NCBI RefSeq assembly: GCF_002715865.1
Contig: NZ_CP017696.1
Location: forward strand, 372,001-436,000
Direction of reading: 5' to 3'
Length of the DNA stretch: 64,000 nt
Source of the DNA: Bifidobacterium asteroides DSM 20089
Lineage (GTDB): Bacteria > Actinomycetota > Actinomycetes > Actinomycetales > Bifidobacteriaceae
Position 1 is the stretch's first letter. Every line of letters starts with the position of its first letter. The position numbers and the translations under genes are program-made. Below are positions 1 to 64,000 of the stretch, piece after piece. Below the pieces are notes generated by a model. The model searched no databases. It worked only from the letters and a program-made list of their open reading frames with translations, and was not told the DNA's origin.

Positions 1-3000
1 CTGCGCTGATTACCGGAGCCAGGTTAAACTCCACCAACATCGGGACATAGGCATTTTTGTTGCTGTTGTTGCCGAGTTGACCATACTTGTTGTATCCCCA
101 CCCATATGTGTATCCATCCTTGCCGATAGCCAGGGAATGCCAGTTTCCAGCACTGACGAGAGTGCTGTCAAGGCTTAGATCGGTGTTATTTGGGGATGCA
201 GGATTTCGCACCTTTGCTGGCTGGTTGTGGCCTCGAGAATCGTCATAATTAGTATAGCCAAGTTGGCCATAAGTGTTTCGTCCCCACGACCATGCAATTC
301 CATTGATGTCAACGGCTAGGGAAGTGTCGTATCCCGCACTGACTTGGCTGGCTTTGAAAGGGATACTGGGATTGTCGGGATTGTATACTCGAGCTGGGGA
401 AAGAATATCCTCATTCGTCGTATTCTGTCCGAGCTCGCCCCAATAATTCCATCCCCATGACCAGGTGTTCCCTTGGGCATCGATAGCAATGGAATGTTCA
501 AAACCGGCGCTGATTTGAACGCTTTTTAAGTTTTTGCTTGTATCGTCGGGATTGTTCGGGTCGCGCACGCGCACAGGAACAGGATTCGCGCCATCGAAGC
601 CGCTTGTGACATTGTTGCCAAGCTGGCCGTAACTGTTGAATCCCCAAGCCCAGGTATCCCCGTCCCTGTCAATCGCTAATGAGTGAGCTCCTCCGCCAGC
701 TACTTTTAATGCCACCAGCCCTTTGCTTGCATCCGTAGGATGTTCTGGATCGCACACGCGTACGGGAGCACTCGAGTAGCTGCTGCTGGTGCCGTTGCCG
801 AGCTGACCGTTCCTGTTGCGGCCCCATGCCCAGACATTACCTTCCTTGTCGATTGCCAGTGAATGCTCGCCTCCGGCGTCAACCTGTATGGCCTTCAGTC
901 CCGTATTTACGTTGGAATGTGTAGAAGGATCACAGACACGCACGGGAACAGTTGAATAGCCGCCGCTGGTGTTGTTGCCGAGCTGGGCATATGTATTGTC
1001 TCCCCAGGCGTATACGTATCCGTCGCTGCCCAAGGCCAGTGAATGCCGGTATCCGGCGCTGACCTGTACATAGGTGAAGTCAGCCGACACGCCTGCTGGC
1101 TTTTTCACCTGGACCGGCGTGTTCTGCTGGGTGGTCATCCCGTTGCCGAGCTGGCCAGACCTGTTGTCTCCCCATGCGTACGCGTTACCGTCACTGCCTA
1201 CAGCCAAGGAAACGCTATTTTGCATGACGACAGATCCAATTGAATTACTAATTTGGTTGAATTTAACGCCGCTTGTGCTGTCTGGTGGGGTGATGGTGGT
1301 GGTTTCGTTGCCGAACTGGCTGCCCTTGTCGGGGTTTATGGTCCATGTTGTCCTGGGTTTTTTGCTGGTCCAGCGGGCGGTGAGGGTGATGTTTTTTGTG
1401 ACGGGTTTGCTGAAGTCGTAGGCGGTGTTGCCGGTGAACCATCCGTCGAACTGGTAGCCTTCGCGCGTCGGGTCTGGGTAGGGCCGCTGCACTCGCCCGT
1501 ACGGGTAGGGAACCTGTTGGGGTTGGGGCGCCTGGCTTCCTCCGGCTGTGTCGAAGCTGACCGTATATGCGGAGTTCTGTCGGATGTCTCTGGTCAGAGG
1601 CTGGTCGACCGTGTACGTAAGGCTCCTGGTGAAGGGCTGGTTGTCTTGTTTGCCGGTGATAACAATGGTGGCCTCTCCTGGCGTGTGGGCGGGCATATCC
1701 GTCTGCCAGGCATCGTTGCTCTTGTTGAGTGTCAGCGGCTGGCCGTCCATGCTGGCTGATTCAAGGATGGGTGTTGTGGTGGTGCTGAGTCTGGCTGGCT
1801 GGCCGGGCCGGCCCTGCCCGTCCAGGCTCCATGCGAACATGCTGCCTTGCCTGCTGACGGCGGTAATCCTGTCACCTGCAAGGACGGCCTGCGTGTATGT
1901 CTGGTTGCTGTTGTCCACACGGATGGGAGTTCCGGCTATCTTCCAGAACCAGACGTGGCCCTCCTTGTCGGTGATGACGGCCTGATTCTTGTCGGTGCTG
2001 ATCCTGCTTGCTTTTATGCCCTCCGGCAGGCTGACGGTTGTCGGTTTTGTTGTGCTGTCAACCAGGTAGTAGATTTGCCCGTCCTCGCTTAGGAGGAGAG
2101 ACCCTTGATTGAGGGATTGGGCTTGGACGATACGCATGCCCGGGTCCTGCTTGATGCGTTCGGGCTCGACGTTGCCGGTGTTGCTTGTCTCCCGGGTCCA
2201 GGCCTGCCCGTCTGTGTCCACGATGAGGATCCGGCTGCCGGATGCGACGGCAAGGACGGCCTGCCCCGGTTCGGGCAGGCTGATTGTTTCCTGTGCTGCG
2301 GGTTTCGGGTTCGGGTTTTGGCTGTCGGCCTGTTCGGCCTGGTAGGCGTGGATCTGTCCCTGCCGGTCCACGGCCAGGAGCAGGTCATTGTTGATGCTGA
2401 TGCTGGTGAACCCGGCATCCTGTCCGGTGTCCAGGAGCGTGGGCGCGGGTTGTTGGCTGGCCCAGGTGTAGATGTGCCGGTCGGATCCGATTGCGGCCTG
2501 CCGGCGGCTGCCTGCCGCGGCCTGCAGGTAGCGGAACCCGTCGGGAGCCTGGGCCGGGAAGGGCACCTGTGTTGTTGTGCCGTCTTTCGTCCATGTGTTT
2601 ATGCGGCCGTCGCCGGTCACGCCGACGGTTTGGTCTCCTGCCGTGCGGATGCTCGTGTAGTAGGGCTCCTGCCTGTCGGGCGGGCTGATGGTCAGCCTGG
2701 CGCCGGTGGCGGGCCCGTGCTCCGGGCTCAGCCGCCAGTCCGTGGTCTTCGTCCATTTGGCTTTCAGGGTTGTGTCCTGCAGGATCGGAGCCTGGACGTC
2801 ATAGGGCTGGCCGTCAAGCGTCCATCCGTCGAACCGGAAGCCATCACGTTGAGGGTTGTGTTGCGGGGGAGTGGCGAGGGTGCCGGTCTTCACGGTCTCC
2901 TGTGTGGGCGTGCTGCCGTCGGCGGGGTCGAAACGCACCGTGTGCGTGGCGCGATCAGCCGTCTTCTCTGTCGACTTGGCCGGAGCGGAGCCTGTGCCCT

Positions 3001-3286
3001 CAGGTGTTCCCGTCGGCGGTGACGGGGTGTGCGGGCTTGGCGTTGCTGGGCTTAATGGCGGGGTGGCTTGTATCGGCGATGGCGAGGAAAGTGGGATATT
3101 TGATGCGTTGCCGGGGACAGTGGCGGGGGTTTGCTCAGCTACGCGAGGGGTCTGACGACCCCCCCCCCCCCCCCCGGTGAGTATGGGAGCGTCCGCCTGG
3201 GCGGATGCGACGCCCAGGCCTGCCAGCAGGCCCAGCAGGACGATCATCATCGCCAGGATGCGACGCAGACGGGAAACCAGATGCAT
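1..3286 (-). CDS. RCC1-A: phase-variable RCC1/InlB-repeat surface protein (3' end outside window; in frame with G17)
   Basis: Predicted secreted, wall-anchored repeat protein; ligand unknown. The start ATG at 3286 follows GAAGGGG by about 10 nt. Residues 1-33 form a signal peptide (MHLVSRLRR, then a hydrophobic core ending ASAQADA). Codons 38-43 lie in a run of 17 G (3159-3175), giving six Gly before RQTPRVAEQT. I checked the frame on both sides of the tract: signal-peptide codons, the RFDPADG of the first InlB repeat (near 2935) and the last codons at the window edge all begin at positions equal to 1 modulo 3, so the gene reads through as printed. A first InlB repeat (about residues 115-180), degenerate RCC1-like repeats, a second InlB repeat (near 1380-1560) and an RCC1 propeller (near 60-1250) follow. 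The last visible residues resemble the post-propeller segment of its paralogues, so only the C-terminal module and sorting signal should be missing. Closest relatives are RCC1-B, C and D. Confidence 0.85.
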   Translation of the reverse strand, partial: MHLVSRLRRILAMMIVLLGLLAGLGVASAQADAPILTGGGGGGRQTPRVAEQTPATVPGNASNIPLSSPSPIQATPPLSPATPSPHTPSPPTGTPEGTGSAPAKSTEKTADRATHTVRFDPADGSTPTQETVKTGTLATPPQHNPQRDGFRFDGWTLDGQPYDVQAPILQDTTLKAKWTKTTDWRLSPEHGPATGARLTISPPDRQEPYYTSIRTAGDQTVGVTGDGRINTWTKDGTTTQVPFPAQAPDGFRYLQAAAGSRRQAAIGSDRHIYTWASQQPAPTLLDTGQDAGFTSISINNDLLLAVDRQGQIHAYQAEQADSQNPNPKPAAQETISLPEPGQAVLAVASGSRILIVDTDGQAWTRETSNTGNVEPERIKQDPGMRIVQAQSLNQGSLLLSEDGQIYYLVDSTTKPTTVSLPEGIKASRISTDKNQAVITDKEGHVWFWKIAGTPIRVDNSNQTYTQAVLAGDRITAVSRQGSMFAWSLDGQGRPGQPARLSTTTTPILESASMDGQPLTLNKSNDAWQTDMPAHTPGEATIVITGKQDNQPFTRSLTYTVDQPLTRDIRQNSAYTVSFDTAGGSQAPQPQQVPYPYGRVQRPYPDPTREGYQFDGWFTGNTAYDFSKPVTKNITLTARWTSKKPRTTWTINPDKGSQFGNETTTITPPDSTSGVKFNQISNSIGSVVMQNSVSLAVGSDGNAYAWGDNRSGQLGNGMTTQQNTPVQVKKPAGVSADFTYVQVSAGYRHSLALGSDGYVYAWGDNTYAQLGNNTSGGYSTVPVRVCDPSTHSNVNTGLKAIQVDAGGEHSLAIDKEGNVWAWGRNRNGQLGNGTSSSYSSAPVRVCDPEHPTDASKGLVALKVAGGGAHSLAIDRDGDTWAWGFNSYGQLGNNVTSGFDGANPVPVRVRDPNNPDDTSKNLKSVQISAGFEHSIAIDAQGNTWSWGWNYWGELGQNTTNEDILSPARVYNPDNPSIPFKASQVSAGYDTSLAVDINGIAWSWGRNTYGQLGYTNYDDSRGHNQPAKVRNPASPNNTDLSLDSTLVSAGNWHSLAIGKDGYTYGWGYNKYGQLGNNSNKNAYVPMLVEFNLAPVISA
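3159..3175 (-). repeat. Poly-G tract (G17) in RCC1-A, in-frame state
   Basis: Seventeen consecutive C on the plus strand (G on the coding strand) sit directly after the signal-peptide codons. Flanks are ACC before and TCGTCAGACCCC after on the coding strand. Lengths equal to 2 modulo 3 keep the frame; gain or loss of one or two G would stop translation soon after the signal peptide. Confidence 0.9.
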
Positions 3287-3856
3287 GAAACCAAAACCCC
3301 TTCACCAAACACCAAGCGGAGCAAACGCCGCTTGCCTATTCAAAGTTCTTCATGTCGGAAAGCCGTCCATAGCTCAATACCAGCCTGTGCAGCAAACTGC
3401 ACAAGCCACGACAAAAGCCAGTCGTCTTCTCGACATTCCCCGCTTTTCACCATACCACCTAGCCCACAGATGACACACGATACGGATCGTGATGGGTGAT
3501 CTCGCTATAGACGACCATGTGGTAATCGATTTTGTATTTCTGAGTAATTGCATCACTACTGAAAACGGCGTATAAGTATCGTTCTATTGATTCTCATTTC
3601 CATCGTGAAGTTCAGCATTTGTTCGGCGATAGAAGACTGTAAGGCAGACCTAGTTTGGACCGCTTCAGTGTCTTGGGGTCGCCGACTGCAGCAACCTGCC
3701 TCTGATTAAGACTGAAAACCATCTATTTCAAGCTTGCCAGCCAGGAGTAGACCGGCCCTAGGGTTTTGTTCCTGATGCAGGATAACCGACTGGCCGCGCG
3801 CGGTAAAAGCAGCTGTTTTCACTATTGCTGTCGGGCGATTGAATGATAAATGTGGT
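3287..3856. other. Intergenic region upstream of RCC1-A
   Basis: Holds the RCC1-A leader (SD-like GAAGGGG just upstream of 3286) and then sequence with no convincing gene. Small open frames lack ribosome binding sites. Parts weakly resemble the leaders of RCC1-B and RCC1-D, consistent with a diverged copy of the same upstream module. Confidence 0.5.
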
Positions 3857-3965
3857 GGGGGCGCGAGAGGAGTGTCGGCTCACTTGGGGATTGAGCCTTC
3901 AGTGACACTTGCCTCCGTGCGCCCCCTGTAAGCCGGGGCGGGAAGATTGATCCGCCACCCGGCTT
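3857..3965 (-). terminator. Dual stem-loop 3' module of RCC1-B
   Basis: Proximal hairpin at 3930-3965 (AAGCCGGG paired with CCGGCTT-type arms) lies just after the stop. A long distal hairpin spans 3857-3926 (GGGGGCGC with GTGCGCCCCC arms) and encloses GGCTCA/TGAGCC at 3877-3897. On the transcript the inner loop reads AUCCCCAAG. Confidence 0.65.
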
Positions 3966-3968
3966 GTC

Positions 3969-6900
3969 TTACTCGTGAGAAATGTTTGACAACTTGTGTT
4001 GTTCTCTCCTGTGGCGGCGTGATGCCAGGACCCCTCCCATGCCGGTCATGCCGGTGGCCAGGGCGAGCAGGATGCCCTCCCCTCCGGCGCGGGGAAGCAC
4101 GCCTGCAGGCAGGTATGTGTACGTCAAAGAGGTGTCGGTCAGGGTGCGTCCTGCACCGCCCATCGTGTAGGCGACGCTGACCGTGACCGGGCCAGGCAGG
4201 TGTTCGGGCGTGAGCACAGTGACGCTGTTGTTGCTTATATGGCTCAGGTTCGTGGCGGGGCTGGTATCGAAGGTAACGCCGTTGATTACCGGAGACAGGT
4301 TGAACACCACCGGCATGGGAGCCGGGCTCGGGCTTCCTGCGTCGGGATTGCCGATTGCGCCATATCGGTTGTCTCCCCATGCTCTGGCATATCCGTCCGT
4401 ATCGATTGCCGAAGAATGAAAGTAGCCGGCACTTACTTGCGCGACTTTCAGCCAGGGGCCGGCTGAGCTAGTGGATTGCGCGGAGGCGAACACCCTTACA
4501 GGAGAATACCGGTTGTACCCGGCGTTGTCACCAATCTGATTGTAGTTGCTGATTCCCCATGCCCAGGCGTTTCCGTTTGTGTCGATAGCCAACGTGTGAC
4601 TGTCTCCGCCGCTGATCTGTATGGCTGTCACTGTGCCCGCATCCGTCGGGTATCGCACCTTTTGGGGAATAGGATTCGGGTCATCGCCGCTGTTGCTGCC
4701 ATTGCCGAGCTGACCAGCGATGTTGCGCCCCCATGCCCAGGTGTTCCCGTCTTCATCGATAGCCAGCGCATGCCAGCCGCCGGCGCTCACCTTGGTCGCT
4801 TTCAGCCAGGGGCCCGCAGCAGCCGTGGATTGGCTGGAACTGAATACACGCTTGGGTGTTGGGTGCGCGGTATTGGTATTAAGCCCGTCGCTCGTATTGT
4901 TGCCGAGCTGGCCGTAGTTGTTGTAGCCCCAGGCGTACACGTAATGGTCCTGGCCGATGGCGAGATTAAAAGACCATTGAGTGCCTATCTGCAGGGCATG
5001 AAAGACCCCGCTCGCATCAGCAGGGTCCATGACCGCGGCGGGGACGGTCTGCTGGCTTGTGTATTGACCGTTGCCTGCGGATAAGCTTCCCCAGGTGTAC
5101 ACGGTTCCGTCGGCACCCAGCGCCATGGAGCTTCGCATTCCGGTGGAGACCTGGATTGCTTTTAGACCTGTACCGGAGCCGTTTGGGCTGTGTACGCGCA
5201 CAGGGACTGACGAATTCGCTGTGGTGTTGTTGCCGAGCTGGCCGAAATCGTTATTCCCCCAGGCGTACGTGTATCCGTCGCTGCCGATGGCCAGCGAGTG
5301 GTAGCCGCCTGCAGCGACCTGTACATAAGTGAAGTCGGTCGGCACGCCTGCAGGCTTTTTCACCATGACCGGCATAGTCCGGTTGGCGGTCGTCCCGTCG
5401 CCGATTTGGCCAAAGCCGTTGTATCCCCAGGCGTAGGCGTTCCCGTCGCTGCCCACAGCCAGCGAAAACCCCATCAGATCATTCATAACGTATCCGCCGG
5501 CGCTGATCTGGTTGAATCTGATGCCGCTGGTGCTGTCTGGTGGGGTGATGGTGGTGGTTTCGTGGCCGAGTTGGCTGCCCTGGTCGGGGTTGATTCTCCA
5601 GGAGGTGTTGGGGGTTTTGCTGGTCCATTTGGCGGTGAGGGTGAGGTTTTCTGTGACGGGTTTGCCGAAGTCGTAGGCGATGTTGCCGATGAACCATCCG
5701 TCGAACTGGTGGCCTTCGCGCACCGGGTCGGGGGTGGGGCGCCGGACCCTGCCGTAGGGATAGGCGACCTGCTGGGGGCCGGGTGTCGGGCTCCCTCCTG
5801 CCGTGTCGAAGGTGACCGTGTGGGTGGAGGCCGGTCTCGTGTCTCTTAACAGGGGCTGGTCGACCGTGTAGGTGAGGCTTCTGGTGAAAAGCTGGCCGTC
5901 TTGTTTGCCGGTGATAACAATGGTGGCTTGTCCGGGTTGGCGTGCGGGAACCTCCGTCTGCCAGGCGTCGCCGGTCTTGTCGGGTGTCAGTGGCTGGCCG
6001 TCCATGCTGGCTGTTTCAAGGATGGGTGTTGTGGTGGTGCTGAGTCTGGCTGGCTGGCCGGGCCGGCCCTGCCCGTCCAGGCCCCACGTGAACATGCCGC
6101 CCTGTCTGCTGATGGCGGTGATTCTGCCGCCCGTAGCGGCGGCCTGCGTGTATGGCTGGTTCCCGTTGTCGGCGCGCATGGGTGTCTGGCCGGGCTTCCA
6201 GGCCCAGACCTTGCCGTTCTTGTCCGTGATGATGGCCTGGCTGTCGTTGCCGGTGATTTTGCTGGCTTTCAGCTGTCCTGGCAGGCTTAAAACTGTGGTG
6301 CTGGTTGTGCTGTCGGCCAGGAAATAGGCCTGCCCGTCAGTGTCCAGGAGGAGGAATCCCTGGTTGAGGGCCTGGGCCTGGATGATGCGCGTGCCCGGTT
6401 CCTGCCTGATGGGTTCGGGCTTGGCTTTTACCGTGTTGTTCGTGTTCCGGGTCCAGGCCTGCCCGTCCGAATCCACGATGAGAATCCGGCTGTCGGAGGC
6501 GGCGGCGGTGACGGCCTGCGCCGGTTCGGGCAGGCCGGTCGTGGCCTGTTGTGTGAATTTCGGATTCGGATTCCGGCTGTCGGCATCGCTGGCCTGGTAG
6601 GCGTGGACTTGTCCTTGACGGTCCACGGCCAGGAGCCGATTATCGTTCATGCTGATGCTGGTGAACCGGGTGTCTGGGCCGGTGTCGAGGAGCGTGGGCG
6701 CGGGTTGTTGGCTGGTCCAGGTGTAGATCCGCTGGTCGGATCCCAATGCGGCCTGCCGTCGGCTGCCTGCCGCGGCCTGCAGGTAACGGAACCCTTCGGG
6801 AGCCTGCGTGGGGGAGAGCACCTGTTCGGGAATGCTGTCCTGTGTCCAGGTGTGGATGAGGCCGTCCCCGGTCAGGCCGAGGATCTGGCTGCCTGCGGCC

Positions 6901-7532
6901 TGGATGCTCGTGTAACAGGGTTCCTGCCTGTCGGGCGGGCTGATGGTCAGCCGGGTGCCGGTGGCGGGCCCGTGGTCCGGGCTCAGCGTCCAGTCCGTGG
7001 TCTTCGACCATTGGGCTTTCAGGGTCGTGTCCTGCAGGACGGGGGTCCGGAAGTCGTAGGGCTGGCTGTCAAGCGTCCACCCGTCGAACCGGAAGCCCCC
7101 ACGCACAGGGTTGTGTTGCGGAGGGGATGCTAGGGTGCCGGCTTCCACGCTCGCCCGTGTGGGCGTGCCTCCGTCGTCTGGGTCGAAGCGCACCGTATGG
7201 GAAGTTTGAGTATCTGTTTTTTCGGCTGATTTGACCGGAGCGAGGTCTGTGCCGTCTTTATTGATTGTCGTCGATGATGGAGTGCTTGGACTCGGTGTTG
7301 CGGAACCTAATGGTGTGGTGGTTTGTATTGGCGAGGGCGAGGGCAGTGGGGTGTTGGCTGTGCTGCCGGTGGGGATGCCGGGGGTTTGTCCAGCTGTGTG
7401 GGGGGTCTGGCGGCCCCCCTTGATGGATGGGGGAGCGTCCGCGTCGGCGGTCGCGGCGCCCAGGCCTGCCAGCAGGCCCAGCAGGAGGATCGTCGTCGCC
7501 GAGGCGCGACGCAGTCGGGTTCCCTGATGCAT
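3969..7532 (-). CDS. RCC1-B: RCC1/InlB-repeat cell-wall protein, sorting signal LPRAG
   Basis: Predicted secreted, wall-anchored protein of 1187 aa. I chose the ATG at 7532 (MHQGTRLRR) because GAAAGG precedes it and it aligns with the family start; an upstream in-frame ATG at 7649 would only add a non-signal extension. Residues 1-31 are a signal peptide. SIKGGRQTP at about 36-44 sits where RCC1-A has its Gly run, but the DNA tract is only G6. InlB repeats lie at about 112-175 and 567-635, each ending in a (F/Y)DGW...YDF...LTAxW pattern. Degenerate RCC1-like repeats fill 200-480; a full propeller of repeated AxGxxHSLAIGSDG-YAWG-NxxGQLG blades fills about 670-1090. The C-terminus has LPRAG, a hydrophobic stretch and an RRHRR tail. 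The ligand is unknown; bacterial RCC1 propellers usually bind proteins. Confidence 0.88.
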   Translation of the reverse strand: MHQGTRLRRASATTILLLGLLAGLGAATADADAPPSIKGGRQTPHTAGQTPGIPTGSTANTPLPSPSPIQTTTPLGSATPSPSTPSSTTINKDGTDLAPVKSAEKTDTQTSHTVRFDPDDGGTPTRASVEAGTLASPPQHNPVRGGFRFDGWTLDSQPYDFRTPVLQDTTLKAQWSKTTDWTLSPDHGPATGTRLTISPPDRQEPCYTSIQAAGSQILGLTGDGLIHTWTQDSIPEQVLSPTQAPEGFRYLQAAAGSRRQAALGSDQRIYTWTSQQPAPTLLDTGPDTRFTSISMNDNRLLAVDRQGQVHAYQASDADSRNPNPKFTQQATTGLPEPAQAVTAAASDSRILIVDSDGQAWTRNTNNTVKAKPEPIRQEPGTRIIQAQALNQGFLLLDTDGQAYFLADSTTSTTVLSLPGQLKASKITGNDSQAIITDKNGKVWAWKPGQTPMRADNGNQPYTQAAATGGRITAISRQGGMFTWGLDGQGRPGQPARLSTTTTPILETASMDGQPLTPDKTGDAWQTEVPARQPGQATIVITGKQDGQLFTRSLTYTVDQPLLRDTRPASTHTVTFDTAGGSPTPGPQQVAYPYGRVRRPTPDPVREGHQFDGWFIGNIAYDFGKPVTENLTLTAKWTSKTPNTSWRINPDQGSQLGHETTTITPPDSTSGIRFNQISAGGYVMNDLMGFSLAVGSDGNAYAWGYNGFGQIGDGTTANRTMPVMVKKPAGVPTDFTYVQVAAGGYHSLAIGSDGYTYAWGNNDFGQLGNNTTANSSVPVRVHSPNGSGTGLKAIQVSTGMRSSMALGADGTVYTWGSLSAGNGQYTSQQTVPAAVMDPADASGVFHALQIGTQWSFNLAIGQDHYVYAWGYNNYGQLGNNTSDGLNTNTAHPTPKRVFSSSQSTAAAGPWLKATKVSAGGWHALAIDEDGNTWAWGRNIAGQLGNGSNSGDDPNPIPQKVRYPTDAGTVTAIQISGGDSHTLAIDTNGNAWAWGISNYNQIGDNAGYNRYSPVRVFASAQSTSSAGPWLKVAQVSAGYFHSSAIDTDGYARAWGDNRYGAIGNPDAGSPSPAPMPVVFNLSPVINGVTFDTSPATNLSHISNNSVTVLTPEHLPGPVTVSVAYTMGGAGRTLTDTSLTYTYLPAGVLPRAGGEGILLALATGMTGMGGVLASRRHRREQHKLSNISHE

Positions 7533-7992
7533 AGCCGACAACCTTTCGCCCACACCGGACACAGCCGCTTCGAACATCCCCAGGAAGGTGCCGATGAATC
7601 CCTGCCTAGCAACGTCCCATCCGTCAGGAAGCGACTCTTTAATCCGCATCGAAACCCAGCCAACTCCCCAACACCACTACATTCATCATGCTACCTGAAA
7701 AAACTAGTACACACGACGCCATTTGTGATATCGGATCCATATAGGCCAAGCCAGCTTCGGGCTCCGTGCCGGCGCAGTGTCTCTATTTATCGCATCACTG
7801 ATGAAAAAGTGCGCAGACATCGTACTGTTAGCCAGCATCTCAATCTCCAAGATTGTGCCTGCCATTGACCGCCAATGCATGGGGGCCGGGAGATGGTCGG
7901 AATTCTGACTAAGTTGGCTGTCCCGACCGGCCTGTTGCGAGGCTGCCTGCATGATGCCGATTCGGCAGAAGTAAGCACTAAGTGTGGTGGGA
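7533..7992. repeat. Upstream module of RCC1-B, copied before RCC1-D
   Basis: About 7620-7870 closely matches 16310-16600 upstream of RCC1-D: both contain ACACGACGCC, TGTGATATCGGATCC and GCCTCACTGA-like blocks in the same order. A third diverged copy is found upstream of RCC1-C. The copies imply that gene and upstream region were duplicated together. No gene is evident here. Confidence 0.6.
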
Positions 7993-8097
7993 GGGGCGCG
8001 GGAGGCGTGTCGGCTCACTTGGGATTGAGCCTTGTATGACGATTGCCTCCGTGCGCCCCCGGTAAGCCAGGGCCGAGAGATTGACCCGCCCCTGGCT
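7993..8097 (-). terminator. Dual stem-loop 3' module of RCC1-C
   Basis: Proximal hairpin 8065-8097 (AGCCAGGG with CCCTGGCT). Distal long hairpin 7993-8060 (GGGGCGCGGGAGGC with GCCTCCGTGCGCCCC) encloses GGCTCA/TGAGCC. The transcript loop reads AUCCCAAG, one C shorter than in its relatives. Confidence 0.65.
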
Positions 8098-8110
8098 GGT
8101 CTTACTCATG

Positions 8111-11100
8111 CTAAGTTTGCGACAGCTGATGCCGTTTCTTCTTGTGGTGGCGGGAGGCCACCACGCTGCCCATGCTCACGACTCCTGTGACCAGGGTGAG
8201 CAGGATGCCTGCCCCGCCGGTACTGGGAAGCACGACTGTAGGCGCTGCGGGCAGGTACGTGTATCTGAGGGAGGTGTCGGTCTGGGTGTTTCCTGCGCCG
8301 CCCAGCGTGTATTTGACGCTGACTGTAACCGTGCCCGGCAGGTGTGCAGGCGTGGTCACGCTGGCGCTGCTGCCATCGCCGCGAATCAGATTTGTGCCGG
8401 GGCTGGTGTCGAAGGTGACGCTGGTGATCACCGGCTGCAGGTTGAACGCTACCAGAACGGGAGCAAGACTCCGGCTTCCTGCATTGGGATTGCCGAGCTG
8501 ACCGTACTGGTTGTCTCCCCATGCCTTGGCGTATCCGTTCGTGCCAATCGCCAGTGAATGCTGCCATCTCGCACTTATTTGCACGGTGTTCATCCAGGGT
8601 CCGGCCGAGCTCGTGGACTGCGCGGAGGCAAACACCTTTACCGGGGTATACCGATTGCTGGTGGTGTTGTCGCCGAGCTGGCCAAAATCGTTGCGCCCCC
8701 ATGCCCAGGTGTTCCCGTCCGTGTCAATGGCGAGCGCATAATAGCCTCCGGCGTTCACCTGCTTGGCGGTCACAGGGCCTGCAGTTACCGGGTATTTTAC
8801 ACGGACGGGGACAGGATTTGCATCGTATTCTCCGTTGCTGGTGCCATTGCCGAGTGAACCATACGTATTTTGTCCCCATGCCCAGGTGTTCCCGTCCGTG
8901 TCAATGGCCAGCGCATACCAGTATCCAGCGCTCACCTGCACCGCCTTCAGCCAGGGGCCCGCTGCAGCCGTGGACTTGCTGGAGGCGAACACGCGGCCGG
9001 GCGTCGGGTTGAAGATGTTGGCACTGGTCCCGTTATTTGTGTTGTTGCCGAACTGGCCGTTGGTGTTGTAGCCCCAGACGTACACGTAACCGTCCTGGCC
9101 GATGGCCATGTCGAAGGACCAGCCGGTGCTGATCTGTACGGCGTGGAAGACGCCGCTGGCATCCGATGAGTCTTTGACTGCAGCGGGGAAGGTTTGCTGG
9201 CTTGAGCCGTTACGATCGTATCCTTTGGATATGCTGCCCCAGGTGTATACGGTTCCGTCAACGCCTAGCGCCATGGAATTCCAGGCTCCGCCGGTTACCT
9301 GGATGGCTTTCAGGCCTTCACCGGAGTTGTTTGGCCCGTGCACGCGCACAGGTAGCGACGAATTGGATGTGGTGTTGTTGCCGAGCTGCCCGTGGTCGTT
9401 GAGCCCCCAGGCGTACACGTACCCGTCGCTGCCGATGGCCAGCGAATGATAGCCTCCGGCAACGACCTGCACGTAGGTGAAATCCGTGGGTGCGTCTGCA
9501 GGCTTCGGCACCGGGACGGGTGTGTTCTGCCGGGCGGTCGTACCGATGCCGAGCTGGCCGAACTTGTTGTTGCCCCAGGCGTAGGCGTTCCCGTCGCTGC
9601 CCACAGCAAGCGAATACCCCGTCTGATCAGCGAAGAGGTATCCTCCGCCACTGGCCTGGCTGAACCTGATGCCCCGGCTGGTGTTGGTTGGCGGGGTGAT
9701 GGTGGTGGTTTCCTTGCCCAGCTGGCTGCCCTTGTCGGGGCTGATGCTCCACTGGTTGTTCTGTTTGGTGGGTGTCCAGTGGGCGGTCAGGGTCAGGTCC
9801 TTGCTGACAGCACTGCTGAAGTCGTAGGCGACCTGCCCGATAAACCATCCGTCAAACTGGTAGCCTGCGCGCGTCGGGTCGGGGGTAGGCCGATGGATCC
9901 TGCCGTAGACTGGCTGGATGCTCTGGTCCTGGGGGGTCGGGCCTCCTTCGCCCGTGTTGAAATGGACCGTGTATGTGGAGTCCAGTTGGCCGTCTCTGGT
10001 CAGGGTCTGGTCGACCGTGTAGTTGAGGCTTCTGGTGAAGGGCTGGCTGTCCTGCCTGCCAACGATGAGAATAGTGGTCTGCCCTGGCTGGCGGGCGGGT
10101 GTGTCCGCCTGCCAGGAGTCGTTGTTCTTGGTGAGTGTAAGCGGCTGGCCGTCCATACTGGCTGATTCCAGGGTGGGCGCCTGTGTGGTGTTGAATCTGT
10201 CTGGTTTGCTTAGCTGGCCCTGATCGTCCAGGTTCCACTGGTATAGGCTGCCCTGCCTGTTCACGGCGGTGATTCTGCTACCGATGCGGACCGCTTGCAT
10301 GTAACGCTGCTTTCCGTTGTCTGCGCGGGTGGGCGTCTTGCCGGGCTTCCAGGCCCAGACGTGGCCGTCCTTGCCGGTAATCATGGTCTGATCCCCGTTT
10401 GCGGCGATCCTGCTGGTCTGCACGCCGTCCGGCAGACTGACTGGGGTCATGCTGGCCGTGTTGCCGGCCTGGTAATAGGCCTGCCCGTCCGCGTCCAGGA
10501 GGAGGAACCCTTTGCTGAGGGCTTGGGCCTGGATGATGCGGATTCCGGGGTCTTGTTTGATGCTTATGGGTTTGGTTTCTTCATTGTTGGTCGTATCCCA
10601 TATCCAGCCTTGTCTGTCGGAGTCCAGTGCCAGAGTTCGGCTGCCAGATGCGACGGCGAGGACGGCTTGCGCCTGTTCGGGCAGGCTGGTTGTAGCCTGT
10701 TCGGCGAGTTTTGGAGTCGGATTCCGGCTCTCGTCTTGGTCATCTTGGAAAGCGTGGACGCGGCCCTGTTGGTCCACCGCGATGAGCCGGCCGCCGTTCA
10801 TGCTGATGCTGGTGAACTGGATGTTCGTGCTGGGGTGGAGAATCACGGGCTTGGGCTGTTGGTTGGTCCAGGTGTAGATGTGCTGGTCGGATCCTAATGC
10901 TGCCTGCAGTCGGCTGCCGGCTGCGGCCTGCAGGTAATGGAACCCGTCGTCGGCTTGGATGGGAAAAGGTGCCTGTTCAGGTATGTTGTTTTGCGTCCAT
11001 GTGTAGATGCGGCCGTCACCGGTCAGTCCGACAGTCTGCTCGCCTGCAGTTTGGAGTCTGATGTAGTAGGGTTCCTGTCTGTCGGGCGGGTTGATGGCCA

Positions 11101-11638
11101 AGCGGGCGCCGGTGGCGGGTCCGTGGTCCGGGCTCAACGTCCAGTCCGTGGGTTTGGTCCATTTTGCGGCCAGTGTCGTGTCCTGGAGGATGGGAGTTTG
11201 GAAGTCGAAGGGCTGGCCGTCAAGTGTCCATCCGTCGAACCGGAAGCCGGGGCGCTGAGGGTTCTCCTGCGGGGGAGCGGCGAGAGTCCCGGTTTTCACG
11301 GTCGCCTGGGTGGGTGTGCTTCCATCGGCCGGGTCGAAGCGCACAGTATGCATGGCTTGACTGTCCGTCTTATCGGATGGCTTGGCTGAAGTAGCCGATT
11401 CTGTGCTGTCCGGAATGCCCGTCGGCGTTGATGGGGCATCTGAAGTTGTTGCAGGGTTCAGCAGTGATGCGTTTTTCAGGGACGATGACGAGGGAACTTG
11501 AGTGCTGGCGGCGCTGCTGGGGAGAGTGGGGGGTGCGTCACCGTCCGCGTCGGTGAATGCCGCTGCAGGACCCGCATGCAAGCTGAACAGGACGATCATC
11601 ATCGCTAAGACACGACGCAGACCGGCACCCAGATGCAT
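8111..11638 (-). CDS. RCC1-C: RCC1/InlB-repeat cell-wall protein, canonical LPSTG
   Basis: Predicted secreted and sortase-anchored, 1175 aa. ATG at 11638 (MHLGAGLRR) is preceded by GAAAGG with about 10 nt spacing; an in-frame ATG 24 nt upstream lies on top of that site and is less likely. Signal peptide 1-28 (MMIVLFSLHAGPAAA). Unlike A, B and D the linker after the signal peptide has no Gly tract, so this copy cannot switch that way. The order is InlB repeat (about 100-165), degenerate RCC1-like segment, InlB repeat (about 555-620), seven-blade-type RCC1 region (about 650-1075), then a beta-rich pre-anchor module. It ends with LPSTG, a hydrophobic helix and a basic SRHHKKK tail, the most typical LPxTG signal in the array. 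Stop is TAG, followed by a two-hairpin module. Confidence 0.88.
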   Translation of the reverse strand: MHLGAGLRRVLAMMIVLFSLHAGPAAAFTDADGDAPPTLPSSAASTQVPSSSSLKNASLLNPATTSDAPSTPTGIPDSTESATSAKPSDKTDSQAMHTVRFDPADGSTPTQATVKTGTLAAPPQENPQRPGFRFDGWTLDGQPFDFQTPILQDTTLAAKWTKPTDWTLSPDHGPATGARLAINPPDRQEPYYIRLQTAGEQTVGLTGDGRIYTWTQNNIPEQAPFPIQADDGFHYLQAAAGSRLQAALGSDQHIYTWTNQQPKPVILHPSTNIQFTSISMNGGRLIAVDQQGRVHAFQDDQDESRNPTPKLAEQATTSLPEQAQAVLAVASGSRTLALDSDRQGWIWDTTNNEETKPISIKQDPGIRIIQAQALSKGFLLLDADGQAYYQAGNTASMTPVSLPDGVQTSRIAANGDQTMITGKDGHVWAWKPGKTPTRADNGKQRYMQAVRIGSRITAVNRQGSLYQWNLDDQGQLSKPDRFNTTQAPTLESASMDGQPLTLTKNNDSWQADTPARQPGQTTILIVGRQDSQPFTRSLNYTVDQTLTRDGQLDSTYTVHFNTGEGGPTPQDQSIQPVYGRIHRPTPDPTRAGYQFDGWFIGQVAYDFSSAVSKDLTLTAHWTPTKQNNQWSISPDKGSQLGKETTTITPPTNTSRGIRFSQASGGGYLFADQTGYSLAVGSDGNAYAWGNNKFGQLGIGTTARQNTPVPVPKPADAPTDFTYVQVVAGGYHSLAIGSDGYVYAWGLNDHGQLGNNTTSNSSLPVRVHGPNNSGEGLKAIQVTGGAWNSMALGVDGTVYTWGSISKGYDRNGSSQQTFPAAVKDSSDASGVFHAVQISTGWSFDMAIGQDGYVYVWGYNTNGQFGNNTNNGTSANIFNPTPGRVFASSKSTAAAGPWLKAVQVSAGYWYALAIDTDGNTWAWGQNTYGSLGNGTSNGEYDANPVPVRVKYPVTAGPVTAKQVNAGGYYALAIDTDGNTWAWGRNDFGQLGDNTTSNRYTPVKVFASAQSTSSAGPWMNTVQISARWQHSLAIGTNGYAKAWGDNQYGQLGNPNAGSRSLAPVLVAFNLQPVITSVTFDTSPGTNLIRGDGSSASVTTPAHLPGTVTVSVKYTLGGAGNTQTDTSLRYTYLPAAPTVVLPSTGGAGILLTLVTGVVSMGSVVASRHHKKKRHQLSQT

Positions 11639-12019
11639 AAGCCGAAAACCTTTCGCCCACATCGGACACGTCTACATCCAACATCACCGAGAGTGTGCCG
11701 ATGACCCCTGCTTATAATGTCCTATCCGTCAGGAAGTGACCCCTCAAGCCACATTGAAACCCAACCAATTGCCCTACAACATTGTCATGCTACCCGAAAA
11801 AGCACCGCACATGGTGTAACTCACAATAATTGCTTCGAAATATAGTCCAGGACTTGTTTGATCCCCGTGCCTGACCGTATCCCTGGTTAATCGCCTCTTT
11901 GGCAAAAGAGACAGCAGGTGGGTATCGCTTCGTTACCCGGTGCTCCGATTCCCAAGTTCTCTGTCTGTCCAGGAGTGGATTGGTTCGGCAGGTCAGGTGC
12001 GGGGGAAGCGGCGGGGTGG

Positions 12020-12200
12020 TGACGGCTCTGGACGAGGTTGCCGGTGAGGTTGGGGAGCCGCGGATGGCGGCATCCAAGGCCTTGCGTGGCAGTTTATCGA
12101 TGCTATCCACTCAAGGTCTTTGACAGTTTCCGACTGGATCAGTCCTGCTGGGTTACCGTAGGATTCGATATGTCAGCTACAAGTGGTCGAGGCGCGGACT
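12020..12200 (+). pseudogene. LacI-type regulator fragment (duplicate of the gene at 16640)
   Basis: The start GTGACGGCTCTGGACGAGG and the following ALDEVAGEVG...MAASKALRG codons parallel the N-terminal helix-turn-helix of the intact LacI gene at 16640, including the region before its start (11950-12020 matches 16570-16640). After a deletion a second block, VFDSFRLDQS, matches the VFDGPQLDRS region near residue 145-155 of the intact protein in a shifted frame. The rest of the sugar-binding domain is absent. It is a relic left by duplication of an RCC1 gene with its flanking regulator. Confidence 0.7.
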
Positions 12201-12260
12201 GCCGCAGGGCCGGGCCAGGCATGCGCAACTGGTGGCCGGTGTGCTCTAGTCGCCAAGGAT

Positions 12261-12274
12261 GGGGGGGGGGGGGG
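12261..12274 (+). repeat. Orphan G14 homopolymer in decayed intergenic DNA
   Basis: Fourteen consecutive G on the plus strand beyond the LacI relic, about 620 nt upstream of the RCC1-C start. It lies in no credible gene and is too far away to set promoter spacing for RCC1-C unless there is an unrecognised distant promoter. Confidence 0.8.
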
Positions 12275-12518
12275 CGAAGCATTCGATGTCTCTTGTAAAG
12301 AAATATGTGGCCTAGGTTTAGCTGTCCTGTGGCTGGGCATGGGTTAATCCGACCCGAACTGTTTGTGGGTCCGCCAGTTGACATCAGCACGTTCTCGAGC
12401 CGGCGGGAGCCGGGAGACGGTCGGAGCCCAGGCTCATTTGGCTGTCTCGAACTGGCCTGCTGCGTGGCTGCTCGTATCATGCCGATGCCGGTTCTGCAGA
12501 AGCAAGTATATGGATGGT

Positions 12519-12632
12519 GGGGGCACGGGAGGAAGTGTCGGCTCTCTTGGGGTTTGAGCCTTAAGTGGCACTTTTCCTCCCTGCTCCCCCTGTTCTGGCC
12601 TGGGGCGGGGGGATTGATATGCGCCCCCGGCC
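12519..12632 (-). terminator. Dual stem-loop 3' module of RCC1-D
   Basis: Proximal GC hairpin 12597-12632 (GGGGC with GCGCCCCC arms). Distal long hairpin 12519-12590 (GGGGGCACGGGAGGAAGTG with its near complement) encloses an inner stem. The transcript inner loop reads AAACCCCAAGA. Confidence 0.6.
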
Positions 12633-12637
12633 TTTTC

Positions 12638-15600
12638 TTACTCGTGCGAAGCGTGCAATAGACGGTGTTGTTCTCTCCTATGGCGGCGTGATGCCAGGAC
12701 CCCTCCCATGCCGGTCATGCCGGTGGCCAGGGCGAGCAGGATGCCTTCCCCTCCGGCCTTGGGGAGCACGCCTGCGGGCAGGTACGTGTATCTGAGGGAG
12801 GTGTCGGTCAGGGTGATTCCTGTGCCACCCATCATGTAGTCGACGCTGACCGTGACCGTGCCCGGCTGGTGTGCAGGCGTGAGCACGCTGACACTGTTGC
12901 CATCGCCGCGCGTCAAGCCTGATACAGCAGTCTGGTCGAATCTGACGCCGGTTATCACCAGTTGCAGGTTGAACACCACCGGCACGGGAGCCGACTTGGT
13001 GTTTCCGGTGCCGTCGCCGAGCTGGCCACTGTCGTTAGCACCCCATGCCCAGGCGTTTCCGTCGCTGCCCAGGGCCAGCGAAAGGTGCCACCCGCCGCTG
13101 ACCTGTGTGGCTTTTAGTCCTTTGCTCTTGTCGGTGGGGTTGGCGGGGTCGCGCACGCGCACAGGAACAGGATTCACGTCACTGTACCCGCTGATGGTGT
13201 TGTTGCCGAGCTGGCCATACCAGTTGCATCCCCATGCCCAGACTTTGTCGTCGCTGCCCACAGCCAGCGAATGATCGGCTCCGCCGCTGACCTGCACGTA
13301 GGTGAAATCCTCTGGCAGGTCCGGGTACGCCTTGCGGTCAGGCTTGTTCACCCTGACAGGCGTATGCCGTTCGGTGGTCGTCCCGTCGCCGATCTGGCCA
13401 CTGCCGTTCCATCCCAAGGCGTAGGCGTTGCCGTCGCTGCCCAGGGCCAGGGAATGAGCGCCTCCGGCGCTGGCCTGCACGTAGGTGAAATCCTCTGGCA
13501 GGTCCGGGTACGCCTTGCGGTCAGGCTTGTTCACTCTGACAGGCGTATGCCGTTCGGTGGTCGTCCCGTCGCCGAGCCGGCCATTGCTGTTGTTTCCCCA
13601 GGCGTAGGCGTTGCCGTCGCTGCCCACGGCCAGCGAATGCTCCCATCCGGCGCTGATTTGCACGTAGGTGAAATCCTCTGGCAGGTCCGGGTATGTGTTG
13701 CGGTCAGGCTTGTTCACCCTGACAGGCGTATGCCGTTCGGTGGTCGTCCCGTCGCCGAGCCGGCCGGAGCCGTTGACACCCCAGGCGTAGGCGTTGCCGT
13801 CGCTGCCCACGGCCAGGGAAGAATCGTTTCCGGCGCTGATTTGTACGTAGGTGAAATCCTTGGGTAGGTCCGGGTATGTGTTGCGGTCAGGCTTGTTCAC
13901 CCTGACAGGCGTATGCCGTTCGGTGGTCGTCCCGTCGCCGAGCCGGCCATTGCTGTTGTTTCCCCAGGCGTAGGCGTTGCCGTCGCTGCCCAGGGCCAGG
14001 GAATGATAGCCTCCGGCGCTGATTTGTACGTAGGTGAAATCCTCTGGCAGGTCCGGGTACGCCTTGCGGTCAGGCTTGTTCACCATGACCGGCGTAGTCT
14101 GCCTGGTGTCCGTCCCGTCGCCGAGCTGCCCATCGCCGTTGTTTCCCCAGGCGTAGGCGTTGCCGTCGCTGCCCACAGCCAGGGAAAAAGCATAGATATT
14201 GTTTTTTGATCCGCTGACCTGGCTGAACCTGATGCCCCGGCTGGCGCTGTCTGGCGGGGTGATGGTGGTGGATTCCCTGCCCAGCTGGCTGCCCTTGTCC
14301 GGGCTGATGCTCCACGTGCTGTTCCGGCTTGCCGGCGTCCACTTGGCGGTCAGGGTCAGATTCTTGGTGACGGGCTTGCTGAAGTCGTAGGCGACCTCGC
14401 CGGTGAACCATCCGTCGAACAGGAAGCCTTGGCGCGTAGGGTCAGGGGAGGGCCGCTTCACCCTGCCGTTGGTGGTGGGGAAATGCTGGTCTGCTGGTTC
14501 GGGTTTTCCTCCGCCCGTGTTGAATCGGACCGTGAGCGTGGATCTTGGTTCCGCGCCTCGTGTCAGCGGCTGGTCGACCGTGTACTTCAGGCTCTTGGTG
14601 AAGGGCTGGCCGTCCTGACTACCTGTGATGAGAATGGCGGCTGGCCCCGGCTTGCGTGCGGGCATGTCCGCCTGCCATGAGCCGTTGTTCCTGGTGAGTT
14701 TAAGCGGCTGGCTGTCCATGCTGGCTGATTCCAAGGTGGATTCTATGATGGTGTTGATTCTTACTGGCTGGCCGGGCTGGCCCTGCCCGTCCAGGCTCCA
14801 CCTGTAGATGCCGCCCTGCCTGTCCCAGGCGGTGATCCTGCTGCCGATGCGAACCGCTTGCATGTAGCGTTGGTTCTCTTTATTCGCACTGGTGGGTGTC
14901 TCGCCGGGCTTCCAGGCCCAGATATGGCCGTCCTTGTCCACGATGAGGGCCTGGCTGTCGTTGGTGGTGATCCGGCTGGCTTTCATGCTTTTTGGCAGGC
15001 TGAAAGCTGTGATGCTGGTTGTGCTGTCGGCCAGGTGATGGGTATGACCGTCTGTGTCCAGCAGGAGGAATCCCTGGTTGAGGGCTTGGACTTGGACGAT
15101 GCGCATGCCCGGGTCCTGCTTGATGCGTTCTGGTTTGGCTTTCCCGGTGTTGATCGTCTCCAAGGTCCAGGCTTGTCCGTCCGCGTCCACGATGAGGGCC
15201 TGGATGCCGGAGGCGACGGCGGTGACGGCCTGCGCCTGCCCGGGCAGGCTGAACGTGGCCCGCTCAGTGGATTTCGGATCTTGGCCGGACTGGTGGCTGT
15301 GGATTCGGCCCTGCCGGTCCACGGCCAGCAGCAGGTCTCCGTTCATGCTGATGCTGGTGAACCCGACATCCTGTCCGGTGTCGAAGAGCGTAGGCGCGGG
15401 CTGCTGGTTGTCCCAGGTGTATATGTGCTGGTCGGATCCGAGTGCTGCCTGCAGGTGGCTGCCGGCTGTGGCCTGCTGGTAGTGGAACCCTTCGTGAGCC
15501 TGGGCGGGGAAAGGAACCTGTCTGGGTGTGTGGTCCTGCGTCCAGGTGTGGATGCGGCCGTTGCCTGTCAGACCGATAACCTGCTCTCCTGCGGTATGGA

Positions 15601-16222
15601 CGTTGACATAGTAAGGCTCCTGCGGGCTGGGCGGCTTGATGGTTAGCCTAGTGCCGGTGGCGGGCCCGTGCTCCGGGCTCAGCGTCCAGTCCGTGGTTTT
15701 CGACCAGTGTGCTTTCAGGGTGGTGTCCTGGAGGATGGGGGTCTGGAAGTCGTAGGGCTGGCCGTCACGTGTCCACCCGTCGAACCGGAAGCCGGGACGT
15801 TGCGGGTTCTGCTGCGGGGGAGTGGCGAGGGTGCCGGTTTTCACAGTTGATTGGGTAGGCGTGTTGCCGTCGGCCGGGTCGAAGTTCACCACATGCGAAG
15901 TTTGATCAGCGGTATCGGATGGCTTGGTTGAAGTGAATCCTGTGTTGTCGGGTGTTCCCGTCGTCGATGACGGAGTGTTTGGGCTTGTTGTTGGACTTAA
16001 TGATGTGGTGGCTTGTATTGGCGAGGGTGAGGGCAGTGGGGTGCTGGTTGTGCTGCCGGGGGGGATGCCGGAGGTTTGTCCAGCTGTGTAGGGGGTCTGG
16101 TGGCCCCCCTTGATGGATGGGGGAGCGTCCGCGTTGGCGGATGCCGTTGCCAGGCCTGCCAGCAGGCCCAGCAGGAGGATCGTCGTCGCCGAGGCGCGAC
16201 GCAGACGGGTACCCAGATGCAT
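12638..16222 (-). CDS. RCC1-D: RCC1/InlB-repeat cell-wall protein with near-identical tandem blades, LPKAG
   Basis: Predicted secreted, wall-anchored, 1194 aa. ATG at 16222 (MHLGTRLRRAS) follows GAAAGG; an in-frame ATG 24 nt upstream overlaps that site. Signal peptide 1-30, then SIKGGHQTP over a G6 tract. InlB repeats lie at about 110-175 and 545-615. The second propeller (about 640-1060) has seven blades. Five consecutive ones are nearly identical 61-residue units (YAWGNNSNGRLGDGTTTERH, then TPVRVNKPDR, then PDLPEDFTYVQISAG) encoded by 183-bp DNA repeats, while the flanking blades are shorter and divergent. The insert between blades is longer than in the paralogues. The C-terminus is LPKAG, a hydrophobic segment and RRHRREQHR. 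Recent tandem duplication of blades is the simplest explanation of the repeat identity. Confidence 0.88.
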   Translation of the reverse strand: MHLGTRLRRASATTILLLGLLAGLATASANADAPPSIKGGHQTPYTAGQTSGIPPGSTTSTPLPSPSPIQATTSLSPTTSPNTPSSTTGTPDNTGFTSTKPSDTADQTSHVVNFDPADGNTPTQSTVKTGTLATPPQQNPQRPGFRFDGWTRDGQPYDFQTPILQDTTLKAHWSKTTDWTLSPEHGPATGTRLTIKPPSPQEPYYVNVHTAGEQVIGLTGNGRIHTWTQDHTPRQVPFPAQAHEGFHYQQATAGSHLQAALGSDQHIYTWDNQQPAPTLFDTGQDVGFTSISMNGDLLLAVDRQGRIHSHQSGQDPKSTERATFSLPGQAQAVTAVASGIQALIVDADGQAWTLETINTGKAKPERIKQDPGMRIVQVQALNQGFLLLDTDGHTHHLADSTTSITAFSLPKSMKASRITTNDSQALIVDKDGHIWAWKPGETPTSANKENQRYMQAVRIGSRITAWDRQGGIYRWSLDGQGQPGQPVRINTIIESTLESASMDSQPLKLTRNNGSWQADMPARKPGPAAILITGSQDGQPFTKSLKYTVDQPLTRGAEPRSTLTVRFNTGGGKPEPADQHFPTTNGRVKRPSPDPTRQGFLFDGWFTGEVAYDFSKPVTKNLTLTAKWTPASRNSTWSISPDKGSQLGRESTTITPPDSASRGIRFSQVSGSKNNIYAFSLAVGSDGNAYAWGNNGDGQLGDGTDTRQTTPVMVNKPDRKAYPDLPEDFTYVQISAGGYHSLALGSDGNAYAWGNNSNGRLGDGTTTERHTPVRVNKPDRNTYPDLPKDFTYVQISAGNDSSLAVGSDGNAYAWGVNGSGRLGDGTTTERHTPVRVNKPDRNTYPDLPEDFTYVQISAGWEHSLAVGSDGNAYAWGNNSNGRLGDGTTTERHTPVRVNKPDRKAYPDLPEDFTYVQASAGGAHSLALGSDGNAYALGWNGSGQIGDGTTTERHTPVRVNKPDRKAYPDLPEDFTYVQVSGGADHSLAVGSDDKVWAWGCNWYGQLGNNTISGYSDVNPVPVRVRDPANPTDKSKGLKATQVSGGWHLSLALGSDGNAWAWGANDSGQLGDGTGNTKSAPVPVVFNLQLVITGVRFDQTAVSGLTRGDGNSVSVLTPAHQPGTVTVSVDYMMGGTGITLTDTSLRYTYLPAGVLPKAGGEGILLALATGMTGMGGVLASRRHRREQHRLLHASHE
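13301..14190 (-). repeat. 183-bp tandem repeats inside RCC1-D (about 4.9 units)
   Basis: The block GGTGAAATCC recurs at 13301, 13484, 13667, 13850 and 14033, exactly 183 bp apart, with near-identical sequence between. Each unit is one 61-residue RCC1 blade. Unit length is a multiple of three, so copy-number change keeps the frame and alters blade number. Confidence 0.9.
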
Positions 16223-16639
16223 AAGCCGACAACCTTTCGCCCACACCGGACACAGTCACCTCGAACATCCCCAGAAACGTGCCGATGAATCCCTGCTTAC
16301 AACGTCCTATCCGTCAGGATGCCGTCCAGCTCTCCACTGCTCAAGCCAGCCCCCACGCTGGCGTACAAGCCATATCGAAACCCAGCCAACTCCCCAACAC
16401 CACTACATTCATCATGCTACCTGAAAAAACAAGAACACACGACGCCGTTTGTGATATCGGATCCGTATAGGTCAAGCCAGCCTCGGGCTTCGTGCCAGCA
16501 CAGCGTCTCTGTTTACCGCCTCACTGAAGACAAAGCAAGCAAACATCGTATTGCAACCCGTATTTCAGCTTCAAGTTCCTTGTCTGCCCGGCGATAGAAT
16601 GGTCTGACGAATCAGGCGCGAGGGAAGCGACGGCTAAAA
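16223..16639. repeat. Divergent upstream region between RCC1-D and the LacI gene
   Basis: Carries the RCC1-D leader (GAAAGG just before 16222) and the sequence before the LacI GTG start. 16310-16600 is the copy of the module also present before RCC1-B and, more diverged, RCC1-C. No gene or clear LacI-type operator palindrome is visible here. Confidence 0.55.
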
Positions 16640-17668
16640 GTGACGACTCTGGATGATGTAGCTGGCCAGGCCGGGGTGTCGCGGATGACGGCATCCAATG
16701 CCTTGCGCGGCAAATCCTCGGTCAAGCCCGCCACGGCGCGTCGTGTGCTGGAGGCGGCTCAGCGGCTGGGATACCGGCCCAATCTGGCGGCCCGGCGGCT
16801 CAGCTCGGGCAGGTCCGGAATCATCGGCTTCTCCACTGTGGAACTGGATCGTTCGCCCTTCTCGGCGGCCTTGGCGGCGGCGGTATCAGATCAGGCCGTC
16901 AGCATGGGGTATCAGACACTGATCCAGCAGACCAGGCAGATGGCCAGCTACGAGTCATCCATGGTGGCAGACATCGCCACACAATTCTGCGAAGGGACCA
17001 TCCTGTCTGCGCCGGCCCTGTCCGCTGACTCTATTGCCGCGCTCAATCGGCGCTATCCCTTGGTGGTTTTCGACGGTCCTCAACTGGACCGGTCCGTGGA
17101 CACCGTGCGCAGTCCTAACCGCAAGGGTGCCCAGGCGGCAGTGGAGCATCTGATAGACCATGGTTACCGGCGGATTCTGGTTCTTGGAGCTTCCTACAAA
17201 GCCCCAGACCAACTGGCTCAGTCCAGCCTGGGGCAAGACCAGCGGCTCCTGGGGGCCATGCAGGCAGCACAAGTCCATGGAATTCGCCTAGGACCTGAAG
17301 ATGTGGTCGACTGCGACTGGGAACAGGGCAGCGCGGATCAATCCATGGCCGTACTGCTGGCTCGTCGCAGGAATTTTGACGGGGTCTTCGCCCTGACGGA
17401 TGTGGTGGCCATCGGGGCTCTGCACGCGCTGGGGGAACATGGGGTGCGAGTACCCGAGCAGGTGGCCCTGATTGGTTTCGACGGGCTGGAAGTGTCCCGC
17501 TTCCTCACACCCGCACTATCGACCATCCGCGTAGATACGGACCGGGTGGCGGCCGAGTGCCTGCGACTGCTCATGGCTCGGATGAAGGATCCACCCGGCA
17601 GACATCAGCCTGAGCAGGTGCACCTTCCCTTCACGCTGGTGGAGGCTGGTAGCACAGCCCAGTCTTGA
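16640..17668 (+). CDS. LacI-family transcriptional regulator
   Basis: DNA-binding sugar-responsive regulator, 342 aa, typical family length. It begins with GTG at 16640; GGGAAG lies about 13 nt upstream. The N-terminal helix-turn-helix is clear (TLDDVAGQAGVSRMTASNAL, then RLGYRPNLAARRLSSGRSG, the hinge). A periplasmic-binding-like effector domain fills residues 60-340, with IGFDGLEVSRFLTPALSTI near the C-terminus as in the family. It converges with the glycosidase gene (stop codons within a few bases). The only strong LacI-type palindrome nearby is in the glycosidase promoter, so repression of that gene, relieved by an arabinose-containing product, is the likely role. The DNA-binding part has been copied as a relic at 12020. 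Confidence 0.9.
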   Translation: MTTLDDVAGQAGVSRMTASNALRGKSSVKPATARRVLEAAQRLGYRPNLAARRLSSGRSGIIGFSTVELDRSPFSAALAAAVSDQAVSMGYQTLIQQTRQMASYESSMVADIATQFCEGTILSAPALSADSIAALNRRYPLVVFDGPQLDRSVDTVRSPNRKGAQAAVEHLIDHGYRRILVLGASYKAPDQLAQSSLGQDQRLLGAMQAAQVHGIRLGPEDVVDCDWEQGSADQSMAVLLARRRNFDGVFALTDVVAIGALHALGEHGVRVPEQVALIGFDGLEVSRFLTPALSTIRVDTDRVAAECLRLLMARMKDPPGRHQPEQVHLPFTLVEAGSTAQS

Positions 17669-17673
17669 ACTCG

Positions 17674-20097
17674 TCAACCGCGAATCAGCGCCAGTGTCAG
17701 CAGGTCAGGGGTGGGACCTTCGTCTCCGGCTTGGACCTGTACTCTGACGGCCCGGTCGGGCAGGGCGTCCAATCCACGACCGGTCAGGGGGTAGTGGTCC
17801 AGTATTCTGCCGTTCTCGTGGCTTCTTACGGGCTCGCCCAATTCCAGGCCTTCCGTCCGTAAGGAGTAGGGTGCGGCGCTGTCCTGGTCCCGCATGGTCA
17901 CCTCCAGCATTGTCGCTCCGCCGGTGGCATCTCGCAGACGGTATGAGAAGCAGCCCCCAGCCAGGGCGTGACGGGTGTTGATTCCCTCAATCAGCTCCTG
18001 CCGGTCATTCCTGCCCTGATACTCGTGGTCGATTTCGGACTGCTGGGACCCGCAGTCCACCCGGTCGCAGACCTGCAGCTCGTGGGCCTGTTCCTGTACA
18101 TCGACTTCTTCCAGTGCCCGGTGAACACGGTCCTTATTGCCATCCTGCGCCCAGGGCAGGTAGACCGAGTATCGGGAGGCCTCGATGGAGGTGAAGGGGA
18201 CCAGCAGCAGGCGTGAATCGGTCCACCCTTGTTTTCCCTCCATGGGTCGGGAGACGGCCACCTCTATGGCACCGTCATCCTGGGGGTGGGGCAGCAGGAA
18301 GTCCTGGGGCTCTCCCTGGAGCACGGGCAGGTCGCCCAGCGGACGCAGTGGGCCGGAAGCGATGTGCCCGGCACGGGAGTCGTCAGCCTTAAGACCTATC
18401 AGGTCGGCATCGTCGCTGCGGGCGGCCATGACCTTGACGCCGCGCAGCAGGCTGACCCAGTCCGAACCGTCCGGCAGGGGCTCTGCAGTCACCCGGACCC
18501 GGTGGCACAGCTCCAGGCTCACTCGGCCGGTCCAGGTCAGATGCAGGTGGTCGAAGCGGGGGTTGCCTTCCGAATCGGGCTTCGCCGGCTCGACGGTCAT
18601 GTTCGCCTGGCCTTGCGCGATCCGGTAATCGGCATCCTCCACCCACCAGGGATGGCGTATGTCGAGGTCCAGGGTCTGCTGGCTTTGGTCGTCGGCCTCC
18701 AAATCGATTCGGCCCAGGTTGGTGGTCCCGGGGCCGGGAGCGTAGGCCAGGCTGACCCGCAGCCCGCGCTGGGACCAGTCCAGGCTGGCGGGGATGAAGA
18801 GGTTGACCGCCAGGGACTCGGATTCCTGGCCGGGATCCTTTCCGGGTCGGCGCTCGAAGATCATGGCACCGTAGCGGGCGTGGTTTTCCAGGCCGGTGCC
18901 CACGCAGCACCAGAAGGAACGCTGGGCGCTGGAATAGACCCGATAGTGCCGGGGTCGCATGGGGGTGAAGTAGACGAAGCCGTGCTCGCGGATGCCCACC
19001 GTGGAGACCAGGTGGTTGACCAGGACCCGCTCATAGAAGTCCAGGTAGCGGGCCTGTCCGGTGCGGTCGTAGAGGCGCAGGGCCAGCTTGGCCATGTTGT
19101 AGCTGTTGCAGGTCTCCAGGCCCTCGCGGGAGGTGACCATGGCCGAGAAGTCGTCCGGCGGATTGAAATGCTCGGAGATGGAGTGGGCCCCTATGGAGAC
19201 CGTGCGCTTGTCCACCACCCCATGCCAGAAGGTGTCCACGGCTGTGCGGAAGGCTTGGTCTCCGGTGATCTCGGCCAGGCGCTCGTAGCCCAGGACCTTG
19301 GGTATCTGCGTATTGGCGTGCAGGCCGGTCAGCTGGTCCTTGCCGACGGCCAGCGGCTCGAAGAAGGGACGGTCGGTCAGGCGACGGGCCTGGCGAAGAT
19401 AGCGGTCCTTCCCGGTCAGCTGATAGAGGCGGGCGAAGGCCTCGTTCAGGCCCCCGTACTCGCAGGTCAGCATGGTTTGGAAATCCTGTTCGTCGATATT
19501 GTCCGCCAGGTCGCACCACCAGTCGGCCAGGCGCAAGACCATGACGCGGGCCATTTCGGATGCGCCCTTGGTTTGGAAGGACTGCCAGCAGTCCAGCAGG
19601 CCGGCGAAGAGCTTGTGCAGATTGTAGAGGGGCACCCAGGAGCCCAGCAGATCGAAGGACTGGGCCTGAACGTGACCCTCCCGCAGGTTCCGGAAGAGCT
19701 CGGCGCTGTGAGGCATGCCGCCCAGGAAGCCGTCGCCCGAGGCCTCCTGGCACTCGAGCAGGCCGGTCAGCATGCGGGTGGCGCGCTCCAGGAAGGGCCA
19801 GGTTTGCAGACTCTGCCAGTAGGCCGCAAGTCCGGACAGGTAGTGGCCGCCGATGTGGCCGTCCAGACCCATGGATTCCCAGTTGGGGTATGGATCCGCT
19901 GTGGCGGTTAGGCCTGCCTCGCGCCGGTAGGGGGCCAGAAGGCGATCGGGATCCAGGCTCAACAGGTAGTCCGCGCCGGCCTGCTGTGCATCGGCGTAGA
20001 TGCTGCCGGGGGTCAGGCGGACCTGCGATGGGTTGAAGCGGGCATCCGGCCCAGTATGGTCCTGCACGGACTGGGATTGATGGCGCGCGTCGGTCAT
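17674..20097 (-). CDS. Beta-L-arabinofuranosidase-like glycoside hydrolase (GH127/GH146, DUF1680)
   Basis: 807-aa cytoplasmic enzyme without a signal peptide, predicted to release beta-L-arabinofuranose from plant glycans or hydroxyproline-linked arabino-oligosaccharides. An AAGGAGG ribosome site lies just before the ATG. The family signature GLDGHIGGHYLSGLAAYWQS is near residues 77-100. The zinc set of characterised GH127 enzymes (Glu-x-Cys plus Cys-Cys) is visible as E328-C330 and C397-C398, so the metal-cysteine catalytic machinery looks intact; E309 in SEHF is a candidate acid/base. It is longer than the 658-aa HypBA1 of B. longum, with extra beta-rich C-terminal sequence as in GH146-like members, so exact specificity is uncertain. 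It is the only metabolic gene within the RCC1 array and has no transporter beside it. Confidence 0.85.
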   Translation of the reverse strand: MTDARHQSQSVQDHTGPDARFNPSQVRLTPGSIYADAQQAGADYLLSLDPDRLLAPYRREAGLTATADPYPNWESMGLDGHIGGHYLSGLAAYWQSLQTWPFLERATRMLTGLLECQEASGDGFLGGMPHSAELFRNLREGHVQAQSFDLLGSWVPLYNLHKLFAGLLDCWQSFQTKGASEMARVMVLRLADWWCDLADNIDEQDFQTMLTCEYGGLNEAFARLYQLTGKDRYLRQARRLTDRPFFEPLAVGKDQLTGLHANTQIPKVLGYERLAEITGDQAFRTAVDTFWHGVVDKRTVSIGAHSISEHFNPPDDFSAMVTSREGLETCNSYNMAKLALRLYDRTGQARYLDFYERVLVNHLVSTVGIREHGFVYFTPMRPRHYRVYSSAQRSFWCCVGTGLENHARYGAMIFERRPGKDPGQESESLAVNLFIPASLDWSQRGLRVSLAYAPGPGTTNLGRIDLEADDQSQQTLDLDIRHPWWVEDADYRIAQGQANMTVEPAKPDSEGNPRFDHLHLTWTGRVSLELCHRVRVTAEPLPDGSDWVSLLRGVKVMAARSDDADLIGLKADDSRAGHIASGPLRPLGDLPVLQGEPQDFLLPHPQDDGAIEVAVSRPMEGKQGWTDSRLLLVPFTSIEASRYSVYLPWAQDGNKDRVHRALEEVDVQEQAHELQVCDRVDCGSQQSEIDHEYQGRNDRQELIEGINTRHALAGGCFSYRLRDATGGATMLEVTMRDQDSAAPYSLRTEGLELGEPVRSHENGRILDHYPLTGRGLDALPDRAVRVQVQAGDEGPTPDLLTLALIRG

Positions 20098-20165
20098 GGC
20101 TCCTCCTTGTAGTGCCGTTCGGACAGGTCTGCGATGGCTGAGTCGGCGGCATTGCTGATGATAAT

Positions 20166-20177
20166 TGTAGCGCTACA
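20166..20177. promoter_or_regulatory. LacI-type operator TGTAGCGCTACA
   Basis: Perfect 12-bp palindrome with central CG, typical of LacI-family operators, 69 nt upstream of the glycosidase start. On the coding strand TGGACA lies just upstream and AT-rich sequence downstream, so the operator falls within the likely promoter. The LacI product of 16640 is the obvious candidate ligand. Confidence 0.75.
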
Positions 20178-20237
20178 TATATTGTCCATTCCAGCATTGC
20201 CGCCATGCGATGCCAAACCCGTCTGGCAGAAGAATAT

Positions 20238-20317
20238 GGGTGGCCCCGTTGCGTTGGGGGAGTTGGGGCCACCCGTGTGGTCCGGGCCTGTGTTTGGGGA
20301 TAGTGATAACCCGGACC
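20238..20317 (-). terminator. Dual stem-loop 3' module of RCC1-E
   Basis: Proximal hairpin 20279-20317 (GGTCCGGG with CCCGGACC, perfect 8 bp). Distal hairpin 20238-20274 (GGGTGGCCCC with GGGGCCACCC, perfect 10 bp). Transcript loops contain AUCCCCAAAC and CCCCCAACG. Confidence 0.75.
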
Positions 20318-20337
20318 TGCTTACACGAGGGAAGTCT

Positions 20338-23300
20338 TTATTGTTGTCGGCTGAGGGTTTCCAGCCGGTGGCGCCTGGCTGCTGCGGCGCATGCGAAAGC
20401 GAGCAGCCCGGCGATCAGCAGGGGGACCAGGCCGCCTCCGCCGGCCCTAGGCAACACGCTGATGGAGTTGTATCGATACGTGTTGCTGGTGTCGGGGGTC
20501 TGGTCTGCTCCGCTCAGCCTCCATTCGATGGTGACGGTTGATATGCCGGGCATATGCGCCGGCGTGGCAACCGTCCAGGTGCCATCGGGGTTCCTGGTCA
20601 GGTCGGAGACTTCAATATTGTCGAACAGGACATGCGTGGGGATGCCTAGTTCGGGGAAGTTGTCCTTGGCTGGACTGGCGGACCAGGTGTCGCCGGTGTC
20701 GCGGCCCAGCTGGCCCTTGGCGTTGTCCCCCCAGCTGTAGAGGTTGCCGTCAGATCCCAGGGCCAGGCAGTACGATGCACCTGCGCTGGCCTGGGTGAAG
20801 GTGATCCCTGCCGGGGTATCCACCTTGTTGGGCCTGCCTGCCGAGGTTTTGCCGCTGTCGCCCCAGGTGTACAGGCTGCCATCGGAACCCAAGGCGATGG
20901 AATGCTTGCCTCCTGCGCTGGCCTGGGTGAAGGTGACGCCTGCCGGGGTGTCGGCTTTGCCGGGCTTGTCTGCGGGAGTGATGTTGGTGTCGCGGCCCAG
21001 GCGTCCGTTGGCGGTGTCGCCCCAGGTGTAGATGCTGCCGTCGTCGCTTACGGCCACGGAGTGGCTTTCGCCTGCGCTGGCTTGGGTGAAGGTGATGCCT
21101 GCTGGGGTGTCGGCTTTGCCGGGCTTGTCTGCGGGGGTGCTGGTGGTGCTGCGACCGAGTTCGCCGTGGGTGTTGTCGCCCCAGGTGTAGACGTCGCCTT
21201 GCGTGTCCACGGCTACCGTGTGGCCCTGGCCCGCACTGACACTGGTGAAAGTAACATCTGCCGGGGTGTCGGCTTTGCCGGGCTTGTCTGCGGGGTTGTT
21301 GCTGGTGACGGTACGGCCCAGCTGCCCAGCGCTGTTGTCGCCCCAGGTGTAGATGTTGCCATCCGAGCTTAGGGCTACGACATGGGATCCGCCTGCGCTT
21401 GCCTGGACGAAGGTGATGCCTGCCGGGGCCTCAACCTTGTGGGGCCTGTTGGCTGGGTTGTTGCTGGTGACGGTACGGCCCAGCTGGCCTCGGCTGTTGT
21501 CGCCCCAGCTGTAGAGGCTGCCATCCGAGGCCAGGGCCACGGAAAATCCGTAGCCTGCGCTGACATGGACGAAGGTGACGCCTGCAGGAGCCTCCGCCTT
21601 GCTTGGATGACTGTCCGGCTTGTCAGCGGTGTCACGGCCCAACTGACCGTGGGAGTTGTCTCCCCAGGTGTAGAGGCTGCCGTCGGAGCCCACGGCTGCG
21701 GAATGGAGGTCTCCTCCGTCAGCCTGGCTGATGCGGATGCCGCGTGCTGGCGGTGGAGTCAGCGTGACGGTCTGGCCGCCTGACTCGGGCCCGTTGTCCT
21801 TGTCGAGCTTCCACCTGTTGCTTTCAGCACTGCTCCAGTGGGCGGTCAGAGTCACCTTGTCGGTGACCGGCCTGCTGAAGTCATAGGCTGTGTCGCCGAT
21901 GAACCAGCCGTCGAACAGGTGTTTATCCTTGGTTGGATCCTTGGCGGGGGGTTTCAGTCGGTTTCCCTCAGTGACGATTTGGAAACCGAACCCAGTGCCA
22001 CCGTCGGGGTCGAAAACGATGAGATAATTGCCTAGGTACCTGTAGGACAAGTGTGCGTCTGGACGCTCGCCGTTCATCCTCCAGGTGATGACTGTATCTA
22101 CTCTGCCATGGTCATGTGGGGGCGTGGTGACGCTCCAGGTGCCGTCCGAGTTGGGGTCGAGGTTGGTTCCGGGTGTACCGCTGAAACTCACGTCAACGGG
22201 CTTGGGATCCTCGGGGAATGCGACCATGCCGGGGCTGCTGTCGTACTTGCCGCTGGTGGGGCGTCCCAGTTCGCCATACTTGTTTTGTCCCCAGCTGTAC
22301 AGGTTACCGTCGGAGCCGATGGCCAGGGAGTGGGAATAGCCGGCGCTGACCTCGGTGAATTGTGCGACACCTGCTGGTGTAGGCACTTTGCCCGGCTTGA
22401 CGTCGTATTTGGCTGACCCGGTGTCGCGGCCCAGCTGTTTGCAATCGTTTAGTCCCCAGCTGTAGAGGTTGCCATCCGAACCCAAAGCCAGGGAATGCCT
22501 GTGTTCTGCGCTGACCTTGGTGAACTTCGTGACGCCTGCCGGCATGGTCACCTTGCGCGGTGTGCGGTCTTGTCTCGCCGGGGCGGTGTTGCGTCCTAGC
22601 TGGCCATATTCGTTCCATCCCCAGCTGTAGAGACTGCCATCTGAGCTGGTGGCCAGGGATGTCCACTCTCCAGCCTTGATCCAAGTGAATTTCTTGACGC
22701 CTGCCGGCATGGTCATCTTGCGCGGTGAACGGTCACGGAAGGGATATCCGCCGGCGTAGCGTCCCAGCTCGTCATAAGTGTTGTCGCCCCAGCTGTAAAG
22801 GTCACCGTCCGAGTCCAGAGCCATGGAGTAGAAGGTTCCTGCGCTGATTTGAGTGATTTTTGTGATGCCCTTCGGCAAGTTCACCTTGCCTGGCTTGACG
22901 TCGTATATGGCAGAACCCGTGTCACGTCCAAGTTCGCCGTACTTGTTTTCTCCCCAGCTGTAGAGGTTGCCGTCTGATCCCAAGGCCAGGGAATGCCATT
23001 TGCCTGCACATGCTTGGGTGAAGTGGACGCCGGCCGGTGGAGTGACCAGCTTCGGCTGATTGTCTATCTGGGGGTTGTCTTTTGGTGTTGTGCTGACAGT
23101 TTCGCGTCCCAGTTCTCCGTCGGCATTGTTCCCCCAGCTGTAGAGATTGCCGTCTGAACCGATGGCCAGGAAATGGGTGTAGCCTGTGCTGACCTGGGTG
23201 AAGTGGACGCCGGTCGGCGGGTTGACCAGGCTTGGCGTGCGCTTTTCGTCTTCAGGAGTCCCCAATTTGTAGTTGTTGTCTCCCCACCTGTAGAGGTTGC

Positions 23301-23859
23301 CGTCCGAGGCTATGGCCTGGGAGCCTTCTTCTTTTGCTGGGACGATGTGGCTGAAGCGTATGTCTGGTGTGGTGGGCGGGGTCAGGGTGATCCTGGTGTA
23401 TTCTGTGGCTTTCCCTGAGGTGGGGGAGAGGCTCCAGGCGCTGGTGCCCTTGGTCCAGTGGGCGGTCAGGGTGAGGTCTGTGGTGACGGGCTGGGTGAAG
23501 TCGTAGGCGACCTTGGAGTCGCCCTTGGCGTCTTTGGTGAACCAGCCGTCGAACAGGTAGCCGTCCTTGGTCGGGTCTTGCGCGGGTCGATTGGCCTGGG
23601 TGCCTTCGGCAATGGTTTGTGAGTCGACACTGCTGCCGTTGTCGCTGTCGAAGACGACCTGGTATGAAGTTGAACCTGCCTGAGCTCGACCGGCTACTGT
23701 GCTGACGGATGCGTCTGTTTGCTGGGCCGGGCTGATAGGTTTCGCGATGGCGTCGGCCGCAGTGAGCCCGCCGATGATCATGCTGGCTGGAAGAATGACG
23801 ATAACCTTCAAAAGGTCTACAACAATGGCTGACCGGGAAGACGCGTCCGGATGGCACAT
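20338..23859 (-). CDS. RCC1-E: RCC1/InlB-repeat cell-wall protein, LPRAG
   Basis: Predicted secreted, wall-anchored, 1173 aa. I favour ATG at 23859 (MCHPDASSRS) because GAAAGGGG lies about 12 nt upstream and paralogues start at the equivalent place; an in-frame ATG at 23913 is less likely. Signal peptide 1-36, with a short linker lacking any Gly tract. The layout is InlB repeat (about 70-140), first RCC1 propeller (150-540) of LALGSDGNLYSWG-type blades, second InlB repeat (about 600-670), second propeller (about 690-1080), then a pre-anchor module. It ends LPRAG-GGG, a hydrophobic segment and ARRHR. With F, G, H and I it forms a subfamily in which both halves carry true RCC1 blades, unlike A-D whose first half is degenerate. 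Confidence 0.87.
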   Translation of the reverse strand: MCHPDASSRSAIVVDLLKVIVILPASMIIGGLTAADAIAKPISPAQQTDASVSTVAGRAQAGSTSYQVVFDSDNGSSVDSQTIAEGTQANRPAQDPTKDGYLFDGWFTKDAKGDSKVAYDFTQPVTTDLTLTAHWTKGTSAWSLSPTSGKATEYTRITLTPPTTPDIRFSHIVPAKEEGSQAIASDGNLYRWGDNNYKLGTPEDEKRTPSLVNPPTGVHFTQVSTGYTHFLAIGSDGNLYSWGNNADGELGRETVSTTPKDNPQIDNQPKLVTPPAGVHFTQACAGKWHSLALGSDGNLYSWGENKYGELGRDTGSAIYDVKPGKVNLPKGITKITQISAGTFYSMALDSDGDLYSWGDNTYDELGRYAGGYPFRDRSPRKMTMPAGVKKFTWIKAGEWTSLATSSDGSLYSWGWNEYGQLGRNTAPARQDRTPRKVTMPAGVTKFTKVSAEHRHSLALGSDGNLYSWGLNDCKQLGRDTGSAKYDVKPGKVPTPAGVAQFTEVSAGYSHSLAIGSDGNLYSWGQNKYGELGRPTSGKYDSSPGMVAFPEDPKPVDVSFSGTPGTNLDPNSDGTWSVTTPPHDHGRVDTVITWRMNGERPDAHLSYRYLGNYLIVFDPDGGTGFGFQIVTEGNRLKPPAKDPTKDKHLFDGWFIGDTAYDFSRPVTDKVTLTAHWSSAESNRWKLDKDNGPESGGQTVTLTPPPARGIRISQADGGDLHSAAVGSDGSLYTWGDNSHGQLGRDTADKPDSHPSKAEAPAGVTFVHVSAGYGFSVALASDGSLYSWGDNSRGQLGRTVTSNNPANRPHKVEAPAGITFVQASAGGSHVVALSSDGNIYTWGDNSAGQLGRTVTSNNPADKPGKADTPADVTFTSVSAGQGHTVAVDTQGDVYTWGDNTHGELGRSTTSTPADKPGKADTPAGITFTQASAGESHSVAVSDDGSIYTWGDTANGRLGRDTNITPADKPGKADTPAGVTFTQASAGGKHSIALGSDGSLYTWGDSGKTSAGRPNKVDTPAGITFTQASAGASYCLALGSDGNLYSWGDNAKGQLGRDTGDTWSASPAKDNFPELGIPTHVLFDNIEVSDLTRNPDGTWTVATPAHMPGISTVTIEWRLSGADQTPDTSNTYRYNSISVLPRAGGGGLVPLLIAGLLAFACAAAARRHRLETLSRQQ

Positions 23860-23894
23860 GATCGCTACAAACCCCTTTCCCAAGGTAAGGCGGT

Positions 23895-23927
23895 CCGATG
23901 ATGAAAACCCCAAGTTTTTTCATCGGC
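23895..23927 (-). promoter_or_regulatory. 5' leader hairpin of RCC1-E with loop CUUGGGG
   Basis: CCGATGA and TCATCGG arms with an A/T-rich upper stem present CCCCAAG on the plus strand, which is CUUGGGG in the RCC1-E transcript, about 45 nt upstream of the start. The loop is complementary to the CCCCAAG loops of the family's 3' hairpins. A similar but weaker arrangement precedes RCC1-F near 27890-27925. Confidence 0.45.
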
Positions 23928-24080
23928 TGCATGCCGGGTACGTTCCCGGTTGCTAAAAAGTACGCTAGCATGCAGGTTCGGGTCTGAAGGGGAGCAACAC
24001 TCGGTTAAAACGGATAAAAAATATTATGTCAAGTTGAGATACGGATATTTTCCTCTAGGCGCAGAGATGAAAATGAAAAT

Positions 24081-24153
24081 GGGCGGCTCCCTGATGTTGG
24101 GGGGTGCGGAGCCGCCCATCATGGCCGGGCCGTTCTTGGGATGCGGCCCGGCC
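24081..24153 (-). terminator. Dual stem-loop 3' module of RCC1-F
   Basis: Proximal hairpin 24123-24153 (GGCCGGGCC with GGCCCGGCC). Distal hairpin 24081-24117 (GGGCGGCTCC with GGAGCCGCCC, perfect 10 bp). Transcript loops contain AUCCCAAG and CCCCCCAACA. Confidence 0.75.
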
Positions 24154-24155
24154 GT

Positions 24156-27100
24156 TTACTCGAGCGAAGTGAATTCGTGCCTGTGGCGTCTGGCTGCCAG
24201 GGCGCCGGCGGCGGCAAGCAGTCCTGAGGCGAGCAGGAGGAGTACCCCCGTGTTGCCTGTGAGGGGCAGGATGCCTTTGAAGGTGTAGCTGAGGTGGGTC
24301 GGGGTCTGGTTGGCGGCCCCCAGGGACCAGTCCACGATCACATCAGACAGTCCCGGATTGTGGACTGGCGTGGCTAGAGTGACTGACCCGTCCGCGTTCT
24401 GCCGCAGGCTGTTGGCTGCCGTCTGGTCGAACCTGACGCCGGTAATCAGCGGCGGCGGATATAGCGCCACCAGCGTCGGCGTAATGGTCTTCGTGCCGTT
24501 GTTGCTGCCGGTGCCGAGTTGCCCACGGTAGTTGTATCCCCAGCTGTAGCTCTTGCCGTCCTGACCGATGGCCAGGGAACAAGCCGATCCTGCGCTGATC
24601 CGCGCGACCGCGAACCCCTTGCCTGCGTTGTCCTGGCCTGCGGGGAGTGACACTTGTGAGGGGACGAGCAGCTCGGAGGTGCCCTGGTTGCTGCCCAACT
24701 GATCAAAGGTGTTTTCTCCCCATCCCCAGGCTGTGCCGCTCTGGTCGATAGCCAGCGAATATGTGGCTCCGGCGATGATTTGGGCGGCCTGGAATGCCTG
24801 GCTGGCATCGGCAGGGTTTTTTACCTGCGTGGGTGTGGACCGGTCGGTCAGCGTGCCATCGCCGATCTGGCCCGATGTGTTCCTTCCCCATGCCCAGGCT
24901 GTGCCGTCCTGGCCGATGGCCAGCGCGTGGAGTTCGCCCACGCTGATCATCCTGGCCTTAAAGGTCTTGCTGGCGTTCTTGGGATCGGGCACGGGGGCCG
25001 GGTCGGCGGCATATGCGGTGCTGTATTTTCCTGTGCTTTGGCCGTTGCCGAACTGTCCGTGGTTGTTGTATCCCCAGGTGTATACGTTGCCGTCGGCGTC
25101 CAGGGCCATGAGGAAGCTGTATCTTGCGCTTACCTGGACCGCCTTCAGCCCCTTGTCGGAGCCGCTGGGATCCTTGGCCAGGGCCGGTGTCAGTTTGGGC
25201 GCGCTATAGGTGTCCTGGTCCTTGGTTTCGCTGCCCCAGACGTAGACGCGCCCATTCAGGTCGATGGCTGCCGAATCGGTGAAGCCGGCGGTCACCTGGG
25301 TGGCCTTGAAGGGTTGTCCGTCTGGGCCCTTGACGGGCTGTGGCTTGGAGTGGTCTTGCCTGCTGCCGTCGCCAAGCTGGCCATATTGATTTTGTCCCCA
25401 GCTGTAGACGGTCTGGTCGGAGCCGATGGCCAGCACGTGGGTTCCGCCTGCGGCGACCTGCGTGTAGGTGAACCCGGTAGCTGCGCCGTCAGGCAGGGGG
25501 ACCTTGGTCGGCGCGTACTGTGTGGCCGTCGTACTCGGATCCTGGCCCAGCTGCCCGTAGTCGTTGCCGCCCCAGGCGTAGGCATTCCCATCGCTGGTCA
25601 CCCCTATAGAAAAACCGGCAAAATTATCGCTGGCGCTTATCTGGTTGAAGCGGATGCCCCGGCTGGTTTTGGGCGGGGTGATGGTCACCTGCTGGCCGCC
25701 TTGGGCATCGCCATTATTCGGGCTGATCGCCCAGCTGCCGATGTCTGCAGGGCTCCAATGGGCGACCAGGGTAATGCTGCTGGTGACGGGCTGGCTGAAG
25801 TCATAAGCCACCTTGGATTCGCCTTTTGAGTCCTTGAGGAACCAGCCGTCGAACAGGCAGCCGTCTTTGGTCGGGTCTGCGATCGGGCGTGTGGCCTGCC
25901 TGCCTTCGGTGACGGACTGGGGTCCGGGCATGCCCGAGGGTGCTGTAGGGGAGTCACTGTCGGAAGAGAAAGTGACATGGTAGGCGTTCATGTATCGGTA
26001 GGTCAGGTGGGTGTCGGGCTGCTGGCCGTTCATGCCCCAGATGATGGTGACATCGGTCTTGCCTGCTGCATGCTGGGGCGTGGTGACGCTCCAGGTGCCG
26101 TTCGACTCGGCGATGAGGTTGGTGCCGGGCGTCCCGCCGAAGCTGACGCTGACGGGTCTGGGATCCTCGGGGAATGTGACTGTGCCGGGGTCGGCGTCAG
26201 AATGACCAGTGGTCGTGCGTCCCAACTGGCTTCGGCTGTTGTCTCCCCAGCTGTAGAGGTTGCCGTCCGAGCCTAGGATCAGGGAGGAGGTATTTTCTGC
26301 GTTGATCTGGATGCAGCTGATGCCTGCCGGCAGGGATACTTTGCCCGGTGTGGCATTTCTCAAGCTGTTGGCGTCGCGTCCCAGCTGGCCGAATTTGTTG
26401 CTTCCCCAGCTGTAGAGGTTGCCGTCCGAGCCTACGGCCAGGGTGTGTTGGTTTCCTGCGCCGAACTGGGTGAATCTCGTGACGCCTGGGGGCAGCGTCA
26501 CTTTGCCTGGATCGATGTTTTGTGTTGGCGTGTCGGTATCTCGTCCCATCTGGCCGTAGCTGTTGTAACCCCAGCTGTAGAGGTTGCCGTCTGAGCCCAT
26601 GGCCAGAGAACACCATCCCTGTGCGGCAATCGCGGTGTATTTCGTAACGCCTTTCGGCAGGATCACTTTGTTCGGCAGGGTTCCTGGATTTTCGCTGTCG
26701 GTGTTGCGTCCGAGTTCGCCCTGAGTGTTGTCTCCCCAGCTGTAAATGTTGCCGTCCGAGCCAAGAGCCATGGAATAGAAGGTTCCCCCGCTGATCTGGG
26801 TGCAGGTGATGCCTGTCGGCATTGACACTCTGCCTGGCGTGGCGTCGTAGGTCGCTGATCCCGTGTCGCGTCCCAACTGGCCTCGGCTGTTGTCTCCCCA
26901 GCTGTAGAGGTTGCCGTCCGAGCCGATGGCCAGGGATTGCGAGTATCCGGCGGTGAACTGGGTGAAGTGGACGCCGGTCGGCGGGGTGACCAGGCCCGGT
27001 CTGTCAGCTGGCGTGATGGTGGTGCTGCGTCCCAGCTGCCCGTTGTCGTTTAGTCCCCAGCTGTAGAGGTTGCCGTCCGAGCCCATGGCCAGGGAAAGGC

Positions 27101-27851
27101 TCATTCCTGCGCTGGTCTGGGTGAAGTGGACGCCGGTCGGCGGGGTGACCAGGCCTGGGGTGCCTTCTGGCGCCTTGCTCGGTGCGGTGGCTGGTATCTC
27201 ATTGGTGTCGCGTCCCAGACTTGCTTTGTTTTGTCCCCAGCTGTAGAGGTTGCCGTCCGAGCCCATCGCCAAGGTATGCCATAGACCCGAGCTGATGTGG
27301 CTGAATCGTACGCCGGGTTTGGCGGGTGGGACCAAGGTGATCTTGTCGCCTCCGGCGGCTGACCCGGAGGTGGGGGAGAGGCTCCAGGCACTGGTTCCCT
27401 TGGTCCAGTTGGCGGTCAGGGTGAGGTCTGCAGTGACGGGTTGGGTGAAGTCGTAGGCAAGATTGCCGGTGAACCAGCCGTCGAACAGGTAGCCGTCCCG
27501 GGTCGGGTCCTTGGCGGGCCGGCTGGCCAGTGCGCCGTCATCGACGTTTTGAGGGTCGATGCTGCTGCCGTCGGCGCTGTCGAAGGTGACGGTGTGCCTT
27601 GTTGAGCGTGCCTGGGGGCGGCTGTCAGGTGTTTGATCGTGTTCGGGTGTGGTGTTCAGTGGCGAGGGTGTTGGTGTCAATGGGGACCGGGGTGTCGTCG
27701 GCGTGGTCTGCAGCGTTGGCTGGCTTGTGTCGGTGTTGGTGTCGGTGTCGGCTGTGGCGAGGCTGCCCATGATCAGACATGCGGGCAGGATGATGGCAAG
27801 CAGAAGGCTCGCGGCAATGCATGGCCGGGCAGAAGCATCCCTATGGTGCAT
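24156..27851 (-). CDS. RCC1-F: RCC1/InlB-repeat cell-wall protein, canonical LPLTG
   Basis: Predicted secreted, sortase-anchored, 1231 aa. ATG at 27851 (MHHRDASARP) with GGGGAAAGGGG upstream; an in-frame ATG at 27905 is possible but would extend past the signal peptide. Signal peptide 1-37 (SLLLAIILPACLIMGSLATA), then a Thr/Pro/Asp-rich linker with no Gly tract, so no switch is expected. First InlB repeat about 95-160, propeller about 175-560, second InlB repeat about 625-700, second propeller about 715-1135 with YAWG/YSWG blades. The sorting signal is LPLTG followed by a hydrophobic helix and ARRHRHE. Sequence is closest to RCC1-I and H in the second half and to E and G in the first half, suggesting exchange between members. 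Confidence 0.87.
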   Translation of the reverse strand: MHHRDASARPCIAASLLLAIILPACLIMGSLATADTDTNTDTSQPTLQTTPTTPRSPLTPTPSPLNTTPEHDQTPDSRPQARSTRHTVTFDSADGSSIDPQNVDDGALASRPAKDPTRDGYLFDGWFTGNLAYDFTQPVTADLTLTANWTKGTSAWSLSPTSGSAAGGDKITLVPPAKPGVRFSHISSGLWHTLAMGSDGNLYSWGQNKASLGRDTNEIPATAPSKAPEGTPGLVTPPTGVHFTQTSAGMSLSLAMGSDGNLYSWGLNDNGQLGRSTTITPADRPGLVTPPTGVHFTQFTAGYSQSLAIGSDGNLYSWGDNSRGQLGRDTGSATYDATPGRVSMPTGITCTQISGGTFYSMALGSDGNIYSWGDNTQGELGRNTDSENPGTLPNKVILPKGVTKYTAIAAQGWCSLAMGSDGNLYSWGYNSYGQMGRDTDTPTQNIDPGKVTLPPGVTRFTQFGAGNQHTLAVGSDGNLYSWGSNKFGQLGRDANSLRNATPGKVSLPAGISCIQINAENTSSLILGSDGNLYSWGDNSRSQLGRTTTGHSDADPGTVTFPEDPRPVSVSFGGTPGTNLIAESNGTWSVTTPQHAAGKTDVTIIWGMNGQQPDTHLTYRYMNAYHVTFSSDSDSPTAPSGMPGPQSVTEGRQATRPIADPTKDGCLFDGWFLKDSKGESKVAYDFSQPVTSSITLVAHWSPADIGSWAISPNNGDAQGGQQVTITPPKTSRGIRFNQISASDNFAGFSIGVTSDGNAYAWGGNDYGQLGQDPSTTATQYAPTKVPLPDGAATGFTYTQVAAGGTHVLAIGSDQTVYSWGQNQYGQLGDGSRQDHSKPQPVKGPDGQPFKATQVTAGFTDSAAIDLNGRVYVWGSETKDQDTYSAPKLTPALAKDPSGSDKGLKAVQVSARYSFLMALDADGNVYTWGYNNHGQFGNGQSTGKYSTAYAADPAPVPDPKNASKTFKARMISVGELHALAIGQDGTAWAWGRNTSGQIGDGTLTDRSTPTQVKNPADASQAFQAAQIIAGATYSLAIDQSGTAWGWGENTFDQLGSNQGTSELLVPSQVSLPAGQDNAGKGFAVARISAGSACSLAIGQDGKSYSWGYNYRGQLGTGSNNGTKTITPTLVALYPPPLITGVRFDQTAANSLRQNADGSVTLATPVHNPGLSDVIVDWSLGAANQTPTHLSYTFKGILPLTGNTGVLLLLASGLLAAAGALAARRHRHEFTSLE

Positions 27852-28025
27852 GATGGCTGCGAACCCCTTTCCCCAAACAGGTGGCTCGATGATGAAAATC
27901 CCCAAGTCGCTTCACGAGACGTGTGCCGGGGACCATCCCGACAGCTGCATTGCAGTCTATCACGCGCGGACGGGCAAGATTGAAAGCAACACCCGGGTGA
28001 ATGCAACACCCGGTTGAATAAAGAA

Positions 28026-28110
28026 GGGTGGCTCCGCTGTGTTGGGGGATTGCGGGGCCACCCTGTAGGGCCAGGATCGTCATAATTTGGGGATAGACGT
28101 AATCCGGGCC
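28026..28110 (-). terminator. Dual stem-loop 3' module of RCC1-G
   Basis: Distal hairpin 28026-28063 (GGGTGGC with GCCACCC plus extensions). Proximal weaker hairpin 28069-28110 (GGCCAGGAT with ATCCGGGCC). Transcript loops contain CCCCCAACAC and AUCCCCAAAU. Confidence 0.65.
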
Positions 28111-28128
28111 TGCTTACTCGTGCGAAGT

Positions 28129-31100
28129 CTACTGATTCAGGCTTCCGGCCTTTCTCAGGTGTCGCGCTGCCATGGTTGCCATGATGATGAGCAGACCAAC
28201 GGCGAGGGGCAGGAATATGCCGGTGCCGCCGGCCCGGGGCAGGACGCTGATGGAGGTGTACAGGTAGATGTTGCTGGTGTCGGGGAGTTGCGTAACCCCG
28301 TTCAGTGTCCAGTCGATGGTTACCGTAACCGGCCCTGGAGTGTAAGGCGGAGTGGTCACATTCCAAGTGCCGTCATTGTTGGCGGTCGGATAAATTCCGC
28401 TCGTATCGCCGAACTGAACGAGTTTGGGAATGCCGACTCCAGGGAAGATGACCTTGCCTGGATGCGAATCCTGGTCGCCGCTTGTGTCGCGTCCCAGTAC
28501 ACCGTCGGCGCTCTTTCCCCAGCTGTAGGTGTTGCCGTCTGATCCTATGGCTGAGGAATGATTGTCTCCTGCCTGAGGCTGGATGAGGGTGATGCCGGCT
28601 GGAGCCTCCAATTTGGTGGGCATGTAGTCGGATTTATCACTGATGTCACGTCCAAGTTGTCCGTAATCGTTGTATCCCCAGCTGTAGAGGTTGCCGTCCG
28701 ATCCTGCAGCGATGGCAAAGTACCTTCCCGCCACAAACCGGGTGAAGTTGATGCCTGAAGGCATGATGACATTGGAAGGGTACATAGATATCATTTGCGC
28801 ATTCCCCAACTGACTTTTTAAGCCGTTCCCCCAGCTGTAGAGATTGTTGTCGGAGCCGAGAGCCAGCGAGAAGTTCAGGCCCGTGCTGGCTTGCGTAAAA
28901 GTGATGCCGGCTGGGGCCTGAACTTTGCCTGGCAGAGGGTCGCCTAACGCAGTTAGCGCATTACGTTGGCGGCCCAGTTGGAACGAATCATCGTATCCCC
29001 AGCTGTAGAGGTTGCCGTCTGAGCCCAGAGCGAGGACATGCTTGCTTGATGGCCCTGTGAAAACCTGGGTGAATGTGATGCCTTCGGGTGCAACTACTCT
29101 AAGAGGATTTCTGCTCGTGGCTCCTATCCTTCCTTGCCCTAGTGCGCCTGCCGAATTGTCTCCCCAGGCGTAGAGGTTGCCATCTGAGCCTAATGCCAAG
29201 GCGAAGCAATCGCCCGCGTAGACTCGAGTGTAATGGATGCCCGCAGGCGGTGTGACTTTGTCAGGGGCATTGTGATTGTTGCCAAAGGTGGATCGGCCCA
29301 GCTGATCATAGGTGTTGTTTCCCCAGGTATATACATAGCCGTCTGAGCCAAGGGCCAAGGCGAACTTTTGTCCTGCAGCGGCCTGGGTATAGCGGACTCC
29401 GGCGGGGGTCTCCACCACGACAGGCTTATCTGAGGTGGTGTGTCCAAGTTGGTAATCATAATTGATTCCCCAGCTGTAAAGGTTGCCGTCTGAACCGAGA
29501 GCCAGGGAAAAATCAGCTCCCGATTGGATCCAGGAGAAGCGGATTCCGCGTGTGCCTTGCGGCGGGGTAAGTTTGACGCTCTGACCGCCTGTTTGCGGTC
29601 CCTCCTTCTTGTCGATGGTCCAGTGCGAGACGGGACTGAAGTGGGCTGCCAAGGTGATGTCCCCGGAGACGGGCTGGTTGAAGTCGTAGGCTATATTGGA
29701 GTCGCCCTTGGAATCTTTGAGGAACCAGCCGTCGAACAGATAGCCGTCCTTGGCTGGATCCTTGTCGGGGCGGACGGCCTGATCGCCATCCATGACCCGC
29801 TGGGCCTCTGGTGTTGGTGTACCGCCCGCGCTGTCGAAGGTGACTGAGTACGTTGAACCATCATACTTGTAAGGCAGGTGTGCATCGGGCTGATGGCCGT
29901 TCCTGGCCCAGGCGACCGTCACGTCCACCTGGCCTTTTCTATGTGCAGGGGTGCGGAAGTTCCAGGTGCCGTTCTGGTTCTTGGTCAAGTCGGTAATTGG
30001 GGCTCCATCCAGCTTGGCGCTGATGAATTTGAATGCTTGTGGGAAGTCTGCCTTGCTAGGGGTGGTTACTGGCACACCGCTGGAGGCACCGGTGCCCAGC
30101 TGGCTGCTGCTATTGTCGCCCCAGCCGTAGAGGTAGCCGTCCGAGCCCATGGCCAGGATGTGCCTGTACCCTGCAATGGCCTGGGTATAGGTGACGCCGT
30201 CGGGGGTGACCGCTTTGCCCGGCTGGTTTGTGGTTTCACCACCCGTATCTTGTCCCAGCTGGCCGCTGCTGTTGTCTCCCCAGCTATAGATGTTGCCGTC
30301 GGAGGCAGTTACCAGGGAGTAGTCGTGTCCGGCGCTGATCAGCCTTGTTCTGATGCCGTCAGGCAGAGCTACCTTGCTGGGCTGGCTGGTGCCGCCGTAC
30401 CCCCAGCTGTATGTATTGCCATCTGAATCAACGGCCAGTATGTGGCGGTATCCTGCGCTGATCTGGCTGAAGTTCATGCCGTCCGCCGTAGTCATCTTGT
30501 ATGCCCGATTGGCCGGTTCACTGGCGCTGGGTGTACGTCCCAGCTGGCCGCTGCTGTTGTCTCCCCAGCTGTAGACGCTGCCGTCAGATGCGAGTGCAAG
30601 GGAGGCCTTGCCGCCTGCGGTTACTTGGGTTATCTTTACGCCTTTTGGAAGCGACACCGGGTTCGGGTTCCCGGGCCCATAGTGGGTCATGGTACCGCCG
30701 ACTTCGCGTCCCAGCTGGCCGCTGCTGTTGTCTCCCCAGCTGTACACAGTCCCATCCGAGCATACGGCCAGCACATAATTTGGTCCTGTGCTGACTTGAA
30801 CAAAACTTTGAGTGGCATTTACAGATGGGATCACCTGATTTGGTGGGAGACTCGGTGAGGAGGAGATGCCTTGCCCTGCCTGGCCTTTTTCATTGTTTCC
30901 CCAGCTGTATAAATGGTGATTGATGTCGATGGCCACAGCGTAATCGTCTCCTGCGCTGATCTGGAGGAAGTGGGTGCCGTTTGGCACATCTACTCGTCCT
31001 GGCCGATCGGCGGGGTCGCTGTCAGTGGGGGTGCGTCCCAGCTGCCCTTGGCTGTTGTTTCCCCAGCTATATAGCACTCCGAGTGAGTCGAGGGCTAGCG

Positions 31101-31933
31101 AAAAGTCTTTTCCTGCGCTGAACTGGCTGAAACGAATATCTCCTATGGCCGGTGGAGTCAGGGTGGCTGTCGTGTTGCCGGCGGTAGGGCCATGATTGGG
31201 GCTAAGACTCCAGGAATTGAGGCCCTGGACCCAGTGGGCCGTCAGCTTGAGGTCTCTGGTGACGGGCTGGGTAAAGTCATAAGCGACATTCCCGATGAAC
31301 CAGCCAACAAAAGAATAGCCTTTGCAGTAAGGGTCTGGGGGACGTGTCACCCTGCTTCCAGGGCTGAGTATTGACTTTTGTGTTGACGAACCTATTGTGC
31401 TGTCAAAAGTTACTGTGTATGTTGTGGCAAGGCGTGGCCGGACCGAGTTTCCGCTGCTTTCGCTAACCTTGTCAGAATCTTTGGGATTATTTTCAGACGG
31501 GGTGGCCGTCGGAGCTGGGGAGGAGTCGGAAGAGGGATTCGGCTTGGTGGGATTCTGGGGTGCGGTAGTACCTGACGGGGAATCTGAAGTGCCCGGAGCA
31601 GTGGAAGGCGCTGAGGGCGCTGATGGTGTTGTTGAGGTTTTTGGGGTTGCTGTAGGTGAAGATGGTGTCGCAGGTTTTGTTGACGGGCTCTGCGAGTTTA
31701 CGGTGCTGGAGGAAGTGCCGGTGTTTTGTTTATCTACCCGAGCGGTCGGTCGACCCCCCCCCCCCGGTGCCATTTAGAGCAGTCTGCGCGCTCGCGCTGG
31801 CTGCTCTAGACTCGTTCGTGACTGGCTCGGCAGTAGCAGCAAGGCCAGTCAGAAGGCTGGTAGGCAGGATAATCGCGAGTAGAAGGCCAGCAACAGTGGA
31901 TGACCGAATCTGCTTGTTCCGACGATGACGCAT
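28129..31933 (-). CDS. RCC1-G: phase-variable RCC1/InlB-repeat surface protein, out of frame in this copy (G12), LPRAG
   Basis: ATG at 31933 (MRHRRNKQIRSS) with GAGGAAGGGG upstream opens a clean signal peptide (LLLAIILPTSLLTGLAATA) in one frame; the remaining ~1200 residues are open in another. The junction is a run of 12 G (31754-31765). As printed, translation runs through four Gly into STDRSGR and stops. One G fewer (G11), or two more (G14), would give GGGGRPTARVDKQNTG, matching GGGRQTPRVAEQT of RCC1-A, and a 1267-aa protein. No other interruption is seen: first InlB repeat, propeller of SLALASDGSVYSWGDNSSGQLGR blades, second InlB repeat, second propeller, LPRAG, hydrophobic segment. So this is a switched-off gene, not a dead one. 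A sequencing error in the homopolymer could also produce this appearance. Confidence 0.85.
31754..31765 (-). repeat. Poly-G tract (G12) in RCC1-G, off state
   Basis: Twelve C on the plus strand, preceded on the coding strand by AATGGCACC and followed by TCGACCGACC. G11 or G14 would join the signal peptide to the body, the same residue class modulo 3 as the in-frame G17 of RCC1-A. Confidence 0.9.
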
Positions 31934-32196
31934 GATGGGTGCGATCCCCTTCCTCAAAATCAGCAGCTCTCCAATAACAACCCCAAGAAAAAAACAAGCT
32001 GCCAGCCGAGAACATCCCCGGCCTATACGTCATCATGCTACCACGCTCTACACACATTGACTGCCGGACTGCAATTGGGCAGGGAAGGAGGTGGATTGCA
32101 GGTGTCAGCGGATGCGTGGCGGGTGCCCGTACCGAGTGTGTTTTCCTTTGTCGTTGGGTTTGGTGCTGGAGGGAAATGAACTGCGAAAAGGGGAAT

Positions 32197-32268
32197 GGGT
32201 GGCTCCGTTGTGTTGGGGGAGCGCGGGGCCACCCTGTTTGGCCGGGCCACCTTGGGGTATGGTCCGGT
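32197..32268 (-). terminator. Dual stem-loop 3' module of RCC1-H
   Basis: Distal hairpin 32197-32234 (GGGTGGC with GCCACCC) and weaker proximal hairpin 32241-32268 (GGCCGGGCC with GGTCCGGTT). Transcript loops contain CCCCCAACAC and ACCCCAAGG. The module is preserved although the gene is broken. Confidence 0.6.
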
Positions 32269-32288
32269 TGCTTACTCGTGTGAAGTCA

Positions 32289-34679
32289 TTAGGCTTGCAG
32301 GCTGCGGGCCTCCCGCTGGTGGCGTCCGGCGGCGGCGGCGCCTATGGCGGCCAGCAGCCCGGCGGCCAGCAGGACCATGGTCCCGCTGCTGCCGGCGTGA
32401 GGCAGCATACCTTCGTAGGTGTAGACCAGGTGTGTCTGGGGCTGGACGATCCCGCCCAAGGTCCAGTCCACGTTGACATCAGCCTGTCCTGGATTGTGGG
32501 CGGGGGTGGTCAGGGTGACGGACCCGTCGGAGTTCTGTTGCAGGGTGTCCACGGTTGTCTGGTCGAAACTGACACCGGTGATCAGCAGGACCGGGTTGAA
32601 GGCGACCAGGGCCGGAGTGCTGCTCTGTGTTGTACCCCCGTTGCCGAGTTGGCTGTATGTGTTGTCTCCCCAGGCGTAGGCGTTGCCGTCCTGACCTATG
32701 GCCAGGGAGTGGTTTCGTCCTGCGCTGGCGTGTGCTGCTGCGAATCCGCTACCGGCCTTGCCTTGGCCGACGGGCGGCGATACGCGCGTGGGCATGGGTT
32801 GGTCGCTGGTGTTCCCGTCGCCGAGCTGGCCGTCGGTATTCCATCCCCAGGCGCAGGCTGCGCCGTTCTGGTCGACGGCCAGAGAGTGATGCACGCCGGC
32901 GCTGATCCATGCGGCCTGCAATCCTTGGCTGGAGCCTGTGAGGCTTGTTACCTGCCTGGGGGAGGGTCTGCTGGTTTTCGTTCCGTCGCCCAGCTGTCCG
33001 TGGTCGTTGTATCCCCAGCTGTAGACGATGCCGTCGCTGCCGACGGCCAGTACGTGGTAGCCGCCTGCTGCGACCTGCGTGTAGGTAAATCCTGCAGCAA
33101 CGCCGTCGGGCAGGGGGACCTTGATCGGCGTTTTCTGCGTGGTGCTATCAGCGGTGCCTTGGCTGAGCTGGCCGTGCTGGTTGCTGCCCCAGGCGTAGGC
33201 GTTCCCGTCGCTGGCCACGCCCATGGAGAATCCGCGGAAGTCCCCGGCCTGATAGCCGCCGGCGCTGACCTGGTTGAAGCGGATGCCTCGGCTTATCTTG
33301 GGCGGCGTGATGGTCGCCTGCTGGCCGCCCAGGGAGCTGCCCCTGACCGGGTTGATCGACCACCCGCCGGTGTTGGCTGGGCTCCAGTGGGCGACCAGCG
33401 TGATGTCACCGGTGATTGGCTGGCTGAAGTCATAAGCCACATTGGAATTACCTTGGGCATCCTTGAGGAACCAGCCATCAAACAGACAGCCGTCTGCTTT
33501 TGGATCTGGATAAGGGCGTTTGATCTGCCCGCCCTCTATGACTGACTGGTCTGCTGGCATGCCTGAAGGTGTCGGACAGGCAGCGTCCGTGGATGTGAAT
33601 CCTACCGTGTATTTTGGCCCGGTGTAAGTGTAGGACAGGTATGCGTCCGGTTGCGGCCCGTTCATGCTCCAGGTGATGGTGACATTCACCCAGCCCTTGC
33701 TGTGCGGCGGAGTGGTGACGCTCCAGGTGCCGTCCGCGTTGGCGGCCAGCCCTGTGCCCGGTGCCACGCCCAAGCTGACCATAACTGCTGCTGCCCTAGC
33801 TGTACAGGTTCCCTTCTGAATCAAGGGCCAGGGAGTGATCGTAACCTGCACTGACCTGGATGAAGCGAAGTCCGGCTGGAGTGTCTTCCCTGCTTGGCTG
33901 CCAGTTGTAGTCGGAGCCATACATTTCTCCCCAGTGGTAGATGCTGCCGTCTGATCCCACTGCCACTGAGTATTGGTATCCTGCACTGAACTGGCTGAAG
34001 CGGATGGTCCGAGCAGGAGGTGCAGTAAGGGTGATAAGAGTGTGACCAGCTGTGGGGCCTTGAGCGGGTGAGAGGTCCCAGACATCACCGTTTTTGGTCC
34101 AACGGGCTTCCAGAGTCATGTCGCCGGTGACGGGCTGGTTGAAGTCGTAGGCGGTCAATGTGCCGCTGATGAACCAGCCATCAAACGAATAGTCGGGTCG
34201 GGTTGGGTCGTCAGGCCTCTGTGCTTGGGCACCTTCATCGACGGTCTGATCAGGTGTGGTGGTCCCGCCTTCTGTATCAGTGAACTTGATGGTGTACTGG
34301 GTGGCCGAGCGGGCCTGGGGGGTTTCGGCATTCGTGCTCGGCACGGCGGATGCCGTAGGTTGAACGGGCTCCAGGGGCGATGATGTGTGTAAAGGCGTTG
34401 GGGTGGCCAGTGGTGACTGGGGTGTTGCAGGTATGGTTGTTGGTGTTGCCTTACTCGGGGAAATGCCGGAATTTTGCTTGGCTACGCGAGGGGTTTGTCG
34501 ACCCCCCCCCCCCCGTGCCTCCTGTAGTGGCTGGCGCGCTCGTACCGGCCACAGCAGGCTCGCTGGCCTCAGTGCTGGCATCGGCGCTGGTGCCGGCAAG
34601 GAGGCCTAAAGGCAGAAACGGATAGCAGAAAACTGACTGCTACAGCTGGCCTGATCGACATGTGCTGATGCTGACGCAT
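32289..34679 (-). pseudogene. RCC1-H: decayed RCC1/InlB-repeat surface protein (G13 tract plus fixed lesions), LPHAG
   Basis: Four defects are visible. (1) From ATG 34679 the signal-peptide frame slips near the TTT at 34608-34610 and meets TGA before the tract; one T fewer would give ALGLLAGTSADAS. (2) The tract is G13 (34502-34514), one more than needed to join that frame to RQTPRVAKQNSG. (3) TAG at 33796-33798 replaces the TGG of a blade motif (NLYS-stop-G). (4) Right after it most of the first propeller is deleted and the frame shifts into SLGVAPGTGLAANADGTW. The rest (InlB repeat, five to six blades, LPHAG, hydrophobic tail) is one intact frame. Lesions 3 and 4 cannot be undone by tract slippage, so this is a pseudogene unless the C-terminal half is expressed alone or donates sequence to paralogues. 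Confidence 0.85.
34502..34514 (-). repeat. Poly-G tract (G13) in decayed RCC1-H
   Basis: Thirteen C on the plus strand, preceded on the coding strand by ACAGGAGGCAC and followed by TCGACAAACCCCTCGCGTAGC, nearly the same 3' flank as in RCC1-A. G12 would be in frame with the preceding hydrophobic segment. Confidence 0.85.
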
Positions 34680-34926
34680 ATTGAGTAAAATCCACTTCCC
34701 CAAAGGCTGGCCCACCGGCCCCTACCGGTTGAGATACCCTTGGAGGCTTTCCGGATGTTGCGCATATCCCCGTCCCTCTGTGCGAGGGTGCAAGCAGAAA
34801 GCCTAGCGTCTTTCAACTATACTACCTTCCGATAAAAGCTCTTTTAGGTGAAATGTCGAGGAGCAATTCGGAGTAGGGCATCAAAGTTGATGGGTACGTG
34901 GCTGGGAACGATCCATTGCCCACTAA

Positions 34927-35598
34927 TCAGGATGGCCAACCGGCGATCAGGGCGTGCAGGCCCTTGCGGTAGCTGGTCTCCATTAGGGCACCGATTCCCT
35001 CGTCTGCCGAATTCGAATTGAATAGCGTTTTCAGGTCATCGAATCCTTGGGTATCCTCGGCCAGTCTTTTGGCCAGATCCGTATTGGTCTGGCCACCCGC
35101 ACCGCCGACCGGGGGAGAGGCCTGGGCGATGGCACTGCCCAGGGTCAGTCCGGCAAGGCTGTTGAGCAGGTGGATGGTGTCTGAATCGACCTTAAGCCCG
35201 TGGGCGGTCAACTGGTTCAGCCAGGTGCTGACCATGTGGAAGGACTGGTCCGTGTTGATGGGGTGCGTGGCCATGAGCGGGAGCGCCCGGGGATGCGAAA
35301 GCAGCGTCCGGTGAACCTGAAGCATGACATCTTCAAGCGCTTGCCGCCATCCCATGTCCTGGGGTATGGAGTCCAGGTCGGTGGCTGACTGCCAGATGAG
35401 CTCGACGATTCCATCAAGCAGGGCGGCCTTGCTGGGTACATGGCGGTAGATGGCTGGTCCTGACACCCCCATTTGCTTGCCCAAGGCGCGGATGTTCAGG
35501 GCCTCCAGTCCGTGCTCGTCGACGAAATATAGGGCAGAGCGCAGAATGTAGTCTCGGTTGAGCGTCGTCTTGACGGGTGCCTTGGGTGGGTCAGCCAT
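34927..35598 (-). CDS. TetR-family regulator of the adjacent ABC exporter
   Basis: 223-aa TetR repressor. The N-terminal helix-turn-helix is visible (ILRSALYFVDEHGLEALNIR, ALGKQMGVSGPAIYRHVPSK, about residues 18-68); the C-terminal ligand-binding part resembles the tetracycline-repressor-like class. It is the last gene of a three-gene minus-strand operon, six bases after the permease stop, preceded by GAGTGAGGAAG. The likely target is the AT-rich palindrome upstream of the first gene (37375-37401), giving autoregulation of the exporter. The inducer is unknown; toxic small molecules are usual for this arrangement. Confidence 0.88.
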   Translation of the reverse strand: MADPPKAPVKTTLNRDYILRSALYFVDEHGLEALNIRALGKQMGVSGPAIYRHVPSKAALLDGIVELIWQSATDLDSIPQDMGWRQALEDVMLQVHRTLLSHPRALPLMATHPINTDQSFHMVSTWLNQLTAHGLKVDSDTIHLLNSLAGLTLGSAIAQASPPVGGAGGQTNTDLAKRLAEDTQGFDDLKTLFNSNSADEGIGALMETSYRKGLHALIAGWPS

Positions 35599-35604
35599 GC
35601 TTCC

Positions 35605-36393
35605 TCACTCCTTCCGCTGTACTCCTCTCTTGAATAGTACCGTTGCCAGGAGAGCCAGGGCGAGCAGGAAGGCCAGCAGGATACGCAGGTCAGGCCATAC
35701 ATCCGCCATTCCGGCATGGTCGAAATTGATTTTTCCTACGGCATCCATGGCCCAGTAGACGGGGCTGCCCTTGGCCAGCTTCTGTGCCCAGTCCGGGAAT
35801 CCGGAGACAGGACTGAGGGCTCCGCCCATGCCAGCCAGGAGCATGCCAAGAATGTTGTTGAAGGACATGGCCATGTTCTGGGAGGACGAGAAGATGTAGA
35901 GCAACAGGCCGAAGAGGGTCAGCACAATCGAAATGACCAGGCAGACCGCGGCCAGGGCCAGGACTGATCCATTGGGCCGATAGTTGTAGAGCGCCGTCCC
36001 GATCAGCATGACTAGAGAGACCTGGACCACCTGCACCATGAAGGACACGCTCAGTTTGGCCATGACCAGGTCGAAGAGGGAGACCGCCGACACCCGCATC
36101 CTGTCCCAGGTGTGCCATTCATGCTCCTGGAAGAAGAGTTGGAGGACCAGCTGCAGGGAAAACATGGCGAAAAGGATGGCGAACCCAGGAAGCGCCTGCT
36201 CGGATCCATTGGCGCCCAGATGCCCCTGGGCCCTCAGCGAGTCCCGGTAGGAGGGCAGCATGAAGGGGATGATGATCAGTGGAATGGCCACGATGACCGC
36301 CTGCAGCCAGATGCTTCGCAGCTCGATTTTGAAATTGAGGCGGAATGTCGCTAAATATCCGTTGAAATGCACGGCGTTCACCTGTCTTCCCAT
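35605..36393 (-). CDS. ABC-2 type exporter permease
   Basis: 262-aa integral membrane subunit with about six hydrophobic segments: an early one after RSIWLQ, paired mid-protein helices (MVQVVQVSLVMLIGTALYNY; LALAAVCLVISIVLTLFGLL) and a C-terminal one (LLAFLLALALLATVLF). The pattern and the FFQEHEWHTWDRMRVS loop fit ABC-2 drug/lipid exporters. The start overlaps the end of the ATPase gene by 16 bp, indicating translational coupling, and the stop lies six bases before the TetR gene. It would form an exporter with the ATPase; the substrate cannot be told from sequence. Confidence 0.85.
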   Translation of the reverse strand: MGRQVNAVHFNGYLATFRLNFKIELRSIWLQAVIVAIPLIIIPFMLPSYRDSLRAQGHLGANGSEQALPGFAILFAMFSLQLVLQLFFQEHEWHTWDRMRVSAVSLFDLVMAKLSVSFMVQVVQVSLVMLIGTALYNYRPNGSVLALAAVCLVISIVLTLFGLLLYIFSSSQNMAMSFNNILGMLLAGMGGALSPVSGFPDWAQKLAKGSPVYWAMDAVGKINFDHAGMADVWPDLRILLAFLLALALLATVLFKRGVQRKE

Positions 36394-37349
36394 GCTCGTG
36401 ACCCGGCAGGGTCGCTTGAGGATGTGCCCATGACGGTCATGTAGGCCGACTCGATGTCAGGCTGGACGATGGTGATTGATGCCAGACGGGCACTTTTCAT
36501 GACCGGCTCCTGCAAGAGGCGGGCCAACTCCTGATCTGGACTGGACACCGGGTGATCGGGCTCCAGGAAGCCGTCTGCCGTCCGCCATCCCGGGACCTGG
36601 CCTGGGGCAGGGCCGACGAATGAGATACGCAGGGATGCCCGGGCATATTTATGGAGTACCTCCTGCAGGGAGCCCCGGACCTGGATCCGCCCGTCGATCA
36701 GGAAAGCCAGGTCCGCGCCCATCTCTTCCAATTCTTTGAGGTAGTGGGTGGTGTAGATGATGGTGGTGCCCTGTCGGCTCATGGCCTTGACCATGTCCAG
36801 TATTCTGGAGCGGGCCTCCACATCCGCCCCAACAGTGGGCTCGTCCAGGAAGAGCACCGGGGGATTGTGGAGCATGGCCATGGCGGTGTGAAGGCGACGT
36901 TTCTGCCCTCCCGATAGATTCGCGGCTGCTGTTCCTGACTGGGAACCCAGCCCCATGAGCTCTATCAGCTCGTCGGCCCTTCTGCTGCCCTGCTTGGTGT
37001 TCAGCCCTTGCAGGCCGGCCATGCCACGTAGGTTGTCTCGGACACTGAGATGGGGATAGATGCCCAGGTCTTGGGGAGCAAGTCCGATGACCCGGCCGAA
37101 GATGCGCGAGGGGGTTCGATAAGGGTTGCGCCCCTCTACTGAGATGTGGCCTGAGTCCGGCTCGCCCAGCCCGGTCAAGGCCGAGATCAGGGTTGACTTG
37201 CCTGCTCCATTCCTACCCAGCAGACCCAAGATGCTGCCGCGCCTGACCTGAAGATCCACACCCTTGAGCACCTGCCTGCTCCCGAATGATTTACGCACCT
37301 GGCAACAGGACAGGGCATATTCCCCCGAATCGTTTTTTGAGGGTTGCAA
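36378..37349 (-). CDS. ABC exporter ATPase
   Basis: Nucleotide-binding subunit, 323 aa. I place the start at TTG 37349 because AGGAGG (37356-37361) lies six bases upstream; a longer frame to 37379 would start inside the operator. Walker A is GLLGRNGAGKST (about residues 43-54), the ABC signature is LSGGQKRR, Walker B is VLFLDEPTVGAD, and the H-loop is YTTHY. The C-terminal extension of about 90 residues after the ATPase core is common in drug-exporter ATPases. First gene of the ATPase-permease-TetR operon. Confidence 0.9.
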   Translation of the reverse strand: MQPSKNDSGEYALSCCQVRKSFGSRQVLKGVDLQVRRGSILGLLGRNGAGKSTLISALTGLGEPDSGHISVEGRNPYRTPSRIFGRVIGLAPQDLGIYPHLSVRDNLRGMAGLQGLNTKQGSRRADELIELMGLGSQSGTAAANLSGGQKRRLHTAMAMLHNPPVLFLDEPTVGADVEARSRILDMVKAMSRQGTTIIYTTHYLKELEEMGADLAFLIDGRIQVRGSLQEVLHKYARASLRISFVGPAPGQVPGWRTADGFLEPDHPVSSPDQELARLLQEPVMKSARLASITIVQPDIESAYMTVMGTSSSDPAGSRAWEDR

Positions 37350-37374
37350 GGTATACCTCCTGACGATTTTGTTT

Positions 37375-37401
37375 AACAACGTTAACTATAATAACATTGT
37401 T
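37375..37401. promoter_or_regulatory. Operator of the ABC exporter-TetR operon
   Basis: 27-bp inverted repeat AACAACGTTAA-CTATA-ATAACATTGTT (10 of 11 arm positions match), 26 nt upstream of the TTG start and overlapping AT-rich promoter-like sequence (TATTAT/TATAGT on the minus strand). Size, symmetry and position fit a TetR-family operator. Confidence 0.75.
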
Positions 37402-37773
37402 AACAACCAAGTTTCATCATGCTTTTCGTGGGCAGCGGGATTCTGGCGTGGCGAGGCGGGGATATACGCCTCGGACCGTCCTGGAAGAACTATGCTTTTC
37501 CTTAGCAGTGTTGGGAATCCGATAATTGCTCTTCAATGAAGAAGATTCGGGGGATTTCAAGCGTGAGCGGGACACGATCCTGTCCTTGCTGCTGTGCCTC
37601 CGATTGGCCGTTATCCTGGTAGCGATTCCGCAGATGCCAGCCTTCAGGGACCTGGTGGGCGATGGCAATAGCTGGCGTATACAGTAGCTGGCCTATGACA
37701 GAAGGACAGAAGAATGATGGCCCTGCTTGCGAGGAAGCTCCAGCTTGGGATCAAAGCAGCAAATTAAAGAAAT
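37402..37773. other. Intergenic region with no recognisable gene
   Basis: Lies between the exporter operon promoter and the RCC1-I 3' module. Short open frames exist on both strands but none has a ribosome site or family resemblance. Confidence 0.5.
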
Positions 37774-37813
37774 GGGGTGACTCTGCGATCTTGGGGTTTT
37801 GCAGAGTCACCCC
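37774..37813 (-). terminator. Stem-loop 3' element of RCC1-I
   Basis: Perfect 13-bp stem GGGGTGACTCTGC / GCAGAGTCACCCC with a 14-nt loop that reads AAAACCCCAAGAUC on the transcript. It begins about 20 nt after the stop codon. A single hairpin replaces the two seen in the other members. Confidence 0.8.
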
Positions 37814-37832
37814 GCTTACTCGGGCAAAGAGC

Positions 37833-40800
37833 TCAGTGCCGGCGGCTGCTGGTTTCTCGCTGGTGGGAGGCCGCTGCTGCGGCGCCTGCGGCGGCGAGCA
37901 GTCCTGCGGCGAGCAGGACCAGGAGGCCGGTGCTGCCGGCCCTGGGCAGGATGCCCTCATAGGTGTAGCCCAGGTGGGCGGTCGTCTGCGCGGCTTTGTC
38001 TATGGTCCAGTCGACGGCCACGTCGACGGGCCCTGCGTCATGGGGCGGGTTGGTGATGCTCCAGGTGCCATCGGCGTTCCGGTACAGGCTGGTCCCGGCG
38101 ATGCCGCCGAACCTGACGCCAGTAAGGACCAAAGGCGTCGGATCGAATGCAACCGGCATGGGGGTCGTGTTCCTGGTTGCCGTTTGATTATTTCCCAACT
38201 GCCCGTATTGGTTGTCTCCCCAGGCCCAGAGGTTGCCGTCCTGCCTGATGGCCAGTGAATGGAGTTGTCCGGCGCTGCTCCGAACGGCCTTGAATGTCTG
38301 GGCCTTGTTGGCGGGGTCCTTGATGGTCGCAGGCTTGGTCTGATTGACGGTGTTGCCGATGCCCAGCTGCCCGTTGCTGTTCCAACCCCATGCCCAGAGG
38401 CTGCCGTCCCGGTCGACGACAAGGGAGTGGTCCACACCCGCGCTGATCTGGGTGGCTTTAAGGCTTTGGCTGGTATCAGTAGGGTTCTGCACGGTTTGGG
38501 GCTTGTATTTGTCGCTGGTGCTGCCGTCGCCCAACTGACCGTACCCGTTGTATCCCCAGGTCCAGGTGTTTCCGTCCGTATCGATGGCTAAGGCATGCCA
38601 GCTTCCTGCGCTGATTTGGGAGGCCTGGAAGGACTGGCTGGGCAGTCGGGCCGGGTTGGATGCGTAGCTGGTGCTGTCGCTGGTGCCGTTGCCGAGCTGG
38701 CCGTTCGTGTTGTATCCCCAGGTGTACACGTTGCCATCAGCATCCAGGGCCATGACGAAGCTCCAGTTGAGGCTGACCTGGACCGCATGCAAGGTCTGTC
38801 CCGGATTGTCCGGGTCAGCGGCTGGAGTCGGGTTCTTCCTGGTCGTGCTGTATGCAGGCGTCTGGCCTTTGCCAGTGCTTTCGCTGCCCCAGGTGTAGAC
38901 GCGGTTTTCAGAGTCGATGGCTGCGGAGTCGGCGACGCCGGCGCTGACCTGGACGGCTTTGAATGGCTGGCCGCCGGTGTCCTTGACGGGCTGGGGATTG
39001 TACCGGTCCGTGGTGGTGCCGTCACCCAGCTGCCCGTGGTCGTTGCGTCCCCAGCTATATACGATTCCGTTTGATCCGATGGCCAGGACGTGCGAGTCAC
39101 CGGCTGCAACCTGCGTGTAGGTAAAGCTGGAATCCGCCCCGTCGGGCAGGGGGATTCTGACAGGAGTTTTTTGCATGCTGACGTCGGCCGGTTTCTGAGC
39201 AAGTTGCCCGTATTTGTTGTTGCCCCATGCGTAGGCGTTTCCGTCGCTGGCGACGCCGATGGAGAAGGAGCCTCCGGCGCTGACCTGGTCGAAGCGGATG
39301 CCCCGGTTGATGGTGGGCGGGGTGATGGTCACATGCTGGCCGCCGAGCACGTTGCCCTTGTCGGGGTTCAGGGCCCAGCGGGTGTCCATTCTGGTCCAGT
39401 GGGCGGCCAGGGTGATGTTGCCGGTGACGGGCTGGCTGAAGTCGTAGGCGATCTTGGAGTCGTTGTTGGCGTCCTTGGTGAACCATCCGTCAAACAGGCA
39501 GCCGTTTGCTTTCGGATCGGGGGAGGGGCGTTTGGCCTGTCTGCCTTCGGTGACGGTCTGGCTTTGAGGCATGCCGGAGGGTGTCGGGCAGGAGCTGTCC
39601 GCACTGGTGAAAGTGACGGTGTAGGAGTCCAGGTATCTGTAGGGCAGGTGGGCGTCCGGCTGCTGGCCGTTCAAAGTCCATGAGACGGCTGTGTCCACTC
39701 TTCCTCGTGCATGCGCAGGCGTGGTGACACTCCATGTGCCGTCAGCGTTCCTGGTTATGTTTGTGCCCGCCGTTCCACCGAAGCTGACCGCAGTGACTGT
39801 GGTAGTACCGGGCATGTTCACTCGGCCGGGGATATGACGATCGTTGGTGGTGTTGTCGCCCAGCTGGCCGTTGGCGTTTTTGCCCCAGGAGTACAGGTTG
39901 CCGTCTGAGGCCAAGCCGAAGGAGTTGTTGTCCCAACCGGCGCTTGCCTGAACCCAGGTCAGTCCAGTTGGCGCGTTCTGTGGCGCAGCAACCCGGATAG
40001 GGGTGTTTCGCTGGGTAGTGGTGTTGTCGCCCAGCTGGCCATTGTTATTGGCACCCCAGGAGTAGAGGTTTCCGTCTGAGCCAATGGCCAGTGATGCAAC
40101 AGATAGGAGGCTTACTTGTTTCCAAGAGAAATTAGGTAGCACTCCATTGGGTTTATGCGCTTGAGTTGGCCCGTACACGTCAACGGTGGACCCATTGCCA
40201 ACGTTGCCGTTTCCGCCGTAACCCCATGTATATATGTTGCCGTCGGATCCGATAGCTTGCGAGTAGTAGTCACCCATTTGGAACTGTCCCCAGGTGAAAT
40301 TGGAGGGAACACCTTGCGGTGTGGCAATTCGGACGGGCGTGATCTTATTATCGGTGATTGATCCTGTACCCACTTCACCACGGGTATTTGCGCCCCAGCC
40401 GTAGATCCAGTTATCCGATCCCAAGGCCAGAGAATGCCATCCCCATCCGCTCATCTGCTTCCATGCGAATCCGGAGGGTACTCCGCTTGGCATCTTCACT
40501 TGGATGGGGGCATGCCGTTCAGTGGTAGTGCCGTCCCCCAGTTGGTTATGATCGTTGTCGCCCCAACTGTAGAGGTTGCCGTCGGATCCCAGGCCAAGAG
40601 CATGCAGGCTACCTACCGCTTCCTGCTTCCATGTGAACCCGGATGGGGCATTTTGTGGCAAGTTAACAGGTTCGGGAGTGTAATGCGCGGTTGTAGTGTT
40701 GTTCCCCAACTGACCATAGGTGTTGTCGCCCCAGCTGTAGAGCTTGCCATCTGATCCCAGACCCACGGAGAACAAGTATCCGGCTGAGGCCTGGACCCAG

Positions 40801-41672
40801 GTAAAATCCTGGGATACGCCCTGGGGTTTCTTCACTGGGACCGGCTCATGACGTTCAGCGGTGGTCCCGTCGCCGAGTTGGCCATGATCATTGCTTCCCC
40901 AAGAGTAAAGGTTGCCGTCCGAGGCGACTGCAAGAATGTGCCCCCTTCCAGCGCTGACCTGGCTGAAGCGTATTCCTCGGGGTCCGGGCGGGGTCAGGGT
41001 GACTTTCGTGCCGCCGGCGACCGGCCCCTGCACGGGGCTCATGCTCCAGGCATCTGCCTTGGTCCAGTGGGCGGTGAGATTCATATCGTTGATGACGGGC
41101 TGGTTGAAATCGTAGGCGACGGGTGTTGAACCGATGAACCAGCCGTCGAACAGGTAGCCGTCTCGGGTTGGATCCGCTGGACGTTTCACACGCTCTCCGT
41201 CAGCTATGGTTTGTGTTGTGTCGATGCCTTGGGGATTGCTGAAGGTGACAGTGTGCGTTGTGGAGGCGCGCGCCTGCAGCTCGGCGCTGTCTTTCTCGTC
41301 GGGAGTGCTGGTCTTGTCCGGCGTGGGGGAAATGGATGGGGTCGGCTGTGTGGGATTCAGAGGGGAGAGTGTGGCCAGGGGAGATGGCGAAGTAGGAGCG
41401 GTTGCTGTTGGAATGTTTGCTGTTTCAGTTGGCTGGGTGGTGATGTCAGGAGGATTGCTGGACTTTTGTTCAGCTTCACGACCCCCCTCCTCCCCGCTAA
41501 TTCCAGGTGTAGTCGGCGCGACCGCGTGGGCCACGCTGGATTCGGTTGTGGCGCTGTCTGCTGTGGCATAGGTGCAGACCAGGAGGCTTGCGGGCAGGAT
41601 GATGGCCAGCAGGAGGCTGACCAACAAAGCCGGTCGAGCGGATATAGGTATATCAGAGTGCTGACGAGGCAT
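37833..41672 (-). CDS. RCC1-I: RCC1/InlB-repeat cell-wall protein, locked reading frame, LPRAG
   Basis: Largest member, 1279 aa. ATG at 41672 (MPRQHSDIPISARP) follows GAAGGGG by about 10 nt; upstream in-frame ATGs would precede the signal peptide and lack such a site. Signal peptide about 1-40 (LLVSLLLAIILPASLLVC). At the switch position the DNA reads as an interrupted G run (GGGGAGGAGGGGGG), coding SGEEGGREAEQKSS, so slippage should be rare and the gene is effectively fixed on. First InlB repeat about 125-195; first propeller of seven or more blades (about 215-630) with YSWGDNTYGQLG-type motifs; second InlB repeat about 690-760; second propeller about 775-1190; then LPRAG, a hydrophobic stretch and SHQRE tail. 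Confidence 0.88.
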   Translation of the reverse strand: MPRQHSDIPISARPALLVSLLLAIILPASLLVCTYATADSATTESSVAHAVAPTTPGISGEEGGREAEQKSSNPPDITTQPTETANIPTATAPTSPSPLATLSPLNPTQPTPSISPTPDKTSTPDEKDSAELQARASTTHTVTFSNPQGIDTTQTIADGERVKRPADPTRDGYLFDGWFIGSTPVAYDFNQPVINDMNLTAHWTKADAWSMSPVQGPVAGGTKVTLTPPGPRGIRFSQVSAGRGHILAVASDGNLYSWGSNDHGQLGDGTTAERHEPVPVKKPQGVSQDFTWVQASAGYLFSVGLGSDGKLYSWGDNTYGQLGNNTTTAHYTPEPVNLPQNAPSGFTWKQEAVGSLHALGLGSDGNLYSWGDNDHNQLGDGTTTERHAPIQVKMPSGVPSGFAWKQMSGWGWHSLALGSDNWIYGWGANTRGEVGTGSITDNKITPVRIATPQGVPSNFTWGQFQMGDYYSQAIGSDGNIYTWGYGGNGNVGNGSTVDVYGPTQAHKPNGVLPNFSWKQVSLLSVASLAIGSDGNLYSWGANNNGQLGDNTTTQRNTPIRVAAPQNAPTGLTWVQASAGWDNNSFGLASDGNLYSWGKNANGQLGDNTTNDRHIPGRVNMPGTTTVTAVSFGGTAGTNITRNADGTWSVTTPAHARGRVDTAVSWTLNGQQPDAHLPYRYLDSYTVTFTSADSSCPTPSGMPQSQTVTEGRQAKRPSPDPKANGCLFDGWFTKDANNDSKIAYDFSQPVTGNITLAAHWTRMDTRWALNPDKGNVLGGQHVTITPPTINRGIRFDQVSAGGSFSIGVASDGNAYAWGNNKYGQLAQKPADVSMQKTPVRIPLPDGADSSFTYTQVAAGDSHVLAIGSNGIVYSWGRNDHGQLGDGTTTDRYNPQPVKDTGGQPFKAVQVSAGVADSAAIDSENRVYTWGSESTGKGQTPAYSTTRKNPTPAADPDNPGQTLHAVQVSLNWSFVMALDADGNVYTWGYNTNGQLGNGTSDSTSYASNPARLPSQSFQASQISAGSWHALAIDTDGNTWTWGYNGYGQLGDGSTSDKYKPQTVQNPTDTSQSLKATQISAGVDHSLVVDRDGSLWAWGWNSNGQLGIGNTVNQTKPATIKDPANKAQTFKAVRSSAGQLHSLAIRQDGNLWAWGDNQYGQLGNNQTATRNTTPMPVAFDPTPLVLTGVRFGGIAGTSLYRNADGTWSITNPPHDAGPVDVAVDWTIDKAAQTTAHLGYTYEGILPRAGSTGLLVLLAAGLLAAAGAAAAASHQRETSSRRH

Positions 41673-41763
41673 AGTGTGATCCCCTTCCCCAGGAATCGCA
41701 GCCATATTGTCAAGAATCCCCAACATCCGACGAGTCACGCGCCGAAGACAACTTTGGCCACTC

Positions 41764-41792
41764 ATATAATTTTACCATATATGTGAAAGCAA
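41764..41792 (-). promoter_or_regulatory. Candidate promoter of RCC1-I
   Basis: On the minus strand TTGCTT (41787-41792) and TTATAT (41764-41769) are separated by 17 bp in AT-rich DNA about 90 nt upstream of the RCC1-I start. The fit to a sigma-70-type consensus is partial. Confidence 0.4.
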
Positions 41793-41923
41793 GGTGAAAA
41801 TAAAACATGGAAAACTGTCGTCAATCATATGGTGCATGACCGTCTTTTTTCTTCTATCCGTGTTGATGAATGCGTGACTTCAAGTTGTTAGTGATTATAG
41901 AGCCATCCTATTGGTCTGGCTGC

Positions 41924-42060
41924 TTACTTGATGTAGCTTCGGACTGTTGCAACGGTCACGGAGAGAAGCCCTGAGGAGAGCTGAAGAAGGATTCCGATGC
42001 TGCCCATACATGGCCGGTTGTCCTTGTATGTATAAAGCTAATTGGGCTGGAGCATGGTTG
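41924..42060 (-). pseudogene. 3'-end relic of a tenth RCC1-family gene
   Basis: Reading the minus strand to a TAA at 41924-41926 gives LYTYKDNRPCMGSIGILLQL, then SSGLLSVTVATVRSYIK. This matches the family end (YTYEGILPRAGSTGLLVLLA, then AGLLAAAGA) position by position: a YTY strand, a five-residue motif where LPxAG should be (RPCMG), Gly-Ser, and a hydrophobic helix. Upstream sequence to about 42,090 shows only stops and broken similarity. A further copy evidently once lay upstream of RCC1-I. Confidence 0.65.
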
Positions 42061-42250
42061 CCCAGCTGATGCTATCGAGAGTGAGCTCCAGTAGCGGCAA
42101 AGGTGAAGCAGTTCTTTGACGATCTGTCTGCAGACTATGAGCTACTTTGGCGTTACCTCGGATGCTGTTCGTGTTGGTGGTCAGGAGTGCTTTGCCGGTC
42201 AGCCGTTTGCGAGCTGCTTTTTTTGAATTGCTGGTTTGAACTATTGCGAC

Positions 42251-42592
42251 TCAAGATGCAGGATGCTCTTGATTGCCATGGATTGCTTGATAACTAACGC
42301 CCCAATCTCGCATAGCGTTGATGACCGGTCTCAGGCTCTTGCCTGTTTCTGTCAAGGAATATTCCACCCGAGGAGGTACCTCCGCATATACTTTGCGGTG
42401 CACAAGGCCATCACGCTCCATTTGGCGCAGGTTCGAGGTCAGTACCTTCTGCGAGACATTGCCAACGGAACGGCGCAGTTCGCCAAATCGCATGGTTCCG
42501 TTCAACAAATCGCGCAGGATCAGTGCCTTCCACTTATCGGAGATCATCAGCAAAGTAGTCTCCACGGGACACGTCGGTAACTCGCGCTCCAT
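42251..42592 (-). CDS. HxlR-family transcriptional regulator
   Basis: 113-aa winged-helix regulator with a single conserved cysteine near the N-terminus (C8, in CPVETTLLMISDKW). The core ALILRDLLNGTMRFGELRRS, NVSQKVLTSNLRQMERDGLV, then YSLTETGKSL, is diagnostic. It is divergent from the NAD(P)H-binding gene 160 bp away. HxlR proteins of this type often sense electrophiles or oxidants through the N-terminal Cys and control a neighbouring reductase, so a redox role for this pair is a reasonable inference. Confidence 0.92.
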   Translation of the reverse strand: MERELPTCPVETTLLMISDKWKALILRDLLNGTMRFGELRRSVGNVSQKVLTSNLRQMERDGLVHRKVYAEVPPRVEYSLTETGKSLRPVINAMRDWGVSYQAIHGNQEHPAS

Positions 42593-42650
42593 CTAAGCTC
42601 CAATCTGAAGAATGCAGGGAAATCAGCAAAAGTTCCCAAGGAGTAACTAT

Positions 42651-42683
42651 AGAACATATTAATGCCTACTTCTTTTTTGTTCT
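42651..42683. promoter_or_regulatory. Possible HxlR-controlled divergent promoter element
   Basis: AGAACA (42651-42656) and TGTTCT (42678-42683) form an inverted repeat with 21 bp between in the HxlR/reductase intergenic region. The match is short and may be chance. Confidence 0.3.
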
Positions 42684-42753
42684 GTATGACCATAAGGTAC
42701 ATCATGACAGCAGAAAACAGAATTAGTCCGTAACGAATATGGAAAGAATCATT

Positions 42754-43383
42754 ATGAAGATTGCAGTAGTGGCGGCAAACGGTAAAGAAGGCCGACTTGT
42801 CGTCAAGGAAGCCTTGTCGCGCGGAGATGAAGTAACCGCTGTGGTGCGAGGTGAAAACAAGTCGGCAGCTCCACACGCCATCCTTAAGGACCTATTTGAT
42901 TTGACCACGACGGATCTGGCTGGCTTCGATGTAATTGTGGATGCCGTCGGCACATGGACATCGGAGACTCTGCATGTCATTCCGGATGCAGCCAAGCATC
43001 TTGCCGGCATATTGTCAGGAACCGATATCAGATTGATTGTGGTAGGGGGTGCCGGTAGCTTGTTTGTTAATAAGGAGCACACCTTGGCGCTTAAAGATAC
43101 TCCTGATTTTTCGGATGACTACAAGCCGGTCTCGGCCGCCCATAGCAAGGCGCTTGAAGGCCTACGCAACCGTTCCGATGTCAAGTGGACCTACATCAGC
43201 CCTGCCGCTGATTTCCAAGCCGATGGAACACGCACGGGTTCATACGGGTTGGCAGGTGAAGAATTGACTGCGAATGCTGAGGGGGAGAGTTTCATCAGCT
43301 ATGCCGATTATGCAATAGCTGTGGTGGATGAAGCCGAGTCGGGCAGACACGTCGGTGAACGCATCTCTGTTTATGCCAAGTAA
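42754..43383 (+). CDS. NAD(P)H-binding atypical short-chain dehydrogenase (YwnB/NmrA-like)
   Basis: 209-aa cytoplasmic Rossmann-fold protein. I start at ATG 42754 (MKIAVVAANGKEG) since GGAAAG lies about 8 nt upstream and the family begins there; an ATG 15 nt earlier is in frame. The nucleotide-binding loop AANGKEGRL, the VVRG strand end, and VVGGAGSLFV are visible. It is a single-domain reductase-like protein, possibly acting on quinones or flavins or as a redox sensor. It is divergent from the HxlR gene, its probable regulator. Confidence 0.85.
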   Translation: MKIAVVAANGKEGRLVVKEALSRGDEVTAVVRGENKSAAPHAILKDLFDLTTTDLAGFDVIVDAVGTWTSETLHVIPDAAKHLAGILSGTDIRLIVVGGAGSLFVNKEHTLALKDTPDFSDDYKPVSAAHSKALEGLRNRSDVKWTYISPAADFQADGTRTGSYGLAGEELTANAEGESFISYADYAIAVVDEAESGRHVGERISVYAK

Positions 43384-44311
43384 TTGGCTAAAGTCCAAGC
43401 CATTTGAATTGAAAATACAGTATGAGTAACCTGCTTTGTTTGAACTGCGCCGTTTCTGTTATGGGGAGTCGAAGCAGATGCCTATACACGGCGATTTCTG
43501 ATTGTTGGATTGCTTTTTATCTGATCGACAGTCTAGATGCGGTTTATTTGACTGAACCTGATGGAATTGTCTCATGTGAATTGGTGCTTGGATTCTGCTT
43601 CGTTGTTGTTGCTTCTCCCTATTTTTATAATCATTGAACATCACCTAGTATGTTGGATCAAACGCTAAGGACGGTATTTTGTGTTGCCGGCATTCAACAG
43701 ATAACAGATTTGGCATCAGTCTTGGAATAACACATCACAGGCAGCCCCCGCCCTTGAGCTGGTTGATGGAGGATCCGGGTTTTTAGAGGGAACAATGAAA
43801 GAACGATCATGAAAGCCTGCATGCCGGATTGGTGTCATTTTGGGGGATGGCCAGGAGGCCTGAAGATACAACTGCTTTCCTGTTGGAGAGGATTAAAGCA
43901 ACACCGACATTTTTTTCAGACCGTTACCACTTTTAATGACTCTAAGTATCAACGAATGAATGTAAGGTCCTGATTCATGAAGTTGGTCTTGCCGAAACAA
44001 GATGCCAGGAGGGTTATGACCTAACGGCTCCTTTGATGATCGTCGGCAACAACGGCGATGAACAAGCAGCCGACGACGACAATAGAGAAGCAGGAAGTTG
44101 TGCGGTGATCACTGGGGGATAACAACATGTGCATCTTCTTCTCTTTAAAGTGCACCAAGCACACGTCGGGTTAAGGTTGCTGCGGTTGAGTCGGGGATTG
44201 GACGAGAAGATAGGACGACATGATGATAAAAATAACAAACCTGGTTTTTCATGTGAAACCTAACCAAGGAGCAATGAAGTACTGATTCCTTACAAATCAC
44301 TACAGAAACGT

Positions 44312-44329
44312 TATGACACTGATGTCATA
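44312..44329. promoter_or_regulatory. Palindrome TATGACA-CTGA-TGTCATA with an extra half-site
   Basis: Perfect 7-bp inverted repeat around CTGA, immediately followed by a third copy of ATGTCATA at 44331. It resembles a regulator binding site in otherwise gene-poor DNA. No neighbouring gene clearly uses it. Confidence 0.4.
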
Positions 44330-44830
44330 GATGTCATACACCTCAGAACGGCTATTGACCAAATTGGACCAGTCTTTATCAAGGTCTTCAAACACAAGAC
44401 GTGGTCCAGATTGCTCCCGTAGGTGCAGCTACGAGGACGAATGCCTTATAAATCCCGGTTTCGTCTTGACTTACATACGAATGTCTCAGAGTCAGGGCGC
44501 CCTGCTGGAGTCCCGAACGGACATGTGGGATTTGAAAGCTCTGAAGAATCGATTCGGCAGGCTAGTGAGGTCATACGATTCTGACTGAAGTCAGCCCAGG
44601 AGTTACACCGTCGTGAGCGTAGAAGTGATGAGTGAGTGAGATAAACGGATGGAGATTAATAAGTAATTTTAAAATAACAGTACTGAAGAGTGGTCTGCCC
44701 AGGTGGTGTTGATGGGCCTCAGAGGGTTATTTGGGCACTTATCGCTGATACGTGTGAAAGTACTTGATTTAGCCATCTGCCAAGACCGAGTCAGATGCTG
44801 ATCAATTCATAGCAGTACTTGGGATTTTTT

Positions 44831-44860
44831 GACTCCGGCTTCAGAATCAAGACCGGAGTC
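44831..44860. terminator. Hairpin GACTCCGG / CCGGAGTC
   Basis: Perfect 8-bp stem with a 14-nt loop. TTTTTT lies on the left side and GTTTTAT on the right, so it could terminate transcription in either direction, including that of the minus-strand gene ending at 44952. Confidence 0.6.
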
Positions 44861-44951
44861 GTTTTATAAATGGCTATGTTCAGGCCATGGTTGAGGGTCT
44901 GAGTACAGCGACTCCGTTGTATTAACGGACCCTCGCTGGTTCCGTAAAAGC

Positions 44952-46046
44952 CTAATTAGAACCTGTCCATCCATAACAATCGGCGACGCAGTTCCCCTGG
45001 TTGTCGATGGCTGGACCCTCATGGCCTTGCTGCATCTGGTTCCACAGGTTGGGGTAGTCCTGAAGATTGAATCCGCCGCTGTTTTGAGTAGATGGGGCGG
45101 ATCCGCCTCCTCCGCCACCTTGACCGGCAGCTGGACTGGATCCGCTTCCGCCGCCTTTGTTGGCGGATGGCCGGTAGGTGGGCGTGTAGCCGTTTCGGCC
45201 GCCGCCATAGGAGGGTGCCGTCCGTTGCGCCTGCCGTTGCGCGGCCTGGGCCTGCGCCGCTTGTTCGGCTGCCTGCTGGTCGGCCTGGCTCTTGGCCTGC
45301 ACGGAGGCGTTCACCTGGTCGATGGCCGCCTGCAAGGCGTTCGCCGCATCCTGGTAGGCCTTCGCCGCATCCCCCTTGACCTGGCCGGCCTGGTCGATGG
45401 CCTGCTGCAGGCCGTCACGGGTCGCCTTGTCGGCCACCTTCCCGTCAGAATCAGCCAGCAGCTTGGACGCCTCCTCCTTCTTTGCATTCAAGGCCGTCCT
45501 GGCGTCCTCCAGGGTCTTCGCATCCCTGGAGGCGAGCACCGCCCCGGCCGCCTTGGCCACGGCCGCATATTTGCCGTCAAGCCTACCGGCCTGGCCGGCC
45601 TGGGCGTTCAGACCGCCGGTGGACATGGAGGCCTCGCACCGGATTGTCGGCTGCCTGAGACCCTCGGCGTTCTTCACGCTGCGCGCCATGGCCAGCACGG
45701 TGCCCGCGTCCTTGACCTGGCCCGCGTTCACGCCGGCCGCTTCACGGTAGCCCGCCATCCTGGCCGGGCCGGTCTTCCCCTGCAGGGCCTTCACCGCCCG
45801 GTTGCAGGAGTCAAGCGCCGCATCGTGCCGCCGGTTTTCCACCACGCGCCAGCCCACAAGACCGGCCACGACAACAATCACCGACACCACAGCGACAATC
45901 ACCGGAACCAACCACCTCGGACGCCGCCCGGCAGAAGCGGCATCACCACCCACCGGCACAACCGCCGGCGGAATCGAAGTTTTGCTTTCAACCGGGTCTG
46001 GCACGCTCTCCAGGCCCTCGGCGCCCTCATCTCCCTGCTCCGCCAT
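44952..46046 (-). CDS. Single-pass membrane protein with alanine-rich coiled-coil ectodomain, left inverted copy
   Basis: 364 aa. GAGGGAG precedes the ATG. An acidic N-terminal tail (about 1-45), one transmembrane helix (VPVIVAVVSVIVVVAGLVGW, about 46-66), then an Ala/Gln/Lys-rich helical region with heptad-like spacing (about 80-280), a Gly-rich linker and a C-terminal tail with two Cys (CVADC). No enzyme motif is seen. Similar bifidobacterial proteins are often labelled 'colicin transporter', a name without functional support here. From PPAVVPVGG to the Gly linker it is identical to the protein at 46968; only the first about 25 and last about 60 residues differ. Function unknown; envelope role inferred from topology. 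Confidence 0.8.
   Translation of the reverse strand: MAEQGDEGAEGLESVPDPVESKTSIPPAVVPVGGDAASAGRRPRWLVPVIVAVVSVIVVVAGLVGWRVVENRRHDAALDSCNRAVKALQGKTGPARMAGYREAAGVNAGQVKDAGTVLAMARSVKNAEGLRQPTIRCEASMSTGGLNAQAGQAGRLDGKYAAVAKAAGAVLASRDAKTLEDARTALNAKKEEASKLLADSDGKVADKATRDGLQQAIDQAGQVKGDAAKAYQDAANALQAAIDQVNASVQAKSQADQQAAEQAAQAQAAQRQAQRTAPSYGGGRNGYTPTYRPSANKGGGSGSSPAAGQGGGGGGSAPSTQNSGGFNLQDYPNLWNQMQQGHEGPAIDNQGNCVADCYGWTGSN
45148..45975 (-). repeat. Left arm of an 828-bp inverted repeat
   Basis: Matches 47030-47857 in opposite orientation. All six-frame translations I compared across the arm are the same in both copies, so nucleotide identity is complete or nearly so. Both boundaries fall inside coding sequence. 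Confidence 0.9.
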
Positions 46047-46967
46047 GAAACACTCCCTCTTTCCTCTAATCTCTGTCTCGTTTCAGGATCGGTGGTTAAT
46101 TGGTCAGGCAAGCAGTGCCACCTTTCATACCCTTGGCGATGCGACTCTACTGCCCTTCAGAGCCTGCTCCCTGCTGCACATTCTTTCCGGTCATGCAGGG
46201 AGGTTTTCTCTGTCGTGATCGCGTCAAGACCGCAAACGACTTCATATTGCGACTGTGCAGTGAATCATCGATACACTGACATTCAGTACTGTATCAGCAA
46301 GCTGATTGCAAATCCTCTTATGATGCAAAATTTGATGTAATTCGATAGGTGAATGATTAAATGAGTATAAAAATTGCTGCCAAAAAACGTATGGATGTCC
46401 TAAGGGCAGACCAGGTCCATGCTCATTGCTTCTGCAGCGGAATGCGCTTTAAGAACGGGAAAATTCAGAGAAGGACAAGAATCAACCTTTCTAATACAAT
46501 CAGTATCCCGTAGTTCAGACTTTCTGTCTTTGTGAGTATGTCTTAGCTTTGCCAGTAGAGTGGGGGGAATTGTCGCCCACAGAGGTTTGTAGCAGATTGT
46601 CGGTCATCACTTTCATGTCCACATATGAAAAGCAAGGTCGATTGTCGGCCAGGGCATCTCGCGGTACCGCAATCTGCGTATCCATGTACGAACTGCAGCT
46701 GGATCCGATCATCAATATTATTGCAGCTTAGACAACTGCATTTGGTTGTGGTCACAAGAAGTGCGGCATTACCGATTGGTCGGAGCTGCATTGCGGATGG
46801 GGTTGTAAACCTTATTAAGAGCTGGTTCGCAATAGTGTCACGCGCAGCCTTATCTGTGATGGCTCGAGGCTCCTTTTAATTTTGCGTGAGTGATAATGAA
46901 TTAATAGTTACCCTTCAGCCGGGTATGTCGCATGTGATACTCGGCGAAGGGAATCGGAGAAAGGGTT
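46047..46967. other. Spacer between the inverted copies
   Basis: Holds the divergent leaders of the two membrane-protein genes (GAGGGAG before 46046; GAGAAAGGG before 46968). Small frames in it lack ribosome sites. With the N-terminal codons of both genes it forms the 1,054-bp segment that would flip upon recombination of the arms. Confidence 0.6.
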
Positions 46968-48005
46968 ATGGGCGATAAGGACCGGAAGTCAGAAGTCGAG
47001 GAAGCAGGCGAAGAGGCCGAGTTCAATCAGATTCCGCCGGCGGTTGTGCCGGTGGGTGGTGATGCCGCTTCTGCCGGGCGGCGTCCGAGGTGGTTGGTTC
47101 CGGTGATTGTCGCTGTGGTGTCGGTGATTGTTGTCGTGGCCGGTCTTGTGGGCTGGCGCGTGGTGGAAAACCGGCGGCACGATGCGGCGCTTGACTCCTG
47201 CAACCGGGCGGTGAAGGCCCTGCAGGGGAAGACCGGCCCGGCCAGGATGGCGGGCTACCGTGAAGCGGCCGGCGTGAACGCGGGCCAGGTCAAGGACGCG
47301 GGCACCGTGCTGGCCATGGCGCGCAGCGTGAAGAACGCCGAGGGTCTCAGGCAGCCGACAATCCGGTGCGAGGCCTCCATGTCCACCGGCGGTCTGAACG
47401 CCCAGGCCGGCCAGGCCGGTAGGCTTGACGGCAAATATGCGGCCGTGGCCAAGGCGGCCGGGGCGGTGCTCGCCTCCAGGGATGCGAAGACCCTGGAGGA
47501 CGCCAGGACGGCCTTGAATGCAAAGAAGGAGGAGGCGTCCAAGCTGCTGGCTGATTCTGACGGGAAGGTGGCCGACAAGGCGACCCGTGACGGCCTGCAG
47601 CAGGCCATCGACCAGGCCGGCCAGGTCAAGGGGGATGCGGCGAAGGCCTACCAGGATGCGGCGAACGCCTTGCAGGCGGCCATCGACCAGGTGAACGCCT
47701 CCGTGCAGGCCAAGAGCCAGGCCGACCAGCAGGCAGCCGAACAAGCGGCGCAGGCCCAGGCCGCGCAACGGCAGGCGCAACGGACGGCACCCTCCTATGG
47801 CGGCGGCCGAAACGGCTACACGCCCACCTACCGGCCATCCGCCAACAAAGGCGGCGGTGGAGGGGGATCCGCGCCAGCGCCCGCTCCTGCGGCTCCGCAA
47901 GGCGGCGGCAACAGTGGAGGCATCGATTGGGACAAGTTGATACAGGATCAAAAGCCGATTGGAAATCATGGTTGCAATCCAGATGGATCTTGTGGCATCG
48001 GCTGA
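46968..48005 (+). CDS. Single-pass membrane protein with alanine-rich coiled-coil ectodomain, right inverted copy
   Basis: 345 aa, ATG at 46968 after GAGAAAGGG. Same plan as the 44952-46046 product: charged N-terminus (MGDKDRKSEVEEAGEEAEFN), one transmembrane helix at about 44-66, Ala-rich coiled-coil region, Gly/Ser/Ala-Pro linker, and a tail with two Cys (HGCNPDGSCGIG). Residues from PPAVVPVGG through NKGGG are identical to the left copy. The tails differ fully, as if two genes had been homogenised in the middle by gene conversion or had exchanged ends by inversion. No catalytic motif is visible. Confidence 0.8.
   Translation: MGDKDRKSEVEEAGEEAEFNQIPPAVVPVGGDAASAGRRPRWLVPVIVAVVSVIVVVAGLVGWRVVENRRHDAALDSCNRAVKALQGKTGPARMAGYREAAGVNAGQVKDAGTVLAMARSVKNAEGLRQPTIRCEASMSTGGLNAQAGQAGRLDGKYAAVAKAAGAVLASRDAKTLEDARTALNAKKEEASKLLADSDGKVADKATRDGLQQAIDQAGQVKGDAAKAYQDAANALQAAIDQVNASVQAKSQADQQAAEQAAQAQAAQRQAQRTAPSYGGGRNGYTPTYRPSANKGGGGGGSAPAPAPAAPQGGGNSGGIDWDKLIQDQKPIGNHGCNPDGSCGIG
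47030..47857 (+). repeat. Right arm of the 828-bp inverted repeat
   Basis: Partner of 45148-45975. Begins at GATTCCGCC and ends at AAAGGCGGCGG, where the two genes diverge. Confidence 0.9.
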
Positions 48006-48028
48006 CTGATTAGAGAATTGAAGAATTT

Positions 48029-48071
48029 GCCAGCGGGACCGGTTGCTTGGCAGGTCTCCTATCCCGCTGGC
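48029..48071 (+). terminator. Hairpin after the right membrane-protein gene
   Basis: GCCAGCGGGA paired with TCCCGCTGGC, perfect 10-bp stem with a 23-nt loop, 24 nt after the stop. No U-run follows, so terminator activity is uncertain. Confidence 0.55.
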
Positions 48072-48552
48072 GTTACTTGTGGGCGGCCATGAGGCCGTCC
48101 CCTTCATAGTAGTGGAAGGGAAACATCAATGATGACACCAGGAAAGATCGGACGCTGGGACGGAAGGCTCCTGCGCCCGAACTCCGGCTGGGCGTGCAGG
48201 GCGGTGGCCATGGCCGCCAGGGCCAGTAGTTGTTGAGTCGCCAGCGTGTTTTTCGCAGTAGGATTTCAACCATTCTTTATTGCATTGGCCGGAGAATGCG
48301 ATGTGGCCCGGCTTAGGTGCAGATGTTGTAGGTAAGGATTCTTTACATTTGATTGGTTCTTCAGGTTCTGTCTGCTTTCTACTAAAAGTTGCAATCCGGA
48401 AAAGCCTGGTTAAAGCCAACCGATCGGCCTATGAATCAGAAAAGACCGGACGAAAGACGATTCGTTACTTATGGAGGTACTTACTGATAGGAGTCGAGCG
48501 ATTAATGCCGGAATTGACTCGCTGTTTGAGTGTGGAAAGGCCATAACCGGAA
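48072..48552. other. Intergenic region with a doubtful small ORF
   Basis: A 97-codon minus-strand frame (48126-48419) contains CNKEWLKSYCEKHAG, a Cys pair faintly like the tails of the neighbouring membrane proteins, but its ends look non-coding. I regard it as a possible gene remnant. Confidence 0.25.
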
Positions 48553-49131
48553 TTATGCAGCCTGCTTTGGCAAGCTTCGAACGTGGGGATCGAGCAATGC
48601 GATCAATTTGACACTATTGGGCTGGTCGCATGTGAGCTTGTGCGGATTGCCCTGCCTAATGTCGATTTTCGCAAAGGGGAAGAAGTTCTGCCCGTCGCCT
48701 GCTGGATAATTCAAGTTTGAAGAAGAGTGCTGCATGGCTTGTCCATTCACCTTGCACTGCGCGGCCTCTGTCTGCTTAAGGTCGGCCCGTTTTGCAAGTA
48801 CATACAGGGTTCCCGATTTGTTCGCAGAGATGGTTTTGACGGTGCCGTCACCAGAAACGTCGTATTTGGTCAAAGATGAAAGATAATTGGAGACCTGTTC
48901 CACGGACGGCTCTGAACGGTTCGATCCCTGGCAGCCCGAGAACAGAGCCACACTCATCAATACTGCTACGAGGACAATTATCTGTTTCTTCCAGATAGCC
49001 CCAGCCGTTCTTGCCTCGCTACGGAACGGGGCTGACAATGCCGTGAGCCGTCCCATGTGTCCCTGGTGATCCCGCTGATGCGCCTCTGCCGGATCAAAGT
49101 CCGTCTGTCCAAAAGCCTTTGTCTTCTTCAT
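48553..49131 (-). CDS. Membrane-anchored or lipoprotein-like hypothetical protein
   Basis: 192 aa. AAGGAG five bases before the ATG supports the start. A 48-residue polar N-terminus precedes a hydrophobic segment (QIIVLVAVLMSVALFSGC) that ends in a lipobox-like FSGC. The long N-terminal extension is unusual for a lipoprotein and would also fit a type II membrane anchor. The outer domain of about 125 residues has two further Cys (AQCKVNG and LTCDQPN) that could form a disulphide. I do not recognise the family. Confidence 0.65.
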   Translation of the reverse strand: MKKTKAFGQTDFDPAEAHQRDHQGHMGRLTALSAPFRSEARTAGAIWKKQIIVLVAVLMSVALFSGCQGSNRSEPSVEQVSNYLSSLTKYDVSGDGTVKTISANKSGTLYVLAKRADLKQTEAAQCKVNGQAMQHSSSNLNYPAGDGQNFFPFAKIDIRQGNPHKLTCDQPNSVKLIALLDPHVRSLPKQAA

Positions 49132-49478
49132 CAGTGCTCCTTAGGTAGGTGGGGGAGAGTTCACGACGCTGTTGATTAGATTTAAGTTTCATAACACAGA
49201 AGAGCGGTTGTTGGTTCAAGCAAGTTTAGCTCTTTATTTAAGATATACAAATATTTGCCGATCGGTATCTGCAGTGGTCGAATGCTGGCCATATTTACCT
49301 GGTTGGCCGTCGCTCTGCCTGCTAATCGGGTTAGCATCACGAGCGCGGTCTCTAACCTCGGTAGGCCTGAAAACACAACAGGAATTGTGCTCTGCTTTGG
49401 GGAAGTCTTTGAAGGTGTGTTATTGTCACAACGTTGTCTTACTGGCCATTTACCAATACAGAAGCAGCGGCTGGAAAA
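49132..49478. other. Intergenic region upstream of the lipoprotein-like gene
   Basis: Contains the leader of the 48553-49131 gene. Other frames are short and without ribosome sites. Confidence 0.45.
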
Positions 49479-49790
49479 TTAATATGAGTCTGCCTGCATT
49501 CCTGGGTTGTGCGGCAAGCTCAGTGAATGTCTTCTGCCCTCTGGCCATTTCTTGTATCCAGCAATACATGCCATTGCGCATCGGCTTGTCTGAATCGTTA
49601 ACATCCAATTCGATACCCATTTTGAAGAGAAAAAAGAAAGTGAAGTGCGCATGGCAGTTCTTTTGTTACCATCACCGAAAATATGGTCTTTTGACAGCGT
49701 TTCTGCCAACCTGCTTACCTGATTGAAAATGTCAGTGAATTCATATCGCACAGCAGGGCTGATGCCAAAGCAAATGCAGAAGAAAGCAAA
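49350..49790 (-). pseudogene. Fic/Doc-type toxin remnant
   Basis: The Fic core HIFGDGNKRTA is intact (expected HxFxDGN(K/G)R), preceded by SRLAETLSKD as in Doc proteins. After RTSLSF the frame slips within a T-rich run near 49,630; the adjacent frame continues with KMGIELDVNDSDKPMRNGMY and WIQEMARGQKTFTELA, the usual Doc C-terminal pattern. The N-terminal half is missing: the frame begins just after a duplicated CTGCATTTGCTTT block (49,760-49,800). Doc toxins phosphorylate EF-Tu; this copy should be inactive. It lies just downstream of the broken DUF4065 antitoxin-like gene. Both ends of the relic are approximate. Confidence 0.65.
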
Positions 49791-49957
49791 TGCAGAAGAC
49801 TAAGTAGACCGGAGTCAGCAATTTGCTCTCAACTACTAGGTGTTGTTTCTGTTTGCCCCGAATATCAGTTTTACCAAAACCTCCAGTTTGCAGTATTTCC
49901 AGCTTGTGCAAATCAAATATTCTGCTGGTTTGTTCTTTGCAACCAACTTCTCATTCT

Positions 49958-50493
49958 TCATGAGTCCTTCAACAGTTTCAGCGCATTGTGGAATCGCTCA
50001 TCCACTGCACGAACACCACCGGCCAAGGTCGTCCGCAAATCGGGATGACCGATGCCAGCGTGAGAGCTGCGTATGGCTTTTTCAGTGATTTCGTTGTTCT
50101 TGCGGGGCTCACACACCGCTTTCCAAGCTGAACCGTTGCGATGTGAATAGTCCACAAGTTCGAAAGCTGCCAATGGTCCGTATAAATCGACAACCTTTTG
50201 AACCACATCCTTTGTGTCTTGGAGGTCCGCTAAGGAATTGGCTTGATTGCTGTCCTCGATATGGCTGGGGCAGTGATTCGATCTGAACCATACTTTTTGA
50301 ATGCTGTATAAACGCTCGGTTCCGCGGGCCCGTAATCCCATGCTTGCATAGGTTCATTGAACAGCCTATGCCCATGTGTTCGGAGGCATTCAACCAGTGC
50401 GAAGTAAACCAACTTGTTGATTTTTATATTGGTCAGATACAGGTGTGACCGACGATAGTTGATCAGCATGTTGGCGATAGTCAATGCATACAT
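49958..50493 (-). pseudogene. Panacea (DUF4065) antitoxin-like gene, frameshifted
   Basis: ATG at 50493 has a strong AGGAGGTGAG site. The first about 70 residues read as a Panacea domain start (TNIKINKLVYFALVECLRTH, then EPMQAWDYGPAEPSVYTAFKKYG), then the frame fails. From about 50,290 a neighbouring frame carries the rest (DVVQKVVDLYGPLAAFELVD, YSHRNGSAWKAVCE). One single-base shift near 50,280 explains both. DUF4065 proteins act as antitoxins or adaptors for various toxins, including Fic/Doc-type, which matches the Doc relic downstream. A sequencing error is the alternative. Confidence 0.7.
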
Positions 50494-50945
50494 GTAATTC
50501 TCACCTCCTGTCTTGTTGATTTTCGCGTTTAGGGCAGCTGGTTCATATGCCGGCTGTAGTCAAGGTTGACCGGGTTGGTGTTCCAGAGGTAGGTCAGTAT
50601 ACGGATGGATGTCCGCCGCAGGTCGTAGCCGGTCGGATCGTGTTCGCGTAGCTCATTCCTGGTGTTGAGCGGGGTCGGATGCTGTCCCTGTTGTCGTCGG
50701 CGCCCTCAGTGGTGCGTTCGATGCTGGCGGCGGAGATGGAAGTGTTCGAGTCGCCAATAATGCCTCCATTGCCTTCGACAGGCCGATCCATGATCTGGGC
50801 GCCTCCGCAGTCAGCCGCAGCATGTCAGACTGCGGGGTGCCTGCCTGGCGAGAGTCTGCAGAGTTGGCTGATGCTGCTCCGTTTTACCGCCAATGGCAAC
50901 CTGTTCGTCACCTGTCAACCGTGACCACTTTGATTCCTCATTTTG
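50494..50945. other. Region with an unidentified gene remnant
   Basis: A minus-strand frame ending at TAA 50529-50531 reads ELREHDPTGYDLRRTSIRIL then TYLWNTNPVNLDYSRHMNQL; codon use looks real, but upstream of about 50,680 the frame closes. I do not recognise the family. The rest shows no gene. Confidence 0.35.
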
Positions 50946-51019
50946 TTATTTCGTTTGGTCCAACCGTGGTGAAAACGAGATAAGGGTTTTCCTGGATGTG
51001 GACTGAAGGTCGCCGTCTC

Positions 51020-52481
51020 TCAAACGCGCTGCGGTTTCTGAGAACGGTGCAGGGCGGACAGGATCAGCAGAACCTCCAGGGCGCCGACAATCAATAACAG
51101 GGTCAGGGCATGCTGTGAGCCGTTGATGGTGCCAAGCCGTCGGTCTGTGACTGCGGCCTGACCTGCTGCGACGATGGTGGCCGCCATGCTGCTGCCGATG
51201 GCTGCGGCGAACTGCTGGACGGTGTTGAAGATGGCGTTGCCGTCGGCCTGTTGCTCCTGGCTCAACCGGTGCAGGCCGTTGGTCATGATGTTGCCGAAAC
51301 TCAGCCCGATGCCCAGCATGAAGCAAATATAGAGAATCAGGATGGTCAAGGCTGTCAGCCGACGGGCCGTCAGGGCAAATCCCAGAAGACCGATCAGGGC
51401 GACACAGCTGCCGCTGATGATGGGAATTCGTGGGCCAAGCTGATCGTAGAGCCTGCCGGAGAGCGGGGCCAGAACAGCTCCGATTGGCCGCGCCCGGCAG
51501 CACCACCAGTCCGGCCTGCAGCGAGGTGCAGCCATCAACCAGCTGCAGGTGGTTGGGCAGGATGAAAGAGAGGGCCAGGGCGCAGATCTCAAAGAGGATA
51601 TAAGCGCCGACATGCAGGGAGAAGCGGGTGTCCGTGAACAAGCGCACGTCGATGATCGGTTGGGTCTGATGCCGGGCGCGAAGGGTGAACGCTGCCAGGG
51701 CGATAAGCCCCAGGACCAGCGCCCCGCCGAATCTCCAGGAGAGCCATCCTGCCGAGGCGTTGCTGATGCCGAAGATAAGACCTGCAAAGCCCAGGACCAT
51801 AAGGAATATGTCAAGTGGCTCCAGTCCGGCCTGGTTACCATCTGCCGCCACCGGAACCGAGGGTATGCATGCCAGGCCGGTCACCAGTGACATCAGCAAT
51901 ACGGGGATCAGGATGATGAAGACGTAACGCCATCCGATGGTGGTCGCTATCAGTCCGCCGAAGGTCGGGCCGACGGCTGGTCCGATGGCCGTGATCAGGG
52001 TGCCCACGCCCATCATGGTGCCGATGCGCTTTGTCGGAACCTCCTGAAGGATGATGTTGAACATCAGGGGGAGGGCGATGCTGGTGCCCAGACCCTGTAT
52101 GGCCCTGCCCAGCAGCAGGAGGGGGAAGACCGGAGCCAGCGCGTCGATGACCAGGCCTGCCAGGAAGAGCAGGTTGGCGCACAGAAAGAGGGTCCGGCTG
52201 CGGAATCGGCGTTTGAGGGCCGCTGAGAGCGGGGTGATGGAGGCGACGACCAGCAGGTAGAGGGTGGTCATCCATTGCACGCTGGAGGTCCCGATACCGA
52301 AATGGCTCATGAGGGCCGGGAATGTGATGTACATGGCCGTCTCCACAATCACGCCGCAGAAGGACATGATGCCAGTGGCTACAACCGCGCCGATGACCCT
52401 GTGGGGATTGCTGTGCTTTGTGCTTGCGTGGCTTGGGTTGCGCTCATGAGCGAGATTCCTTTCCGGACTGGGAGGAATCAT
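51020..52481 (-). pseudogene. MFS drug exporter (DHA2/EmrB-like), frameshifted
   Basis: The N-terminal two thirds reads as an MFS transporter: hydrophobic helices from IGAVVATGIMSF onward, LLGRAIQGLGTSIALPLMFN (motif C region) and GWRYVFIILIP. At about 51,490 in the run GGGCGCGGCC the frame changes; the neighbouring frame continues GAVLAPLSGRLYDQLGPRIP to the end at 51020. One base corrects it. The start is also unclear: an ATG overlapping the MarR stop (ATGA) has a GGAAAGG site but leads into a different frame, so a second small indel near the N-terminus is possible. With the upstream MarR gene this is a classic MarR-exporter unit. It may be a pseudogene or contain sequencing errors. Confidence 0.75.
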
Positions 52482-52893
52482 CGGAATTCAAGGCGATGAA
52501 ATAGGCCAAGACGCGGTCAAAGGCAGCCAGATCATGCCGATCGAACCGGCGCTCCATGGCTGTTTGTTGGTCGTCTATGTAGGACCGAACCGCTGTCTGC
52601 AGGCCACGGGCCTTGGCTGTCGGGGCAATGATGCGTTGGCGGCCGTCCCTGGGGTCGCGTTTGGCGGCGACCAGTCCACCGGCCTCCATTCGCTGCAAAA
52701 TTTTTGTCGTTGTGGACGGGCGAATGTCGAATTCCATCTCAATGTCCCGCTGGGTGTGGTCCTGGGACTCTCCAAGGTAGTCGATGATGGACATTTGAGT
52801 GCCGGTCAGCCCGTACTGGGCCGCATAGACATCCATGGATCGTGACATGAGGTTGGCTGCCCGTTTGATCCGCTTGCCATAGTCTTCGCTCAA
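52444..52893 (-). CDS. MarR-family regulator
   Basis: 149-aa winged-helix repressor. Helix-turn-helix and wing are clear: QYGLTGTQMSIIDYLGES, HTQRDIEMEFDIRPSTTTKI, LQRMEAGGLVAAKRDPRDGR. It lies immediately upstream of the MFS exporter gene and their ends overlap, so co-transcription and control of the exporter are expected. A TTAG-CTAC-CTAA element sits in its own promoter region. Confidence 0.9.
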   Translation of the reverse strand: MSEDYGKRIKRAANLMSRSMDVYAAQYGLTGTQMSIIDYLGESQDHTQRDIEMEFDIRPSTTTKILQRMEAGGLVAAKRDPRDGRQRIIAPTAKARGLQTAVRSYIDDQQTAMERRFDRHDLAAFDRVLAYFIALNSDDSSQSGKESRS

Positions 52894-52910
52894 AGGCCCT
52901 CTTCGGTTAG

Positions 52911-52930
52911 ATTGTTAGCTACCTAATGAA
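52911..52930. promoter_or_regulatory. Possible MarR operator
   Basis: TTAG (52915-52918), four bases, CTAA (52923-52926), with partial symmetry extending to ATT/AAT outside, about 20 nt upstream of the marR start. Position and symmetry fit autoregulation; the motif is short. Confidence 0.4.
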
Positions 52931-53169
52931 TAATCTCCCAAGTATGGACAAGCCTGCGTATATAGGTCGTCGATGCAATCTCCTGAGGCTCTGCGTTTCT
53001 TCCTCGTATTTGCGAAATTCTATCGGACAGGATCTTTTGTGGACCGAGGTCAAGTTCAATTCGTCTTCAGTTTTGAGTCTCGATGATTATTGCTCCTTAT
53101 TTGAGCATCAGCAGGCTTTTACAAGCCACGCTGTATTTAGAGCTGTCATCCAAATGATCGGTAATTCAG

Positions 53170-53390
53170 CGGCCGTCATCAGGCCGGTGCAAGGCGGCAA
53201 ACGATGTGATCCCAGGTCAGGCCAAGCTACCCTTCGAAGTCTACGCTCGGACCGTATTTGCCGACGATGTCGGTTCTGCCTAAACCGACAAGAAGACAGT
53301 CTGAAGCAGGGTGTGGATGCCTGGCAGAAGCACCTGAAGAATATGGTGAGCAGCAGGGCTTCAACGTACACTGCTTCTATAAAGTAATAG
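53170..53390 (+). pseudogene. 3' remnant of a sugar ABC-transporter substrate-binding protein
   Basis: Fragments in neighbouring frames read QAKLPFEVYARTVFADDVG, then VDAWQKHLK, then EYGEQQGFNVHCF before a stop. The last two resemble the usual C-terminus of solute-binding proteins (DxWxKxLxxYGxxQGFxV). Two or more frameshifts are needed to join them and nothing recognisable lies upstream. A lost sugar-uptake locus beside the AraC regulator is the inference. Confidence 0.45.
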
Positions 53391-53610
53391 AAATGCTGAC
53401 GTTGCCTTGTATTGTTTGAGTATGCGGTAACGCATTGCTGTATCGGCAAGGACGATGCCTATAACTGATTTATGCCTTATCTTGTGGTTTCATGTGCAAG
53501 GTCGGAGCTGCCGTTTGCTTTCTTAATGGTCCTGAGTTCGTTTGGAGGTCGTCAGGAGCGGCCGTCGTGATTCGTGGGGGAAGTGGTTTGTGCGGAAAGG
53601 AGGGTGTATC

Positions 53611-54465
53611 GTGGCGAAGCCTGCCGAGCACGGCATCGATGCCAATACTTCTGACTTTTTGATTCACACCCCTTCGGCTATTGCGCGAACAACATTTTTC
53701 TATCCGCTGCGGGTGGGCAAATTCTCCTATGAACCCGGCTATAGGCTGGAGCGACGATCCTTTGACAGCTATCTGATTATTCATATCGATAGCGGCAGAC
53801 TGACGCTGAATCTGCCTGAAGGTTCGTTCGTGGCTGAGGAGGGCCGGTTTGCGTTGGTCAACTGCTACGCACGCCATGCCTACGGTACCGATGTCCCGAC
53901 GACCGCCCAATGGCTTCATTTCGACGGCGTTATGGCCCGGCCCTACTACGACTACATCATCAGGAAGCTGGGCAATGTCTTCATGCTCTCCTCCGAGACC
54001 TACGCCTTGGAGCGGATGCGGACCATTACCTCCTGGATGACGGCGGAAAACGGCTATTCGGAAGCTAGGATGTCCAAATACATCACCGACCTGCTCACCG
54101 AGTTTGCCGATGAGCAGCCGCGCTCCTTCAAGCGAAAGCAGGAGGAGGTGGTTGAAGACACGATCGCTTATGTGTCCTCCCACTTGTACGAGCCGCTCAC
54201 CGTCTCCGAGCTGGCCAAGCGGGTCTTTCTCAGCGAGTATCACTTTATTCGTTTGTTTAAGCAGGAAACCGGCATCACGCCCCATGCTTATCTGGTGGAT
54301 TCCCGTATCCATGCTGTGCAGTATTTGCTGGTAAACACAGGGATGTCCATACGACAGATTTGTCAGCAGTGCGGTTTCACATCCGAATCTTCGCTGTGTG
54401 CCTCTTTCAAGAAGCGCACGGGAATGACACCCATGAAGTATCGCAGACTCAAGCAGGGCGGGTGA
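53611..54465 (+). CDS. AraC-family transcriptional regulator
   Basis: 284 aa. I use GTG at 53611 because AGGAGG lies seven bases upstream; an in-frame ATG at 53542 has no such site. The N-terminal half is a cupin-like sensor (YRLERRSFDSYLIIHIDSGR). The C-terminal 100 residues carry two helix-turn-helix motifs (LTVSELAKRVFLSEYHFIRL and SIRQICQQCGFTSESSLCAS, ending FKKRTGMTPMKYRR). It is likely a carbohydrate-responsive activator; the only nearby candidate target is the broken sugar-binding gene upstream. Confidence 0.9.
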   Translation: MAKPAEHGIDANTSDFLIHTPSAIARTTFFYPLRVGKFSYEPGYRLERRSFDSYLIIHIDSGRLTLNLPEGSFVAEEGRFALVNCYARHAYGTDVPTTAQWLHFDGVMARPYYDYIIRKLGNVFMLSSETYALERMRTITSWMTAENGYSEARMSKYITDLLTEFADEQPRSFKRKQEEVVEDTIAYVSSHLYEPLTVSELAKRVFLSEYHFIRLFKQETGITPHAYLVDSRIHAVQYLLVNTGMSIRQICQQCGFTSESSLCASFKKRTGMTPMKYRRLKQGG

Positions 54466-54491
54466 CTGACAGGTATTGATTTGCCTGTCAG
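54466..54491 (+). terminator. Hairpin directly after the AraC gene
   Basis: CTGACAGG/CCTGTCAG, perfect 8-bp stem with a 10-nt loop starting at the base after the stop codon. No U-run follows. Confidence 0.5.
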
Positions 54492-54739
54492 CTCCAGAGG
54501 CGTATCTGAATAAATTTATCTCTACGATGCGCGCTTTACACATTCACAAAGCCGTCTTTCATCGATCCGTCCCCTGACATTGGCGGAATCGAAGGTGAAC
54601 GATAATTCGCTATCGCAATTGGGTTTGAAATCCTGCTGTTAGTTTCGTTGTGTAACATATGCTTGGGCGGAATAAGAACAGCAGCAAATCCGCTGGACGG
54701 GCTGCCGGGCTAAGCCAGACCACGCTCGAACTTACCCGG

Positions 54740-55621
54740 TCAGGCTTTCTTTCTGGCTACCATCGAGAATGTCAGGGGAATCTGAGGCTGATTTCGGGGC
54801 ATAATCCAGCCCTTGAGATCAGGGCTGTACTCAAGCATCGGCAGTGACTGCCAGTCATCCACATTATGCTCGCCGATGGCCTCTACAGTCAGTCCCGCAT
54901 CCAACAGGGCACTGCTTATTTCCTGGAAGTCGTGAGCCCAATTGTGATTGGTGGTGTGCGTAATTCGGGGTTTTGTCCCATCTTCGAGCGAGTCGGTTGC
55001 TGACGTGTAGCTTTGATCCGTCTCATAAGTTGTTTCTGTCCCGCCAAAATAATCTTGGACTATCGACAAGCCCTCGTTGTTCAAAGCGAAAAGCAGGGGA
55101 TGGTTGTCGCGGATCATGAATATTCCGCCGTCTGCTAGCAGGGAGGCGATTGAACGAGCCCAGTCCTTCAGATCGGGAAGCCAGGTGATGGTTCCGCAGC
55201 TGGTGACGATGACATCGAACGAGCCTTTCTGCTCTGGCATGGCATCGGCAGCGCAACGGGCGTCGCTTTGAACATAGGTTATCGTTGCTCCGGCCCTTTC
55301 GGATAGCTTCCTGGCATAATCCAGCGAGGTGGGAGAGAAATCCAGGCCATATACGTCTCGTGCTCCCAAGCGCCACCACGAGATGGTATCAGAGCCTATA
55401 TGGCATTGCAGATGTAAAAGGCGTAACCCTTTAACGCTGTGCTCGGGCAGATGAGGCTTCAAAACCTCCAGATCGCGCACAGTCACGGGCGACAGAGCCG
55501 ATGGGTCATCCGCAAAAGCGTCCAGGTCTCCATAGCCACCATTGGCATGCACAACTGCCCTGTCATTCCAGTTGAGGAGATTATCCTCTACATCCTCGTT
55601 CTGGTGCAAACCTTGAGACAA
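54740..55621 (-). CDS. Class I SAM-dependent methyltransferase
   Basis: 293 aa. Motif I and the following acidic strand end are visible as LLHLQCHIGSDTISWWRLGA then VYGLDFSPTSLDYAR (about residues 67-105), with a later SDARCAADAMP segment and FDVIVTSCGTITWLPDLKDW as motif II. The substrate is not evident; such proteins in bifidobacteria act on small molecules or remain uncharacterised. It is monocistronic, with the tRNA-Arg gene upstream in the same orientation. Confidence 0.85.
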   Translation of the reverse strand: MSQGLHQNEDVEDNLLNWNDRAVVHANGGYGDLDAFADDPSALSPVTVRDLEVLKPHLPEHSVKGLRLLHLQCHIGSDTISWWRLGARDVYGLDFSPTSLDYARKLSERAGATITYVQSDARCAADAMPEQKGSFDVIVTSCGTITWLPDLKDWARSIASLLADGGIFMIRDNHPLLFALNNEGLSIVQDYFGGTETTYETDQSYTSATDSLEDGTKPRITHTTNHNWAHDFQEISSALLDAGLTVEAIGEHNVDDWQSLPMLEYSPDLKGWIMPRNQPQIPLTFSMVARKKA

Positions 55622-55774
55622 GGTGCTCCTTTCTGATGAGGCTTATCAACAGTGATCGAGTTGGACAGTGTCCAAAACAGTTTTTCAAGTGCAGATTTGT
55701 GCAGACTCGCAAGTCATGCGCGAATATGCAACTTTTTATTATTCTGAATATCAACTTCGTTGGCAAATACAGGG

Positions 55775-55847
55775 TGCCCCGGATGCGATTCGAACGCACG
55801 ACACCTTCTTTAGGAGAGAAGTGCTCTATCCCCTGAGCTACCGGGGC
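55775..55847 (-). tRNA. tRNA-Arg (anticodon CCU)
   Basis: 73 nt on the minus strand. Acceptor GCCCCGG pairs with CCGGGGC, then discriminator A. D-stem GCTC/GAGC, anticodon stem CTTCT/AGAAG with loop CTCCTAA (anticodon CCT), T-arm GTGCG-TTCGAAT-CGCAT. The CCA end is not encoded. Confidence 0.95.
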
Positions 55848-56055
55848 AACGGAAACTACTGTACCACGAAGTGAGACTTGGACAGGTTGCTGGTGTGCAG
55901 ACCAAGGGAAGGCCTTGGTACCGTGCTCTTCTTGGGGAAGTCAGCCTCTTATACCGGCTCGCTATACTGTCATGGTTTACAATTGCTCAACGGCCGAGCT
56001 GACTGTGCATTCCTCGGAAGGGGACCAGGTTGGCGATGATTTGCTGGAGGAGACC

Positions 56056-57081
56056 ATGGCGAAATTCAGACAGTCCTTCCTGGTGAAGCATGTCTTTGGG
56101 TGGACGGCCAGGCTGCTGGCGTTGATCAGCTTGCTGGCCTTGGCGGTGCGTGCCTGCCCGGCTTGGCTGTCGTCGATACCATACCTGCCGGATTTGGCCG
56201 CTCTGACGCCCTGGTTCATCCTCTTGGGTCTGCTGGCCCTGATCCTGGCCCTGATGGCTTCAAGATGGTTCACAGCTTTGGTGCTTATCGCCGCCCTGGC
56301 TTTGAATGTCTACTGGCAGTATCCCTTCTATCAGGAAGGATCCGAGCTCAACGGGCAGGCTGATCAGCTCATGGCCCTCGAGCATCCCGACCGGTACGAC
56401 GATGTGGCCCGGGTCATGACGCTGAACGTCTACAAGGGTCAGGCCGATGCCGATCAGGTAGTCAAGACTGTCAGCGACAACCGGGTGGAGGTGCTGGCTC
56501 TGCAGGAGGTCAGCAATGATTTTGTGGACCGTCTGCACAAGGCAGGCATCGACCGCTACCTGCCACACGAGCAGCTTTCCACATCTTCGAAGGAATACGG
56601 CAACGGTCTTTGGACGGCCGCCCCGATGCAGTCGCCTTCAAGGGATGACGTGGGTTCTCGCTCCTCCATGATGCCGGCGGCCAGCATCGACTTCGGCAGG
56701 GGTCAGACCAGTGTCAGATTCGTCTCGGTCCATACCACCTCGCCGCAACCGGGCAGTTGGAATGCATGGCGACGCAGCGTGTCCGACCTGGGGAAGCTGC
56801 GGAAACACGAGCACACTCGATACGTGCTGATGGGCGACTTCAATGCCACCTATGATCATGCCGTTTTTCGAGACATGCTGGGGGAGCGATTCAGCGATGG
56901 GGCCCGTCAGGCCGGGCATGGCATGAGCATGACCTGGCCGGCAAACCGAGCCCCATTACCCAGGTTGGTGGCCATCGATCATGTTGTGGTGGACCGTGAC
57001 ATCAGGGCCAACCGGATCCAGACCATACCTATCTCGGGGTCGGATCATGCGGCCCTGCTGGGCACGGTGATGGTGGGGTAG
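56056..57081 (+). CDS. Membrane-anchored endonuclease/exonuclease/phosphatase-fold protein
   Basis: 341 aa from ATG 56056 (MAKFRQSFLV), which has GGAGGAG just upstream; an upstream in-frame ATG at 55915 has no such site. Three hydrophobic helices in the first 100 residues place the catalytic domain outside the membrane. EEP-fold motifs are present in order: MTLNVYKG, ALQEVS (metal-binding Glu), VLMGDFNATYD, IDHVVV and SGSDHAALLG. The substrate could be phospholipid, nucleotide or nucleic acid; family members of this topology are rarely characterised. Confidence 0.87.
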   Translation: MAKFRQSFLVKHVFGWTARLLALISLLALAVRACPAWLSSIPYLPDLAALTPWFILLGLLALILALMASRWFTALVLIAALALNVYWQYPFYQEGSELNGQADQLMALEHPDRYDDVARVMTLNVYKGQADADQVVKTVSDNRVEVLALQEVSNDFVDRLHKAGIDRYLPHEQLSTSSKEYGNGLWTAAPMQSPSRDDVGSRSSMMPAASIDFGRGQTSVRFVSVHTTSPQPGSWNAWRRSVSDLGKLRKHEHTRYVLMGDFNATYDHAVFRDMLGERFSDGARQAGHGMSMTWPANRAPLPRLVAIDHVVVDRDIRANRIQTIPISGSDHAALLGTVMVG

Positions 57082-57087
57082 GGGACT

Positions 57088-57399
57088 TCAGGCATCCAAG
57101 TTGGATTGTGTTCCGGCCTGGGCCCCGGCGCTGGCCTGCTCTTGCTGGGCGGCATCGAGCTTGGCCCTCACCTGACCGAGGAGTTCCTGGGCGCGCTTGG
57201 CCAAAGCCTCGCCAATCTCCCACTGCCGCATGGACGCATCCAGATCCAGCCCGCCGGCCTCCAGCGCCTGAACCGCCTGGATCAGCTGATCGCGGGCTTG
57301 CTCATAAGGCAGTTTGGCGATGGTCTCGCGTTCCTTCTGGCTTAGGGCCGAAGCCAGAACTGGCTGTTCCTTGGTCTGCTCCTCGTCGGTGTCGCTCAT
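57088..57399 (-). CDS. xseB: Exodeoxyribonuclease VII small subunit
   Basis: 103 aa with GAGGAG five bases before the ATG. The family signature is clear: LPYEQARDQLIQAVQALEAG then LDLDASMRQWEIGEALAKRA in a two-helix coiled coil. It binds several copies per XseA to form the nuclease that degrades single-stranded DNA. It sits about 100 bp downstream of xseA in the same orientation and converges with the EEP gene. The Gln/Ala-rich C-terminal tail is an actinobacterial extension. Confidence 0.95.
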   Translation of the reverse strand: MSDTDEEQTKEQPVLASALSQKERETIAKLPYEQARDQLIQAVQALEAGGLDLDASMRQWEIGEALAKRAQELLGQVRAKLDAAQQEQASAGAQAGTQSNLDA

Positions 57400-57503
57400 G
57401 CCTGCTCCTCTTTTGTCTGATTGTTATTTGGCGCGTTATCAAATTGCAGATGACGCTGATGATCATCGCGAATGATTATATGTGGCTGACCACGTGGGAT
57501 TGG

Positions 57504-58814
57504 TCACTGCCCGCTGACGACCTTGGTCTCGATCCGGCCCTCTTTGACAGTCAGGGTCAGATTCTGATCGACCCGAACCTGCCGGGGGCTGACGACCACC
57601 TTCCCGTCCAAGGCCTGCACGACCGCATATCCGCGGTCCAGTGTGGACTGGGGAGAGAGGGCGGTAAGCGAGGATTGGAGCTTTTCCACGGTCAGGGAGG
57701 CGTCGTCCACAATCCGCCGAAGGGCGATGTCCAGGCGGACCAAAGACTCGTCGACCAGCCGCTGGGGCTTGTCCAGCATGGTCTGCGGCTTGGTCAGGCT
57801 GGGGCGGTTGGCATATCCCTCAATCAAACGTGTCTCGCCTTCGACCATATTCTCGATGCGCGCGTTTATGCGCATCCGGGCCTCCTGGATGATTCCCTCC
57901 TGCTCGACCAGGTCGGGCACCACCCGCTTGGCTGCGTCGGTAGGAGTGGAGGCGCGCAGATCCGCCGCCAGATCAATCAGGGTCCAGTCGTCTTCGTGGC
58001 CGATGGCCGAAACAATGGGGGTGACGCAGGCCGCCGTGGCCCGGACCACGGACTCGTCAGAGAATCCCAGCAGATCCTCGAAGCTGCCGCCGCCCCTGGC
58101 CACGATGATCACATCAACAGCAGGATCCGCATCCAGCTTCTGGATGGCCTCGACCACCTCGGGCGGGCATTGAGGTCCCTGGACGTGTGCATGCACAACG
58201 GAGAATTCGATGGTGGGCCAGCGCAGACGAGCGTTGGTGATTATATCTCCCTCGGCTCTGGCCTTGGGTGCGCAGATCAGGCCGATGCGCCGGGGGAATT
58301 CGGGCAGGGGAACCCTGTTCTCCGCATCAAAGAGGCCTTCGCCCTTGAGCTTGCGCCTGAGCTGGTCGATCTGCTCCTTGAGGTCGCCGGTGCCCACACG
58401 CTTGATCCGGTCGGCCATGAAGCTCAGACGGGTCTGTTTGATCCACAGGTCGGGCCGCCCGTGTACCACCACCCGGTCGCCCTGGCGAAATTCCCTGGCC
58501 TGGGTGGCGAAGGCCCGGAATCCCATGACGTTGATGGAGATGTCCTCGAAGTTGTCGCGCAGGGTCAAATACGCTGAACCGGTCCGGCGGGTGTTGATCT
58601 CCACTATCTGACCCTCCACCCAGGCTCCGGGCCAGCGGGCCACTGCGTCGTGGTACTTCTGGCTGAGCACGCTGACCGGCCAGGGGTCTTCCTCGGTGGT
58701 ATCTCTTGCCAGACGAGGCAGCTGATCCAGGGGTTTGGGGGCCAGCGCGGACGAGGCTGAGCCAGCCGGTGCGCCCATCGACCCCTGCATGTTCGAACCC
58801 ATGTATGCTCGCAC
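57504..58814 (-). CDS. xseA: Exodeoxyribonuclease VII large subunit
   Basis: 436 aa. GTG at 58814 is preceded by AGGAGG at six bases, a better start than ATG 58802 or the far-upstream 58853. N-terminal OB-fold (about residues 55-150, with WVEGQIVEI and YLTLRD) and catalytic domain (about 160-430) with PRRIGLICAPKARAEGDI, DVIIVARGGGSFEDLLGF (glycine-rich motif) and PIVSAIGHEDDWTLIDLAAD are complete. It forms the ssDNA-specific bidirectional nuclease with XseB in repair and mutation avoidance. Confidence 0.96.
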   Translation of the reverse strand: MRAYMGSNMQGSMGAPAGSASSALAPKPLDQLPRLARDTTEEDPWPVSVLSQKYHDAVARWPGAWVEGQIVEINTRRTGSAYLTLRDNFEDISINVMGFRAFATQAREFRQGDRVVVHGRPDLWIKQTRLSFMADRIKRVGTGDLKEQIDQLRRKLKGEGLFDAENRVPLPEFPRRIGLICAPKARAEGDIITNARLRWPTIEFSVVHAHVQGPQCPPEVVEAIQKLDADPAVDVIIVARGGGSFEDLLGFSDESVVRATAACVTPIVSAIGHEDDWTLIDLAADLRASTPTDAAKRVVPDLVEQEGIIQEARMRINARIENMVEGETRLIEGYANRPSLTKPQTMLDKPQRLVDESLVRLDIALRRIVDDASLTVEKLQSSLTALSPQSTLDRGYAVVQALDGKVVVSPRQVRVDQNLTLTVKEGRIETKVVSGQ

Positions 58815-59284
58815 CTGATGCCTCCTGACCATCGGTTCCGCCAGCCCGACCAACTCATACGTCGTAGCCTGTACAGGATGGTATTCGGGTTGGTCAGCGA
58901 AGGAAACGTCCTTTCAGGGTCTCTCAATACGGGGACAATTCCATATATTCTGCAAATTTCCTACAGGCCTCTGCCGACTGCTCCTGAGCCGATTTCGCCG
59001 AGGGCACAGCGGCCTTTCTCCCGCCAGCTAGGAGGTTGGTACTGAGATGAAAGTGTGGAGGACAAGGGTTGCAACCAAGGCCTTGATGCACTTGCCCTGG
59101 TCTGCTGCTTGCCTGCAACAGAGGCGGTTTTGCCGGCGGCTGTGTCAAAGCAGACATCTTGATTCCCTGATATCGCAGAAGTTGTTTACGTTCCGGCGGT
59201 AGCATAAATAGAGTAAGCCGGATATGATGTGGTGTCTGCTTTTCGAACCCATCATGCGGCGGTCTCACGGATTGAGGTTGTTTC
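58815..59284. other. Divergent intergenic region of xseA and the activase gene
   Basis: Contains the xseA ribosome site and the candidate activase promoter. Open frames here have no supporting features. Confidence 0.55.
59182..59210 (+). promoter_or_regulatory. Candidate promoter of the activase gene
   Basis: TTGTTT (59182-59187), 17 bp, TAAATA (59205-59210), about 75 nt upstream of the ATG. Confidence 0.5.
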
Positions 59285-62200
59285 ATGTCTGATGGCGTCG
59301 ACATAGCGGGTCGATTTAAGGGCACAGGACCGCGGGATCTCCTGCGTGTGGGTTTGGACATCGGTTCCACCACAGTCAAGGCCGTGGTTCTTGGCACAGG
59401 GGACAGGCTGGATCAGGCGCTTTTCAGCGACTATCGCCGCCATCACGCCAATGTGCGTCAGTGCGTGGCGGAACTGGTCACCGACATCAAGCTTTCACTG
59501 TCCAGGGTCGGTCTGGCCGGCAATCCCATCAGCCTGGTGATCACCGGCTCGGGTGGGCTGGAACTGGCCAGCCAGCTTCAGGCTGAGTTCGCTCAGGAGG
59601 TCATTGCCGAGACCGAGGCCATCAACGCCACCTATCCCGAGGGGGATGTGATCATCGAGCTGGGCGGCGAGGATGCCAAGATCACCTATCTGAAGCCCAC
59701 TCCGGAGCAGCGGATGAATGGATCCTGCGCTGGCGGAACCGGAGCCTTCATCGATCAGATGGCGACCCTGCTCAACACCGATGCTTCAGGCCTGAACGAT
59801 ATGGCTTCCAAGTACAAGACCATTTATCCCATCGCTTCACGTTGCGGGGTCTTCGCCAAATCCGACCTACAGCCCCTGATAAACGACGGAGCCGCCAAGG
59901 AGGATCTGGCTGCATCCATCTTCAACGCCGTTGCCACACAGACCATTTCCGGTCTGGCCTGCGGACGCCCCATCCGCGGCAACGTGATTTTCTTGGGCGG
60001 GCCCCTCTTCTTCATGAGCGAGCTCAGGGAAGCCTTTAAGCGGATCCTCCAGGACAGGGTCAGTCGCTACATCATCCCTGAGAACGCGCACCTCTATGTG
60101 GCCTATGGCGCCGCCATCATGGCTGGCCGCCACGAGCAGGACGACCAGGACAGCGCCGCGCAGGTCAAAACTGACTACTCGCCAGAAACCGATGTGAACG
60201 ATCCCTTTGGCCCGGCTTGGGGACTGGACCAGGAGGAGGTCGACCGGGCGCGGTCCGAGAAGGCTTCGAACCTGGACAAGATGGCTCTGCAGGATGCCAT
60301 GCAGGACGGCCGCACAACCACCTTGGTCGACGGCGAGAAAAAGGTTCCCGCAACGGAAACCGCCAAGGATGCCCGCCAAGATCAAGACATGCACTTTGAT
60401 CTGACTTCCTTGGAGGGCGTCCTCTCCGCCCTGAAGGGCCTGGAGAACATGCCCTCGACGGCCAGAACCATCCGGCCGCTCTTCCTGAACGAGGAGGAGC
60501 GCAAGGAGTTCAATGACCGTCATGGGGCTCAGATCATCCCCACCGGAGACCTGTCCGGGGCCAAGGGGCCGCACTTCCTGGGCATCGATGCGGGCAGCAC
60601 CACCATCAAGGCCGTGCTGGTCAACGACGACAAGACCATCGTCTGGTCCACCTACGGGGTGCATAAGGACAGCCCTCTGATCGCAGCCGCCAACATCGTC
60701 AAGGAAGTCAGGAAGTCCCTGCCCGAGGGCGCCTACATCGCCCGTGCCTGCGCTACCGGCTATGGTGAGGGTCTGGTCAAGGCAGGCTTGCACGTTGACG
60801 AGGGTGTGGTCGAGACCATGGCCCATTACCGGGCCGCCGAGGAGATCAGCCCCGGGGTCACCTCGGTCATCGACATCGGCGGACAGGATATGAAGTACAT
60901 CGCCGTCAACGACGGAGTCATCGATTCAATCTGTGTCAACGAGGCCTGCTCGGCAGGCTGTGGGTCCTTCCTGCAGACCTTCGCCCAGTCCATGGGCATC
61001 AGCATCCAGGAGTTCACCAGGCAGGCGTTGGCCTCCGAGGCCCCGACCGATCTGGGCTCCCGTTGCACGGTCTTCATGAACTCTTCTGTCAAGCAGGCTC
61101 AGAAGGAGGGCGCCTCCCCGGAGGACATTGCCGCCGGGCTCTGCTATTCGGTGGTCAGGAACGCCCTATACAAGGTCATCAAGCTGCGTGATGCCAATGC
61201 CCTGGGGCCGGTGGTTGTGGTCCAGGGAGGCACCTTCCTCAACGATGCCGTTCTGCGGGCCTTTGAACTCCTGACCGGTCGCAAGGTGACCAGGCCCAAC
61301 ATCGCCGGGCTCATGGGAGCCTACGGCGCCGCGCTGACGGCCCGCATGCACTGCCCGCAGAATGAAGAGGTCGAGGATCTTTCTGCAACCAACTCCCATA
61401 TCACCCACCCTTCACTGAACGTGGTCGACGGGGCGAAGTCCGTGGGCGGCACGCCCACCACTCCCAATTTGGCCCCGGCTTCCATCAAGCCAAAGTTGTC
61501 ACCGGCTGCCGTCAACAAGATTGCCTCCAAGAATGACCGGGGGTTCAAGACGACTCTGCCCGATCTGAGGGTGGAAGACGGCCATGTGGTCAGCTCCATC
61601 CTGGCAGGGGATGATCTGGACAACCTCTCCATGACCACCACCCACGATGTCTGCAAGCTCTGCCAGAACCACTGCAAACTGACCATCACCGAATTCGAGG
61701 ACGGCGGCCGCTATGTGACCGGGAACCGCTGCGAGCGTGGTGGAGACAAGAATCGGCAGCGCTCCGACAGGCCAAACCTCTACGATTTCAAGTACAAGCG
61801 GGCCTTCGCCTACCGCCGTCTGACCCCGGACAAGGCCACCAGGGGCGATATCGGCATTCCACGTGTGCTCAACATGTACGAGGACTACCCCTTCTGGTTC
61901 ACCCTACTGACCTCTCTGGGCTTCCGGGTCATGATCTCCGGGCGTTCCAACCATGAGCTCTTCGAAAGTGGTATGGAATCCATCGCCTCCGAGAACATCT
62001 GCTACCCGGCCAAGCTGGTTCACGGGCACATCCACTCCCTGGTCGACAAGGGCATCAAGACCATCTTCTACCCCTGCGTCACCTATGAGCAGGAGCTGGT
62101 TCCCGATACGGACAACCATTACAACTGCCCCATCGTGGCCAACTACCCGGTGGTGATCGAGGCCAACATGGCCGAGCTCAAGGAGAACGGCGTCCGCTTC

Positions 62201-64000
62201 ATGCGGCCCTACTTCAACCTCTCCAACAAGGAGAAGATGGTCGAGCGGATCGTCAAGGTCTTCGACTGGGCCAAGGTGAGCGAGGATGAGGCCCGGACGG
62301 CCGTCCAGGAGGCCTACCGTGAGGATGCCCGGTTCAAGGAGGATGTCCGCCAGGAGGGGCTTCGTGCCCTGGCCTACATGCAGGAGTATGGGGTCAAGGG
62401 CGTGGTTCTGTCGGGACGCCCCTACCATGTGGATCCCGAGGTCAACCATGGCATTCCCGAGACCATCTGCTCCCTGGGTATGGCAGTGCTCTCCGAGGAC
62501 TCCATCTGCGAGCTGAACGTGCACGACCTGCCCAAGCTGAGCGACTACATCATTCCGGCAGCGGGGGAGCGTGCCCTGGCCTCCAACAACCCCACGGCCG
62601 CCAAGTTCCGCAAGACCGTGCCGGGCTTCGGTGACGACCATCAGAAGATGCCTCTGAGGGTGACCGACCAGTGGGCCTACCACTCCAGGCTCTATTCCGC
62701 CGCCAGGTTCGTCTCCGAGTATCCCGACCTGCAGCTGGTCCAGCTGGTCAGCTTCGGATGCGGCGTGGATGCCATCACGACCGACCAGGTCCAGGAGATT
62801 CTGGCCGACAAGGGTGATGTCTACACGCAGCTGAAGATTGACGAGGTCTCCAACCTGGGTGCAGCCAAGATCCGTCTGCGCTCGCTGAAGGCCGCCATGG
62901 ACGAACGCCACCAGCGGGATATGGCCCAGGAGGGCAGCGAAGATCAAAAGGAAGCCCCCGTCAAGGGGCAAGTACAGGCGCAGGATTCATCCGACTCTCA
63001 GGATTCGCAAGACCTTGCCAGCCATATTGAAGCAGTGGATGCAGATGCGTCTGACAAGCCGAAATCCGATGGGTTCCGGTCCACCAACGCTCAGAAGATC
63101 AACCTATCCCAGCGCAAGGCCGACATTGTGGCTCTGGCCCGGTTCGTGGCTCTGCACGACAAGAGCGATCAGGGTCTGATAGGCCTCCATCCCATGGGCA
63201 TCAGGCCCATCCGGGAGACCATGGCATCGCAGCAAAAGCGGCAGGAAGCCGACAATCAGGGCAAGGATGACCAGCTCAGCGGGGCCGCTGCCAAGCCGAC
63301 CCTGTCCAAGTACGCCACTGAGCATCGCTTCACCAAGGAGATGGGGCACAAATTCACAGTGGTAGCGCCGCAGATGTCCCCCGTGCATTTCTCCCTCCTG
63401 GAGGCGGTCTTCTCCAGCGCGGACTATCACTTCGAGCTCCTGAAGCATGCCACGGCCGAAGACATCAACACCGGGGTAAAGTACGTCAACAACGATGCCT
63501 GCTTCCCGGCCATCATCGTGGTGGGGCAGCTGGTCAACGCCTTCCTGTCCGGCCGGTTCGACCCACACAAGTGCGCGGTCATCGTCACCCAGACCGGCGG
63601 CATGTGCAGGGCCACCAACTACTATGGCCTTCTGCGCAAGGCCATGGCTGATGCGGGCTATGGCTACGTCCCGATCATTACGCTGAGCGTCCAGGGATTC
63701 CGGGCCAACCCAGGTCTTCAGGTAACCCCAGCCTTGCTGCACCGCGCCGTCAAGGCCTTCTACCTGGGCGATGCCATGATCGAGTGCCTGCTCAGGGTCC
63801 GTCCCTACGAGCAGGAGCCTGGATCAGCCAACAGGCTCTACAAGCTCTGGGACACGATCTGCAAGGAGACCATCGAGCACCACGGGTACTCCAAGACCGC
63901 CAAGAAGGTCTATGGCCATGGCTATCTGCCCTATGGCACCCTGATGAAGCGGATGATCCGTGCCTTCGACCAGCTTCCGCTGCGCAATATTCCCCGCAAG
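59285..64000 (+). CDS. Giant acyl-CoA dehydratase activase / reductase-like fusion protein (3' end outside window)
   Basis: At least 1572 residues with no stop before the edge. Two ATPase domains of the BcrAD/BadFG type: the first (about 18-280) with VGLDIGSTTVKAVV and NGSCAGGTGAFIDQMA, the second (about 430-690) with LGIDAGSTTIKAVL, VIDIGGQDMKYIAV and ACSAGCGSFLQTFAQSMG. The Cys of the second carries the usual Fe-S ligand context; the first also retains its Cys (RCGVFAKSD). A Cys cluster (DVCKLCQNHCKL) lies near 788. A DUF2229-type activase region follows (about 820-1180, with PYHVDPEVNHGIPETI and FGCGVDAITTDQ), a charged linker (about 1215-1330), and a C-terminal HgdB-like part with TQTGGMCRATNY. 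Such proteins are common in bifidobacteria, but their dehydratase partner and reaction are unproven. Confidence 0.88.
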   Translation, partial: MSDGVDIAGRFKGTGPRDLLRVGLDIGSTTVKAVVLGTGDRLDQALFSDYRRHHANVRQCVAELVTDIKLSLSRVGLAGNPISLVITGSGGLELASQLQAEFAQEVIAETEAINATYPEGDVIIELGGEDAKITYLKPTPEQRMNGSCAGGTGAFIDQMATLLNTDASGLNDMASKYKTIYPIASRCGVFAKSDLQPLINDGAAKEDLAASIFNAVATQTISGLACGRPIRGNVIFLGGPLFFMSELREAFKRILQDRVSRYIIPENAHLYVAYGAAIMAGRHEQDDQDSAAQVKTDYSPETDVNDPFGPAWGLDQEEVDRARSEKASNLDKMALQDAMQDGRTTTLVDGEKKVPATETAKDARQDQDMHFDLTSLEGVLSALKGLENMPSTARTIRPLFLNEEERKEFNDRHGAQIIPTGDLSGAKGPHFLGIDAGSTTIKAVLVNDDKTIVWSTYGVHKDSPLIAAANIVKEVRKSLPEGAYIARACATGYGEGLVKAGLHVDEGVVETMAHYRAAEEISPGVTSVIDIGGQDMKYIAVNDGVIDSICVNEACSAGCGSFLQTFAQSMGISIQEFTRQALASEAPTDLGSRCTVFMNSSVKQAQKEGASPEDIAAGLCYSVVRNALYKVIKLRDANALGPVVVVQGGTFLNDAVLRAFELLTGRKVTRPNIAGLMGAYGAALTARMHCPQNEEVEDLSATNSHITHPSLNVVDGAKSVGGTPTTPNLAPASIKPKLSPAAVNKIASKNDRGFKTTLPDLRVEDGHVVSSILAGDDLDNLSMTTTHDVCKLCQNHCKLTITEFEDGGRYVTGNRCERGGDKNRQRSDRPNLYDFKYKRAFAYRRLTPDKATRGDIGIPRVLNMYEDYPFWFTLLTSLGFRVMISGRSNHELFESGMESIASENICYPAKLVHGHIHSLVDKGIKTIFYPCVTYEQELVPDTDNHYNCPIVANYPVVIEANMAELKENGVRFMRPYFNLSNKEKMVERIVKVFDWAKVSEDEARTAVQEAYREDARFKEDVRQEGLRALAYMQEYGVKGVVLSGRPYHVDPEVNHGIPETICSLGMAVLSEDSICELNVHDLPKLSDYIIPAAGERALASNNPTAAKFRKTVPGFGDDHQKMPLRVTDQWAYHSRLYSAARFVSEYPDLQLVQLVSFGCGVDAITTDQVQEILADKGDVYTQLKIDEVSNLGAAKIRLRSLKAAMDERHQRDMAQEGSEDQKEAPVKGQVQAQDSSDSQDSQDLASHIEAVDADASDKPKSDGFRSTNAQKINLSQRKADIVALARFVALHDKSDQGLIGLHPMGIRPIRETMASQQKRQEADNQGKDDQLSGAAAKPTLSKYATEHRFTKEMGHKFTVVAPQMSPVHFSLLEAVFSSADYHFELLKHATAEDINTGVKYVNNDACFPAIIVVGQLVNAFLSGRFDPHKCAVIVTQTGGMCRATNYYGLLRKAMADAGYGYVPIITLSVQGFRANPGLQVTPALLHRAVKAFYLGDAMIECLLRVRPYEQEPGSANRLYKLWDTICKETIEHHGYSKTAKKVYGHGYLPYGTLMKRMIRAFDQLPLRNIPRK

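Follow-up and report, generated by a model that had tools for sequence, protein, structure and literature searches.

Sortase-dependent pili of Bifidobacterium breve and relatives are switched by slippage of a G tract, as described in the accessible text of Penno 2022 (PMC9187656). There, a run of 8–13 G (Table 1 of that paper) splits the signal-peptide ORF from the body ORF, an in-frame length gives the exported protein, and in the B. breve reference strain the two ORFs do not share a frame. These loci are pilin operons with a dedicated sortase, each genome listed there has one or two loci with a G tract, and the search reported in that text took in pilus clusters only. Intragenic G-run slippage also toggles surface traits at the poly-G contingency loci of Neisseria and Mycoplasma agalactiae (cited in PMC9187656), in different host groups and gene families.

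Bee-bifidobacterial surface proteins with RCC1 and Listeria-Bacteroides repeats were published in 2012 and 2015 (PMC3447821, PMC4449606), as genes combining PF09479 and RCC1 with a cell-wall signal, arranged in tandem clusters at 19 or 7–24 copies per genome. Tracts are unmentioned in the accessible text of both papers, the terms "homopolymer", "phase varia" and "frameshift" being absent from that of PMC3447821 and "homopolymer", "phase" and "frameshift" from that of PMC4449606. The genes analyzed here are of this same kind and share with the pili the genus and a G run splitting signal peptide and body. Unlike the pilin operons, each gene here encodes one large RCC1 protein; as many as 16 sites were scored in a single genome (asteroides group), the element behind the tract is conserved, and modules have been exchanged. 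Our literature search found no report joining the RCC1/PF09479 family with G-tract switching. An earlier note on this DNA had known of no description of homopolymer phase variation for bifidobacterial RCC1/InlB proteins; that stands for the RCC1 family, whereas G-tract switching itself had already been shown for bifidobacterial pili (PMC9187656). Already known, then, are the protein family (2012, 2015) and pilus switching (2022); their combination was not found published.

Nine RCC1 genes and their tract states

The window, a 64,000-nucleotide stretch of the Bifidobacterium asteroides DSM 20089 genome, carries on its minus strand nine RCC1/PF09479 surface-protein genes, A–I. Pfam places RCC1 and PF09479 (Listeria-Bacteroides repeat) in all nine, with two PF09479 stretches in eight genes and one in each of the two ORFs of H, bearing out the nine minus-strand paralogues and the two InlB-type repeats proposed in the earlier note. 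The signal peptide proposed for all nine, called here by a hydrophobicity scan rather than a dedicated predictor, is present in eight, including the off-frame signal ORF of G, and broken in H. The proposed sorting signal has a candidate at the C-terminus, made up of LP-x-A-G in place of LPXTG, a hydrophobic stretch and a basic tail. PF00746 is listed for H alone among the nine window genes; the C-terminus of A lies beyond the window.

Gene A (1–3286, minus strand, 3′ end beyond the window), comprising signal peptide, G17, PF09479 and RCC1, is ON: its G17 tract (3159–3175, minus strand; C17 on the plus strand) stands in frame and joins the body to the signal peptide MHLVSRLRRILAMMIVLLGLLAGLGVASA. 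Gene G (28129–31933, minus strand) is OFF, with a G12 tract (31754–31765, minus strand; C12 on the plus strand) positioned between the signal-peptide ORF and the body ORF and throwing the former out of frame. Gene H (32289–34679, minus strand) has decayed, carrying a G13 tract (34502–34514, minus strand; C13 on the plus strand) and frame breaks in the signal-peptide part and mid-gene. Without a long tract, B (3969–7532) and D (12638–16222), both on the minus strand, retain G6 at the site (7414–7419 and 16104–16109, respectively) and are in frame, B with its own signal peptide. Gene I (37833–41765, longest ORF, minus strand) is likewise in frame and has a G-rich stretch that is interrupted and has G6 at its end (41482–41487). 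No run of at least six occurs at the homologous site in the minus-strand genes C (8111–11638), E (20338–23913, longest ORF; start ATG likely at 23859) and F (24156–27905, longest ORF; start ATG likely at 27851). The earlier note had read the same graded series of tract states, and each state in it was confirmed.

G runs on both window strands comprise twelve G6, one G7, none of 8–11, and single runs of 12, 13, 14 and 17. Three of the four runs of at least 12 sit at one homologous site, and the long G runs at this site are not due to chance. The fourth, a G14 on the opposite strand at 12261–12274, falls in the gap separating genes D and C and does not belong to the switch.

The array continues past the left edge of the window, where the end of A falls near genome position 371.7 kb and a further family gene is OFF with G12 (371087–371098 of the genome). 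Altogether the genome holds 20 family genes at seven places, the biggest cluster numbering ten; nine of the 20 have a tract of at least 8 (four ON, four OFF, and the decayed H). The four non-family genes examined within the window array (GH127, TetR and two ABC-transporter genes) include no pilus cluster with a dedicated sortase.

A candidate poly-G switch in 11 genomes

Sequence comparison makes it highly probable that the family consists of contingency genes switched by poly-G slippage, with the reading frame setting ON or OFF. The run, predicted to lie a few codons past the signal-peptide cleavage site, would change length by replication slippage, a cause we infer from the sequences. At the usual site, a length of 2 modulo 3 (11, 14, 17) would place the signal peptide in frame with the body, yielding a large exported protein with PF09479 repeats, RCC1 propellers and the sorting signal. 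Other lengths would end translation 5–7 codons past the run, leaving a signal peptide with a short tail, and most sites, at G12, would stand one base away from the ON length G11. With a separate run in every copy, the state can vary from copy to copy, and a mosaic of surface combinations would result. Those tract-less copies that have a signal peptide are in frame and presumably always on. The proteins are probably surface-anchored and may bind host, diet or bacterial surfaces; if OFF genes behave as in B. breve, their downstream transcription would be lower. A MutS_V search returned no match and MutS was not found; NucS is present, and the accessible part of a review reports it as unable to correct indels (PMC8228993).

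A pattern search demanding GTAG after the run found the tract site in 11 of the 27 Bifidobacterium genomes compared, this one included. The site set from these 11 genomes, not conditioned on GTAG, numbers 84, with tract lengths of 11–17. Of these, 82 were scorable, 19 being ON and 63 OFF, and two were left unscored. Length is 2 modulo 3 at 17 of the 19 ON sites, the remaining two having a shifted flank, and the body is open for at least 700 codons in 62/63 OFF and 19/19 ON genes. All length classes occur, rather than the in-frame class alone, and this comparison across 11 genomes supports the multi-locus, frame-switched surface family that the earlier note had proposed. Its expectation of tract variation among strains held in part: tract length varies within nine of the 16 orthologue groups and is invariant at G12 in the other seven. 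One orthologue pair, G007:C1:528521 (G11, ON) and G022:C5:748000 (G12, OFF), has near-identical flanks, with one substitution in 250 nt upstream and one in 300 nt downstream (2/550 in total). ON sites are absent from G020 (0/16), G009 (0/6), G022 (0/5) and G025 (0/1).

Changes were counted on a FastTree tree of 83 bodies. ON/OFF state changes at least 15 times, against a shuffled mean of 17.4 (sd 1.2; 23 of 300 shuffles as low), and tract length, with 23 changes against 28.5 (sd 1.1; 0 of 300 as low), retains phylogenetic signal. Further RCC1 genes with tracts are L039, orthologues of the 842-kb gene, and genes of G002, a genome with ~38 secreted proteins bearing the putative switch, whose run is located within the signal peptide itself. 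Viral contigs gave no further alleles, and plasmid records gave no match to the single query used, window positions 31000–34600.

Post-tract element and the G12 mode

In most members, the tract and the ~21 bases behind it form a DNA-conserved island close to the seam between exchanged signal-peptide and body modules, with rare codons that place stops in both off frames. The element of A (3138–3158, minus strand) is 21 nt long, conserved as DNA and bears off-frame stops; that of G (31733–31753, minus strand) is of a divergent type and retains both. Because the pattern search had demanded GTAG, off-frame stops were counted on an unconditioned site set. At 81/84 sites each off frame meets a stop within 7 codons, compared with closure of both within 8 codons in 6/20 tract-less members, these being the anchorable ones of 45 listed frames, a set leaving out six frames without a signal-peptide-like start and all frames below 600 codons. 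GTA is codon 6 at 82/84 sites, versus 9.4% of Val codons in the bodies, and the off-frame stops are retained across unrelated signal-peptide types. The tail comparison left out two of the 84 sites, whose tail does not start with TCG, and one site comparison took in 81/84, those long enough. A hairpin of G tract and tail was considered as a conserved structure and set aside as weak and not common to all types (z −1.57, −0.54, −0.56, −1.70).

More tentatively, and with less than even confidence, we propose that the G run and its 21-base tail may constitute a portable switch cassette of ~33 bases, kept as DNA near the promoter/signal-peptide-ectodomain seam. Recombination would put different bodies under the same switch and slippage would toggle each, combining phase and antigenic variation over a large share of the bee-group bifidobacterial surface repertoire, with a default OFF one base from ON.

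Frame class alone gives no significant OFF bias, since ON sites number 19/82 (p = 0.06) and, in G002, 8/38 (p = 0.12), each against the one-third expected from frame. The bias lies in exact tract length rather than frame class. Exactly G12 is found in 53/84 tracts and, with ten extra sites (six plus four) added, at 59/94 known RCC1-family sites, versus 27/193 other runs of at least G10 in the same 11 genomes, some of which may themselves be family sites; the Fisher p of 1.2e-16 is overstated because related sites are not independent. This contrast rules out a general length optimum at G12. Length selection is not claimed for G002, where other runs are also G10–G12. Given 53/84 tracts at exactly G12 and seven invariant groups, free random switching is not seen in the sequenced isolates.

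Competing readings and biological meaning

The family-specific G12 mode would also fit OFF alleles that are still expressed through RNA polymerase or ribosome slippage, G12 then being a constant low setting rather than a genetic OFF. A hairpin with the G run, predicted in two of four folded post-tract sequences at weak z-scores (−1.57, −1.70), points the same way, but the remaining two folds (−0.54, −0.56) do not. Near-identical orthologues stand at G11 and G12, and lengths 13, 14, 15 and 17 occur too; in the accessible text of PMC9187656, moreover, B. breve pili are observed once the two ORFs are put in frame and not in the parent. We consider such expression of OFF alleles unlikely. A similarly low probability attaches to the tracts being slow-changing relics or gene-conversion products, with G12 inherited and OFF genes heading toward pseudogenes like H. 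The groups invariant at G12, the decay of H and the phylogenetic signal in tract length agree with that account, whereas the open bodies of nearly all OFF genes (62/63), the stops retained across unrelated signal-peptide types and the tracts in other RCC1 genes (L039, 842-kb gene orthologues, G002) argue against it.

Long G runs are difficult to call, and the lengths used here are known from assemblies, in which homopolymer lengths can be wrong. That assembly or sequencing errors produced the run lengths is nevertheless very improbable: the run sits at a homologous site in 11 genome assemblies, RCC1-family and other runs in the same assemblies differ in length distribution, and G11 and G12 occur together in G018, a genome assembled as a single contig.

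Bee-gut bifidobacteria are part of a simple, host-adapted gut community. If poly-G switching of this family is true, strains could vary their surface in the absence of regulation, each protein being turned on or off independently. It would also account for these proteins possibly being missed in culture, OFF being the prevailing state in the sequenced isolates. A standing question, whether ON variants are selected under gut conditions, becomes testable as well. For the two pilus loci of B. breve, the accessible text of PMC9187656 reports two- and tenfold enrichment in vivo, an analogy which suggests that such selection may indeed occur.

The G tracts of the RCC1 family in DSM 20089

The nine large minus-strand genes of the window (A–I) belong to one family, as the earlier note had claimed, with RCC1 and PF09479 domains in all nine (Pfam), and a run search confirmed its positions and lengths for the G runs. 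Just after the signal peptide, gene A carries G17 in frame and gene G carries G12 out of frame, while the G13 of gene H is accompanied by decay, the frame being broken within the signal-peptide part and again mid-gene. Genes B and D have G6 runs, the G6 of gene I ends an interrupted stretch, and genes C, E, and F are without such a run. No G run in the window has a length between 7 and 12, so the long runs are not a chance tail. A GH127 beta-L-arabinofuranosidase gene (Pfam) lies within the RCC1 array, at window positions 17674–20097.

The genome, a single contig of 2,190,368 bases of which the window covers 372001–436000, holds 20 family genes; the end of gene A and one further member (G12, OFF, i.e., signal peptide out of frame with the body, the large ORF after the run) lie left of the window. 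Nine of its 36 G runs of at least 9 fall at family-gene 5' ends. Four of these tracts are in frame (ON; A, 625950, 1076517, and 288094), four are out of frame (371087, G, 1068265, and 1072371), and the ninth (H) is not scorable.

Other G runs were observed here and in relatives. The copy of the 842-kb RCC1 gene in DSM 20089 has just G6; its orthologues carry G10–G12 in six further stretches (L181–L185, L187) and G11 in genome G003. In three genomes, an additional G run flanked by conserved sequence occurs outside but near RCC1 genes, as G18, G14, and G10, at L041 (618233), L122 (596531), and L152 (675135), respectively. At L044:9345–9353, a G9 separates an ABC-ATPase ORF, whose stop codon includes the first G, from an FtsX/MacB-type permease ORF beginning 7 bases further. 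Stretch L047 (23–42 kb of the genome) contains six G runs of 10–17 within 13 kb, adjoining a gene for alpha-L-fucosidase; Pfam matched none of three further ORFs tested nearby. In G002, a further Bifidobacterium genome, 62 of 69 G runs of at least 10 were examined (L190–L193, L196–L235), of which 38 fall within or at the sequence coding for the signal peptide of a predicted secreted protein (30 OFF with G11, 8 ON); by strand, 21/21 before 1 Mb are minus and 17/17 after are plus. Pfam searches of three such proteins revealed two RCC1 proteins and one leucine-rich-repeat protein.

Tract length and state among relatives

Close relatives of one window protein are encoded by B. asteroides, B. apousia, B. 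mellis, B. choladohabitans, B. polysaccharolyticum, B. mizhiense, and two further isolates. The species are bee-gut species. Earlier descriptions of the RCC1 family concern honeybee isolates, in agreement with this origin, and the passages of these papers examined contain no mention of the tract (PMC3447821, PMC4449606).

A pattern search of 27 Bifidobacterium genomes located 78 tract sites, spread over 11 of them (DSM 20089 included). A set of 84 sites, collected from the 11 genomes without conditioning on the ~21 bases following the run, comprises tracts of 11 (14 sites), 12 (53), 13 (8), 14 (4), 15 (4), and 17 (1). Sixty-three are OFF, 19 are ON, and 2 have no assigned state, with the body open for at least 700 codons at 62/63 OFF and 19/19 ON sites. 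Reciprocal-best pairing at 80% identity or more over at least 300 residues gave 16 orthologue groups, with tract length differing in 9 and constant in 7. The cleanest orthologue pair, whose 550 flanking bases contain two substitutions, sets G11 ON against G12 OFF. Across five genomes, the tracts of the 625,950 orthologues measure 14 (ON), 13 (ON, shifted flank), and 15, 13, and 12 (OFF). In a FastTree phylogeny built from 83 bodies, ON/OFF state requires at least 15 changes versus a shuffled-label mean of 17.4 (23/300 as low), and tract length requires 23 versus 28.5 (0/300 as low); state is thus nearly unstructured, whereas length retains history.

What speaks most strongly against free random switching is the excess of G12, found at 59/94 known family sites versus 27/193 other G runs of at least 10 in the same 11 genomes, which suggests that runs are held at, or settle, one base off the ON length. 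This excess is consistent with a switch that is OFF by default, as it is in the reference strain of B. breve; DSM 20089 itself is more spread, with G12 in just 2/8 standard sites.

The post-tract element and the module seam

The 21 bases 3' of the run show 96–100% identity per codon between signal-peptide types 1 (46 genes) and 2 (24 genes), compared with 34–54% upstream beyond the nearest codon and 17 to 86% downstream (ungapped). Across 689 gene pairs with both flanks dissimilar, the first 30 bases have a median identity of 0.90. The element is built of codons rare in the bodies: CGT (75/84 sites; 6.6% of body Arg codons), GTA (82/84; 9.4% of Val), and GCT (75/84; 9.7% of Ala). GTA-GCT-(G/A)A supplies TAG to one off frame and TGA/TAA to the other, and both off frames stop within 7 codons at 81/84 tract sites, compared with closure within 8 codons in 6 of the 20 tract-less members anchorable at the homologous place (45 listed). 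The type 4 tail (5 genes, including gene G), though divergent (33–100% per codon versus type 1), retains the off-frame stops. Such stops alone do not account for identity across all 21 bases, to which recent gene-to-gene copying may contribute; a test for a hairpin gave a weak result.

Sliding comparison of eight chosen pairs revealed two (G009/G019 and G004/G018, by genome) that are 80–100% alike between about −300 and about +60, falling to ~50% beyond, and two others with the reverse pattern. Among 3240 pairs, 7 combine an alike 5' part with an unlike body and 8 show the opposite, placing the switch near a seam of exchanged signal-peptide and body modules. Recombination of these proteins has been inferred previously (PMC4449606); the location of the seam appears new.

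Repair, replication direction, and protein role

MutS_V has no match in the DSM 20089 genome and NucS, reported incapable of correcting indels (PMC8228993), is present; G-run slips should therefore escape repair. With dnaA at 1.949 Mb (1948780), GC skew of the examined stretches flips sign across dnaA and once more within 0.85–1.06 Mb, except for an off-pattern stretch at 1.108 Mb and a zero value at 0.281 Mb. On this basis, 20/20 family genes, at 7/7 places, would run head-on to replication, and all 20 appear to lie on the lagging strand.

AlphaFold2 modelled one body with a mean pLDDT of 76.7 and a pTM of 0.50, the propeller blocks at the C terminus scoring mostly >90. The model matches RCC1-type propellers in the PDB, the first being UVR8 (TM 0.90 relative to target length and 0.32 relative to query length). 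We infer a role in adhesion or binding.

Bifidobacterial G-tract switching has been described for pili (PMC9187656); searches of the open-access literature returned, by title or abstract, no report of such tracts in RCC1 genes. That the RCC1 tract switch is real and widespread is well supported; its mechanism is of a kind already known, and the variant is new here.
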